Source: Adineta ricciae
Taxonomy: Eukaryota > Rotifera > Eurotatoria > Adinetida > Adinetidae
Length of the DNA: 64,000 nucleotides
Direction of reading: 5' to 3'
NCBI GenBank assembly: GCA_905250025.1
Contig: CAJNOJ010000367.1
Coordinates: 1-64,000, forward strand
In this document: piece after piece, positions 1 through 64,000 of the stretch
Layout: each line of letters begins with the position of its first letter
Position numbering within the stretch: the first letter of the stretch is position 1
Position numbers and translations under genes: made by a program
Notes under the pieces: model-generated
What the model was told of the DNA's origin: nothing
Databases searched by the model: none
The model's input: only the letters and a program-made list of their open reading frames with translations

Positions 1-1140
1 TATAAATATCTTTTGACAAAACCCGATTTGCTGAAAAAAATTCGATCGTCAGATAAGTATAGTCATGTTGCAAAGATTCCACGAATCGTTTGAAAATAAT
101 GTTCATGTATGCATTTACTTGATACGTTTTGATTTGTAAATTAATAGTTAGTTGATTTTGATTTTCTATGTCTTTTTCAACGTTTGAATAACTATTCATG
201 AAATAAATGTCGATCAAAAAAATCCTTCAATTCTATGTTTTCGATTCTGACTCGATTATTAGAAACTTTTTTGGTAATTATTCTGCCATCAAAATGCAGG
301 AAAGTATTCGCATTGATCAAGCAGGTTAGTGCTTGAGATAATCCAGTGGAATGTCATCTAATAACCTTTGCGATTTCGTACAAACAGCTCCTGATTTTCC
401 TCCTGATTTGAGATGAAAAATCTCCTGATAAACTCCTGATTTTTTTCTGAAAACTCCTGATTTTGAAAATTTATATTTGGCATCCCTGACTTATAGTGTC
501 ATTGGTGTGTTTATCCGAATTATGGCGAAAATTTATAATATTTAAGAGACGACCGCGACAAACAACTACGATACCTCTCGTCATCGCACCCCAACGAAGA
601 AATTCATTCCCCACACAAAAGTAAACCGATTTTACATAGTTTTTTGCAGTTTTAGAAAACTAATTTGTCTGTGTCAGATCACATCTTCAGAAAGAAAAAC
701 AGAGTTGGTTTGACGTTGTTGTTACAGACTTGGCTCATTCTATTGAAAGAGACACAAAGTAGTTCTTTCTATTGATATCACATAGGACATTATTACCCAT
801 GTCGTGATTAATCGCGATTTATCAAAACGATGAACGTTCACCGAATTTATTATCAAATAGTTAAAAAACAAGCATGGATTTACTTATTGAAGTTTATTTT
901 CAAAAAAGATTATCAGTAATTGAGAAGAATATGATTTAAAAATTGAAATATATTGAAGAAATAGAGACCCAGACAAAAAAACCAACATTAAATTAGTAAT
1001 CAGGATGTGTTAGACTACTGAGTTAAATGATATGAAAGCTAAACGTCTAATAACACTACAAAGACAGAACAAATATTTTCCTCTTGGAGTGAGTGTATAA
1101 ATGAGAAGTTGCAAATTTATTTTTCAGTCAGAATAGCCAG
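1..1140. other. Gene-free AT-rich stretch
   Basis: No convincing coding region, RNA gene or mobile element is visible on either strand. The only structure is a short cluster of a direct repeat between 387 and 475, listed separately. Confidence 0.6.
387..475 (+). repeat. Short direct-repeat cluster (CTCCTGATTT-like)
   Basis: The words CTCCTGATTT or CTCCTGATAA recur five times within about 90 bases at irregular spacing. No coding potential is seen. It is probably a decayed minisatellite. Confidence 0.6.
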
Positions 1141-1908
1141 TTACTCTGTGTCTTCAAATGGCGTTGGAGGTAGAGGAAGACCACGATTTGGAAAAACTGG
1201 TGTATCCACAGCTGCTTCGTTGCGGAGTTCCTTCATAAGTCGATAGAGTTTCTTGAAGTGAGTTACCCATTGTTCTATCTTTTGCTCATCGTCACCGTTA
1301 ATGTCAGCGGCATATGCGAGAAGTTCCCCAGGATGTAAATCTGTGACATCTAAGATTGCTCGAGATGCATACACGATTGTTATGCTTTCATAATAGGTGA
1401 CAAAACCGGTGGATTCCAAAGTATATTTGTACATACCGATGTCAACCCGGTAGAAAGCTAGACCATGTGGAACAATAAGAAACTTACGTAGAGTCGAAGA
1501 TCCAGCAGCTGAATTGCCCAAGAACACATTAAATGCACCCTGGGCTATGTGAATCACCGAGTCTTGAAATTGTTTAGCTCTTTCATTGCCTTCTGCACTT
1601 CCATCGCTCTTATTGACATCAAATAATCCTTTGATCAAATTTTGAACTCCCGCCGTAATATCTGAGGCAGGAGTCTTTGAAGTTGCAATACCAATAAACT
1701 CACTTTCGCGATCTTGTCGACCTCCAACGACTTGCCATCCTCGTGTTTCATTGGGATTCTTCAATTTGTCCACTATTTCGAGATGAAATCCATGGTTGAT
1801 TAATTTAGCTGTTTCTTCCATCTGTTTCAGATTTTCCCTGGCCATTTTGGCCGCTTCATCGGTGCCAGCATTCAATGAATCTCTTGCTGATGATATAACG
1901 CCACCCAT
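1141..1908 (-). CDS. Unknown 255-residue protein, possibly N-myristoylated
   Basis: Uninterrupted 255-codon single-exon reading frame starting at the ATG at 1908 and ending TAA at 1141. I do not recognise the family. The N-terminus MGGVIS fits the MGxxxS pattern for N-myristoylation. Residues 10-40 are charged and helical-looking, the middle (about 130-180) is more hydrophobic and beta-like, and the C-terminus is proline-rich (PLPPTPFEDTE). There is no signal peptide and no clear membrane segment, so a cytoplasmic or membrane-anchored protein is likely. An AT-rich stretch with TATA-like words lies at 1920-1970, upstream of the start. Amino-acid usage is balanced and non-repetitive, which supports a real gene. 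It is isolated from other genes and carries no sign of decay. Confidence 0.7.
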   Translation of the reverse strand: MGGVISSARDSLNAGTDEAAKMARENLKQMEETAKLINHGFHLEIVDKLKNPNETRGWQVVGGRQDRESEFIGIATSKTPASDITAGVQNLIKGLFDVNKSDGSAEGNERAKQFQDSVIHIAQGAFNVFLGNSAAGSSTLRKFLIVPHGLAFYRVDIGMYKYTLESTGFVTYYESITIVYASRAILDVTDLHPGELLAYAADINGDDEQKIEQWVTHFKKLYRLMKELRNEAAVDTPVFPNRGLPLPPTPFEDTE

Positions 1909-4386
1909 GATCTATAGTATAAAAAAACGAATTGATTTAACTATATATATTTATAAAAAATAAAATCCGATGAATTATATTATGTATTTTTCCAGTTTGG
2001 AATCAGTTCAGTTCCGTTTCACTTAAATTCAGAACGAACTACAATATGAATTTTGGTATCATTGGATGTTATATGTAAAATTGAGATAGAGATAGTTACT
2101 TACTACTTAGTTTGATCGACGATTAAAAGTAAAATGCCATCGTTCGAAGTAATGATCTATTTATATGCGCGTTTACAGAGAGTGTGCGCGAAAGAAATAG
2201 AAAAAAGCGCGCAGAGTAATGCTTCAATGATTTTTTTCTTTTGGCGAATTCAAAATATAGTTTTGCAAATCCTCGGAATGTTTAAGTTTTGTTCTATGAA
2301 ACACACGAATGATACCGTAAATATATTGAAGGCTATATATATTTTTATTCTGTACATCTGAAGGTTTCCCAATAACCAGGTCATTGTGGCTCAGTCGGTT
2401 CCGGCCGGAATTTTAAACGGATCCAGTCGTCGGAAAGATCGTCCTATGAATTAGCATTGTCTATATCTTATTTTATTCTACTATTATATATCTCTGAGAA
2501 TGCCAGTTGAAAGAATAATCACCACTGTTTTATCTAACATTATAAAAAAGGTTTTTAAAAGGTGAATTTTCTTTTAGAACTAAAAGTTAAGTGCATTTAA
2601 AAGGAACTAGTCAAACAAATTTTAAATAAATGTGAATAAAGTTCATATACTTGAGCTTAGGGATATCTACTCTTTTTTAAAAATATTACAATAAATAATG
2701 GAGTACTTAATTTATTGGTATATACTTTCCGCTCCTTTTTTCCTTTTAATATCGCAAAAGCCGATGAAAATATTCGAAGTTCGAGTACCCGGCCGATTGG
2801 CAAATCTCTAGACTTATGTTGAAGATCTGTATTGTAGTATAGCTTTAATCGTTCAGGTTTTTGATGAACTTCAGAAGTTTATTACACCATCGTACACTAG
2901 ATGAAGGCGTGAATATGAGTCTGAATGTTTAATCGGTCTTTGTCTATCCAAATCCACATTTTTAAGATGATAAGTTCAAACTTTTAGAAAAAGACGAAGT
3001 TAAGCAGTGACTAGATCGATTTCAGAGTAACTGATAGATGTTTGTCTGTACAAACATCATTTATTTATTTCCAGAGGCTATTCTTGTCATGAAACTAGGT
3101 AAGACGATTGCTTAATGTTATAAAACGAGGAAAAAAAAGATATACATGTGCTTTTATTAATAGCTTTGCAGTCATACTTCAGTGAGTTTTGTATTTGCCT
3201 GTATTATATCAACTGATAGTTTTATCGATTATTGCATATTATATACATAATATGTCATAAAGTTTCATTTTTACTAACGACAAAATCGATGGAGCATTGA
3301 AAATACTCCTTGGATATCCAATCGATGTAAAAAAGTATGTAGGAATATATTTCTGGGCAATTGTTCTTAAGGACTCATTTAAAATTAATTCCATTAACAA
3401 TACTATAATTGTGAGTAAGTATTTTAAATCTTTTTTTGTGTTACATATAATGCTGCAAAGAATCACGCTAACCCGAAACCCCCTATAGCTAAGAAAGAAT
3501 AGATTGAGTACCTCTTGCAATTTTTTTCTAGTTATAGTGTTGAATTTGTCTAAAAAAGCTGCATTTAAATTGTTCGATGAATAACATAGACTTGGACAGC
3601 ATATAATCAGTTATAGTTCATGCTAGACTGCGCCATAACTAAGAGGAACTAAATAATAGAAGTTAGCATATAGTTTTGCATCAATTAAACCATACTCTCG
3701 ACATAAAAAGGCCATTTCGTGTTAGAGCGTAACGCTCAAGAAAATTTTCGAAAGTATCTAATGGAAGACCGTAGACTTTTTCGACGACTTTCTCTAGCGA
3801 GTATATGCCTAGAGAAACTAGTAAATGAATGAGAAATAACTTCGTAAAATATTTATAATTACTCATTTAGTGCGGATGAGAATTTTTTGTTTAATATTAT
3901 GACATCGAAGATATTATCAAACTTATTGTACAAGACTGGGTTTTTGCCTCCTAAAAAAAGAAATGCTTTTACACTGTTTTAGCTACACTCAATATAATAA
4001 AAGACATCAATATCATGTGTTGTTTGCCCACTTCGTATCAAAGGAAAAACAATTCATCTATGTTGTACAATTTATTTGGAACATCCATTCTCAACGCGAC
4101 ACCAATCACGAACTATCAGAAGATTACAGCTGGTAAACTAACTATTAATAAAATAGTCCAACAACTGCCAGTATGAAGATTTGAAATCAAAGAAATGAAA
4201 AATATTCCAAATACTCTTTCTACAACCGAATCATTATTCTTTTATCAAACATCGACTTTCCAACCGAAGTCTTTGCAACTGAACAGTGAGTTAATGCAAC
4301 ATGGATTACTGAAAGATAGTAAAGAACCTTGCCTGACTGACTTATAAATAACTCTTTAAGCTATTTGGAACTAACGGAGAAAAGTG
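1909..4386. other. Intergenic, no recognised gene
   Basis: AT-rich sequence with only short, compositionally biased open frames on both strands. I found no family signature and no clear repeat. The part just before the tandem array (about 4020-4350) may be decayed coding DNA of the adjoining retroelement, but I cannot show it. Confidence 0.45.
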
Positions 4387-4724
4387 TGATGTCCGTCATT
4401 TGTGACATCCAGGAATGCTTGCTACTAACAAAATCCAATGTGATGTCCGTCATTTGTGACATCCAGGAATGCTTGCTACTAACAAAATCCAATGTGATGT
4501 CCGTCATTTGTGACATCCAGGAATGCTTGCTACTAACAAAATCCAATGTGATGTCCGTCATTTGTGACATCCAGGAATGCTTGCTACTAACAAAATCCAA
4601 TGTGATGTCCGTCATTTGTGACATCCAGGAATGCTTGCTACTAACAAAATCCAATGTGATGTCCGTCATTTGTGACATCCAGGAATGCTTGCTACTAACA
4701 AAATCCAATGTGATGTCCGTCATT
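4387..4724. repeat. 54-bp tandem array, six full units plus a partial one
   Basis: Units start at 4387, 4441, 4495, 4549, 4603 and 4657; a seventh is cut at 4724 by the n at 4725. The full units appear identical. The period is 54 bases, a multiple of three, so both strands stay open as 18-residue repeats; this is a by-product of the period and not evidence of a gene. Each unit contains the inverted pair GATGTC...GACATC. The true copy number is unknown because the array runs into an assembly junction. Confidence 0.92.
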
Positions 4725-4725
4725 N
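4725..4725. other. Single-n assembly junction
   Basis: One ambiguous base separates the tandem array from the Penelope-like fragment. Its form matches the four junctions at 28625, 37796, 45379 and 55558, so array and element may not be adjacent in the genome. Confidence 0.8.
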
Positions 4726-5548
4726 TGATGAGAACATACGAATCAAATATTCGATTGGCTTCAAAGCCGAATTTCTAGATGTTCAAGTAGAAAATCATCG
4801 TGGATCATTGAAAACAGCCGTCTATCGGAAGCCAGCAGCTGAGCCTTATATACTGCTGTATGCATCTGATCATTCGTGTCATGTACACGTTAACATACCG
4901 TACGAAGCATGATTGCATGCTGTTCGATTGTGTTCCGATGTGTATGCGTTTGATAATGAGCGATTGATCATCCAAATCAAACTTCTTCTCAACAAATATC
5001 CACTACGGTTTGTTAAGTATCACTTCGATCGATTCTTTCGATTGGATCAGGTACCGAAAGTCTTCACAAAACTTGATGCTGAACAACATTAAGCATTGCG
5101 TCAGAAATTCTTACATTTGCCTACGCGACATGAAAAGAAGTATCAACGACTAGTAGAAGACAAAACGGGTGATGAGCTATTGAAGCATTGTGAGCAATTG
5201 GCAACGAAACAATGCAATAAGAAGCTTTTGATGGTGCAACACACGTTCGAGAGTGGTCCGTCAATAGAATTCAAACGTCAGTTTCGACAATTAAGGACGA
5301 AATATTATGCCTATACAGGTTCACTTGCGAGAGATGTACGTGTCATGATTACAACACTGTGCAATCCATCATTGAATGAACTCTTTGTTCGGAAGAAGCC
5401 ACTTGCATCGTTCTTGACTAAGATGGAAACATCGTTGGAAACGGAACATGGACAGAAAATATTAGGAGGAGGAGGAGAAGGAGGAAAAGAAACACTTGTT
5501 GTTGATATTTTTCGAATTGTAAGTGTTCGTTTCTGTATGATCATTTGA
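4726..5548 (+). pseudogene. Penelope-like retroelement, 3' part of reverse transcriptase (decayed)
   Basis: The translation carries hallmarks of the C-terminal part of Penelope-like (PLE) reverse transcriptases: FLDVQVENHRG, then AVYRKPAAEPYILLYASDH, then HVNIPYEA followed by HAVRLCSDVYAFDNERL and a KYPLRFVKYHFDRFF segment. In-frame stops interrupt it at 4910 (TGA, probably replacing a leucine) and again near 5093 (TAA). From 5096 a basic region with CNPSLNELFVRKKPL continues to about 5548. The RT core and any GIY-YIG domain are absent; the 5' end is cut by the n at 4725. Bdelloid Athena elements are PLEs lacking the endonuclease and are associated with telomeres; assignment to Athena is inference. 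The element is dead as it stands. Confidence 0.8.
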
Positions 5549-5639
5549 CATGTGTATGCTTGAAATAAACGTGTGTGATTGTAATTTAGACGGATCATTT
5601 AGTAGACAGAAGAAAGATGTTGTATGTGTTTGTTTTATA

Positions 5640-6390
5640 CTTTAGATTTAAGTATATTCGTTCATTCGTGGAACACACCTAGCCGCAAGAAAACGACCCA
5701 GGAAACGCCACTAGTGAAGAGACTTCTCGATGGTCTCATACCAAAGAGAATAACAAAATGAAAGAGCGCGGCGGAGAAAATCACTGAAGATGATGGTGAA
5801 TTTTCGATACATAATGAGCTCGTCAGCAGATCTGCTTCGGTCATCAAACGGCACAAAGACGTGCCACAAAGATCAAGAGCGTCGCCAGATCCGACTCTTG
5901 AAGGTGAGGTGCCTTGAAGTAAAGGAGATGGAAATAAACAAGACGCATCAACAGTAAGATCAACGTTTGTTTGATGTGTATGTACAAATGGAGTTCATCT
6001 GCTATTTCTCATTCGACAGGAGACTCCATCGATGACTGTCAACAGTCAGTTCTGCTATTCGCCAATGTATCGAAGATATTTTGGCCTAACACCTCCAAAT
6101 CCACGGCTATGTAATCATCGATTATTAGAGGATTATATGGAGGAGGAAGAAATGCCATGGACATGGGTAGGTAGAATGAAAGAGATCTTGAGGATAGATG
6201 TGAAGATGCGGAGAACTTCCAAAAACTAATCGAGTTTTGCTCTCGTGCAGATTGATGTTGGCAATGCACGTGAACGGCGCGAACAAGGCGAGCAAGAGGC
6301 CAAAGATGAAGCAAGCAGATTGACTTCTCGTTCCTCACCATCAAGCAAGCAAACATCAATGATGGCTCGTCTTGGAGATGGATATTAAAT
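5640..6390 (+). pseudogene. Probable downstream exons of the Penelope-like element
   Basis: After a likely donor (GTAAGT at about 5519) three coding-looking stretches follow on the same strand. 5655-5912 reads as a basic, serine-rich segment with one in-frame TGA near 5758. 6021-6170 lies behind an acceptor-like TTCGACAG. 6251-6388 reads as a charged Arg/Glu-rich tail ending TAA, behind CTCTCGTGCAG. Phases do not join cleanly, so the exon model is uncertain. PLEs of rotifers are known to carry introns, which is why I attach these to the element. It could instead be an unrelated accessory gene. Confidence 0.4.
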
Positions 6391-6795
6391 GGTCGGTCAT
6401 GTAATGTACTTTTGGTTGTTTCTCTTCGTGATTGTATTTATTTGATTCGTTTAATTAGAGAAAGAATAGAAACATACGTACATTCATGTCTAGTCTGTTT
6501 GTTGTTAAATATAGATAGCTTTAGTTAGAATCTGTTTTTATGTTACGGAGTGAGAGAGAGAGGCAGAGAGAGAGGCCGCTCTAAAATAGATAAGGTGAAG
6601 ACAACACTATTGTGGACCATATTAAGGCCGACCAGTTTCCTTCGACTAGCTACGAGTAATCGAATATGGTAGTGCTTGTCTATTGATCCTTCATCTTGAA
6701 GTCATCTCGTCAGAATAGTTAGAACATAATATTTGAATGTCAGCTACATAGGTAGAGAGCAGGGTAGACGTCACATTGAGACGTAGGACACAACA
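6391..6795. other. Element 3' non-coding region
   Basis: Non-coding sequence between the last likely element exon and the first hammerhead-like motif, with a GA-rich low-complexity patch at 6550-6575. A copy of the arm word ATGGTAG lies at about 6666 without a hammerhead core after it. Confidence 0.4.
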
Positions 6796-6925
6796 ATCGA
6801 TCATGGTAGCTCAATACATGTAATGCTAGTATACGTAAACATTAGGAGAGAGATTGTTTACATACTGGTATTACAATGCATAAAAGCCATCTGACGAGAC
6901 CTGTGTGAGCAAGGTCGAAACCGGT
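6796..6925 (+). ncRNA. Hammerhead ribozyme-like motif 1 (long stem I)
   Basis: Core CTGACGAG at 6891-6898, stem II ACCT/AGGT closing a GTGTGAGCA loop, then CGAAAC at 6916-6921. Upstream, TC at 6801-6802 precedes ATGG, which pairs with CCAT just before the core (stem I); this places cleavage after 6802. Stem III would pair bases 6796-6800 with CCGGT after GAAA, with one A-C mismatch next to the core. Between the stem I arms lies a long imperfect hairpin (about 6815-6876). Hammerhead motifs are known in Penelope-like elements, and the strand matches the element above. All invariant core residues are present; self-cleavage is inference. Confidence 0.6.
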
Positions 6926-7045
6926 AAAAGTTCCACACATATACGAACGAGTTTTCGTTGTCATATAAGATTTAGCCACATCATGACATATCGTTGCAAG
7001 ACATGGAGTAAGGAAAGATTGACTTGAACAACCGTTTGAGTTCGT

Positions 7046-7212
7046 GATTGTCGTCGTGGTAGCTCTTGTCTATGACTCTCAGAACGAGGAGAGAGTCATA
7101 GAAGAGTATCAACATTCACATATCGTATGATCAACATATGCTGTGTGAATATTATATGATACTGAAGACATAAAGCCAGCTGAGGGGACCCTTGAGCAAG
7201 GTCAAAACCTCA
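7046..7212 (+). ncRNA. Hammerhead ribozyme-like motif 2 (degenerate)
   Basis: Same layout as motif 1. GTC then GTGGTAGCTC at 7053-7065 forms the 5' arm, an internal perfect hairpin (TATGACTCTC with GAGAGTCATA) sits in stem I, then CCAG CTGAGGGG at 7176-7187, stem II with loop TTGAGCA, and CAAAAC. Two invariant core bases are changed (CTGANGA to CTGAGGG, CGAAA to CAAAA), so it is probably inactive. Confidence 0.5.
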
Positions 7213-7897
7213 ATAGTTTATATGCATTCCAGCGGTATGTTCATTTATTACAAGATCATCGACATAGTGTCAAATTGTGCATTTACAGATGATAGTCATT
7301 GATGGTCGATAGACAAACGAATGAAGAATATGAATGCAATGTAACAAAATCTGCCTTTTTGTGTGTGTTCGATTGTCTTTGAAAATAAAATGCATAATTG
7401 TACGCGTTATCGTATCTTTCTACTCATACAAACGTGTATTTTTAGATTGTGACTAAATTTAAATATCTCTACGATTTTGGAAATATGTCCTATACATATC
7501 GTGATACTGTGGGAAACATAGTTTCGGCAGCGTTTGTTCGGGCGTTGAGACGAGCTGTAAGAAGAAGACACATATCAGCTGTTTACTAACTATCCATGAA
7601 AACACATGTGCATATCCTTGGACATCAATGTTCAAGCTCGCCGTCCGAAAGATTGGATTTATTTGTGGTGAGTAGCATGCCAGGTGAAGATAACGCTAAT
7701 ATGGACTGCAAAATCGGTCGACCGGCGTTCTTCGGTGAGGAGACTTACACTAGAATAGCAGTTGTCTAAGGATCCGTCTGCTTGCAAACGTCGTAAGGTG
7801 ATTTGCAAAAACAATAATACACGAATGACACCAACTACCCTCGAGTTACAGACAACGAGCCTCAGTTAAGAATCTGAATAGATAAATCCGATGAATA

Positions 7898-8020
7898 ACC
7901 GGCCATGGTAGCTCTCGAAACGTGCCATCGAAGTGTTTCAAAGGCCGACGATCTTAGACAGCCAACAGTGTCATTAACGAAACGCCATCTGATGAGACCT
8001 ATGAGCAAGGTCGAAACTGG
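7898..8020 (+). ncRNA. Hammerhead ribozyme-like motif 3
   Basis: The core is a textbook match: CTGATGAG at 7989-7996, stem II ACCT/AGGT with loop ATGAGCA, CGAAAC at 8012-8017. Stem III pairs CCGG (7899-7902) with CTGG after GAAA, including one G-T wobble. Stem I pairs ATGG(7905-7908) with CCAT(7985-7988). At the cleavage triplet the normally invariant U is C (GCC instead of GUC), which should weaken or abolish cleavage. Flanking arm words are shared with motifs 1 and 2, so all three are copies of one unit. Confidence 0.6.
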
Positions 8021-8745
8021 GAATACACAGTAGAACGAACAACTAAATCCCAACATGTATTCATCAAGCAGAAATAATCTAGAACATTCAAAGTGAAAAA
8101 GCTAACACGAACCCTATTTGAATATAAAACAAACGCCGACGTCGAAAAAAGATTTCATCCAACATGTTCACACCGGTCATCGGAAGATGTATGTTCGAGT
8201 CCTGCTTTGATTTAATGATTTTCTTTAACAAATTATTCGTATTTGTCAAAACATATCTCTGTGATTTCCATTGAATAACTTCACATCGATACAGTCGTGG
8301 CCAAATGGAAAGAGTTCTAATTATCGATTCTTTTATACCTGATTTCCAATCCATCCTCATCCTCACCCACCCTCAAAACATTCTCAAGATGATTAGCAAT
8401 TATTACTCTAATCGTTGGCGCAAAACAGTCGAAATAGACATGAGAGGTAATTGGATCATTGCAGCGCAACTGCGTCGCAATCTGACCACAATAGCAAACA
8501 TGGGAAATTTATCGAAAGTCTTAGGACTAATACGTATATTAGCGTAATAATCAATAAATGGTAAGAAATAGAAAAAGGATTTATTGATTAAGAATATAAA
8601 TGAGAGTCAAGCTATTTGTTGTTGTATGAATCGATATTCAATAACTAAAGAATTGAACTTCAGAATATTGAACAGAATTCTCTGCTCGACGTTTCTTAGT
8701 GACAAGAAATCGATAACTTGTGTAACTTATTGAATTGCCAATACA
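8021..8745. other. Intergenic, nothing recognised
   Basis: AT-rich DNA with short chance reading frames only. A CACCC-rich word (CCTCACCCACCCTC) occurs at about 8362. Confidence 0.4.
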
Positions 8746-9825
8746 TTAAATCAATCCACATGAAAGTCTCGGTGGACCATATTCAAAACCAATACTTCCG
8801 CTGTAAATAGGAATCCAATTACGTCCAACAGTAAGGTTGGCTCCGATCGCATTATTTCCCTCTAACGTAATTAAAATTGGATCACGAGCAACATTAACAT
8901 CCTCAGCACAAAATTGTAATCCTTTAACAACTGACGAACCTCTTTTTAACGTTACATAAAACCCTGTTTGTGTTCCACATCGTTCGGTTACACTATTAGC
9001 ACTATATGTACCATAATTTGTATACGTTGTTAAAGTATTATTATCACACGCATTATTTGGTCCGTCACGAGGATCATAATTTCCAGATCTATAGCTAAGT
9101 GTTGAAGCTGCACTGTTGCCTCCCATTCTAGTGTTATATATTGCATTTAATGTATCATCTGGATGAAGTAATGGAATTAAAACTGAAAAAGAAATTAACG
9201 TATAAATATTTAGCTTCTTTGTCTTTATAACTTTTCTGCTTTTCTCTCTTTAAAGAATTTTCATTTCATATAAACTTTATTTCTGATATTAGATTGTTTT
9301 CTCTTGTGTAATTATATAATTATATAACAAATGAGAAGACAAAGAGATGTAAATATTACTTTTTCAAAGATTATAACAAAATCTATAGATAACCAATGAT
9401 AATTTTGTCTCATTGATTGGAACGAGGTTGACTTTTCTGGACCTTGAATTAAAATTGAAAACTGTTCCGTTGTACTTGATCTAAATGTCGTAACTACTAA
9501 AATATAAACAGTGGATGATTGAAGTTTTGATTGAATCTCAAATTGTATCATATCTTCCATAGCATCATCATTTTTTGCAACGAAATTTTTACAAAGTATC
9601 GTTAGATAAAATTCATTCACAAATAAATATCCGTAAGTATGAATCAAACTGATACTACGAAATGTATAGTCTCATGGTACAGATACATTGAATTGTAATG
9701 CTTCGTAATAATGCTTTCTTAATGATGACTTTACTATCAGCATTTAATTCACTTGTGTAATCATATGTGATGTTTGCTGATATATTTAAAAATGTAGCTA
9801 AAGGAAGTTGGCCAAATTACGTAAA
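8746..9825 (-). pseudogene. Secreted galactose-binding-like domain protein, decayed 3' part
   Basis: Read right to left, a frame at about 9825-9733 gives NISANITYDYTSELNADSK. A shifted frame then gives HYYEALQFNVSVP, an in-frame TGA at 9672-9674, and DYTFRSISLIHTYGYLFVNEF running on to STVYILVVTTFRSSTTEQFSILIQGP. After an intron, from about 9178, comes DDTLNAIYNTRMGGNSAASTL, a cysteine-bearing region (GPNNACDNNT, ERCGTQTG, LQFCAEDV) and the stop at 8746. The last exon resembles F5/8-type or galactose-binding-like modules in extracellular proteins (family call by recollection). One frameshift plus one stop and a missing 5' end mark it as a pseudogene fragment. Confidence 0.6.
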
Positions 9826-9859
9826 CCGTTCTGAATTGATAGGAAAAAAGTCAATATAT

Positions 9860-10900
9860 ACATACCTGGGGTCGAAATCGTTGTTTTATTGCCAACCAGG
9901 ATGGACGTTCCGGCCCACGGAACCAACCGGAACCCGCTGGAAAGCACCCCTTTTCCGCCTCATTCCGTACAGTTCCGCTCAGATCCCGACGGGACTAAGC
10001 GGAAAACCACCGGGAAACTGGCGCAGTATTCCAAACCGGAAAGCATCGGACATGGAACCGGCTCGTTCCTAGTCAATCCCATAGTATGGTTTCCGTCGGG
10101 ACTCACAATACCCGACCGACAAAAAAGTTACCGAAAATATCAGCAAAGAGGTAACCGATCGTACCCTAGGGGAACTGCGCGGAAAAGTCAAACGGATTAT
10201 CTAGGTTTCGGAAACACCGGAACATTCAATCAGCTTCCACCAAAATCCCAAGTCTTTCGACGAATTATTGTCGGATCCCGTCAAATATTCCGACTAAATC
10301 CAGCTGACAGCACTCGATAAGTACTCCCTGATTTCGACCATATCCCAACAGATCCAACGATACCCCAGTAAATTCGGTCCAAAAAAAATGAAAACCATAG
10401 CCACCAGTCAAAAAACTCGGAACCTGTTCACGACTATCATCCACCGCCATAAACACATCCCCCACACCAACAACGCTCAACATCGAAAAATCTCACAACA
10501 CCGACGCATTCAAAAATTTGAGATTTTGGAGAGGATTTAAATGGGATTTTTAATCCGCGATATAAAACATCCCAGATCGAACAATCCGGCACGGAAACGG
10601 CCAGTTCCGCGGTATTCCAGAGATTTCATGGAAGCAGTATTTCCGATGAGCGGATCCGGTAGCCGGGTTTATCTGGTTTGGACCGGAACCGACAGGAGCA
10701 TGTCAAAACCGGTAGCCGGAAACGGTTACCGCATTTCTCCATCGGATTCCTGGCATTTTCCGGGCGGGTTCCGCTCAGATATGGCGAGTTTCCTTAGGAA
10801 TTTAGTCGGAAATTCATGGAATCCTGCTTCAGGAATCATCGTTCTGGGTATCTCATGTCACATTGGGACTTGTATATTTCAACCAGATCGTCGGTCTCAG
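9860..10900. other. GC-richer segment dense in TTCCG/CGGAA words
   Basis: About 1 kb is visibly richer in G+C than its surroundings and packed with TTCCG, CGGAA and CCGG words on both strands. Open frames on each strand are proline/serine/arginine-rich and look like composition artefacts. A second patch of the same word style is the inverted-repeat element at 22152-22405. It is probably a non-coding mobile or foldback-derived sequence; no clear ends were found. Confidence 0.4.
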
Positions 10901-10931
10901 TTGCCGAAACTTGATCGTTGACAGTCATTTC

Positions 10932-11960
10932 TTTACTCCCTCTACTGAAAGGAGGGTAGTGCGTCGAACTGGTATCACCGAAAAAACGAGTTGATGTTCG
11001 TTCGTTCGTCCGTTCATTCCTTTTTCTTCAAATATTGCCCAACACTAGTTGATAGCAGTAAGGGTTGACCGAAGCGTCATCGGGGTCGACGATCACAAAT
11101 CTGAGGTTAGTTTTTTCTTAAACATCGAACTTCAGTTTCTCTCTTTATCTTTTCAAAGCAGACATTTTTCTGTGTCTTTTTTACAATCTTCTGTGGAAGA
11201 TAATGAGCTGAACGCTATTCCGATATGTGATGTGAGAAGAAATAATAGTTTAGAAGTTTACACGACAAGATTTAGTCTGTATGGTATTGTGATATTTATA
11301 ACTCAAAAAATCGGAGAAAGTGGTATGTGCGTACTACCATTTTCGCGTCGTTAGCAGCGACTGCGACACGCCAGGTGTTTCGGTAAGATTTTAGCGGAAG
11401 TACGTCACCAAAAGATATACCCGTCAGTGGAGTTCTATCTTAATAAGTATATGAGGAAATCGACTGTACAAAAAGCAGTCCAAACATATGAAGCACTGTG
11501 ATGAGTGCTCGTTTCCCGGCAAATCATTAAAAAAAACTTTTAATCTATTTTGTGTGGCAATCAAATGAATAGAAGATCATCACCTCGGAAGTGCCAACGA
11601 AACGTAGCTATTCATTTTTAAAGTACCAAAAGTGAATGGCACAGCGGAGGTAAAGATCGGAACGACTAGGCGTTGGTCTGAGAAACTTTTAGGGGACCAA
11701 ATGAATGAGTGAAAGACTGAAGCAAATCATCGAATAGCCGTACCATCGAAATAGAATAATTTTTATTTATTTGGTTGGGCAAAAGGATCTGCAACAATTT
11801 CACCCTCATCCTCATCTTAAAGTGTTGCAGAACTTTTTGCCCAAGCTAGCATTTCTTCTAAAAATAGATGCTATTGGATGATATCCTTTCACTAGAGGAT
11901 CAGCGGCTACTAAGCCGCGGTACTTGTCATTCAAATCCATTCGATAAGCAATATCAGCGG
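10932..11960 (+). repeat. Dispersed repeat family R1, copy 1
   Basis: Starts with CCCTCTACTGAAAG and contains, in order, a GTTGACCGAAG...GGTCG motif, TCTCTTT...CTTTTCA, a TAGCGGAAGTA block, GAACGACTAGGCGTT and an AACCAGCGGCTAC-like end. The same order of words recurs near 19950-21250, 26190-26930 and 29540-29955. No protein-coding capacity is evident. It is probably a non-autonomous mobile element; termini are not resolved. Confidence 0.5.
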
Positions 11961-13059
11961 AGTCGCTAAAATCCGACACATCCGTACTTCACTACTGCCG
12001 ATTTGCTGCATTGTGGGACTGATTTTTTCTTGTATTTTCTCTACACATCAGGCACTAGCCTGGCGTAGTTGTAACTTATAGTACCTTGAAGAAACAAAAT
12101 ATACGTGTAGTTCAATAGATCGTGATTTAAGTGTGGTTTTTTGCCCTCTCGTTTCCCAAAGACCCTCTGAGGCTTTTTTAAAGATTCTGTCAAATGTCTA
12201 TTAGATTTGGTACCAATTTTTACCTATTTAAACCAGTTTTTAGCCCATGCGAGAATTAGCTTCCTGTTTTGTGGAACTCACATTATTTTCGAAGAAAAAT
12301 AGTGAGTGTCAGTTCTATATCCAGGATCTTTGGACCCCTCCCCCCTCCATGGACCGCAAGCCGCTGTTTCAGCTATATAGGTTAGCCGCTACGGGGGTTA
12401 CAGGATGCAAGGACGACAGGGGCTATACAGGCTCAGCCTCACAGGGCTACAGGTGCTACACAGGATGCAGGCACTGTAACGACTATTGTAGCCGTATGAC
12501 CTATAGAAGTATTAGAAATGTAGAGAGTGTTAGGGTTATCGAACATAGAAAAATGTTATCAGCGTATTCAAATTCCTATTATTTACCATTCAAGTAAAAA
12601 TATTTGCATATCAAATACAGATTCGTTATTTTTTGCTGTGCTGTTTGGACCTTACTCTGTATAATTTAAAATATGCAAAAATGGCCCAACGTACACTGTA
12701 CTCAGAAAAATCTCACCTAATATTCTCATATTAAGCTAAGGACGGTCAATTGTATATTTAATTCTTCAGTAGAATCATCTGCTTATACCTTTTGTAACTA
12801 CTAGAAACACTACCAACCTGAGAGTGATGATCTTAAAGTGAGTTTACTCCTTAAGTATTCTATTCTAATCCAGTCTCTCTTTCCAAATGCAAGCATGTAA
12901 GTTTCACATTTTAGTCCCAAAGGGGCTGCGCTGACAAGCTTTTTATCCGAACATAAAGTATGGCGCATTTTTAATTCTCTTTTCAGATTTTACTTACGCT
13001 TTATATTGCTCATTAAAATCGATTAAATCGTCTGCTATCTGGTTTTACTTGTCTCTTAG
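11961..13059. other. Intergenic, one short degenerate repeat
   Basis: No gene recognised. Between 12386 and 12477 an imperfect repeat built on CTACAGG/ATGCAGG words makes a locally GC-rich patch. The rest is ordinary AT-rich sequence. Confidence 0.4.
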
Positions 13060-13362
13060 TTTCGTCAGACACAGATACAATACTGCGAACAAAGATGGAA
13101 CAACGATTGCAAAAAATTTGGTGTCAGGTCCTTCCTCATGTGAGCTCAATACCATCAATCTCGACATCTTTCTTTTCTCTGGGGGACGATCCTGTATTGT
13201 TCATAAGACTATTCCAGTTATACTCAATGAACTTCAAACATAATCTTCCACTTGTTACATTTCTTCGACAGCCAACAATTGCTGAACATGCTCGCCTTTT
13301 GCTCGAATGTGCCACGTTAGAAACAACATGTGATCCATCATCACCGGTCAACGTTTTGGAAG
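13060..13362 (+). pseudogene. Carrier-protein (ACP/PCP-like) domain exon, relic of an NRPS/PKS-type gene
   Basis: An exon-like block bounded by an acceptor (TCTCTTAG before 13060) and a donor (GTTAGT after 13362). It translates to LRTKMEQRLQKIWCQVLPH, then ISTSFFSLGDDPVLFIRLF and TFLRQPTIAEHARLL. This is the layout of phosphopantetheine carrier domains of non-ribosomal peptide synthetases, whose core reads FFxLGGDS. Here that core is LGDDP: the serine that takes the phosphopantetheine arm is proline, so the domain cannot be primed. No condensation or adenylation domain is visible nearby. Bdelloids are known to carry NRPS/PKS genes gained by transfer; that origin is inference here. Confidence 0.55.
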
Positions 13363-14777
13363 GTTAGTCATGTTTTTGTTGTCACTTTGTCTGTAGATGT
13401 GTTTATGAACTGTTTTTGATTTCACATATCACCAGCGTAAGCCCGTGCAAACTACACGACTCGATTTTCCCCTCAAGGAATGGTCTCAAAACTTTAACCC
13501 TTCGCCAAGTGAGATCCACACAAAGAAACCACTTGATGTAACCCAATAGTCCTACGGTGTGACTGCCTTATCCGATTGTAGTTCACAAGATTGTTTTAAA
13601 TTGGGACATATAATAGAATAGCAGTTGGTGATTAAACGGAAATCATGTCTTCTAGCTTCTTTTTGCTTTCTCAATGGTAATTATGTTAGCATTTCATTCA
13701 TTGAGTTTGTCTCAATAATCTAGAATAATTTCTTTCGAGTCTTTTTGCAATCTGAGAATAAGTCTGAATCATTCCATTGGCGTTCTTTTCTTTTTTTTGA
13801 ATCTCAACTGTCTTACAATTTTGCTTGATAAAATTTCAGTGATCAAGTTCCCGTTAGTGACGTAGCCAAGATAAAGCATGGTTAAGCGACGTCTAACCAT
13901 CAACAGCCTTTGCGCAATCACTGGAGAAGAAAAATTTTAAGCGTTGCCCTGCCACCATCACAAATCTTTCAGGTGCCCCCCCCTCCCCCCCATCCACTTA
14001 CTTTTTTATTGGTTACGCCCACTAGTTCCAATCCTTTCTTTTGAATTCTTTAATCATTCTGCATAGTAGTTCCTTGACAATTCGAAGGTATCTGATAATA
14101 GCAGCGTAGAAATAAGTTGAAACCATTTTGTCATAAGATGGGGAATATGAATTTGCAGCAAATTCATTTAATTTTAAATCAGAGTAATTTGTAGTAATAT
14201 TAAATGGAAGGATATCATTGTGGTAATTGTGGTCAATGTGTTCAATAAGGTCTTCATAAGTTACATGTATTTAATTTTATTGACCACAATGACCACATCG
14301 ATGGGAATGCTAATATAATGCAATGACTGCACGAGATGAACAGTTTGATTTCGAAAGGATATCATTTGAATAGTTGAGCTAAAAACAGTTCAAAGGATCA
14401 GACTACTACGATATTTCATTGTTGTTGGAATCCTGATTGCCACGACAGTGGTAATATCACTAAGCTGATATACGATCTTGGGACCCGTAGTTTATATGAG
14501 TTTCAGCATTGATATATACAGATACTTGTTTAAAACAATAGTTTTCATGTAGTTGATGCTTGCAATCGTTAAGTGAAATCGATTGGTGACTCAGGGAAAG
14601 TCTCGATATTGTGGAATTTTAATCCTAAAATTGATTTTGCCGCTAAATCAAATTGCCCATGAAGTGTCAACGGAACCTTTACAAATAGTTTCACATCATC
14701 TTAACCAATATGAATCGATCACGAACATCAATCTATTTGTCTATTTGTTAGCGATAACAGATAGTACATTATTATCG
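13363..14777. other. Intergenic, no recognised gene
   Basis: No continuation of the carrier-domain exon could be followed. A small inverted pair (TGTGGTCAATGTG with a TTGACCACAATGACCACAT region, about 14227-14297) is the only structure seen. Confidence 0.4.
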
Positions 14778-14779
14778 CT

Positions 14780-15228
14780 ACACTGAAAAAAAATAAGGTA
14801 TTCTACCAAACCCATCAAAAAGGTTTCGTAGGTGTCCAAAGCTTCCAAATGTGTCGACATATTCAAAAGAATGGTTTTCAAAAATCTACGAAACCAAAAA
14901 GGATCGGTCGGCGGGCACACGCTCCGAACCGTCGTCTCGAAACCTTTTTAAGTTTCGCACGGTTCCAATAAAGGTTCGCCAGAAAATACGGAACCTTAAG
15001 GTTTCGCACTATGGTTTTGTACGAATCCATTAAGGTTTCGTATTTTGTGACGAAACCTAAAAAGGTTCCGTGGTGAGGGTTCGGAGTGTGTGCCCGCCGA
15101 CCGGTCCTTTTTTGGTTTCGTAGATTTTTGAAAACCATTCTTTTGAACATGTCGACACATTTGGAAGCTTTGGACACCTACGAAACCTTTTTGATGGGTT
15201 TGGTAGAATACCTTATGTTTTTTCAGTG
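14780..15228. mobile_element. Foldback/MITE-like element with long terminal inverted repeats and TA flanks
   Basis: The left arm (14780 to about 14960) begins CACTGAAAAAA and the right arm (about 15050 to 15228) ends TTTTTTCAGTG; the two are near-perfect reverse complements over roughly 180 bases. TA dinucleotides flank both ends (14778-14779 and 15229-15230), consistent with a TA target-site duplication as made by Tc1/mariner-type transposases. The short centre is itself made of AAGGTTTCG/CGAAACC words. No transposase is encoded, so it would be non-autonomous. Confidence 0.8.
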
Positions 15229-15230
15229 TA

Positions 15231-15292
15231 CTTTTTTTCTTTTCTTTTTTTTCTTGCTGATACCTATATGTCCTATGTGTGGTTCGATGCCA

Positions 15293-15337
<45 letters not shown>

Positions 15338-16449
15338 TTTAAAGTTCGAATTTTATCCTGATGGTCGTTGAAACTGTCCGAAAGATGAAGAGAAAAGAGC
15401 GAGAGAGAGAGAGAAGGTCACGAATTGTGAATTCCAGTTGGGACTATTCCAAGTCCTATTTTTCTGAATTCGATCTCAATCCTGTTGAAGTTGGAAGCGG
15501 GCTCTGCACATGATGAAAATATTGCCTCGAAGATAATTCTTCCATTTCAAAATTCAGTACAATCTGTTATATAAATAATACAACAGTATTCAAGTAATTA
15601 TGTATCTAAGAAATATTCGACATAAATATACAAAAATTACAACTGAAGACAGATTTTAGAATATTAGCAAAACAATTAACAGATCACACTTTCAAGAAAT
15701 AATATGGTATTAAGTTGCATCTTATTTGATTTCTGTTTTTAGAAATCAATACGGTTATTCCTGTTAGAAATTGAAGTCAGAATCTAAGCGAAAAAAACAG
15801 TTCCAGTGGGCTGTAACACATTGAAATAAAAAAGAGAGATGACATTGAAGATGATGTTTATTATAATACATACAAGTCAATTAACTGTTTTAACCTATTC
15901 CACCGTTTAAATAATGATAAAAAACGGATCTAAAGATCGAAAGAACTTGTTTTTGTTAATTGAAGAAATGATCAATACGACGAATGACAAAACTAAAAAA
16001 TAGAAGCCATATAGACGCATTCATATGTCTACAGTAAAACACGCTTTTTTATACAAAAATTTTACTCCTACGTAGCTTTATTTGCTACTTGAGTAGTCTG
16101 ACATTTTCTATATTGTTCTATGTGGAAAAATTCCAATGGAATATTCATTGTCTCGGCACGGAATCTAAACCCATGAATCTCTATAATAATCAATAACACA
16201 TGAGATTTTCGTAACATAAACAAAATTAAACTGTTTTGTACGGAAACGAGCATCATGTATTGAGCGCTAATACGACATCTCCATTTCATCATTAAAATTG
16301 TTTACTAAAGCTGATGCGACAACATTCGCAATTCTGTTTTCTTTATCATTAGCCAATAAATTGTTTATTCTTCGAATTCGCCAATAGAAAAAAATGATTG
16401 AGATATCACTCTCCGCGTTTTTATTTCTTTTTTACCCTCGCTAAACGCA
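15231..16449. other. Intergenic upstream of the hydrolase-lectin gene
   Basis: Holds an (AT)n microsatellite and otherwise AT-rich sequence without a recognised gene. A GA-rich patch lies at about 15396-15416. Confidence 0.45.
15295..15329. repeat. (AT)n microsatellite
   Basis: An uninterrupted run of AT dinucleotides, about 17 units. Confidence 0.95.
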
Positions 16450-16457
16450 TATATAAA
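16450..16457 (+). promoter_or_regulatory. TATA box of the hydrolase-lectin gene
   Basis: TATATAAA lies 75-82 bases before the ATG at 16532. Spacing would put transcription start near 16480, leaving a short leader. Prediction from sequence only. Confidence 0.5.
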
Positions 16458-16531
16458 TAGATCACTACTTCGAACGATTGCATTTCATTTTTCAACTATT
16501 GATTTCTTTTTATTTTTTGACTACTATTACA

Positions 16532-18748
16532 ATGGAAAAATATTCGTGTGAACTTTATATTATAAATGCTGGTCGTGGTGATGCCGCAGTTTTTATAGAA
16601 CAACATAAAAATGGAAAAGCCCGCGTTAGTACTATGATCGATTGTGGGCCATACGAAGCCAGTCCGCGATTTATTAAGCTGCTGGAATTCTTGGATCTTA
16701 TACAGATTTCAGATACTGTTCAAGATAAGATAATATTGGATAATTTAATATTAACACATCAAGATAAAGATCATACACAACTTATTGGGACACTGCTACG
16801 TAACAACGCTAAGATCGAGATAGAAAACATTTATGTCAGTAGCGGATGTCTATCACTCACCTGGCTCAAAGAGTTAGCTCCAAAGTACGAAAAAACAAAG
16901 GCTACTTCTTTCTACGACTTCCCATTTCTTCATATTGCTGGACAAAGATATTCTGACAAGAACAATGACGAGATCTATCATTATTATAAGTCGTTTTCAA
17001 GCAATGAAGGAATAATTGTGAGGGGAGCACACCGTACACCTGAAATAGATTCCAATAAGGAGAATGCAGAATCCATATTGACATATTATGTTCATCCGGA
17101 ATATAAAGATACCAAAAGAATCCTTTTCACCGGTGATTCTCAAGCTGAAATCGTGAAGAAACGATGTAACGATTCTAAGATAAAACTCAATGGTTTACTA
17201 TTATTTAAAGTCCCTCATCATGGCAGCCGATTCAATAATTTTGATCCATTAAATGGTTATCATGAAAAGTTTATTTTGAAAGATATGCGCGTAAAATATG
17301 TCAATCGAGCAATTGGAATATTTATGATTTGTTATCATGAACAATCTCAAAAGAATAAAGACAAGTTAACTCATGACCACACTGAATGGTATGATCGGTT
17401 TGCCTCAAATATGAGGAAAGGCTTAGCCGATGCGTCGAAAAGTTGGACTTATCAGAACATTATTCAAGAAACCTTATCTAATGACATCATGATAAAAATA
17501 ATGAATGGAATAATCCAGTTATGCAAGGATGTTGCATCGGAATTTGGAATTGAGCAAATGTCGGATGATAAAATTGAAAGAATCCAAAATATGTGTAAAA
17601 GATTCAAAAGTTTTCTTCCTCCAAATATGCATGACGATGTAATAGAGTTCCACAATGCGGTATTAACCACTCAAAAATTTCTTCTACGCGATTTTTTTGG
17701 GTACAACCAATTTATGTCTTCTTTATGGTGGCGACACTTAGTTGCTCTTTTCTACAAGGAAGTCAATGCTTCGAATTATGTTATATCTTGTTACGATGAA
17801 TATGGTCATCCACATATGGAAACAATTGCTGGAATTATTCAAGCAGCTCAAGTTGCTCCGTATGAAAGTGTAACGATTTTGATAACTAATACCAGTACTA
17901 ATTTACTTGGCAAAGAGTCACTACTTCGAACTGAAGTGAGTGACTTCTTGACTTTTAATCGGTTGCGAAGGCGATACGAAAGTAAGGTTACAATTATTCA
18001 ATCTAATGACAATTCTATAGCTACTCAATTTGACCTTTTGAACGAAATGTTCATCATTCACGATAACAGTTATTCAATTTTTAATTACACATTGGTAAGT
18101 TAATGTAAGAAACAAATATAGATGGAATACTGTAATTTATGGATTTAAGGCGATACGAGGAAAAAGATCAGTTTTTCGATTTTTGTTTTCTATAAAGTGA
18201 TTCAAGTATTAATAACTTAAGGAATCAAATCTACAGATTTTCCAAAGTTCATTTCATGATTGAGTTTCTTTTATCTCGAAGAATGTTAATCAAACTTTAT
18301 TAGATATTGTTGTTTGTGTACAATTGAACATTTTATATTTCATCTATTTTAGATGCCAGAGATAGCAGGTGATACTCTTCCACTCGACACAATTTTGGAA
18401 GAAAATCATGGACTTTTATCGAAGAATCGTAAATATTGGCTCTTGATGCAAAATGATGGTAACCTCGTTATATATACAAATGTGTATTTGAAAGGTGTAA
18501 CATCAATTTACAATTTTGGCTATGGCCCATCCACTAGATTGAACCCCTATTTTCTAGCTATAATGCCGGATGGCTTCCTTGTCGTTAGTGATACAGATAA
18601 ACATATATATTGGGCATGGCCAGAGACATTAACAACAAAAGAAATACCGGCTAAGATGGTCATACAAGATGATGGAACACTTTGTCTCTACAGCGAAAAC
18701 GGTGTTGCTATGTGGACATTGAACTTTTTACGTAATATTTTTCACTGA
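16532..18748 (+). CDS. Metallo-beta-lactamase-fold hydrolase fused to a bulb-type (B-) lectin domain
   Basis: Exon 1 is 16532-18094; the intron at 18095-18352 starts GTAAGT and ends TTTTAG, phase 0; exon 2 is 18353-18748. The product is 652 residues. The first in-frame ATG (16532) was taken; the open frame extends upstream without another ATG. Residues 14-20 read GRGDAAV; the metal site THQDKDH (H76, D78, D80, H81) has the HxDxDH form of ComEC/Rec2-type metallo-beta-lactamase folds; LFTGDS (about 198-203) and VPHHGS (about 227-232) complete the signature. Exon 2 encodes a B-lectin domain whose MQNDGNLVIY fits the mannose-site motif QxDxNxVxY; a second copy, IQDDGTLCLY, keeps part of it. No signal peptide is seen on the chosen start. 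The substrate is unknown; the family includes nucleases and other hydrolases. The gene is intact. The middle of the protein (about 260-480) is not recognised. Confidence 0.8.
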
Positions 18749-19135
18749 AAAGAAAATTTTTCCCTCTACTCTGTAAAAAAAAGGCGTCACACTGAACCAT
18801 AAAAAGGTTTTAGATTTAGGTATCATTTTCAGAACCCTCTAAGGTTCAACTCCAATCTAGTTTTGTCCAAAACTTTTTTCTATTTTCCCAAAAAATGGTT
18901 CTAGTCTTCCAGAGAACAGTTCATTTTAGTTGCTATACCTTCTACTATCTATTGGTTCCCTATTCAACTACTTATCCTTGTCTTTTGCGCGCCGCTTCTA
19001 TCCGTGAGCTTATCTATAACTACCTATTTCTAATCCTAATCTTAACCTTATCCTTAACTGACTATACCTGAGCTTATTCTGCACTGCCTACTTCTGTTCT
19101 TAATTTTAACTTTATCCTAAATAAAATTCACTTAC
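18749..19135. other. Intergenic with foldback-like words
   Basis: Contains CACTGAACC and AAAAAGGTTTT words like those of the element at 14780-15228, possibly a decayed relative, then simple CTTATCCTTAAC-type sequence up to a gap. Confidence 0.4.
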
Positions 19136-19187
19136 NNNNNNNNNNNNNNNNNNNNNNNNNNNNNNNNNNNNNNNNNNNNNNNNNNNN
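19136..19187. other. Assembly gap (52 n)
   Basis: A run of 52 ambiguous bases. The length equals the period of the repeat array that follows, so the gap probably replaces an array unit or a number of units. Confidence 0.95.
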
Positions 19188-19410
19188 GTTTAGAAGTTGA
19201 ATAGTTGAAAACTCGAAGCTTCGAGTTCTAGATTTATAGGTTTAGAAGTTGAATAGTTGAAAACTCGAAGCTTCGAGTTCTAGATTTATAAGTTTAAAAG
19301 TTGAAAACTCGAATAGTTTAAAACTCGAAGCTTCGAGTTCTAGATTTATAGGTTTAGAAGTTGAATAGTTGAAAACTCGAAGCTTCGAGTTCTAGATTTA
19401 TAAGTTTTAG
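19188..19410. repeat. 52-bp tandem array
   Basis: About four units beginning GTTTAGAAGTTGAATAGTTG and containing the palindrome CTCGAAGCTTCGAG. One unit is altered by an inserted AAAACTCGAATAG-like stretch. It abuts the gap, so copy number is uncertain. Confidence 0.9.
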
Positions 19411-19949
19411 AATTCGAACGAAGTTTTAATACTCGAATCGAGTTAACGATTTCTACACTACTCTACCATTTGTAAAGACGCCGCATGTTCTTTGATGAAA
19501 AAAGTACAATTTGAAGTTTGATGTCAATTCTGTTGCTGCAACTGGCTTTAAAATGCTTTGATATGTAGAATGATGCCCTGGCATCAAGTGTTCTTGAAGA
19601 AGTTGTCATTGTCAATCTAATGCATTAGAGTAATAGTTACTTTGAAAAGAAAGAAAGGAATGAAAAAAATTATATTTTGCGTACTTCATTTTATCTTACC
19701 TATAAGAAGCATAACCATACACAAAATTTTAACATTCAAACAGAAAAGTGGTGAATCGACGGGTTTATACACAAGGTACTCTATGCACTATAAAAATTAG
19801 AATTTCATTATATAGGAAATAGAGAAGCGTTGTTGGATGTTTAATAAATAAAAAAAGGTCTAGTGGGTTTGTAATCCTTAGAAAGATTTCCCCATGTATG
19901 TTGCTATATTGGCAGATGATCTTTGATCTCTAAAATATATTTCTCCCTT
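19411..19949. other. Intergenic, nothing recognised
   Basis: AT-rich sequence with no gene, repeat or RNA signature that I could identify. Confidence 0.4.
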
Positions 19950-21250
19950 TTCTGAAAGAAAGGGTTATACAGCGGTTAAATACATGGCTCGAAAACCCTT
20001 AAGTTTTTCTGTCTGTCTGTCAGTCCTATCCAATCAGAGAGCAGCATTTCTTAAGTCAATGAAATTTACCGATAAAAACTAGAAAGTGACTACTACCGAG
20101 GTAATCAGGGTTGGAGATCTCGAATTCGTGATTAGTTTTTCGAGATCTCAATTAGCTAATTACCAACTAGGGAAATAAATATTTTTTTGTTGCCGAGTAA
20201 GGGTAACTGAGGTCGGAGATCCCGAATCCGCTATTAGTTTTTCTTTATTCGTTGAGGTGCGGCTTCTTCCTTTCTCTTTTCAAAACAGATATGTTTCTGA
20301 GTCTTTTCTAAATTCTCGTGTAGGAGATAGTAGGTTAAGCACTATGGCTGGGTATGATGGAATACAACCGAGAATGTCCTTATGTTTTTCGTCTTTCTGC
20401 ATAAGTGTATCAGAAGAACGAAAAAGAAAAGGAAGTTTCGTTCGAGCACATTGGAAAAGGATAATCTTAACTAGTTACCATAAGGCAGACATATACAAGG
20501 CATCAGCTTTTTGATCCAAGTCGAAGATAGACTTAACTTGGTTTGAGTCAAGACAAAAATCGAGTTGACTTCCCATATTTGGCGTCAGTTCACTACATAA
20601 GTTCTTCTATGATTCTTAATTAAAATTTTTTTGATACTTTTAGGCCTAAAATTAATACTAAACTGCATAAAACACTTGGATATATTTATACAGTTTTGGA
20701 CTTGACTTGCCCATGCTTGCCATAAGATGTGTGCGAAGATAGTTGTTTAGACATTTGCACCAAAAGACTTTAGTATATCTCACATGATGATATTTACAAT
20801 TTAAGAGATCAGAAGAAATAGTATGAAGTTAATATAGTTTTTTTTCACGCTGTGACACATGCTGTCTTTCGATAGGATTTTAGCGGAAGTAGGTCTCCAG
20901 AAGTATGGCCGTCAGTGTAGTTCTATATTATTACCTATAGAGACAACGACTAGGCAGATACTAATTTGACCATATCAGGCACTATGATGGATGCTTTTTT
21001 AAAACCAGATCATAAGATAAAAGTCTCTTTCTATTTTCTTTTGATAATCAAATGCATGGCAAGTCTCTAATTTAGAAGCCAGAATGACGGGAAGCGTAGT
21101 CAGTCACTTTGAGAATTAATCAAAAGTGAAAGGCATAGTAGGGATAATCATGGGAACGACTAGGCGTTTGCATGAGAACTGTTTTAGCAAATGAAATGAG
21201 CATGAGTGAAAGACAGACAAACTATGAGATAGATAGATCATTGAAATGCA
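19950..21250 (+). repeat. Dispersed repeat family R1, copy 2 (rearranged)
   Basis: Begins CTCCCTTTTCTGAAAG and shares with copy 1 the TTTTCAAAACAGATATGTTTCTG-like block, TAGCGGAAGTAGGTC, GGCCGTCAGTG and GGGAACGACTAGGCGTT words in the same order. Extra GAGATC-rich sequence separates the first blocks. No coding capacity. Confidence 0.45.
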
Positions 21251-21409
21251 ACAAGTTTTATTTGTCATTTGAGAAACACAGAGAAGCTGATAATACATTT
21301 AGTAGGGGGCAAGGGGCCGTCGCGCGGTATTATTCCTAAGCGCAGTAGAAAGATTTTCAAATATCTGCTGTCTTTCGGATTAAACGGATTTTTCTTAATC
21401 AGATCAACT

Positions 21410-21830
21410 TTCACAGTTATTCCCTTTCTGAAAGAAAGGATTATAGTCGCGTTAAAAATCAGTATGAGTTTGTTGATCCAAACCAATCAGAAATAAGGAT
21501 TTCTTAAATCATCGAAATTTACCCTTATCAGATATAAACCGACTACTAGATAAATAATCGAGGTCGAAGAACTAGAATCTGGAATAAGTTTTAACTAGTT
21601 ATTAACTATTAGTTACGTTCAGACGAATTAGGGATGAGCTATTAATGTGCGCAGTGAGGGTTGACCGAACGGTAATTTAGGTCGGGGAGCTCAAATCTGA
21701 GGTTTTTTTCATGAAAGCTTTCTGTCTCCTTTTTCCCGACACAGGATCACTTTTCGTAGCCGATAGTGTTTTAAGCGGTAATATGTAGAACAAAATCTTA
21801 TAGCTGACTAGCGTCCGATTGCTGGATCCC
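21410..21830 (+). repeat. Dispersed repeat family R1, partial copy 3
   Basis: TTCCCTTTCTGAAAGAAAGG, then GTGAGGGTTGACCGAACGG and AGGTCGGGGAGCTCAAATCTGAGG match the first part of copy 1. The second half is missing. Confidence 0.4.
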
Positions 21831-22151
21831 GATAGTCATCAGCATATTATTGAGATTACACACTTGTATAGATAGCTATATTATAGAAATATCATCTGGT
21901 GCAAGTCAATCAAAATAATGTTTACTTTGTGAAGTGTTGTTTTCGATAGCCGTAATAAAACAAAGACGGTGACTTTTTAAGAAGGACTAAAAGGGAATGG
22001 ATTGATTAGTTTCGAAAGTGGTTCTAGATTAGATGAGAGAGCAAAAATGTACATGTAACGGCTAGCAGCGAGCAGCGAGTGACCGACCAGAAGAAGGCCG
22101 ACTAGCGATCAGTCGTTGATTTGAAGTATAATATTTTAAAGAACGAGCAGT

Positions 22152-22405
22152 CATCCTATTCCGCAATGTTGAGCATTTGGGAACCAGTTCCGCACGCAGA
22201 ATCGATTCCGAAATTCCGTCCTTACACAAGTTCAATGAATTCCGAAATTCCTTCAACTGATTCCGGAATTCCGTAAATGGAATTCGGTTGTGCATAGGGG
22301 AGATGGTATGTGAGGGTGAAGGGAGTGGGTGTACTTCCGGAATCGTAGGAACTGATTCCGTGTGCGGAACTGATTCCCAAATGTGCAACATTGCGGAATA
22401 GGATG
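22152..22405. mobile_element. Short inverted-repeat element rich in TTCCG words
   Basis: The left end CATCCTATTCCGCAATGTTG is the reverse complement of the right end CAACATTGCGGAATAGGATG, and pairing continues about 50 bases inward. The inside carries ATTCCGGAATTCC-type palindromes and a G-rich GTGAGGGTGAAGGGAGTGGG stretch. No protein is encoded. It looks like a MITE or foldback element; no clear target-site duplication was identified. Confidence 0.65.
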
Positions 22406-24715
22406 TATTCTCTAAAGAACAGATTTTCATATAAGTTTTAAGATTTCTTGGACGTAGAACTTAATCGTTGATCTCCAAAATAATATCTGGCTGCTCTTTA
22501 AAGTTCTTCGTGGTGAAGAGAAGAATGAAATCTGTTTGCAGAGAATGATATATCTATGTAAAGTTTGTAAGCTTTCGACTATGAATCGATTTTTTTAAAA
22601 TGACCTCATTTCTGGATAACATTTTCGTTCAAATGAAGTTAAAATAGTAAAATGAGTACGCATGGGAACGCTAGCCGTGAGTGGCCGACCGACTAGGGGC
22701 TTATTTAAGAAGCTTAGAGAAAATAAAATAAGCGGAGCGTCTGGTTCACTTGACCAACAACTCATTTCCTCGACAGAGTCCTGAAGTCAAAACAATTGAT
22801 TGAACAATCATTAACACAAATAATGAGCGCCCGGAGAAGGTGGAGGTTAGAGTCTGTCGAGCAGATGGATAAGTGAAGATCATGCAGCTACTGCATATTA
22901 CAAATCGAAACGTTGCCTTTTATAGGCGACGACATGCAGTAACAGATAGACAAAGAGATTCACATGATATTGCTCGCAACAATGAGATAAACCCTGGAGA
23001 GTGTGAGAGAGAGAAATTCAGAGGAGACACAAGATAATCACAAACAGAGAAAAGGTGAGATAATATCATCAGGAATAATCCCTGAACAATGAGACACGTG
23101 ATGATAACTAAACGGAGAGAAAACGTTTGAGTTCATCACCCTCACCCACCCTTATTTTCGAGAAATTTGAATTCTTTTGACTTCAAGACTGTGTCGGCTA
23201 AATGGTTTGTCGGTCAAACAGGCTGTCGACCAAAGAATGTGTCGGCCACATGATTGTCGCTCAATTGAATGCGCCCCTAAGCGAAAGTACGTAAATCGAA
23301 TTTTTGTTTTGAATAGTCGGAAGAGAGTCGATGAATAAATGTTTACAAACATTGTTCGCTTTGCTTATATCTTTGAACAGATGGATTCAGAGTAATTTCT
23401 CATGAATAAAGTAGAAAAGGATTAAAAGGAAATAATATGCATAAATATGACTTCAACTCGAAGACGCTTAGATTGAAATACAAGTAAGCTTTTATCTACT
23501 ACTTTTAAAATTCGTTCAGAAAAGGGACAGCGAATTCAACCGATGAGCGCTACTTGTAATATAATGTATTAGAAATGCGAACACTCCTAATAGCCTTTTC
23601 GTTACTTAAGTTTTACACAAGCATAATTCACGGCGAAAATTTCTTGCTATAGTATTAAGTGAAGGAGAATCAAATGGTATAGAAAAGTAGAGCTTTATTT
23701 TCCCTATCTTTCGGTAAAAAAGAATCTCCTTTTCACCTTTTAATAAAGGAATAAAATAGAGATGACATTACTTGTGGATACACCTAAGTAATTACGTTGC
23801 CCTTTCGAGTTTCGGGGAAAATTTTGCCTATCCTATCTTTGAGGCATCACAATCTACTTAATTTAAGCGCGTTTTATCGAACATTTTATAAGAAGCTTGG
23901 TTTCATCACACTTAGAAGTCGCTAATGTGTTGTTTTACGCGATTGACCTAGTTATATTATTCAATGTCAAATGAATCTGAGGTCATTTTGAATCTTCCAA
24001 ATCGATTACAACTACATTGTTGAGTATAAAGGCTAATTTCCTGATGTGTGTACTGAATGCTTCTCACAAATGCTTGTGAGAAAAATCTTTGAAGTTTCTA
24101 ATCGAACATATTTTCTTTATAATGTTCTGCAGCGCAAATGCATAGTGTATATCCTCTCTTTGCCTGAACAACATAATCGCTCATCACACAGCTGGTAGAG
24201 CTACTTCTACCAGTAAAACATTAGCCGTTTTCTTCTGTATTAGTTCTTTCTGATCATAAAATGCATTTTGAAGATTAAATAGGTTTTGATATTATGAACG
24301 ATCTTGATCCTCTACGTGTCTAGTGAATTAAAGACATTATACGAAAGAAAGCTTTGCAGCGACGTTTCCTTTTTCACGATGTCCTCGTTTTAAGATCTTT
24401 GAAAGAAGAACTCAGTGAACATATATACCAAACAATACAATATTATTTTGCTTTGCAAGCTTCTTCAGGTGATAATAGACGAAAATCAACAAAATTGTGA
24501 TTTATCGATTTCTTGCTATTTTAGTGGTCCAAACTATACTCCACTTTTAAAAAAAACTGTCGGTTATGTGATGGTACATAAAATATGAAGAATCATGTGA
24601 GAAATTAGTTTACGTTATAGAAAAATTTCTTTAATTAGCAACGTATAAGATTATGACAATAAGTGTCTTAGAAACATTGACATATTATTAAGGATTTTAG
24701 GTATAGATGGTTTTC
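22406..24715. other. Intergenic, no recognised gene
   Basis: About 2.3 kb of AT-rich sequence without a supported reading frame. One degenerate minisatellite (about 23189-23265) is listed separately. Confidence 0.45.
23189..23265. repeat. Degenerate ~16-bp minisatellite (TGTCGGCCAAA-like)
   Basis: Five imperfect units: TGTCGGCTAAATG, TGTCGGTCAAACAG, TGTCGACCAAAG, TGTCGGCCACATG, TGTCGCTCAATTG. Confidence 0.6.
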
Positions 24716-25645
24716 TCAATTTTCCACTAATGATTGGCGTTGACATTGAGTAAAACTCTTAAGAAAATCTTTTCGATATGTTTTCGAAGTCATAAAATAC
24801 GTGTAGAAGGGTGTGGCACAGCTTATATAAGTAAGTACTACTCCAATAATTGATAGGAAATTTTCAATTTGTATCCACTCCACACTTTTCTGTATTCCCA
24901 TTTGGTTCGTTATTGTAACTTCTAAAACAATGAATGGATAAGGAAAAATTGTTAATACATAAACAATTGCTTGAGCAAGAACTAAAAGAAATAATTGCCG
25001 ATCTCGACGATGAATAATAACAATATGATTACTCATCATTGGTCGAATACGTTTATGTAATTGAGTCATATTATGATATGATAATAAACCAAATATAATC
25101 ATTAATATTGGTGGAATCAAAGAAAGAAATACTGCTATATAAATTGAATAAATTAAATAATATATACCAATAAATGTACATGATCGATTTTCAATTGTGA
25201 CAAAGAATAATGTGGGAATCAATAGAGTATGCCAAGAAATACAAGTTATTCCAATAATTATTCGACATATGAAGGATTTATTGATTAATTGAAGATATTT
25301 ATGACGAGTAACTAATGCAAAACGATCAATACATGCGAGTATAGCAAAAGTTGTCGCTGTTTGATTCCATGTTTGAGATAAATAATAACGGAATTTACAA
25401 AGAATTAGATTTGAACTTGTTGGATTTCCATAATAAAGACCGTACAGAGATAATGAAACATTAAATGTTAAATAAAGACTATTAAATAATGCATTAAATA
25501 ATAAATACATTGCACAAGAACTTTGACGACGTCGACTAAATGAAATGATAATACAAATATTACCAAGATTACCAAAAATTAAAATAATTGGTGTTGCATA
25601 ACGAATTATTTGAAGTTGAATATAAGATAAAATTGCTGTTGACAT
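24716..25645 (-). CDS. Orphan rhodopsin-like GPCR (haplotype A)
   Basis: A single-exon 309-residue protein with seven hydrophobic segments. Family signs: ILIFGNLGNICIII in helix 1 (GN motif), a helix-3 end reading ACIDRF in place of DRY, a cysteine before helix 3 (LILCKFRYY) and one in the second extracellular loop (NRSCTFIG), and a helix-7 end ATPFYTYFMTSKTYRKDF in place of NPxxY followed by a basic helix 8. The ligand is unknown; such divergent receptors form large families in bdelloids. ATG at 25645 begins MSTAILSYIQ. The second copy at 28626-29084 is the same gene from the other haplotype, cut by an assembly junction. Confidence 0.85.
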   Translation of the reverse strand: MSTAILSYIQLQIIRYATPIILIFGNLGNICIIISFSRRRQSSCAMYLLFNALFNSLYLTFNVSLSLYGLYYGNPTSSNLILCKFRYYLSQTWNQTATTFAILACIDRFALVTRHKYLQLINKSFICRIIIGITCISWHTLLIPTLFFVTIENRSCTFIGIYYLIYSIYIAVFLSLIPPILMIIFGLLSYHNMTQLHKRIRPMMSNHIVIIHRRDRQLFLLVLAQAIVYVLTIFPYPFIVLEVTITNQMGIQKSVEWIQIENFLSIIGVVLTYISCATPFYTYFMTSKTYRKDFLKSFTQCQRQSLVEN

Positions 25646-26992
25646 TGCTAATCTGAAAATTTCTTTTTCTTAAAATATTATCAAGACAGAAAAAAGCCAT
25701 CTATGTTATAATGAAAAGATAGTGGTTTTTTCCTGGCGTTTTAATCTGACTAAAATGGATTTATGTCTCATGTTGTCATAGTAGATCGCGTGTTTAATTA
25801 AAATTACAGATCTGATACAAGATTTTCAATAGTTTTTTTTACGTATATTCCCATAAATATGGTGATTTTTTTAGGAAAGATGTGCGCATGGATGGAACTA
25901 CGTCTAGATTTATTTATTTCGCATCAATCTCATACAAGACATGTCTTTTTACACTTTCGTCCATACAAACAGAAGAGAACGCAAGAAAATGCATTGAAGT
26001 AAGGGCATACTAAAGGATAATCTATCAGATGACAAAAAGCAGTGCATGTACACAGCACACGTTGAAGAAAATTTTCTTATTTTCGCTGTCAAAACAGTCC
26101 ATAATAATCAACAATGGACACTATAGAATATTTTGTTAAATAAACTATTTAAGAAAAGAACGTTTCTTCCAAACTTTCGATAAATCTCGAACATGTTCCC
26201 TCTACTGAAAAAAGGTTATACATAGAAGTTGAGTTAAAGTTCATTCCTATTCACCAAGCTTCGACTTCTTTCTTTCTCTTTCCAGAAGAGATATTTTTCT
26301 ACGTCTTTGCTAGAATTTTTTTGTAGAAAGTAGTAGATTGAACAGTATTCTTGAGTGTGATGTGTACAAAGGTAGTAGATTATGAATTTACACAAAATAT
26401 TTTATGTATCTTACATTATGATAGTTATATAACTCAAGAAATCAGAACAAGTTGTATGCGCTTCATATCATTATTACATTGTTATTAGCGGAAAATATGG
26501 CGCAAGAAGATATGCCCGTCCGAGTGACTCCATCTTGTTAGCTACGAAAACATCGACTATACAAATAGTATTTTATACATATGAAGCGCTAGGATGAGTG
26601 TTCTTTTTAGGGTAAGTCATAAAATAAACCTTCTAACTAGTTTCTTCTGGTAACGAAATGAGTGGAGAATCGTAGTTATTCATTTTAAAAATTAATCAAG
26701 AGTGAAAGGCATAACGGAGACAGTTACGTGGAACGACTAGACGTTAGTCTGATAAGAGTTTAGAAAGTAAAATGAGTATGATTAAAAGATTGAGGCTCAT
26801 TATCGAATGATTGGATTATTTAAATGGCGTAATTCGTCTTTCTTTCGCTTGAGGAATATGAGAGATCTTATCATTTTCTTTCAGTAGAGAACCAGCGGCT
26901 ACGGCACCGCGTTACTCGTTGATTAATTTACAAAAAACTTGTCTTTGACGATCGATTTATGATTACATGTAAATATTCTTGTTACTTTTTAT
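25646..26992. other. Spacer between GPCR and NHL gene, haplotype A
   Basis: Contains no gene. It ends in a copy of the R1 dispersed repeat. Relative to haplotype B (29085-30024) it has roughly 500 extra bases between about 26040 and 26555. Confidence 0.6.
26190..26930 (+). repeat. Dispersed repeat family R1, copy 4
   Basis: The clearest relative of copy 1: TTCCCTCTACTGAAAAAAGG at the start, a CTTTCTCTTTCCAGAAGAGATATTTTTCT block, TTAGCGGAAAATATGG, GATATGCCCGTC, GGAACGACTAGACGTTAGTC and AACCAGCGGCTACGGCACCGC at the end. Confidence 0.6.
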
Positions 26993-28624
26993 CTAACAAA
27001 TGGTTTCTCCAATGACGGAGATATTCGGCATAGCAAGAGTTCCGCTAGATGGTACTCTCAAATTGTCGGTGTAGATCAATTGTTGCTTTTGTTTAGGTAG
27101 TCTGGCTTCTTTCGAATGCCGTTGGCCATATCGACGCCAGCGTCTTTGCTTTCGTGCGAGTTCTTGATAGTCACCTTTTGTTAGATCAATACCAAATATA
27201 TATTTCAGCACATCCATGGCAATTATAAATGTAGCCACACTTGATATGAAAATAATAGCGATGTAACTGAATGATCTGGAAACAGCTTGACGCACCACTG
27301 TTGTTTGTTCTATATTTTCACAATATCGACCAGAATAACTTGTTCCAAGACATTCGCACGTGAAATTCAGTAACAATGGTCGACATATACCATTATTCAA
27401 ACATGTAATATTTTTGCAGTAATTTTCTTTGGTTTCACAATAGATATTTGTCCAACCAGACTGGCATGAGCATTCAAATGTCGTCGACGACGTTTCTTTG
27501 CATTTGCCTATTCAGAATAAAATACAATGTATTTCTTCGTTCGAGAATCATTCTTACCGCTATTCTGACATGTATTTGGTTTACATAGTCGATTATCAAC
27601 TTCACATTGAGTACCATTAAAGCCAGACAAACACACACAACTGTACTCATTTATAGTTTTGTTTCCATTGATACAAGTACCGTTATTTTGACAGGGCACA
27701 AGAATATCACATGGTGCAGATGAATGATTGCAATTGGAGCCTATTTGGTTCTGATTGAGACAGGATGGTAAGGTCAAAACTGCCGAAGAAACATTTGCTA
27801 TGAACAATATTATATGAGTTCAATTCGTCCTCAAAGTGCAACTTACCCTTTTGATAAGACACAGTCGTCACTACTGTTGAGAGTTGCGTTGTAGGTTCAT
27901 CTAGAAGGAATAATTTCTTGGCGACACGCAGAATAAATTTCAACAGATATTTACCGCATGAATTATTAACAATGAAAAATTTTTTTATGCGATTGTTGAC
28001 CCATTCAGTGACATAGATATTACCATAAATATCAAAACTAAGGATCTGTGGTGCATTCATTTGATAAGATAATAAACCTGACCCGTTGCATCCGAGCAAA
28101 CATCGAAATCCAGTCGGTCCCGATACCACGATACGCTGATTACCTTTATCGACAATGTAAATATTGTCCTCGGCATCGAAAGTAATTCCTGTTGGATTAT
28201 ATAATGAGATCGTAGTATTGATTGATGTATTCCCTGCTACGGTTGTTCCATTCAATTCATCAGGTCGAAAAAGTTGAATTCGATTATTACCATAATCGGC
28301 TACATATAAATCGAAATTGATATTAACAAAAAGTCCATGTGGTGCATTTAGTTGGTTTGGTAGTGAACCAGCACAATCTCTTCCAGCTACTGTTTTAATC
28401 GAGCCTGAATTCGTATTCAATGATTTTGTCACAATTTGATGGAAACCATTCTTTGAACAATAGAGAGTATTGTTAAAATCGAGAAAGAGACCGAAACATT
28501 GTTGACCAACGAACATCACAGGTGTACTGATATTGTCTGTCAATGAATATTTTTCAACTTGACCATTCTGGTATCCATTATCGATGTAAATATCACCAGC
28601 TATCGAAACGAAAAGGCCTCGAGC
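26993..28624 (-). CDS. NHL-propeller/EGF transmembrane receptor, 3' part (haplotype A)
   Basis: Allele of the complete gene at 30025-32988. Exons read right to left: 27955-28624 (second propeller, cut by the n at 28625), 27847-27900, 27558-27779 and 26993-27507, all joined by phase-1 introns of 50-67 bases. It encodes the end of NHL propeller 2, three EGF-like modules, a transmembrane helix and a basic cytoplasmic tail. The missing 5' part of this haplotype continues at 37797-39061; against haplotype B only about 62 bases are absent between the two pieces. Confidence 0.85.
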
Positions 28625-28625
28625 N
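28625..28625. other. Single-n junction, haplotype A to B
   Basis: The sequence left of it is inside the NHL gene (equivalent to 31657); right of it is inside the GPCR (equivalent to about 25190). Gene order therefore jumps back about 3 kb at a single base. Confidence 0.85.
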
Positions 28626-29084
28626 ATTCCAAATTGTAACAAACAATAATGTAGGAATAAATAAAGTATGCCAAGAAATACAAGTTATTCCAATAATTAT
28701 TCGACATATGAATGATTTATTGATTAATTGAAGATATTTATGACGAGTAACTAATGCAAAACGATCAATACATGCGAGTATAGCAAAAGTTGTTGCTGTT
28801 TGATTCCATGTTTGAGATAAATAATACCGACATTTACAAAGAATTAGATTTGAACTTGTTGGATTTCCATAATAAAGACCATAGAGAGATAATGAAACAT
28901 TAAATGTTAAATAAAAGCTATTAAATAATGCATTAAATAATAAATACATTGCACAAGAACTTTGACGACGTCGACTAAATGAAATGATAATACAAATATT
29001 ACCAAGATTGCCTAAAATTAAAATAATTGGTGTGGCATAACGAATTATTTGAAGTTGAATATAAGATAAAATTGTTGTTGACAT
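28626..29084 (-). CDS. Orphan GPCR, N-terminal part (haplotype B)
   Basis: The first ~150 residues of the same receptor as 24716-25645, starting MSTTILSYIQ at 29084 and covering helices 1-4 with the ACIDRF helix-3 end intact. It is cut by the n at 28625 and is not a biological truncation. The open frame runs on upstream of this ATG, but haplotype A has stops there, so the same start is used. Confidence 0.8.
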
Positions 29085-30024
29085 TGCTAATATGAAAATG
29101 TCTTGGTTTTTAAATGTTACCAAGACAGAAAAAAAAACATCTATTTTATAGTGAAAAGATAATAGTTTTTTCTGACGTTTTAATCTGACTGAAATGGATT
29201 TATGTCCCATGTTGTCCTTGTAGATCGCGTGTTTAATTAATTATTTTTTAATTAAAATTACAGATGTGATACAAGATTTTCATTATGTCTTTTTTACATA
29301 TATTTTTATAAATATGACGATTTTTTAAGGAAAGATGTGTGCACAGATGGAACTACGTCTAGATTTATTTATTTCGCATAAATTATATCAATCTCATACA
29401 AGACATGTCTTCTTATACTTTCGTCCATACAACAGAAGAGAACGCAAGAAAATGCATTGAAGTAAGGGCATACTAAAGGATAATCCATCAGATGAGAAAA
29501 AGCATTATATCGCATGCACACCCGCACCCACACCCACACCCTCACAGAAGCATCGACTATACAAATAGTATTCTAAACATATGAGGCGGTAGGATGGATG
29601 TTCTTTCCAGGATAAATTATAGAATAAACCTTCTTATCTAGTTTCTTCTGGTAACGAAATGAGTGGAAGATCGCCAGTTTGAAAGCAACAATGAAAAGAA
29701 ACGTAGTTATTCACTTTAAAAGTTAAACAAGAGTGAAAGGCATAGCGGAGACAGTTATGGGAACGACTAGACGTTAGTCTAATAAGAGTTTAGGAAGTAA
29801 AATGAGTATGAATAAAAGATTGAGGCTCATGATCAAATGACTGGATTATTTAAATGGCGTAATTCGTATTTCTTTCGCTTGAAGAATATTAGAGATCTTG
29901 CCATTTTTCTTTCAGTAGAGAGCCAGCGACTACGGCATCGCGTTACTTGTTGATTAATTTACAAAAAAACTCGTCTTTGCCAATCGATTTATGGTTACAT
30001 GTAAATATTCTTGTTGATTTTTAT
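29085..30024. other. Spacer, haplotype B, with truncated R1 repeat and telomere-like insert
   Basis: Parallel to 25646-26992 but shorter. The right half of R1 (GGGAACGACTAGACGTTAGTC, AGCCAGCGACTACGGC) is retained at about 29540-29955; the left half is missing and a CACCC-rich stretch stands at the breakpoint. Confidence 0.6.
29523..29550 (-). repeat. Telomere-like G-rich repeat at a deletion breakpoint
   Basis: The plus strand reads CACCCGCACCCACACCC and on; the complement reads TGTGGGTGTGGGTGCGGGTG. As I recall, TGTGGG is the telomeric unit reported in bdelloids. It sits exactly where haplotype B lacks about 500 bases present in A. Confidence 0.45.
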
Positions 30025-32988
30025 CTAACAAATGGTTTCTTCAATGATGGAGATATTCGGCATAGCAAGAGTTCCGCTAGATGGTACTCTCAAACTGTTG
30101 GTGTAGACAAGTCGTTGCATTTGTTTAGGATGTTTGGCTTCTTTCGAATGCCATGGTCTATATCGACGCCAGCGTCTTCGCTTTCGTGCGAGTTCTTGAT
30201 AGTCACCTTTTGTTAAATCAATACCAAATACATATTTCAGCACATCCATGACAATAATAAATGTAGCCACACTTGATATAAAAATAATAGCTATGTAACT
30301 AAATGATCTGGAAACAGCTTGACGCACCACTGTTGTTTGTTCTCTATTTTCACAATATCGACCAGAATAACTTGTTCCAAGGCATTCGCATGTGAAATTC
30401 AATAACAATGGTCGACATATACCATTATTCAAACATGTGATATTTTCACAGTAATTTTCTTTGGTTTCACAATAGGTATTCGTCCAACCAGACCGGCATG
30501 AGCATTCAAATGTCGTGGACGATGTTTCTGTGCATTTACCTATACAGAATAAAAATACAATGTATTTCTTCGTTAAAGAATCATTCCTACCGTTATTCTG
30601 ACATGTATTCGGTTTACATAATCGATTATCAACTTCACATTGAGTACCATTGAAGCCAGACAAACACACACAACTGTAATCATTTACAGTTTTGTTTCCA
30701 TTGATACAAGTACCGCTATTTTGACAGGGCATAAGAATATCACAGGGTGCAGATGAATGATTACAATTGGAACCTATTTGGTTCTGATTGAGACAGGATG
30801 GCAAGATCAAAACTGTCGAAGAAACATTTGCTATGAACAATATTATATGAGTTTAATTCATCCTCAAAGTGCAAATTACCCTTTTGATAAGACACAGTCG
30901 TCACTACTGTTGAGAGTTGCGTTGTGGGTTCATCTAGAAGAAATGATTTCTTGAGGAAACGCAGAGTAAATTTCAATAGATATTTACCGCATGAATTATT
31001 AACAATGAAAAATTGTTTTATGCGATTGTTGGCCCATTCAGTGACGTAGATATTACCATAAATATCAAAACTAAGAATCTGTGGTGCATTCATTTGATAA
31101 GGTAATAAACCTGACCCGTTGCATCCGAGAAAACATCGAAATCCAGTCGGTCCCGATACCACGATACGCTGATTACTTTTATCCACAATGTAAATATTGT
31201 CCTCGGCATCGAAAGTAATTCCTGTTGGATTGTATAATGAGATCGTCGTATTGATTGATGTATTCCCTGCTACAGTTGTTCCATTCAATTCACCAGGTCG
31301 AAAAAGTTGAATTCGATTATTACCATAATCGGCTACATATAAATCGAAATTGATATTAACAAAAAGTCCATGTGGTGCATTTAGTTGGTTTGGCAGTGAA
31401 CCAGCACAATCTCTTCCAGCTACTATTTTAATCGAACCTGAATTCGTATTCAATGATTTTGTCACAATTTGATGGAAACCATTCTTTGAACAATAGAGAG
31501 TATTGTTAAAATCGAGAAAGAGACCGAAACATTGTTGACCAACGAACATCACAGGTGTACTGATATTGTCTGTCAATGAATATTTTTCAACTTGACCATT
31601 CTGGTATCCATTATCAATGTAAATATCACCAGCTATCGAAACAAAAAGGCCTCGAGCAGTTGTGTAATTGCCTGATATTCTTCGCGTAACATTTGTGCTA
31701 TTACTCGACCAAATTAGTATGTCACCTGTATCTCGATTAACTGTATAAATTGTATTATTTCTATCGATAAAGAGACCAAAATTTTGAGTACCAGTCGTTT
31801 CGTTTGTTGAAAAAGTGATTCCATTTGGATTCCAGCTTGCCGATGAGCAGAATTTTAGTCGATTATAGGAAACAACTAAAAGCACATGATAGTTTGTATT
31901 ATACAGATATCGACTAGTACGTTACCATTCGAAGGAATAAAGTTTATTGAATTTGATTGTACTGAAGTTATTTTTGTTGTTGTTAGTGTTGTTGTTGATG
32001 TTATTTCTGTGTAATTACACGAACTATTGATCAGATTGAATTTCTGAATTCGACTATTACCATTGTCAACAACAAATAGGTTTCCAAAACTATCAAAACC
32101 GATGGAATATGGAGAAGACAAGCGAGACGGTGTTGGGCCAGAACTATTGCATCCAGCTATACATCGATAACCGTTGGGTCCTGATCCAACGATGCGATTA
32201 TTACCTTTATCTGCAATGAAAAGATATCCGTTTGCATCCAGTGTAACTCCAGTTGGATTTTTCAATGGAATTGTTGCCATCAATGACTTATTTCCAACGA
32301 GTGTAGTTCCATTCAATTCTCCTGATCGAAAAAACTGAATACGATGATTGTTTGTATCTGCGACATATAAATTATAGCTCGTATCGACAAATATTCCACT
32401 GGGACCGCTCAAAGTAAAAACCGTACTGCCGGATGCACCTGTTCCAGCTACAGTTGTTAAACTAGTACTATTCGATGACATAGTCACTATACGATGAGCA
32501 GTACTCATCGAACAATACATCATATTACGATCATCGATAAAAATACCATAGCATTTATTACATGTGTACATTACTGGAATGCCAACTGTTGAATTTATTG
32601 TCCATTTATCTATTCGACCGGTAAGATTGTCACTGTCAACATATATATAACGAGAGTAAGTAACAAAAAGGCTCATTGGTGTAGACAGATTCGCAAGGGA
32701 AAGTGTCGTTAGTGTGGAATTGCCTTGTGGCCATATGACAATTCGGTTATGTTGTTGATTAGCAACATAAATTGTGTTGTTGTTATCAATAAAAATTGCG
32801 TATGGCTTTGAACCTACGGTAATATTACTGGCAAACGTTGTGGCGTTCAGGTTCCATGTCGCATTTGAACAGAACTTTAGTTGATTGAAAGAAACTGATG
32901 AAGAAGATACATGTTCAATGATGAGGAGAACTATCCAGACAATCGTATTGCTCATGGAAAATAGAAATGCTCTGTTCTCTTTTCGCAA
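30025..32988 (-). CDS. Two-propeller NHL/EGF type I membrane receptor, complete (haplotype B)
   Basis: Five exons: 31926-32988, 30988-31875, 30880-30933, 30591-30812, 30025-30539. Introns are 50, 54, 67 and 51 bases, every one phase 1, giving 913 residues. A signal peptide precedes SSSSVSFNQLKFC; the start may be the second Met (MSNTIVWIVLLII). Exon 1 holds one propeller of NHL repeats (GIFVDTSYNLYVADTNNHRI, GVTLDANGYLFIADKGNNRI, SIGFDSFGNLFVVDNGNSRI). Exon 2 starts with the same NRLKFCSSASWN motif and holds a second propeller. Exons 4-5 encode three EGF-like modules, then a transmembrane helix (YIAIIFISSVATFIIVM) and about 70 basic cytoplasmic residues. NHL propellers and EGF modules bind proteins or glycans outside the cell; the ligand is unknown. 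The symmetrical phase-1 exons explain how the propeller was duplicated. Confidence 0.85.
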
Positions 32989-33393
32989 ATTTTGACCGTG
33001 ATAAACAAAAGTGCATCTGTCCTTAAAGTTTCAGTCTTTCTTCATTACTAACTAAATAGAACAAATAACAACTAGTAGAATAAAGGAAAAATGGATATTT
33101 ATTCTCGTTCATATTTTAGTAGGAGACCATACAAAAAAACATACTTCCGATATGTATTATGTAAAATGTCATCAATGGAATTTTCTTGTTTGCATTTGTT
33201 TCAAGAATATATACATGATCTTTCACTTTCAAACAATGAATAATTAACATTGAGAAGAGAAAATCAATGTTAAGACTTAATTCATTCCATCCACAATATA
33301 TGGATTTATCGATAATATTTACGACAGGGTAAAGGTTACTTTTATACATGAGAACAACATCAAAATTTAATTTTATTGGATGCAAAATATAAC
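32989..33393. other. Spacer upstream of NHL gene (haplotype B)
   Basis: Promoter region of the minus-strand NHL gene and upstream region of the plus-strand remnant that follows. No distinct element found. Colinear with 39062-39469. Confidence 0.45.
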
Positions 33394-34250
33394 ATGTTGG
33401 TAGTCTTCTCGTTTTTCGTTGTTATAAAATCAACTATTTCCGAACAAACAACCATTGATATTCATTCGCACGATCATCAATGTTGATAAATTGAATCTCG
33501 AAATCCACATCTATTTGATTTATCAGAAAATATTGATTATATTTCAACACCGTCTATGACGAAACAAAAGCTTGCGTATTTTTATTGTATAAAAGATCTT
33601 TATCACGACTCCGTTCGTTAAATTCAATTGATTTGTATCTACATTTTCTCGAAGAAAAAAGTCAAGAAACCCTAACAATCTATTCATTTGATCGATTGAG
33701 ATGCGTTGTTTCCCATGTCGTTCGTAAACACTCTTCCTTTCAATTATTATTAGAAGAACGTGAAAAGAATCTATCGGTTGCAATTGTCAACAGAAGTCAA
33801 AAGTAAGGCGAATGTTTTATAAGAATGAAATTATTCTATACTGAATTTTCTATAAAAAAAATAACTAATTCCGTTTCATTCTTTGCAACTGACAACAATT
33901 GTATACATATGCGTGTAGTCAACACTATATAATTCATATTTTTCGAAGGTTGACACACGCACGATTGTCTTTGCGTTGCTTATTTTTCAATTCAGCATAT
34001 ATTGGTAATAACAAAATGATCACCGCAATAACTCTCGTGTACTTGGCTTTGCTCTGATAACAACCAATCAAGGGTTCTCTATTAATGCTAATGAGAGATG
34101 TTCCAGTTTTTGTGGTGATAATTGTACAAAGTACATTCCTTGCAGTGTTTGCAATCCGTATCTTCTTTGTGACAGAGCTTGTGAGTATATCCGTTTTATT
34201 ATCAGTAAAAAATTCTTAACATTCTGTGTATCATTCATTTCTTTTCTGCT
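33394..34250 (+). pseudogene. Small secreted cysteine-rich protein, apparently decayed (haplotype B)
   Basis: ATG at 33394 gives a signal-like MLVVFSFFVVIKSTISEQTT then DIHSHDHQC and stops. In the same frame beyond the stops, NPHLFDLSENIDYISTPSM is shared with haplotype A. At about 34095-34187 a cysteine-rich segment reads NERCSSFCGDNCTKYIPC then SVCNPYLLCDRACEY. Frames and splice sites do not join cleanly, and a 129-bp block (33577-33705) is absent from A. The coding signal rests on conservation of these peptides between haplotypes. Confidence 0.35.
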
Positions 34251-34332
34251 TTAGAAAATTGTTAAGCACTAAACTTTTACCGTAGTTAGTTCTGTTCACA
34301 AGACAAAAAATATTCTGATTTTTGAACGAAAA

Positions 34333-36193
34333 TCATATCACAATTGAAAATTGATCAAAAACACTTCGATCATGTTCAAGTAGACATTCATAGTGAAGAC
34401 GTCGTTGCGTCTCATTAACAGAAACAGTAACACGTCCATATCCATAGGCAATCATTCGCGATTTGCTCCACCAAGGTTGAGGCTGTATCCATTTATCATT
34501 ATCCAATGCTCCGCCAGTTCCCTGTACAACAATCACAGGAGAACGAACGTTGGTGTATGTATTGTTAGTGATAATCGTTGTATTGTCATAGAATATTCGT
34601 TCATATACATGCATATGACCTGTAATAATCAATTGTACTTGATATTTGACGAAGAGAGAATAAACTGTTTTGAATAACGTGGAATTTGGTAGATGTTGTC
34701 TGAAATAGAACAGTATATGTTAAGAAGTTAATTGCGAGTGAAAATATACTCGAGTTCGGATTCGTCTGAGCACAATAATGGTCTATGTGTAACAACGATG
34801 ATAAATGGTTGTTGGGCGCGATTTTGGGTGGCTTTAATCAAATCATTGACTAACCATGCATATTGAACGCTGTCTTTGCTGTAGTCATGCTAAGAAACAA
34901 GAATCACTTGTACGAAATGATTCGAATATTCGCTTACTTGTGAGCTCATCGATATCCAATGAACTGGTCCGGTATTGAAGCTAAACCAAAAGTTATCCAA
35001 ACCAAGACTTTCAGGACCAGGCATGCGAAATCGGTTTCGATAAGCTGTGTAATTGTAATAAGCTTCATGGTTACCAACATTGGTCATGTATGGTACTATC
35101 GATGAGATTGGCTCGACTTGTCTTCCCCACATATCCCAAACTTCCTAGATGAAAAATAAAGAAAAAGTAAGAGAAGAATTATTGCTTGATTCTGTCTAAA
35201 CACTTACGGCAATTTCTTCTGACGAGCCAGTGCCGGCATAACTAATATCACCGACGTGTACAACACTTGTGAACGGAGTAGTTCGATGATCTTCCGTGAT
35301 CTGTTTAGCTACAAGATGTCCAGCTGGAATAACAGTACCCATATCACCCATCACAGCAAATACACGTGTCGAAACGTTAGAACAATCTGTCTTGAAGCTA
35401 AACTCCTCCGACCAAGCTTTAGCGTTTCCCACTCTACACATAACAAATCCTACGATTAGAATGAATGATATCTTGATAGATTATACATCACCTGTAGTAG
35501 TATATTTGACACGGTTGTAAGGTTATCATCCTAGCTTCATAGATCGTTCCTTTCCATCCACCAATTCCAACATCATAGGTACGATTTGTAGCTGCTTGTG
35601 TATAGATATAGCTACCGCTGACGGTTCCGTATCGAACAAAGGATGGCGGCTGGTGTTCACTACCAATACCTTTTAAAATCCAGATAACGACCATAGAAGA
35701 CCAAGTACCATCGGCAAGTAACGATAGATGAATTTGCTACAGTATAGTAGAAGAGAATGTATCGGTATATTCGAACATAAAGAAAAGCCTACGAACTTGC
35801 GGGGTGTTATTATCGGTGAGGGAATCCAGTTCAATAAAATTGTCATGGAATTGCTGCCAAGAGATACTGAAGTGTTGTTCATGCTCATTTGCTACTTGCT
35901 TCATTGTACGTTTCATTGTACGAATTACGTGTTTAAGATCTGGAACATTATCGTCGGGCTCGATGTCGTGAAGATAATGTTGTAATTCATAGGCATCAAG
36001 TTCATCATTTGCATTTAAATCTATATGTCGAAAGAACACTCGAAGTGGTGCCTCTTCGACTGCACGGAAAACAAAATAAACATACACATCAATTAAATGG
36101 AAAATATTTACTTTGACGAATTGGTTTCCCATAAATCAGTGTTGTTAACACAAAACAAACTAAAATACACAAAGGCAACTGCATATCTGTCAT
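34333..36193 (-). CDS. Secreted EF-hand/purple acid phosphatase fusion (haplotype B)
   Basis: Seven exons: 36112-36193, 35797-36059, 35492-35736, 35208-35433, 34938-35144, 34750-34889, 34333-34699, totalling 509 residues. The signal peptide is MTDMQLPLCILVCFVLTTLIYG. Residues 41-52 (DLNANDELDAYE) are a canonical EF-hand calcium loop; a helical stretch to about 115 may be a second, weaker one. From about 116 (QIHLSLLADGTWSSMVVIW) follows the fibronectin-like N-domain, then all five metal blocks of purple acid phosphatases: GDMG (226-229), GDISY (258-262), GNHE (296-299), VTHR (374-377) and GHMH (415-418). It should hydrolyse phosphomonoesters with a dinuclear metal centre outside the cell or in the lysosome. 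The donor of exon 2 (GTTCGT) is unusual, so that boundary is the least certain. Many NxT/NxS sites fit a secreted protein. Confidence 0.85.
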
Positions 36194-36422
36194 ATGGCGT
36201 GTGCTTCAACAACGCATAAAAAGTAAGTTTTTTTTTATATGACTCGATACGATTCTTGATATACTATCTATGCAAGAGAAAAAGAACATTTATAGATAAA
36301 CAACTACGAGATAGTTTCTTTTTCACCTTTTCATTATTTCAAGGTGATATCAACCGATCACTCACACCTTCATAAAATAAAAGAATATAGTTAAAAGGTC
36401 ATCAGTTTATTTAAGTGACTAA
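36194..36422. other. Spacer between phosphatase and glycosidase genes (haplotype B)
   Basis: Short 5' region of the phosphatase gene and 3' region of the glycosidase gene. No other feature seen. Confidence 0.5.
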
Positions 36423-37795
36423 TTAAAAGACGCAGATAACTCTTGTTGAATCAATAACGATTTGAGCTTCGCCTGCATCCGGTCCAAATGGACAAGTAAC
36501 ATTCACCACTCCCAAAGTGGAATGGTAGACGAGAAATGGAGACCTTTCGTTGAGTAAACCTTGGAGACCTATTTCTGCTAAGTTAATTCCGATCGTATTA
36601 GTTATATAGCCAACTCGTTGAGAACTAACAGGTGTCCATTTGTTCCATTCGCCAAGAAAAGCATATTGTGTTTTATCAGCAAACTGAACAAGAGGTGATA
36701 TACCCCAGCGGCATATCGATAAATCATGACATTTGCTCGCTAATACGTTCAAAGGATGCTCATTATCAAAAGTCAACACCTCAGTCGGATTATCATATGA
36801 CCAAATAACTCCAGCTTGAGCTCCAATCATCGAAGGAAAAATTTGATAATCTCTTTTCATCGCTGAAGCAAATAGGGTATAAAATGTGACTGGTTTTTGG
36901 TATCTAAATAAGATTGACTTTAGAAGGGGCAGAGGAGAGACAACGAAAGAACTTACATCAGATGTGTTTCAGTCGAATAAAGTTCGCCTTGAGAAGTACC
37001 ATTATAAAGAGCCCAATCGGATATTAATCTATTAATCATTGTTAATGGTCGATCTGGTTTGAAAATCAAACCGTCTGGTCGGCAACATCTCATGATAACG
37101 TCTTTGTTTGTATAATTGATTGCATCGCCTGGAGTAACAGGTCCTGTAGATAGAGTCGCGATAAGTGCTTCTCGTTCAGGCAGAACCTCCTTTGGATTTG
37201 ATTTGTAAGGAGCATCTGGTTGAACAGACGTTGACCAAAACACATCTTTAAAGGGTGCTACACCAATGGCATCCAGGAACATGCTGGATATTCCTATCGC
37301 CCATTGTTGTGCTTTACCTTCAAGATGAAATGCATAGTCTGTTGACGCGCGTGCTTGAGTAACACGTGAAATTGGTAGAGCACTAAGTATATGACGTGGT
37401 AAACTCATACAGTATTGTATATTGATATTTGTTTGATCGGCTGCTCTGCCCATCGATGACAGCCATTGCTGGCCAAGATGGATATCAGTAAGTAAAGGGG
37501 AAAACTGCATTGTTTGACGATCAAGCCAATCTTGTTCATAGAGAACAAGTCCCCAATCATGAGCTTGAGTTAATAAATCCGCCCAGAATGAATCATTTCC
37601 AATCGGTAATGCCTTCTGATTGTTTTCATCCAGAGCAAACGAATAATTGTATTTATAAGCCGTATCATACGACCAATAACGATTATGTGCCGCTAATGGA
37701 ATATTTTCTAATCGACGATGTAGATTAACAAGGCCATCAGGAAATATATCCGGGCGTGCTATCCATTTCGAAACGCCGTCGCCAGCACCTTTAAA
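36423..37795 (-). CDS. Secreted clan GH-D-like glycosidase, C-terminal part (haplotype B)
   Basis: Exons 36957-37795 (cut by the n) and 36423-36903, phase-2 intron. It is the allele of the complete gene at 42365-44755. The N-terminal part of the same haplotype resumes at 45380 with an overlap of about 80 bases (37716-37795 against 45380 onward), so the gene is complete across the two contigs. Confidence 0.8.
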
Positions 37796-37796
37796 N
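37796..37796. other. Single-n junction, haplotype B to A
   Basis: Left side is inside the glycosidase gene; right side is inside exon 2 of the NHL gene (equivalent to 31720). The order jumps back about 6 kb. Confidence 0.85.
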
Positions 37797-39061
37797 TGTC
37801 ACCTGTATCTCGATTAACTGTATAAATTGTATTATTTCTATCGATAAAGAGACCAAAATTTTGAGTACCAGTCGTTTCGTTTGTTGAAAAAGTGATTCCA
37901 TTTGGATTCCAGCTTGCTGATGAGCAGAATTTTAGTCGATTATAGGAAACAACTAAAAGCACACGGTAGTTTATATATACAAGTATCGACTAGTACGTTA
38001 CCATTCGAAGGAATATAGTTTATTGAATTTGATTGCACTGAAGTTGTTTTTGTTGCTATTGTTGTTGTTGATGTTATTTCTGTGTAATTACACGAACTAT
38101 TGATCAGATTGAATTTCTGAATTCGACTATTACCATAGTCAACAACAAATAGGTTTCCGAAACTATCAAACCCGATGGAATATGGAGAAGATAAGCGAGA
38201 CGGCGATGGGCCAGAACTATTGCATCCAGCTATACATCGATAACCGTTGGGCCCTGATCCAACGATGCGATTATTACCTTTATCTGCAATGAAAAGATAT
38301 CCGTTTGCATCCAATGTAACTCCAGTTGGATTTTTCAATGGAATTGTTGCCATCAATGACTTATTTCCAACGAGCGTAGTTCCATTCAGCTCTCCTGATC
38401 GAAAAAGCTGGATACGATGATTATTTGTATCTGCGATATATAAATTATAGCTCGTATCGACAAATATTCCACTGGGACCGTTCAAAGTAAAAACCGTACT
38501 GCCAGATGCACCTGTTCCAGCTACAGTTGTTAAACTACTACTATTGGACGACATAGCTACTATACGATGAGCCGTACTCATCGAGCAATACATGATATTA
38601 TCATCATCCATAAAAATACCATAGCATTTATTACATGTGTACATTACTGGAATGCCAACTGTTGAATTTATTGTCCATTTATCTATTCGACCGGTAAGAT
38701 TATCACTGTCAACATATATATCACGAGAATAAGTAACAAAAAGGCTCATTGGTGTGGATAAATTCGCAAGGGGAAGTGTCGTTGGTGTGGAATTACCGTC
38801 TGGCCATACGACAATTCGGTTGTATTGTTGATTAGCAACATAAATTGTATTATTATTATCAATAAAAATTGCGTATGGCTTTGAACCTACGGTAATATTA
38901 TTGGCAAACGTTGTAGCGTTTAGGTTCCATGTCGCATTTGGACAGAACTTTAGTTGATTGAAAGAAACTGATGAAGAAGATACATGCCGAATGATGAGGA
39001 AAACTATCCAGGCAATCGTATTGTTCATGGAAAATAGAAATGCTTTGTTCTCTTCTTGCAA
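37797..39061 (-). CDS. NHL/EGF receptor, 5' part (haplotype A)
   Basis: Exon 1 is 38002-39061 (signal peptide and first NHL propeller) and the start of exon 2 is 37797-37952, joined by a short intron with phase 1 as in haplotype B. It reads MQEENKAFLFSMNNTIAWIV at the N-terminus. Together with 26993-28624 it makes a nearly complete A allele. Confidence 0.85.
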
Positions 39062-39469
39062 GTTTTGACCGTGATAAAGAAAAAAACATCTGTCCTTAAA
39101 GTTTCAGTCTTTCTTCATTATACTAACTAAATAGAACAAATAACGAATAGTAGAATAAAAGAAAGATGGATATTTATTCTCGTTCATATTTCAGTAGGAA
39201 ACCATACCGAAAAACATACTTCCGATATGTATTATGTTAAATGTCATCAATGAAATTTTTTTATTTGCATTTATTTCAAGAACACATATACGATCTTTCA
39301 CTTTCAAACAATGAATAATTAACATCGAGAAGAGAAAAATCAATGATAACACTTAATTCATTTCATCCACAATATATGGATTTATCGATACTATTTACGA
39401 TAGGGTAAAGGATACTTTTATACATGAGAACAACATTAAGATTTAATTTTTTTGAATACAAAATATAAC
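39062..39469. other. Spacer upstream of NHL gene (haplotype A)
   Basis: Colinear with 32989-33393 and nothing else recognised. Confidence 0.45.
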
Positions 39470-40200
39470 ATGTTGGTAGTCTTCACGTTTTTCGTTGTTA
39501 TAAAATCAACTACTTCCGAACAAACAACCATTGGTATTCGCATGATCATCATCGTTGGTAAATTGCATCTCAAAATCCACATCTATTTGATCTATCAGAA
39601 AATGATGATTACATCTCAACACCGTCCATGGCGAAACAAAAACTTGCGTTGTTTCCCGTGTCGTTTGTAAACACTCTTCCTTCCAGTTATTATTAGAAGA
39701 ACGTGAAAAGAATCTATCGGTTGTGATTGTCAACAGAAGTCAAAAGTCAGGTGAATGTTTTTATAGGAATAAAATTCTATACTGAATTTTGTTTCATCCT
39801 TTGCGACTTATGACAACAATTATGTACATATGTGTGTAGGCAATACTATATAGTTTATATTTTTCGAAGGTTTACAGACGCACGATTGTCTTTGCGTTGC
39901 TTTTTTTAAAATTCAGTATATATTGGTAATAACAAAATGATCAGTGCAATAACTCTCGTATACTTGGCTTTGCTCTGATAACAACTTGTCAAGGGTTGTC
40001 TATGAATACCAATGAGAGATGTTCCAGTTTTCGTGGTGATAATTGCACAAAGCGCATTCCTTGCGGTGCTTGCAATGCATATATTCGCTGTGACAGAGCT
40101 TGTGAATATATCCATTTTATTATTAGTAAAAAATTCTTAATATTCTGTGCATCATTCATTTCTTTTCTGTTTTAGAAAACCGTTAAGCACTAAACTTTTA
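39470..40200 (+). pseudogene. Small secreted cysteine-rich protein, apparently decayed (haplotype A)
   Basis: ATG at 39470 gives MLVVFTFFVVIKSTTSEQTT and then shifts frame relative to haplotype B. The conserved SQNPHLFDLSENDDYISTPS peptide is still readable in another frame, followed by KQKLALFPVSFVNTLP, and the cysteine-rich end reads NERCSSFRGDNCTKRIPC then GACNAYIRCDRACEY with one cysteine lost. The 129-bp block of haplotype B is absent. Confidence 0.35.
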
Positions 40201-40280
40201 CCATAGTTAGTTCTGTTCACATGACAAAACATATTCTATACTTTTTATTAGTTTCAAATATTCTGATTTCCGAGAGAAAA

Positions 40281-42141
40281 TCATATCACAATTGAAAATT
40301 GATCATAAACACTTCGATCATGTTCAAGTAGATATTCATAATGAAGACGTCGTTGCGTCTCATCAACAGAAACAGTAACACGTCCATATCCATAGGCAAT
40401 CATTCGCGATTTACTCCACCAAGGTTGAGGCTGTATCCATTTATCATTATCAAATGCTCCACCAGTTCCTTGTACAACAATCACAGGAGAACGAACGTTC
40501 GTGTATGTATTGTTAGTGATAAGTGTTGTGTTGTCATAAAATATTCGTTCATATACATGCATATGACCTGTAATAATCAATTGTACTTGATATTTCACGA
40601 AGAGAGAATAAACTGTTTTGAATAAGGTGGAATTCGGTAGATGTTGTCTGAAATAGATCAATATACGTTAAGAAGGTAATTGTGAGTGAAAATATACTCG
40701 AGTTCGGATTCGTCTGAGCACAATAATGGTCTATGTGTAACAACGATGATAAATGGTTGTTGGGTGCGATTTTGGGTGGCTTTGATCAGATCATTGACTA
40801 ACCATGCATATTGAACACTGTCTTTGCTGTAGTCATGCTAAGAAACAAGGACTACTCGTACGAAATGATTCGAATATCTGCTTACTTGTGAGCTCATCGA
40901 TATCCAATGAACTGGTCCGGTATTGAAGCTAAACCAAAAGTTATCCACACCAAGACTTTCAGGACCAGGCATGCGAAATCGGTTTCGATAAGCTGTGTAA
41001 TTGTAATAAGCTTCATGATTACCAACATTGGTCATGTATGGTACTATCGATGAGATTGGCTCAACTTGTCTTCCCCACATATCCCAAACTTCCTAGATGA
41101 AAAATGAAGAAAAAGTAAGAGAAGAATTATTACTTGATTCTTTCTAAACACGTACGGCAATCTCTTCTGACGAGCCAGTGCCGGCATAACTAATATCACC
41201 GACGTGTACAACACTTGTGAACGGAGTAGTTCGATGATCTTCCGTGATCTGTTTAGCTACAAGATGTCCGGCTGGAATAACAGTACCCATATCACCCATA
41301 ACAGCAAATACACGTGTCGAAACATTAGAACAATCTGTCTTGAAGCTATACTCATCCGACCAAGCTTTAGCGTTTCCCACTCTACACATAACAAATCCTA
41401 CGATTAGAATGAATGATATCTTGATAGATTATACATCACCTGTAGTAGTATATTTGACACGGTTGTAAGCTTATCATCCTTGCTTCATAGATCGTTCCTT
41501 TCCATCCACCAATTCCAACATCATAGGTACGATTTGTAGCCGCTTGTGTATAGATATAGCTACCGCTGGCGGTTCCGTATCGAACAAAGGATGACGGCTG
41601 GTGTTCACTGCCAATACCTTTTAAAATCCAGATAACGACCATAGAGGACCAAGTACCATCGGCAAGTAACGATAGATGAATTTGCTACAGTATAGTAGAA
41701 GAGAATGTATCGGTATATTTGAAAACAAAGAAAAGCCTACGAACTTGAGGAATGTTATTATCGGCGATGGAATCCAATTCAATAAAATTGCCATGAAATT
41801 GCTGCCAAGAGATACTGAAATGTTGTTCATGCTCATTTGTTACTTGCTTCATCGTACGTTTCATTGTACGAATTACTTGATTAAGATCTGGAACCTTATC
41901 GTCGGGCTCGATGTCGTGAAAATAATGTTGTAATTCATAGGCATCAAGTTCATCATTTGCATTTAAATCAATATGTCGAAAGAACACTCGAAGTGGTGCC
42001 TCTTCGACTGCACGGAAAGCAAAACAAACATACACATCAATCAAATGGAAAATATTTACTTTGACGAATTGGTTTCCCATAGATCAGTGTTGTTAACACA
42101 AAACAAACTAAAATACACAAAGGCATCTGCATATCTGTCAT
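40281..42141 (-). CDS. Secreted EF-hand/purple acid phosphatase fusion (haplotype A)
   Basis: Allele of 34333-36193 with the same seven-exon structure and start (ATG at 42141, MTDMQMPLCIL). All five metal-binding blocks and the EF-hand loop DLNANDELDAYE are intact. Differences are scattered substitutions such as Leu to Phe in ELQHYFHD and a Ser for Pro before the phosphatase domain. The unusual GT donor of exon 2 is shared (CCTCAA then GTTCGT), which supports that it is used or that the exon is organised differently in both alleles. Confidence 0.85.
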
Positions 42142-42364
42142 ATGGCGTGTGCTTCAACAACGCAAAAAAAGTAAGCTTATTTTATGTAACTCAATTCGAT
42201 TCTTGATATACTATCTATGCAAGAGAAAAAGAACATTTAGATAAACAACCACGAGATAGTTTCTTTTTCATCTTTTCATTATTTCGAGGTGATATCAGCG
42301 GATCGCTCACATCCTCATAAAATACAAGAATATAGTTAAAAGGTCATCAGTTTATTTAAGTGAT

Positions 42365-44755
42365 TTAGAAAACGCAGATAACTCTTGTTGAGTCAATAAC
42401 GATTTGAGCTTCGCCTGCATCCGGTCCAAATGGACAAGTGACATTCACCACTCCCAAAGTGGAATGGTAGACGAGAAATGGAGACCTTTCGTTGAGTAAA
42501 CCTTGGAGACCTATTTCTGCTAAGTTAATTCCGATCATATTAGTTATATAGCCAACTCGTTGAGAACTAACAGGTGTCCATTTGTTCCATTCGCCAAGAA
42601 AAGCATATTGTGTTTTATCAGCAAACTGAACAAGAGGTGATACACCCCAACGGCATATCGATAAATCATGGCATTTGCTTGCTAATACGTTCAAAGGATG
42701 CTCATTATCAAAGGTCAACACCTCAGTCGGATTATCATATGACCAAATAACTCCGGCTTGAGCGCCAATCATCGAAGGAAAAATTTGATAATCTCTTTTC
42801 ATCGCTGAGGCAAAGAGAGTATAAAATGTGACTGGTTTTTGGTATCTAAATAAGAAAGATTGACTTTAGGAGGAGCAGAGGAGAGAAAACGAAAGATCTT
42901 ACATCAGATGCGTTTCAGTCGAATAAAGTTCGCCTTGAGAAGTACCATTATAAAGAGCCCAATCAGATATTAATCTATTAATCATTGTTAATGGTCGATC
43001 TGGTTTAAAAATCAAACCGTCTGGTCGGCAACATCTCATGATAACGTCTTTGTTTGTATAATTGATTGCATCGCCTGGAGTAACAGGTCCTGTAGATAGA
43101 GTCGCGATAAGTGCTTCTCGTTCAGGCAGAACTTCCTTTGGATTTGATTTGTAAGGAGCATCTGGTTGAACAGACGTTGACCAAAACACATCTTTAAAGG
43201 GTGCTATACCAATGGCATCCAGGAACATGCTGGATATTCCTATCGCCCATTGTTGTGCTTTACCTTCAAGATGAACTGCATAGTCCGTTGACGCGCGTGC
43301 TTGAGTAACACGTGAAATTGGTAGAGCACTAAGTATATGACGTGGTAAACTCATACAGTATTGTATATTGATACCTGTTTGATCGGCTGCTCTGCCCATC
43401 GATGACAGCCATTGCTGGCCAAGATGGATGTCAGTAAGTAGAGGTGAAAACTGCATTGTTTGACGATCAAGCCAATCTTGTTCATAGAGAACAAGTCCCC
43501 AATCATGAGCTTGAGTTAATAAATCCGCCCAGAATGAATCGTTTCCAATCGGCAATGCCTTCTGATTGTTTTCATCGAGGGCAAACGAATAATTGTATTT
43601 ATAATCCGTATCATACGACCAATAACGATTATGTGCTGCTAATGGAATATTTTCTAATCGACGATGTAGATTAACAAGGCCATCAGGAAATATATCCGGG
43701 CGTGCTATCCATTTCGAAACGCCGTCGCCAGCACCTTTAAAATACCACCAAGAATCAAGTTGTAAATAATGAATTGGGAGTGCAAGTCGTTGACGAATAT
43801 CCACCATGGTTTCTTCATAATTTACTCCTTTTTCTGTATTATAATAATAATAGCCACCATTGTCGGTGTAATATCCAAGATAATTGATTGTTAAATCAGC
43901 GGAACGATATTTCTGTGTTCGATTATATTCTTTTTGCATCAATTGACCCCATTCTCTGACACCTAAATTGATGCCATTCGGTGAGTAAAAAACCATCATT
44001 GAATGATTATAGTTGGAAGGAATCGATAGTATTGAACCCAGAACACCATATTCCAATGTGCTGGTATTCGTTTGAACAAATGAACTACTCATAAATTGCG
44101 AAAATGGCGAGAGAACCAACATATCACCTTCGCCTTGTTGAGTTAGATTAAAAACAACAATTGGACCCGATTCAATTCCTGCCTCAACAATCTGATTCGA
44201 TGGAATCCATCGACCAGCATGTTTCTTGTCATCACCAGCCATTTCGCCTTCAAATGTGAAATATCCTCGTTGATCTCCATCATCAATCTGTTCGATATGA
44301 AACGATGGAAAAACCGTACGAACATCATTCATACCAAGAGGTACAGTATTTGTCAAAATCTGATCACCGGTATCCAAATAAAATGAAATTCCTGAAATAG
44401 AATACCAATCACGAATATGGCCAACGATTATCGTATGTATTCCACCACGAGCAAGATCGTAATTCAATTGAAAATCTCGATAGTCACCTAATTGCGGATC
44501 GAAGCCACTGCCAGATGTTACATTAATCAACGGTAAGGAACCATCATCGGATGAATACCATTTATTATCTACATAGATGGCAGTACGAGCTGAACGAAGC
44601 CAGACACGATCACCGATGCTTATTTTATATCCTCCTTTTTGGTCAACAGACACATTTATATTACCCCAGCTCGAACATTCAACGATAAGAACGAACAACA
44701 ATAAGAGATGCATCATCATCAAAGATTCTAACGAAAGAATAAATAAGAGCTTCAC
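42365..44755 (-). CDS. Secreted glycosidase of clan GH-D type (alpha-galactosidase/raffinose-synthase-like), complete (haplotype A)
   Basis: Exon 1 is 42903-44755 and exon 2 is 42365-42845, phase-2 intron of 57 bases, 777 residues. The signal peptide is hydrophobic (HLLLLFVLIVECSS), with possible starts at Met1 or the MMM cluster. An N-terminal beta-rich region of about 280 residues is followed by a TIM-barrel-like part: INYLGYYTDNGGYYYY, LPIHYLQLDSWWYFKG, FPDGLVNLHRRL, WGLVLYEQDWLDRQ, ISSMFLDAIG and LSTGPVTPGD, then DGLIFKPDRPLTMI. QLDSWW and YEQDW carry acidic residues in positions typical of barrel-strand catalytic acids. I recognise the fold type but not the exact family; GH36 or a related one is most likely, and the substrate is unknown. 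Exon 2 adds a C-terminal beta domain. Transcribed divergently from the RING gene. Confidence 0.7.
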
Positions 44756-45099
44756 CTATATATACATACCCAGATAACGATAAAAATGTATGGTATGTAC
44801 TTGAAATACAAAAGATCGTTTTATGCTATATCATTATGAAAATAGTAGATAAAATATGGATCGTAATATTCATATTCAAATTTATGATCGCAGCGAGTGC
44901 ATACAAATAAAACTAGGCATGGATAAGCAGTGATCAAAAGAATGTACCTGTTTGGTTCTTTCCTTTCCTTTTGTAGAACAAAAGTAAGCACCAAATGATG
45001 AGTCATACACGAACTCGCAACGCGGAGAAAGAAAAAAAAAAGCAGTTAAGGAGTCATTTGTGTGTACTGCCTTTTAGAAAGAAGTAAAGAAACTTCCAA
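44756..45099. promoter_or_regulatory. Divergent promoter region between glycosidase and RING/LRR genes (haplotype A)
   Basis: 344 bases separate the two start codons, which point away from each other. The second haplotype copy (46483-46826) has exactly the same length, with scattered substitutions. AT-rich words such as GTATATAGATGAA lie near the starts; no specific binding sites are recognised. Confidence 0.5.
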
Positions 45100-45378
45100 A
45101 TGGAAAATGGTTATGAGTATATAGATGAATCTTCGATTGATATTAGTCTGAAATGTCTGATATGTTCGGATCCTTATACAAACCCATGCTCGACGATCTG
45201 CGACCATACTTTCTGTCGATCTTGTGTTACAAAATGGCTCGAGTCAAGTGATCGATGTCCTGCTTGTAGTAAAAGGCCAATGACAAGCGAAGGTTTACGT
45301 GCAACAAATCGTCTGGTTTTTGATATACTCGATCGTCTGCTTGTTCGATGCAAAGCTTGTCGACAGACGAATATTCAA
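45100..45378 (+). CDS. RING/TRAF-zinc-finger/LRR protein, N-terminal part (haplotype A)
   Basis: The first 93 residues of the gene at 46827-48228, covering the intact RING finger; cut by the n at 45379. The 3' end of this allele appears at 55559-55877; roughly 800 bases between are missing from the window. Confidence 0.85.
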
Positions 45379-45379
45379 N
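45379..45379. other. Single-n junction, haplotype A to B
   Basis: Left side lies in the RING gene (plus strand), right side lies inside the glycosidase gene (minus strand, equivalent to 43659). The order jumps back about 1.7 kb. Confidence 0.85.
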
Positions 45380-46482
45380 CGACGATGTAGATTAACAAGG
45401 CCATCAGGAAATATATCCGGGCGTGCTATCCATTTCGAAACGCCGTCGCCAGCACCTTTAAAATACCACCAAGAATCAAGTTGTAAATAATGAATTGGGA
45501 GTGCAAGTCGTTGACGAATATCTACCATAGTTTCTTCATAATTTACTCCTTTTTCTGTATTATAATAATAATAGCCACCATTATCGGTGTAATATCCAAG
45601 ATAATTGATTGTTAGATCAGCGGAACGATATTTCTGTGTTCGATTATATTCTTTTTGCATCATTTGACCCCATTCTCTGATACCTAAATTAATGCCATTC
45701 GGTGAGTAAAAAACCATCATTGAATGATTGTAATTGGAAGGAATCGATAGTATCGAACCCAGAACACCATATTCCAATGTGCTGGTATTCGTTTGAACAA
45801 ATGAACTACTCATAAATTGCGAAAATGGCGAGAGAATCAACAGATCACCTTCGCCTTGTTGAGTTAGGTTAAAAATAACAATTGGACCTGATTCAATTCC
45901 TGACTCAACAATTTGACTCGATGAAATCCATCGACCAGCATGTTTCTTGTCATCACCTGCCATTTCGCCTTCAAATGTGAAATATCCTCGTTGATCTCCA
46001 TCATCAATCTGCTCGATATGAAACGATGGAAAAACCGTACGAATATCATTCATACCAAGAGGTACAGTATTTGTCAAAATCTGATCACCGGTATCCAAAT
46101 GAAATGAAATTCCTGAAATAGAATACCAATCACGAATATGACCAACGATTATCGTATGTATTCCACCACGAGCAAGATCGTAATTCAATTGAAAATCTCG
46201 ATAATCACCTAGTTGTGGATCGAAGCCACTGCCAGATGTTATATTAATCAATGGTAAGGAATCATCATCGGATGAATACCATTTATTATCTACATGGATG
46301 GCAGTACGAGCTGAACGAAGCCAGACGCGATCACCAATGCTTATTTGATATCCTCCTTTTTGGTCAACGGACACATTTATATTACCCCAGCTCGAACATT
46401 CAACGATAAGAACGAACAACAATAAGAGATGCATCATCATCATCATCAACGATTCTAACGAAAGAATAAATAAGAGCTCCAC
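45380..46482 (-). CDS. Secreted GH-D-like glycosidase, N-terminal part (haplotype B)
   Basis: Signal peptide and N-terminal beta region plus the start of the barrel, up to GLVNLHR. The signal region has five consecutive Met codons where haplotype A has three (a CAT-repeat length difference). It continues into 36423-37795 with about 80 bases of overlap. Confidence 0.8.
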
Positions 46483-46826
46483 CTATATATACACACACCC
46501 AGGTAGTGATAAAAATGTATGATATGTACTTGAAATACAAAAGATCGTTTTATGCTATATCATTATGAAATTAGTAGTTAAAATATGGATCGTAATATTC
46601 ATATTCAAATTTATGATCGCAGCGAGTGCATACAAATAGAATTAGGCATGGATAAGGAATGATCAAAAGAATGTATGTTTCGTTTCTTTTCTTTCCTGCG
46701 GCAGAACAAGAGTAAACACCAAATGATGAGTCATACACGAACTCGCAACGCGGTGAAAGAAAAAAAACCCAGTTAATGAGTCATTTGTGTGAACTGCCTT
46801 TTCAAAAGAAGTAAAGAAACTTCCAA
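46483..46826. promoter_or_regulatory. Divergent promoter region (haplotype B)
   Basis: 344 bases between the divergent glycosidase and RING start codons; colinear with 44756-45099. Confidence 0.5.
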
Positions 46827-48228
46827 ATGGAAAATGGTTATGAGTATATAGATGAATCTTCGATTGATATTAGTCTGAAATGTCTGATATGTTCGGATCC
46901 TTATACAAATCCATGCTCGACGATCTGCGACCATACTTTCTGTCGATCCTGTATTACAAAATGGCTCGAGTCAAGCGATCGATGTCCTGCTTGCAGTAAA
47001 AGGCCAATGACAAGTGAAGGTTTACGTGCAACAAATCGTCTGGTTTTTGATATACTCGATCGTCTGCTTGTTCGATGCAAAGCTTGTCGACAGACGAATA
47101 TTCAACGGGGCAACTTCGATGAGCATTCAAATCGATACTGTTTGAAAACTTTCGTCACGTGTTCAGCTGCCGATTTGAAATGTCCCTGGCAAGGACCGCG
47201 AGATCAACTCAGTGTACATCTATCGACATGCTCGTTTGAAAATATGCGACCGATTCTGTCGCATTTGATAAATACAATCAATAGTCTTACTGATCGCTTA
47301 CAACAATGTGAAAATCAAAATGAAGAATATTTTAATCGTGTGAATGTACTTGAAATCGAGAAAAAGGAACTAAGCGATGAAATTCATGGATTGAAAGAGT
47401 TCTGCTCGACTCAGAAAACAATGCTGAGCAATTTGCGAGCTGCTGACGCCCAACATGCCAACGCCTGTCTCCAACTCAATAATAAAATGCAACTGATGCA
47501 AATTCTATCGAGTAAATGAAATGATTTATTTGAAAAAGATTCGATTATATGTTTTGATCGTCTTAGATCCAAGTGTAAATATTAATCCTCGTCTCGAAAT
47601 GATACTTTCACAATGTCAGGTACACTCTACTATCAATTTAATTGATTTACGGCTCAATGACTACGATATTCCGTTCATCATCCGTCAAGCAATCGTAAAC
47701 AAACAATGTTCAGTATTGAATTTAAGTAATAATTTCATTAAATCGCACGGAATTGAGTTGTTGGCAAATGCATTACGTTCGAATCTTATTCTTAAACGAT
47801 TATGTCTAAAAGGAAACCAAATTAATTGCAAAGGAGTGGATCATCTACAACACGCATTGTTGATTAACAATACACTTGAAGTATTGGACTTAGAATCAAA
47901 TTGTATAGCAGATTTAGGCGCTCAATCATTAGCAGAAGTGATTCGCTATAATCGAACATTGAAAGATCTTCATATTGGTTATAATAATATCGAACATAGA
48001 GGAATCGAAGTTTTATTTAATGCAATGGATAACAAAACTTCGATAGAGGTGCTAGGTTTGGCTGGTAATCGCTTGGATGATAGATGTCTCGATAGTCTTG
48101 AGAAGATGTTAGGTGTTAATAATAGATTACAACGACTTGATCTATCTGAAAATCAGTTTTCATTGGATGGGAAAACAAGATTATTACGAATTGGTTACAC
48201 GAAGAAAGGTTTTAAAATGAGTCTGTGA
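46827..48228 (+). CDS. RING finger/TRAF-type zinc finger/coiled-coil/LRR protein, complete (haplotype B)
   Basis: Exon 1 is 46827-47511 and exon 2 is 47567-48228, phase-1 intron of 55 bases (GTAAAT to CTTAG), 448 residues. The C3HC4 RING uses C19, C22, C34, H36, C39, C42, C53 and C56. A TRAF-type zinc finger follows (C84, C87, H100, C105, C112, C119, H131, C135), then a coiled coil at about 145-225. Exon 2 encodes ribonuclease-inhibitor-type leucine-rich repeats: VLNLSNNFIKSHGIELL, RLCLKGNQINCKGVDHL, VLDLESNCIADLGAQSL, DLHIGYNNIEHRGIEVL, VLGLAGNRLDDRCLDSL. The RING and TRAF fingers suggest a ubiquitin ligase or signalling adaptor and the LRRs a recognition end; this is inference. Polyadenylation-like AATAAA lies at 48261. 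Confidence 0.85.
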
Positions 48229-49876
48229 CTTTGAATTGTTATATAATCACGAAAAATTTCAATAAATCTAGAAATCTTCTGCCATATTATATATTGATGT
48301 TTAAAGCAGTAATACCGTCGCCTCAATTTGGTTCCAATCTACACGTAATTGGAACAAAAAGAGACAAAGCTGAGATTGCACTCTTGTGATAAGAGTTCGC
48401 TACTTACACTTGGTTTTATTAGTACGGTTTTGAAGTATCTGATGAACGTTTTTCCGTCAGACACATTTACCTAGAGCCATAACGAAGTCGAATAGGCGTT
48501 ATTGATATCACTAGATGGTTTCTCATCGAATTGTTAATGCGTTGGTCGTATACGTAAACAATCATTAGCTGAGATAATTTACCGGTTCATCGGTATTGAT
48601 TGCGACCATCACTAAACTGTAGAACTCATTGCAGCAATCAAATCTTTCTACTTTCTACTAATACGTTAAATTTGATAATCAGCTTCTGGACTACTACTAG
48701 TTAATATAGTTCGAATGACAATGCGATCTCAAATCCAATAAGTGATTGATAATCTAACATAAGCTTTTCGTTTACTATGCCGTAATTTTCATGCGAATTT
48801 TTTTAGTAATACGGTAAACTAGTATTTCCCTTGTGATATTGTTCCGCTAACTTTAACAACTTGCAAGCAAACTAATAACAGAACATGATATCTTGTCTTC
48901 GTACCACTTTGCTGTGCACACTTGCTTATTTTCACGCTATCTCATAAGCTACCACCTGTACTGACTCTCCTCACCGTCTTTTAAAACTCAAGAAAAAGAG
49001 ATCACACGTATCTGTATCTCAGATGCGCCGCAACAGGTAAACTTTATACCTGTCGTGCGACAAGAGCACTCTCTTCTGTTATACAGTCTTCCAACGCACT
49101 ACTATTCAAAATGATCGACAAATCAATCGCTTGCGGATTAAACCAAGGCGAGACTCAACATCTTTCATATTCTATTTTTCAACCATAACAAATCTACTAC
49201 TCTTCCTCAGTAAAATAAACTCTATCTTTCAATTATTCCGACATCAATTAGTTTTATTTTAGAAAAATGTACTTTTCCACCATTCATCACAAATTGTTTT
49301 TCCTTCACACGCACTACCCATCTCGCACATTGTCGTCACACAAACAGTGATGCATCCGACCATCTATTATTCTCACAACCAAACTAACATCATCACACCG
49401 TCACCCTTTGTCTGCATCTTGCAATCGTTAAAAAAACAGATATGGTCAGATGAATCTGTAATACACACTCAAATAAAGATTTGGAGAAAAAGCCTGGAGT
49501 ATCATTATAGTAACATTCACATGCGCTCGATTCAACATTTTTTGTTAGTTGTGTTTTTTTGTTCTATACAGTCCTGCAGATAGATAATAAGAATCTTCTT
49601 CTTAGCATCAATAATTATTCTCATTACTCTATGGTTCACATACATGCATGCAACATCTTCATTCTTTTCGACATACGATAAATCCTACCTTTTTTACATT
49701 TGCCTCGATGCGCTTTCTGCAACATCAATGCCATATATCCACCCACTGAGCACAGTCGAAATAAACTTTAACGACATTCATTAGTCATCAAAGATATCTC
49801 ACATAAATAGTCGTCTATAACATGCACTAGAGCGCGTCGCTTGCGAGAATCTTCTTCAAAATCAAAAATCCTCAAA
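48229..49876. other. Intergenic (haplotype B)
   Basis: 1.65 kb without a gene that I can support. Colinear with 55878-57647 except for indels. It includes the fragment ATACCGTCGCCTCAATTTGG (48311), resembling part of the GPCR exon that follows, probably a small duplicated remnant. Confidence 0.5.
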
Positions 49877-50794
49877 ATGAACGACAGACAACTTATAATT
49901 CTCTTAGTTTGTATCAAAATCATTCTTCTCGGCTTTACTTCGATTGGATCAATTCTCTATTCGTTACCATTCATTTTCATTCGACGTTTTCATACTCCAC
50001 TTCATTTTCTCAGTCTGAATGTGAGCATCACTATCTTCGTCTGTGCTTCGTTCTGGGCGATCTATTACTTTATGAGTACATTCTATGCGGATATTCTATG
50101 GACAGAGAAATCATGTCTAGTCATACTCTATCTGCAAACAATGGTCGTTTGTCAATTCATTTATGCTCTCTGTATCGTTTCGCTGAATCGCCTTTGTGCT
50201 ATTCGGTATCACAGAAGTGTTGTATTTCGAAAAAAGAAATGGGCAATTATGTGTATCGTTGTTCAATGGTTATTTGCAGCAATCATACCGCTACCTCAAT
50301 TTGGCTCGAGTCTTGAAGTAAAGCGAACGATTTGATTAATAAAATCATTTTCTATCTTGTATTTGTTTTAGCATTGCTTCATATCCGGTCTTGAACTTAA
50401 CTATCAAATCTATGTTCTGTTCATCGTTGGAGTTCTACCAGGAATATTCTTAGCAATATCTAATAGTCTTATTTTCTATTCTGTTCATCGTTCAACACGA
50501 CGTATTCGAGCTGAAAATCAAAGAGGAGATGCAGTAGGACTGGTGTCTAGTCAGCGAGATACTCGATTATTGAAACATATGCTTTTTATGTATGTGATCT
50601 TCTTTTGTGGTTGGATTCCAATCTATATCATTGGTGTTATTAACTGGGATGGAGATGGTATTTCGTATACTGTTTTTCATGCACTTCTCATCTTACCTGC
50701 GTTAAGTCTTGTTGTTGATCTCATTGATTTATTCTTATATAATCATGAATTACGTACCTATCTCTTCAAGAAAACACGTAATCAAACAAATTAA
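49877..50794 (+). CDS. Orphan seven-helix receptor 1 (haplotype B)
   Basis: Exon 1 is 49877-50317 and exon 2 is 50372-50794, phase-0 intron of 54 bases (GTAAAG to TTTTAG), 287 residues. The start was chosen at the first ATG (MNDRQLIILLV). Seven hydrophobic segments are visible. C in EKSCLVILY before helix 3 and C in HCFISG of the second loop can form the usual disulphide. The DRY position reads SLNRLCAIRYHR and the helix-7 motif is VDLIDLFLY, so it is a divergent class-A-like receptor. Ligand unknown. Confidence 0.8.
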
Positions 50795-51116
50795 ATGTGG
50801 GACGACAAACTGAAAGTCCAATATACAAATCTACTTACTCAACCTCATTATACTCTTTTTTTCTTTTGATGACATCTTAAATAATCAGTTGTGACAAGCT
50901 TGTCGAAACGTGAAATCTTTTTTAATGTTAAAAAAAGTACTCTTTCGACATAAATAACTCAACGTTAATCTGTGACGTACATCCCTTTCATTTGATAAGT
51001 GTGATTAGCTAATTCTTGTTGAATAACACGACAGATGTTCTACAACGATATAACAGTTCAAGCAGATCCTTTTTAACATCGTGTAAAAACTTTATCTTGT
51101 TCTATAGAAAAACAAA
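50795..51116. other. Spacer between the two receptors (haplotype B)
   Basis: 322 bases, AT-rich, presumably 3' end of receptor 1 and promoter of receptor 2. No other feature. Confidence 0.5.
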
Positions 51117-52133
51117 ATGAGCACCCTCGCTGAAAAAGTTGACCAAACGACAATTTATATTCAACCGATTCATTTTACACTTGCGATGATCACAAATCTA
51201 TTGAATATATGTGTTCTATCCACTCGAACACTTCGATCATCAGCATGCACTCATTACTTTCTCACTTTTTCGTTTTCAAGCATTCTTTACACATGTATTC
51301 TATGTCCAACACAAATCTTACGACGTTACTCTATCCTCTGGATCAACACATCTGTTGGCTGCAAATTAAACCCTTATCTACTATTTGTTTTACCTATGCA
51401 AGCAAATCTAATGCTTATTCTAGCAGCGTTCGATCGCTTTTGTTCAAGCTCAACATCAATCAAACTTCGCGCAATCAGCAACGTTCGAATCGCACAATAT
51501 TCTATCGTTTGTACTTCACTTCTATGCGCACTCTACATGTTACCCATGATGTTCATCTATGAATTCAATTCTACGCTACAATTATGTGTACAACTGTCAA
51601 CTATGCCAACAACAGTATATGCTTTTAGTCAAATTGCGATTTATTATATTTTAGCACCAATAATCATGATGATATTCGGTGCTTTAACGATATTGAATAT
51701 TCGACAACAGCTTAAACGAATACAACCGATAGCAGGCTCGAGTCAAAATCGTCGAACGGAAAGTCAACTAGCGCGAATGTTAATCATACAAATTACTATT
51801 CATATGGTTATTTCATTACCATTCGGTATCATATATCTAATAAATACATTTATACCATCATCTCGAACACTGTTTATCACCGGGATTCGATTAATATTTG
51901 TTGCATGGCAGCAATGTGATTACTTTGTTCCATTTTTCCTATACACCCTTTCTGGTGGTGTTTATCGAGAGAAACTTTTTCGAATGCTCAAAATCAATTC
52001 TCGCGAAAAGAACGCCATTAATACGCTGACAAGAAAACCACCTGGTATTACTCAGTATGGTCATTCTGATCGTCGTAAATCTACGTTACAAGTAGCAACA
52101 GCAAGACTCAATACTGCTGTTGGAGAGTTCTAA
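51117..52133 (+). CDS. Orphan seven-helix receptor 2 (haplotype B)
   Basis: Single-exon 338-residue protein starting MSTLAEKVDQ. Helix 1 carries NLLNICVL; the helix-3 end reads AAFDRFCSS (DRF for DRY); cysteines sit before helix 3 (VGCKLNPY) and in loop 2 (LQLCVQL). Helix 6 is MVISLPFGIIYLI, helix 7 ends CDYFVPFFLYTLSGGVYREKL with a basic Ser-rich tail. It is related in layout to the receptor at 24716-25645. Ligand unknown. Confidence 0.85.
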   Translation: MSTLAEKVDQTTIYIQPIHFTLAMITNLLNICVLSTRTLRSSACTHYFLTFSFSSILYTCILCPTQILRRYSILWINTSVGCKLNPYLLFVLPMQANLMLILAAFDRFCSSSTSIKLRAISNVRIAQYSIVCTSLLCALYMLPMMFIYEFNSTLQLCVQLSTMPTTVYAFSQIAIYYILAPIIMMIFGALTILNIRQQLKRIQPIAGSSQNRRTESQLARMLIIQITIHMVISLPFGIIYLINTFIPSSRTLFITGIRLIFVAWQQCDYFVPFFLYTLSGGVYREKLFRMLKINSREKNAINTLTRKPPGITQYGHSDRRKSTLQVATARLNTAVGEF

Positions 52134-52305
52134 ACTGAAATTGACCTAAAAATCGTTCCAGCTGTGAATGTTGTGTTTAGTAATTAGAAATAAGCAATTA
52201 CGCTGTCAACAGCATATGTTGTCAGATGGTGCAAAAGATTACGAGATTATTAGTAAAAGTAATTATGTTTCTTTTTTATTTCTTAAGTCGTGTTACAATT
52301 GCGAG

Positions 52306-52954
52306 TTATAATTTAACGCATATGTTCGGTAGAGGTCCAGCATTCCATGTTTTGAAAGGATATTCATGAGAATTGCCACAGTTTTTCCACATCCAAGTAG
52401 CGGGATCAATTTGCGATATTACTTCACCACCTATTTTATCGTAAATATGTCTCATAGCTGGATTTGTTGTCTGCGCGTGTGCATATTTGAAACCTTTGAT
52501 CTCGCGAGCATATTTACAGGTCTCGCATATTAAATAACTACTCACACCTTTACCTTCTTCGCCTATTTTCGTTGCGTGCAAAAGAAAATGTATTAATGAA
52601 TTTCGAGTTAGTTGCCCTGTCGAGATCAGCAATAAAATCTTCATGTGCAATGCCAGTTGTGTTTGTTATTGGACAAATCGATTTAAGATACAGATCTGTA
52701 GACAGAATACATTCAATGATTTCATTGGTGGAACGTTTTCGAACAAGTAATGAAAGTTCTTGACTAAGCACAGATAAAGCCAATGGTAATGCAATTTTTT
52801 CAAAGTGCACTTCAGCTGATATTCCTTGAAAAACAGTCATGGGATTCGAGTTTGCAAATGCTTCAGCATTCTCTTCTGAACATAATACTTCGACAATGAA
52901 ATCATCATTTACGACGGATTCTTGCTTACAAACAGGGTCTCGCACAGTTTCCAT
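52306..52954 (-). pseudogene. GNAT-type acetyltransferase, frameshifted allele (haplotype B)
   Basis: Allele of the intact gene at 60092-60793. Two deletions are visible: an in-frame loss of 24 bases (about 52868, between AGC repeats) removing eight residues after SEENA, and a 29-base loss (about 52625, between CTGTCG repeats) that shifts the frame after DLDR. The downstream acetyl-CoA-binding half remains readable in the other frame (TKIGEEGKGVSSYLI to the end) but cannot be reached. Unless splicing rescues it, the allele is null. Confidence 0.8.
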
Positions 52955-54443
52955 GGGTAAATCTTTGAGCAAAAGAATTCCAAGATGATATGAAAGTCTC
53001 TTTTTTTTCTCAAAACAAATAGAATACCATGTTTGCTTACTTATACTTATAGAAAAGTAAGTTTATCTATGCCTTTTCGTTGTGTACTCAACTTTTACAA
53101 TATTTGCGATCATCTTCACCTTTTGAAGGTGGTGATAGTCGAGGTGCAATGCTGTATGTGAATTTTGTTGGCACAAACAGATTTCAATTTCAAACTTGTT
53201 TTTGCTTACAATTCGTATAGTTTTTCAGCATACAAAAATTTTCGATGTCAATAACAGATATAACTTTGCTAGTTATCTCTATCGAAGCAATCTTTCATTG
53301 CAAAAGAAGATAAGGTCTCAAGAAAGTTGTTTCGTATATGTTGGACTCTATGGTATTTTTTTTCTGCATAGAACGAAAACGAGAGTATATTGACGTAAAC
53401 TACTTATGTCATTAGTGACAATGTGCGCTGTTTACCTTTTTGAATGCATCATCGAGATACAACACTTGTTGCAGTCGTCGTAATCGTGGTATAATGCGTT
53501 AATGAAATACCTTATTAACATTTCTATGCATTTTTTAAACAACTACTGAAGAAAACGACAGTGAAATTCGCAGTACGATTGATAACATCAATTGTGATGG
53601 AAGACACAATCTGAAAGAATGCCACGGTATGCAGCAGCATCCCAAATCATTTTGACTGTCGGTATGATTGGTTCGATACTTTTCAGAGTTTATAGCAAAA
53701 AAAGTCTTCATATAGGAAAATGTCCACTTTTTCTGGATCACAAGGATTGAACGTTTAAACTAATAATTGAATATGTTAATCGTTAACAATTCTTGATTGC
53801 AAATATATTCTCAGATCATGTGTCAGTTGCACTATGAAAACAAAATTCAGAAAGAGGATCATCACATCCCATTGTTTTCCGAACATTCAAATAAATGATA
53901 ATCAAAATGAACACTTTTTATCTAGTTTTAATTTGCTATTCGTATTTCTATCAATCCTATATTCAAGTGACTATATGATGCGTAAGTGAACGCCTTTAGA
54001 ATCTTCTTGAACATCTGTAGTTGAGTCCGAAACAAAATGAGTCATTTCAGCTTCATCTCTTTTACATATGTAAACAAAATAATACTCGCTAATGATAAAC
54101 ACTAGTCAATATTCACGAGTGGGGACTATAGTTATCGCATGAACATGATGAAATATCAATGTGTGAATATTTCACAAAACAAAAACTGCCGTTAATACAG
54201 GTATTGACTTTTTTTTATTTACAGCGGAAGAAGTTTCAAACGTGTATCTCGTTCCCTAAGCTAATCTCTCTGATAAATGACTACTAGATCGAAAAATCTA
54301 TAACTATCGTTACAATATGACGCTCGCATAGCCCAAAAGTTCGTTTAGTATTGATCATGACACACATGACGATATGTAAATAATCATATTCAGCGAACCA
54401 TATGACACACGTAATTTATTTACAGCTAAAACAAACACATACG
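52955..54443. other. Intergenic (haplotype B)
   Basis: 1.5 kb without a supported gene, colinear with 60794-62371. Short peptides conserved between haplotypes (for example TIRIVFQHTKIFDVN at about 53203) occur on the plus strand but do not extend into a gene. Confidence 0.45.
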
Positions 54444-55104
54444 ACGTCGCAAGTATGAATATTCGTATTTTTGATCATTCGCTTATGTATATTATCTATC
54501 AATACAGATGTTGATTGTGAACAGAAAAATATCACTGTTCACCTTCCAAACATCCTCTTATCTAATACATACAATAATGAATGAATTGCTACATGATTTT
54601 ATCGAAAACAAGGTATTCAATTGAATAGTCATAAAACAGTACATCTAACAATTCATGGTTATACCTACGATCACACGTACTGGGTGTTTCCTTATCAGTC
54701 ACCGAACTATTCATATGTTAACTATGCCATTCAGAATAGTGATGAAGATATTGTTGTTTTAATTATCGATCGAATTGGAATTGGTTTAAGTTCAAAGTCC
54801 CAGGCCACTGACATAATCATCGATGTCAATGTCAATGTTATTTCTCAGTTAATAACAAACCTACAGTTCAATTCACAGATATTGTACTCGTCGGTCATTC
54901 ACTTGGAACATTGATTTCATGGAAAATACTTTCTGCATCATGCATATAATCGATATGTTCGTGGTTTCATTGCCGCCAGTTGGTTGCATCTATGCAGTTG
55001 TGACTCTATCCTGTCCTTCAAACGCTGGTCATAATATTAACTTACACTCAAATGCTAAAGACTGGTATCAAAAGGCACTCGATTGGACTCAACAACACTT
55101 TTGA
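54444..55104 (+). pseudogene. Alpha/beta-hydrolase (lipase-like), broken allele (haplotype B)
   Basis: Colinear with 62372-63283. The start codon is ACG instead of ATG, TGA stops fall in the frame (four codons on, and twice near 54580-54600), and an internal deletion shifts the frame before the nucleophile elbow. Readable parts include KTVHLTIHGYTYDHTYW (oxyanion region) and the natural C-terminus AKDWYQKALDWTQQHF, which haplotype A has lost. Confidence 0.75.
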
Positions 55105-55406
55105 ATAAATGAACATTCTTTTTTTCCTATTAATGTTTAATCAGTTTTGCTTCTGCAGTATATTTTTTAGAAAAGGATGAGGTGATGGTGATGATGTCGT
55201 AACAACGATGTTTGTTTCTCATTCAAATGTTCGCATTAGTCTATTTACGAAGATTCTGCACACTATAGCCAATCAGATATTTTCAACCTCGATGTGTTTA
55301 AGATTCAAAGGAGGAGAAAAGAAAGAGAATATCTCGATGTAAGCAAGTCTGATCGTTATCTTTGTATAGAAAAGATCTGCGTTCTTTTCACATTTCATCA
55401 GCGAGA
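55105..55406. other. Spacer before GH31-like gene (haplotype B)
   Basis: Presumed promoter of the GH31-like gene. Nothing else seen. Confidence 0.5.
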
Positions 55407-55557
55407 ATGTTCGTTCTACTGATTCTTCTTTGTTGTCCGTTGGTTATCTCTTCGACGACATTACCCTATGCGGAATGGGCTCATTATCATATGATTTGGT
55501 TATCATCGGACCGTTCAAATCAAACGAATATTCAAACAATGTACGATACTTACAATC
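55407..55557 (+). CDS. GH31-like glycosidase, first 50 codons (haplotype B)
   Basis: Signal peptide MFVLLILLCCPLVISSTTLP followed by YAEWAHYHMIWLSSDRS; cut by the n at 55558. Identical in design to the longer piece at 63568-64000. Confidence 0.7.
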
Positions 55558-55558
55558 N
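55558..55558. other. Single-n junction, haplotype B to A
   Basis: Left side lies in the GH31-like gene; right side lies in the LRR part of the RING gene (equivalent to 47910). The order jumps back about 7.6 kb. Confidence 0.85.
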
Positions 55559-55877
55559 AGATTTAGGCGCTCAATCATTAGCAGAAGTGATTCGCTATAA
55601 TCGAACATTGAAAGATCTTCATATTGGTTATAATAATATCGAACATAGAGGAATCGAAGTTTTATTTAATGCAATGGATAACAAAACTTCGATAGAGGTG
55701 CTAGGTTTGGCTGGTAATCGCTTGGATGATAGATGTCTCGATAGTCTTGAGAAGATGTTGAGTGCTAATAATAGATTACAACGGCTTGATCTATCTGAAA
55801 ATCAGTTTTCATTGAATGGGAAAACAAGATTATTACGAATTGGTTATACGAAGAAAGGTTTTAAAATGAGTCTGTGA
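55559..55877 (+). CDS. RING/LRR protein, C-terminal LRRs (haplotype A)
   Basis: The last 105 residues of the LRR domain, from DLGAQSLAEVIRYNRTL to the stop, nearly identical to 47911-48228 (SANNRL for GVNNRL, SLNG for SLDG). It belongs with 45100-45378. The continuous open frame from the preceding signal peptide into the LRRs is a junction artefact. Confidence 0.85.
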
Positions 55878-57647
55878 CTTTGAATTGTTATATAATCACG
55901 AAATATTTCAATAAATCTAGAAATCTTATGTGAAGAGACATGTCATCACGTATTCTGTAGATCGGTTATATTGAATTTGTGAATTAAAACGAACGAAAGG
56001 AAATTTATAGTGTTTTTTGCTTATTTGGAGCTTAGACGTAATTGTGAGCGAGTGTTACAAGGAATACATGTTCTTTTTTCATAGTCATTGCAGTCAACTA
56101 AGATTTTCAAACAATGATTATTTATCAAGAAAATCTGCCATAGTATATATTGATGTTTAAAGCAGTAATACCATCGCCTCAATTTGGTCCCAATCTACAG
56201 GTAATTGGAATAAAAAGATACAAAGCTAAGGTTGCACTCTTGTGATAAGAGTTCGCTACTCACACTTGGTTTATTAGCACGCTTTTGAAGTATCTGATGA
56301 ACGTTTTTGCGTCAGACACACTTATCTAGAGCCATAACGAAGTCGAATAGGCGTTATTGATATTACTAGATGATTTCTAATCGAATCATCAATGCGTATA
56401 TCGTATATGTAAAGAATCATTAGCTCAGATAATTTACCAGATCATCAGTATTAATTGAGACCACCATTAAACTGTAGAACTCATTGCAGCAATAAAATCT
56501 TTCTACTTTATACTAATACGTTAAATTTGATAATCAACTTCTGGACTACTTCTGTAAAAATGGGATTCTTTTCAGAACTAATGTTTTCAATTTCAGTTCT
56601 TTCACTGAGAAGATGTTGTACCACTAGTTAATATGTCACGCTATCTCATAAGCTATTACCTGTACTGACTCTCTTCACCATCTTTTAAAACTCAAGAAAA
56701 AGAGATCACACGTATCTGTATCCCAGATGCGCCGCAACAGGTAAACTTTATACTTATCGTGCGACGAGAACATTCTCTTCTCTTATACAGTCTTCCAACG
56801 CACTGCTATTCAAAATGATCGACAAATCAATCGCCTGCGGATTAAACTAAAACGAGACTCAACATCTTTCGCACCCACGATACCAGTAATGTTGTATCTT
56901 ACATAAATTGTACGTCCATATCGCATACTACCGTTCCGATAGTATACACATCTTTCATATTTTATTTTTCAACCATTTACCAAACTTACTACTCTTCCTC
57001 AGTAAAATAAACTCTATCTTTCAATTATTCCGACATTCCACCCTTCATCACAAATTGTTTTCCCTCACACGCACTCTCTATCTCACACATTGTCGTCACA
57101 CAAACAATGATACATCCGACCATCTATTATTCTCACAACCAAGCTAACATCATCACACCCTCACCCTTTGTCTGCATCTTGCAATCGTTAAAGCAACACA
57201 CGAAAACAGATATGGTCGGATGAATCTGTAATACACACTCAAATAAAGATTTGGAGAAAAAAACCTGGAGTATCACTATAGTAACATTCACATACGCTCG
57301 ATTCAACATTTTTCTGTTAGTTGTGTTTTTTGTTCTATACAGTCCTGCAGATAGATAATAAGAATCTTCTTTTTAGCATCAATAATTATTCTCATTACTC
57401 TATGCTTCATATACATACATACAACATCTTCATTCTTTTCAACATAGGATAAATCCTGTTTTTTTCACATTTGCCTCGATGAACTTCTTGCAACATCAAT
57501 GCCATATATCCACCCACTGAGCACAGTCGAAATAAACTTTAATGACATTCATTAGTCATCAAAAATATCTCACATAAATAGTCATTTATAACATGCACTA
57601 GAACGCATCGCTTGCGAGAATCTTCTTCAAAATCAAAAATCCTCAAA
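55878..57647. other. Intergenic (haplotype A)
   Basis: 1.77 kb without a supported gene; colinear with 48229-49876 with insertions and deletions, for example about 200 extra bases after 55930. Confidence 0.5.
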
Positions 57648-58556
57648 ATGAACGACAGACAAATTATAATTCTCTTAGTTTATATCAAAATCATTCTTCT
57701 CGGTTTTACTTCGATTGGATCGATTCTTTATTCGTTACCATTCATTTTCATTCGACGTTTTCATACTCCACTTCATTTTCTCAGTCTGAATGTGAGCATC
57801 ACTATCTTCGTCTGTGCTTCGTTCTGGGCGATCTATTACTTTATGAGTACATTCCATGCGGATATTCTATGGACAGAGAAATCATGTCTAGTCATACTCT
57901 ATCTGCAGACATTGGTCGTTTGTCAATTCATTTATGCTCTCTGTGTCGTTTCGTTGAATCTACTTTGTGCTATTCGGTATCACAGAAGTGTTGTATTTCG
58001 AAAAAAGAAATGGGCAATTATGTGTATCGTTGTTCAATGGTTATTTGCAGCAATCATACCGTTACCTCAATTTGGTTCCAGTCTCGAAGTAAAGCGAACG
58101 ATTTGATTAACGAAATCATTTTCTATCTTGTATTTATTTTAGCATTGCTTCATATCCGGTCTTGAACTTAACTATCAAATCTATGTTCTGTTCATTGTTG
58201 GAGTTCTACCAGGAATATTCTTAGCAATATCTAATAGTCTTATTTTCTATTCTGTTCATCGTTCAACACGACGTATTCAAGCTGAAAATCAAGGAGGAGA
58301 TGCAGTAGGATTGGTGTCTAGTCAGCGAGATACTCGATTATTGAAACATATGCTATTTATGTATGTGATCTTCTTTTGTGGTTGGATACCAATTTATATC
58401 ATTGGTGTGATTAATTGGGATGGAAATGGTATTTCATATATTGTTTTTCATGCACTTCTCATCTTACCTGCGTTAAGTCTTGTTATTGATCTGATTGATT
58501 TATTCTTATATAGTCATGAATTGCGTACCTATCTCTTCAAGAAAACACGTAATTAA
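57648..58556 (+). CDS. Orphan seven-helix receptor 1 (haplotype A)
   Basis: Exons 57648-58088 and 58143-58556, 284 residues, allele of 49877-50794. A C-to-T change turns a CAA codon into TAA and removes the last three residues (QTN). Otherwise intact with the same cysteines and VVIDLIDLFLY-type helix 7. Confidence 0.8.
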
Positions 58557-58904
58557 ACAAATTAAATGTGGGACGATAAACTGAAAGTCCAATATACGAA
58601 TCTACTTACTCATCCTCATTATATATAATCTTTTTATCTTTTGATGACGTCTTAAATAATCGCTTGTGACAAGCTTGTTGAAACGTGAAATCTTTTTTAA
58701 TGTTAAAAAAGTACTCTTTCGACATAAATAACTCAACGTTAATCTGTGACGTACATCCCTTTCATTTAATAAGTGTGATTAGCTAATTCTTGTTGAATAA
58801 CACAACAGATGTTCTACAATGATATAACAGTTCAAGCAGATCCTTTTTAACACCGTGGAAAAACTCTATCTTGTTCTATAGAAAAACAAAATCTTACATA
58901 TAAC
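58557..58904. other. Spacer between the two receptors (haplotype A)
   Basis: 348 bases colinear with 50795-51116; an insertion (about CTTACATATAAC) precedes the start of receptor 2. Confidence 0.5.
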
Positions 58905-59921
58905 ATGAGCACCCTCGCTGAAAAAGTTGACCAAACGACAATTTATATTCAACCGATTCATTTTACACTTGCGATCATCACAAATCTATTGAATATATGT
59001 GTTCTATCCACTCGAACACTTCGATCATCAGCATGCACTCATTATTTTCTCACTTTTTCGTTTTCAAGCATTCTTTATACATGTATTCTATGTCCAACAC
59101 AAATCTTACGACGTTACTCTATCCTCTGGATCAACACATCTATTGGCTGCAAATTAAACCCTTATCTGCTATTTGTTTTACCTATGCAAGCAAATCTAAT
59201 GCTGACTCTAGCAGCGTTCGATCGTTTTTGTTCAAGCTCAACATCAATCAAACTTCGCGCAATCAGTAACGTTCGAATCGCACAATATTTTATCGTATGT
59301 ACTTCACTTCTATGTGCACTCTACATGTTACCTATGATGTTCATCTATGAATTCAATTCTACGCTACAATTATGTGTACAACTGTCAACTATGCCAACAA
59401 CAGTATATGCTTTTAGCCAAATTGCGATTTATTATATTTTAGCACCAGTCATCATGATAATATTCGGTGTTTTAACGATATTGAATATTCGACGACAACT
59501 TAAACGAATACAACCGATAGCAGGTTCGAGTCAAAATCGTCGAACGGAAAGTCAACTAGCGCGAATGTTAATCATACAAATTACTATTCATATGGTTATT
59601 TCATTACCATTTGGTATTATATATCTAATAAATACATTTATACCATCATCTCGAACACTGTTTATCATTGGGATTCGATTAATATTTGTCGCATGGCAGC
59701 AATGTGATTACTTTGTTCCATTCTTTCTCTACACCCTTTCTGGTGGTGTTTATCGAGAGAAACTTTTTCGAATGTTCAAAATCAAATCTCACGAAAAGAA
59801 CGCCATTCATACGCTGACAATAAAACCACCTTGTATTACTCAGTATGGCCATTCTGATCGTCGGAAATCTGCGTTACCAGTAGCAACAGCAAGACTCAAT
59901 ACTGCTGTTGGAGAGTTCTAA
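58905..59921 (+). CDS. Orphan seven-helix receptor 2 (haplotype A)
   Basis: 338 residues, same length as its allele at 51117-52133, all motifs kept (AAFDRFCSS, CDYFVPFFLY). Substitutions are conservative in the helices and more frequent in the cytoplasmic tail. Confidence 0.85.
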   Translation: MSTLAEKVDQTTIYIQPIHFTLAIITNLLNICVLSTRTLRSSACTHYFLTFSFSSILYTCILCPTQILRRYSILWINTSIGCKLNPYLLFVLPMQANLMLTLAAFDRFCSSSTSIKLRAISNVRIAQYFIVCTSLLCALYMLPMMFIYEFNSTLQLCVQLSTMPTTVYAFSQIAIYYILAPVIMIIFGVLTILNIRRQLKRIQPIAGSSQNRRTESQLARMLIIQITIHMVISLPFGIIYLINTFIPSSRTLFIIGIRLIFVAWQQCDYFVPFFLYTLSGGVYREKLFRMFKIKSHEKNAIHTLTIKPPCITQYGHSDRRKSALPVATARLNTAVGEF

Positions 59922-60091
59922 ACTGAAATTGATCTAAACATTATTCTAGCTATGAATGTTGTATTTAGTAATTAGAAATAAACAATTCCACTGTCAATAA
60001 CATATGTTGTCAGATGGTTCAAAAGATTACGAGGTTATTAGTAAGAGTAATTATGTTTCTTTTATTTTTTAAGTCGTGTTACAACTCCGAG

Positions 60092-60793
60092 TTATAATTT
60101 AACGCATATGTTCGGCATAGGTCCAGCAGTCCATGTTTTGAAAGGATATTCATCAGAATTGCCACAGTTTTTCCACATCCAAGTAGCAGGATCAATTTGC
60201 GATATTACTTCACCACCTATTTTATCGTAAATATGTTTCATAGCGGGATTTGTTGTCTGTGCGTGTGCATATTTGAAACCTTTAATCTCGCGAGCATATT
60301 TACAAGTCTCGCGTATTAAATAACTACCCACACCGTTACCTTCTTCGCCTATTTTCGTTGCGTGTAACAGAAAATGTATTACTGAATTTCGAGTTAGTTG
60401 CTCTGTCGCATTGAAATATTCATAACTCATTCTGTCGAGATCAGCAATTAAATCTTCATGTGCAATGCCGGTTGTGTTTGTCATGGAACAAATCGATTTA
60501 AGATACAGATCTGTAGACAAAATACATCCAATGATTTCATCAGTGGAATGTTTCCGAACAAGTAATGAAAGTTCTTGATTAAGCACAGATAAAGCCAATG
60601 GTAATGCAATCTTTTCGAAATGCACTTCGGCTGATATTCCTTTGAAAACAGTCATGGGATTCGACTTTGCAAATGCTTCAGCGATCAATCTTGCACATGC
60701 ATAAGCATTCTCTTCTGAACGTAATACTTCGATAATGAAATCATCATTTGCGACGGATTCTTGCTTACAAACAGGGTCTTGTACAGCTTCCAT
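60092..60793 (-). CDS. GNAT-type N-acetyltransferase, intact (haplotype A)
   Basis: A 233-residue single-exon protein; the ATG at 60793 (MEAVQDPVCK) was chosen because the frame upstream has no other ATG. Residues 20-130 read as the N-terminal GNAT half (RLIAEAFAKSNPM, then LVRKHSTDEIIGCILSTD). The acetyl-CoA loop is TKIGEEGNGVGSYLIRETC, an R/QxxGxG-type motif, followed by KGFKYAHAQTTNPAMKHIYD, the usual strand/helix pair with a tyrosine. It could acetylate a small amine or protein; the substrate is unknown. It is convergent with receptor 2, with about 170 bases between the two stop codons. Confidence 0.8.
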   Translation of the reverse strand: MEAVQDPVCKQESVANDDFIIEVLRSEENAYACARLIAEAFAKSNPMTVFKGISAEVHFEKIALPLALSVLNQELSLLVRKHSTDEIIGCILSTDLYLKSICSMTNTTGIAHEDLIADLDRMSYEYFNATEQLTRNSVIHFLLHATKIGEEGNGVGSYLIRETCKYAREIKGFKYAHAQTTNPAMKHIYDKIGGEVISQIDPATWMWKNCGNSDEYPFKTWTAGPMPNICVKL

Positions 60794-62371
60794 GAGTAAA
60801 TCTTTGAGCAAAAGAATACCAAGATGATATGAAAGTCTCTTTTATTCTCAAAACAAACAGAATACCATGTTTGATTACTTATACTTATAGAAAAGTGAGT
60901 TTATCTATGCCTTTTCGTTGTGTACTCAACTTTTATAATATCTACGATCATCTTTACCTTTTGAAGGGGATGATAGTCGGGGGTGCAATGCTGTATGTGA
61001 ATTTTGTTGGCACAAACTGATTTCAATCAGAGAACTTGCTGGTATTTCAATTTCAAATATGTTTTTGCTTACAATTCGTATAGTTTTTCAGCATACAAAA
61101 ATGTTCGATGTCAACAGATATAACTTTGCTAGTCATCTCTATCGAAGCAATCTTTCACTACAAAAGAAGATAAGATCTCAAGAAAGATGTTTCGTATATG
61201 TAGGAACAGAACGAAAAAGAGAGTATATTGACGTAAACTACGTATGTCATTAGTGGCGATGTGCGCTGTTTACCTTTTCGATTGCATCATCGAGATACAA
61301 CACTTGCTGCGGCATTCGTCGTAATCGGGATACATCGAATGGATCAAATGATAGTGTTTCGTGAAAATCGTGTTCTTTGAACAAAGAGAATGACAAAAAT
61401 GTGTGTTATAATACGTTAGTGAAACACGTGATTAACATTTCTATACATTTTTTAAAACAACTACTGAAGAAAACGACAGTGAAGTTCACAGAACGATTGA
61501 TAACATCAACTGACTTGGAAGACATGATCTGAAAAAATGCCACGGTATATGCAGCAGCATCCCAAATCATTTTGACTGTCGGTATGATTGATTCGATACT
61601 TTTCAGGGTTTATAGCAAACAAGAATTAAATCATTTGTATATGCAAAAAAGTCTTCATATAGGAAAATGTCCACTTTTTCTGGATCACAAGGATTGAACG
61701 TTTAAACTAATAATTGAATATGCTAATCGTTAATAATTCTTGATTGGAAATATTCTCAGATCGTGTATCAGTTGCACTATGAAAACAAAATTCAGAATGA
61801 GGATCATCACATCCCATTGTTTTTCGAGCATTTAAATAAATAATAATCAAATTGAACACTTTTTATCTAGTTTTAATTTGCTATTCGTATCTCTATCAAT
61901 CCTATATTCAAGTGACTACATGATGCGTAGGTAAACGCCTTTAGAATCTTCTTGAACATTTGTAGTTGAGTCCGAAAACAAAATGAATCATTTCAGCTTC
62001 AGAGAGAATCGAATTTAAGTTTTATTTCATCTCTTTTACATATGTAAACAAATTAACACTCGATGATGATAAACACTAGTCAATATTCGCGAGTGGGGAC
62101 TATAGTTATCGCATGAATATGATGAAAAATCAATGTGTGAATATATCACAAAAGAAAAATTACTGTTAATACAGGTATTGACATTTTTTTATTTACAGCG
62201 GAAGAAGTTTCAAACGTGTATCTCGTTCCCTCAGCTAAACTTTCTGATAAATGATATTAGACCGAAAAATCTATAACTATCGTTACAATATGACGCCCAC
62301 GTAGCCCAAAAGTTTGTTTAGTATTGATCATGACACACGTAATTTATTTCCAACTAAAACAAACACATACG
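60794..62371. other. Intergenic (haplotype A)
   Basis: 1.58 kb without a supported gene, colinear with 52955-54443, with several short insertions. Confidence 0.45.
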
Positions 62372-63283
62372 ATGTCGCAAGTATGGATATTCGTATTTTT
62401 GATCATTCGCTTATGTATATTCTCTATCAATGCAGATGTTGATTGTGAACAGAAAAATGTCACTGTTCACCTTCCGAACATCCTCTTATCTAATACATAG
62501 AATAATGAATCAATTGCTACATGGTTTTGCCCGAAACAAGGTATTCAATTGAATAGTCATAAAACAGTACATCTGACAATTCATGGTTATACCTACGATC
62601 ACACGTACTGGACATTTCCTTATCAATCACCGAATTATTCATATGTTAACTATGTCATTGAGAATAGTGGTGGAGATATTGTTATTTTGAATATCGATCG
62701 AATTGGAATTGGTTTAAGTTCAAAGCCCCTGGCCACTGACATAACCGTCGATGCAAATGCCAATGTTATTTCTCAATTAATAACAAATCTACATAATGGA
62801 ATGTCTCAAAATGTTCAATTCGTAGATATTGTACTCGTCGGTCATTCACTTGGAACATTGATTTCATGGAAAATAGTTTCTCAATCTGCATATAATCGAT
62901 ACGTTCGTGGTTTCATTGCTACCAGTTGGTTGCATTTACCAAATCCAATAGGGACAACTGCAGTTGTGACTCTATCCTATCCTACACAACTTGATCCAAA
63001 GTTTAGTCAACAATCACTACCTATCGGCTATCTCACGACAAATCGATTGAATCATACACGTCAGTATCTATTCTATAATATCAACGATACTGATCCAAAT
63101 GTCATTCAAGTCGACGAAGAAACGAAACAAACTGGTACAGCAGGCGAAATCGCGACATTTGGATTAGCTTATTCTCCAACTGTAACACTGGTGATGCCGA
63201 GCAATATTTCTGTGTTAGTTGTCGTCGGAGGACACGTGACACGATATTTCCGCGCGCGACATTACAGCGCATGTGCAAAATGA
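62372..63283 (+). pseudogene. Secreted alpha/beta-hydrolase (lipase-like), one premature stop and altered C-terminus (haplotype A)
   Basis: ATG at 62372 opens a signal peptide (MSQVWIFVFLIIRLCIFSIN) and continues DVDCEQKNVTVHLPNILLSNT, where TAG at 62498-62500 stops it. The frame is then open to 63283. Hallmarks: LTIHGYTYDHTYW (oxyanion-hole HG), LNIDRIGIGLSS, and the nucleophile elbow VGHSLG. The C-terminus changes abruptly after NISVLVVVGGH into GC-rich sequence; the natural end, seen in haplotype B (AKDWYQKALDWTQQHF), is lost. Whether the TAG can be read past or removed by splicing is not evident, so I call it a pseudogene. Confidence 0.7.
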
Positions 63284-63358
63284 GGGTGAGGGCGCCGCGA
63301 AAGTGTCGTTTATACACTACGCGCCGAAATGTCATGCGCGGTAATGTCGTAGAACCGT
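63232..63358. mobile_element. Small GC-rich inverted-repeat insertion
   Basis: A GC-rich island absent from haplotype B and replacing the end of the hydrolase. GCGACATTACAGCGCATG (about 63257) pairs with CATGCGCGGTAATGTCG (63333-63349), and nested arms around CGATATTTCCGCG and CGCGAAAGTGTCG also pair. It contains GAGGGTGAGGG. Probably a miniature foldback element; ends approximate. Confidence 0.5.
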
Positions 63359-63567
63359 CGTAACAACAATGTTTGTTTCTCGTTCAAATGTTCGAATTAG
63401 TCTATTTACATAGATTCTGCACACTATAGCCAATCAGATATTTTCAACCTCGATGCGTTTAAGATTCAAAGGAAAAGAAAAGAAAAAGAATATCTCGATG
63501 TAAACAAGTCTGATCGTTATCTTTGTATAGAAAAGATCTGCGTTCTTTTCACATTTCATCAGCGAGA
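63284..63567. other. Spacer before GH31-like gene (haplotype A)
   Basis: Holds the end of the GC-rich insertion and the presumed promoter of the next gene. Confidence 0.5.
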
Positions 63568-64000
63568 ATGTTCGTTTTACTGATTCTTCTTTGTTGTCCG
63601 TTGGTTATCTCTTCGACGACATTACCCTATGCGGAATGGGCTCATTATCATATGATTTGGTTATCATCGGACCGTTCAAATCAAACGAATATTCAAACAA
63701 TGTACGATACTTACAATCGCTATCAAATTCCGTTTGGTGCAGTTAATATTGATTCACATTGGTCGACAAATTTCAATACATTTGTATTTGATCGAAAGAA
63801 ATTTCCATCCATACGTCAAATGCTCGACGAATTTCGAGCAAAAAACACTCACATTATCTTGTGGATGACTTCATTCATTAACATTGATTCACCGAATTAT
63901 TCCTACGCGCAAGAGCATGGATTTTTGTTCAACAAAACACTTCATTGGTGGCACGGTAATGGACGTTTGTTGAATTACTTTAATCCTCAAGCTGTAGATT
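63568..64000 (+). CDS. Secreted GH31-like alpha-glycosidase, N-terminal part (runs off the window)
   Basis: ATG at 63568 starts a signal peptide (MFVLLILLCCPLVISS). The following sequence has the GH31 barrel entry: IPFGAVNIDSHWST, FVFDRKKFPSIRQMLDEF, NTHIILWMTSFINIDSPNY, EHGFLF, WHGNGRLLNYFNP. This matches the order of GH31 alpha-glucosidase/xylosidase motifs in which a substrate-site aspartate (NIDSHW) is followed by FPD-type and W-x-T-P-type blocks. Catalytic acids lie beyond the window. There is no long N-terminal domain before the barrel, which is shorter than usual for GH31. Confidence 0.7.
   Translation, partial: MFVLLILLCCPLVISSTTLPYAEWAHYHMIWLSSDRSNQTNIQTMYDTYNRYQIPFGAVNIDSHWSTNFNTFVFDRKKFPSIRQMLDEFRAKNTHIILWMTSFINIDSPNYSYAQEHGFLFNKTLHWWHGNGRLLNYFNPQAVD

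Follow-up and report, generated by a model that had tools for sequence, protein, structure and literature searches.

Apparent tandem duplications on an Adineta ricciae scaffold are probably two haplotypes joined in alternation

Organization of the locus

The window, a stretch of 64,000 nucleotides from Adineta ricciae (GenBank assembly GCA_905250025.1, contig CAJNOJ010000367.1), is the start of a scaffold of 91,510 bp. Its GC content is ~35%; the value given for A. ricciae in the published genome description is 35.6% (PMC5916493). The window contains single Ns at positions 4725, 28625, 37796, 45379, and 55558, and one gap of 52 Ns at 19136–19187. The pieces of sequence bounded by Ns are numbered from 1, which ends at 28624, to 8, which spans 85908–91510 of the scaffold; the left flank adds two more, resulting in ten pieces. 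The pieces described below are on the forward strand, and the joins have no strand. The letters A and B denote the two putative haplotypes.

Piece 1 (A) starts at 19188; however, only its part from 25193 to 28624 is duplicated. It ends within a gene for an NHL protein, and its duplicated part aligns to 28632–31657 in two blocks with identities of 90.6% and 92.4%. The single-N join between pieces 1 and 2, at 28625, is crossed by open frames. Piece 2 (B, 28626–37795) corresponds to piece 1 at 28632–31657 and to piece 3 at 31720–37795; the 62-bp stretch at 31658–31719 has no counterpart between pieces 1 and 3. The end of piece 2, at the join at 37796, cuts the so-called glycosidase gene, a whole copy of which is held by piece 3 (A, 37797–45378). 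Positions 37797–43741 of piece 3 align to 31720–37795 (93.0% and 93.8%), and 43659–45378 align to 45380–47105 (95.3%). After the join at 45379, piece 4 (B, 45380–55557) includes an 804-bp stretch, 47106–47909, without a counterpart between pieces 3 and 5, and its final 108 bp recur unchanged where piece 6 begins, at scaffold position 69750. The join between pieces 4 and 5, at 55558, is crossed by an open frame of unidentified start that leads into an LRR frame. Piece 5 (A) occupies the window from 55559 to 64000 and continues to scaffold position 69748. Its positions 55559–63718 align to 47910–55557 in six blocks with identities of 84.5–97.8%, and 63611–69748 align to 69750–75892 at 95.1%.

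The open frame at 42899–44755 matches an A. ricciae protein of 763 residues with 100% identity across 98% of the query, and this protein (P0081) aligns along piece 3 with a single mismatch besides gaps. The protein has no match in Pfam or in a sequence search of solved structures; therefore, "glycosidase" is only the name used in the earlier note on this DNA. Proteins similar to those of A. ricciae were observed on two other contigs, P0117 on one of 16,653 bp and P0201 on one of 16,026 bp, which hints at another assembly with separate haplotypes.

Restarts at single-N joins

The earlier note claimed that four single-N joins each cut a gene and restart the same gene order 1.7–7.6 kb upstream. 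Piecewise BLAST confirms this: position 28632 realigns with 25193 (3.4 kb back from the join at 28625), 37797 with 31720 (6.1 kb back from 37796), 45380 with 43659 (1.7 kb back from 45379), and 55559 with 47910 (7.6 kb back from 55558). At all four joins, open frames reach or cross the N. The same pattern continues beyond the window at scaffold positions 69749, 77233, and 85907, so that all seven single-N joins at and downstream of 28625 are followed by a repeat of the preceding piece. The seven restarting joins of the scaffold are all single Ns, and thus none lies in continuous sequence. Six of the seven have partners across the join for 300 bases on both sides, and the join at 85907 has them on its downstream side only. 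By contrast, none of 227 random points (250 drawn, with those near Ns dropped) has partners on both sides. From ~84.0 kb onward, piece 7 has no alignment with the end of piece 8.

No restart was found at the 52-N gap at 19136–19187 or at the single N at 4725, which lies within the terminal part of a 54-bp tandem array. Each of the seven joints is at an N, but not every single N is such a join. The paired blocks are direct repeats; the sole inverted pair of at least 100 nucleotides in the window is at 14779–15230.

Two interlocking series of pieces

When each piece is read against the one lying between it and the next but one, the pieces form the two linear series that had been proposed, 1-3-5-7 (A) and 2-4-6-8 (B). 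The offsets between the end of piece i and the start of piece i+2 are, over the six steps, +62, −83, +804, −108, −44, and +747 bp. All six boundaries thus meet within −108 to +804 bp, a tiling that independent duplications would be very unlikely to produce; a crude model with uniformly placed ends gives a chance product of ~1e-9. In the NHL gene, the last base of piece 1 corresponds to 31657 and the first base of piece 3 to 31720, exactly as previously read. For the so-called glycosidase, the next B piece had been placed about 80 bases before the end of piece 2 at 37795; piece 4 opens with the same 83 bases that close piece 2.

All 90 ordered pairs of the scaffold's ten pieces were searched for exact overlaps of 12–399 bp between the end of one piece and the start of the other. 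Three were identified, of 83, 108, and 44 bp, and each joins a piece i to piece i+2. An exact overlap assigns two contigs to the same sequence, whereas the contig lying between them differs by several per cent, and these overlaps are therefore the sharpest evidence for the two series. The remaining three of the six steps have gaps of 62, 804, and 747 bp. The proposal that alternate pieces abut does not always hold: 804 bp lie between pieces 3 and 5, and 747 bp between pieces 6 and 8.

The A series totals ~34.7 kb and the B series ~33.0 kb, compared with 66.3 kb of scaffold. Judged from these alignments, a locus of about 33–35 kb appears to occupy ~66 kb of the scaffold as two copies. No second copy of 47106–47909 or of scaffold positions 78616–79362, which are missing from series A, was found in the searched contigs. 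The loss of these two longer series-A stretches could be due to the collapse of an identical stretch or to a contig outside the searched set.

Divergence and number of copies

Substitutions amount to 6.9, 5.3, 4.2, 7.1, 4.7, and 3.8% in six blocks aligned end to end; a seventh block, with 13.8%, was set aside because its alignment includes a non-homologous tail. The reported count of two differences in 90 bases between 43741–43830 and 45462–45551 was reproduced. Five coding segments have Ks values of 0.097, 0.140, 0.099, 0.072, and 0.105, with dN/dS of 0.11–0.27; the segment at 49.8 kb is a predicted open reading frame. According to the genome description of A. ricciae, Ks is 0.14 ± 0.036 between homologs and 1.27 between ohnologs, and the median divergence of top intragenomic matches is 4.55% (PMC5916493). 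At the sequence level, the copies diverge to the same degree as the published homologs (alleles) of the species.

The genome searched for further copies comprises 130.46 Mb in 1033 contigs. The published reference has 174.5 Mb in 4,125 scaffolds (PMC5916493), and the searched genome, being smaller, is therefore partial or another version. Queries longer than 13 kb omitted their own place, and one missed the known 95% match at 45380–47105. Since such searches are unreliable for establishing absence, copy number was retested with short queries that listed their own place. Each of five test stretches of 1.6–2.5 kb (30000–31600, 43659–45378, 33800–36300, 51000–53000, and scaffold 64500–66500) has, in addition to itself, one other full-length match of 92–95%, and both copies are on this scaffold. 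The next long matches are, in the same order, 69, 83, 75, 69, and 71–76% identical, and the few closer ones are at most 91 bp long. The region at 42.3–44.8 kb also has a third copy, on contig C171, which is ~83–84% identical and represents a more distant relative. For the unduplicated left flank, no second haplotype turned up in the searched contigs. The longest match of positions 5000–19000, with 89% identity, covers 2.6 kb on contig C694, and the others are shorter than 1 kb, in a long-query search that is weak evidence of absence; the matches of 19460–25192 are mostly repeat-like.

Two haplotypes or true duplications

The interlocking series, the exact overlaps between pieces i and i+2, the homolog-level divergence, and the presence of two close copies of each stretch together indicate two haplotypes rather than tandem duplication. 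The repeated segments are most probably (with a probability of about 0.96, as judged from sequence) two homologous, allelic copies of one A. ricciae locus that have been scaffolded in alternation, as the earlier note suggested, and the apparent tandem duplications are very probably not real.

True serial tandem duplications of ~1.4–8 kb on one chromosome, with assembly gaps at the joints because repeats assemble poorly, would also place the copies as direct repeats on one scaffold, and tandem repeats can break contigs. Nevertheless, this explanation is very improbable. It calls for seven successive events, each starting −108 to +804 bp from the end of the previous one. Joints of tandem duplications are expected in continuous sequence, and alternate units are expected to be discontinuous; here, each of the seven joints is at an N, and three of the six alternate steps overlap exactly, with exact overlaps joining only pieces i and i+2. 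Moreover, the Ks of the copies equals that of A. ricciae homologs, and the tested stretches have two copies instead of the four expected if both haplotypes of a tandem pair were assembled, an argument that haplotype collapse would weaken. Tandem duplication was rejected on the tiling, the overlaps, the allelic Ks, and the copy number.

Bdelloids are described as degenerate tetraploids (PMC5916493), and the interleaved copies could in principle be ohnologs from the old tetraploidization instead of alleles. However, their Ks of 0.07–0.14 is far from the 1.27 of A. ricciae ohnologs, and the more distant copy of one region, ~83–84% identical, sits apart on C171. The ohnolog explanation, which has hardly any probability, was rejected on Ks. 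It is similarly hard to believe that the pieces are interleaved variants of two individuals or strains in the sample instead of the haplotypes of one animal. Sequence alone cannot separate the alleles of one clone from variants in a mixed culture, but the divergence fits that published for homologs within a genome, and each of the five test stretches has a pair of close copies and no third or fourth. Finally, the chain may be real, in an ameiotic animal with homologous segments in direct alternation on one chromosome; no division of that structure into two haploid sets would then be possible. This is very unlikely.

Possible origin of the joins

Allelic contigs could have been chained as follows. 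A short-read assembler would end the contigs of each haplotype where the two haplotypes are identical beyond the word length. Eight of 13 piece edges open with at least 80 identical bases, compared with 2.6% of positions, with edges that share a boundary not being independent. A stretch that the haplotypes share may be kept in just one of them, and this would account for the 62-, 804-, and 747-bp stretches. Scaffolding with mate pairs, long reads, or transcripts would then chain contigs from both haplotypes. Because the true positions of neighbouring pieces overlap, the gap between them would be estimated as negative and may have been written as a single N. SSPACE puts one n where the gap estimate is negative; this rule was not found in the literature consulted. 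The A. ricciae pipeline consisted of Platanus, SSPACE, GapFiller, SSPACE-LongRead, L_RNA_Scaffolder, SCUBAT, and Redundans (PMC5916493), and the species match suggests that the scaffold was made by it.

Frequency elsewhere in the assembly

Ten 20-kb stretches of other scaffolds were drawn; one read as N, and two of the remaining nine are without a single N. Nine of the 17 single-N joins in this sample restart, eight of them within 12 kb (four matching on both sides, the other four on just one) and the ninth 13 kb back. No restart was found within the stretch read at the other eight; one weak match of 67–71% was not counted. In one sampled stretch, a piece i and its piece i+2 again overlap exactly, by 84 bp. 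It thus seems that the assembly contains many joins that present alleles as tandem duplicates. Single Ns that do not restart, at 4725 and at eight of the 17 joins elsewhere, make a single N a warning and not a proof.

Relation to known assembly errors and implications

The kind of error is already known as heterotype false duplication. As described by Ko et al. 2022, both alleles sit on the same scaffold in the guise of paralogs separated by gaps, and gene counts are inflated (PMC9516828). The divergence expected of alleles is found here, with 3.8–7.1% substitutions in the six blocks and Ks of 0.072–0.140 against the published 0.14. The case of Ko et al. is one isolated pair (PMC9516828), whereas at the locus described here eight pieces alternate in a chain, joined by single Ns. 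Among the titles and abstract openings listed in literature searches, none described such alternation in A. ricciae. Homologous blocks sharing one scaffold have also been described in Adineta: the A. ricciae paper lists two linked homologous blocks, both tandem, and its authors warned that collinearity often breaks at scaffold gaps and that some breaks may be scaffolding errors (PMC5916493). Their scan set a minimum of five homologous genes for a block (PMC5916493). The blocks reported here, judged by open reading frames, hold fewer, and the scan would probably miss them. The linked homologs of A. vaga are mostly palindromes (PMC5916493); by contrast, the paired blocks here are direct, with no inverted copies among them.

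If two haplotypes are laid end to end, gene copy counts taken from the scaffold would be wrong. Each false join makes the affected locus about twice as long, fuses open frames between genes, and would inflate the counts of gene families. A simple screen would flag single-N joins at which the downstream sequence realigns shortly upstream, and test them for exact overlaps between pieces i and i+2. In A. vaga, the linkage of homologs on a single scaffold was once taken as a sign of ameiotic evolution and as evidence against meiosis. If single-N joins often yield linked homologs, this bears on the debate about meiosis in bdelloids.

The 64,000-nucleotide window of the Adineta ricciae scaffold contains a tandem array with seven in-register copies of a 54-bp unit (4311–4796), near the end of which there is a single N at position 4725. 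No sequence restart, in which the sequence following an N realigns shortly before it, was found at position 4725, and this N is probably a join across the short repeat. The inverted repeat at 14779–15230, which has 122-bp arms that are 98% complementary, looks like a small mobile element; a genome search identified copies of it, approximately 450 bp long, dispersed over many other scaffolds. The repeats at 19936–25126 have 75–94% identical copies across many scaffolds of the genome, including C292, C744, C93, and C254, and are likely to be transposable elements.

Beyond the window, the scaffold includes four copies of a 461-bp unit with approximately 95–96% identity (66571–67031, 72711–73171, 82229–82689, and 89008–89468). 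The copies are read as two loci, each present in both series of interleaved pieces.

The protein encoded at 42899–44755, which the earlier note had named a glycosidase, has no match in Pfam and no relative among solved structures searched by sequence. Its close homologs are numerous among bdelloids.

Four open frames that extend across single Ns (27707–28684, 28593–29240, 45295–46482, and 55353–55877) each combine segments from more than one gene, so that an annotation could list them as chimeric proteins.
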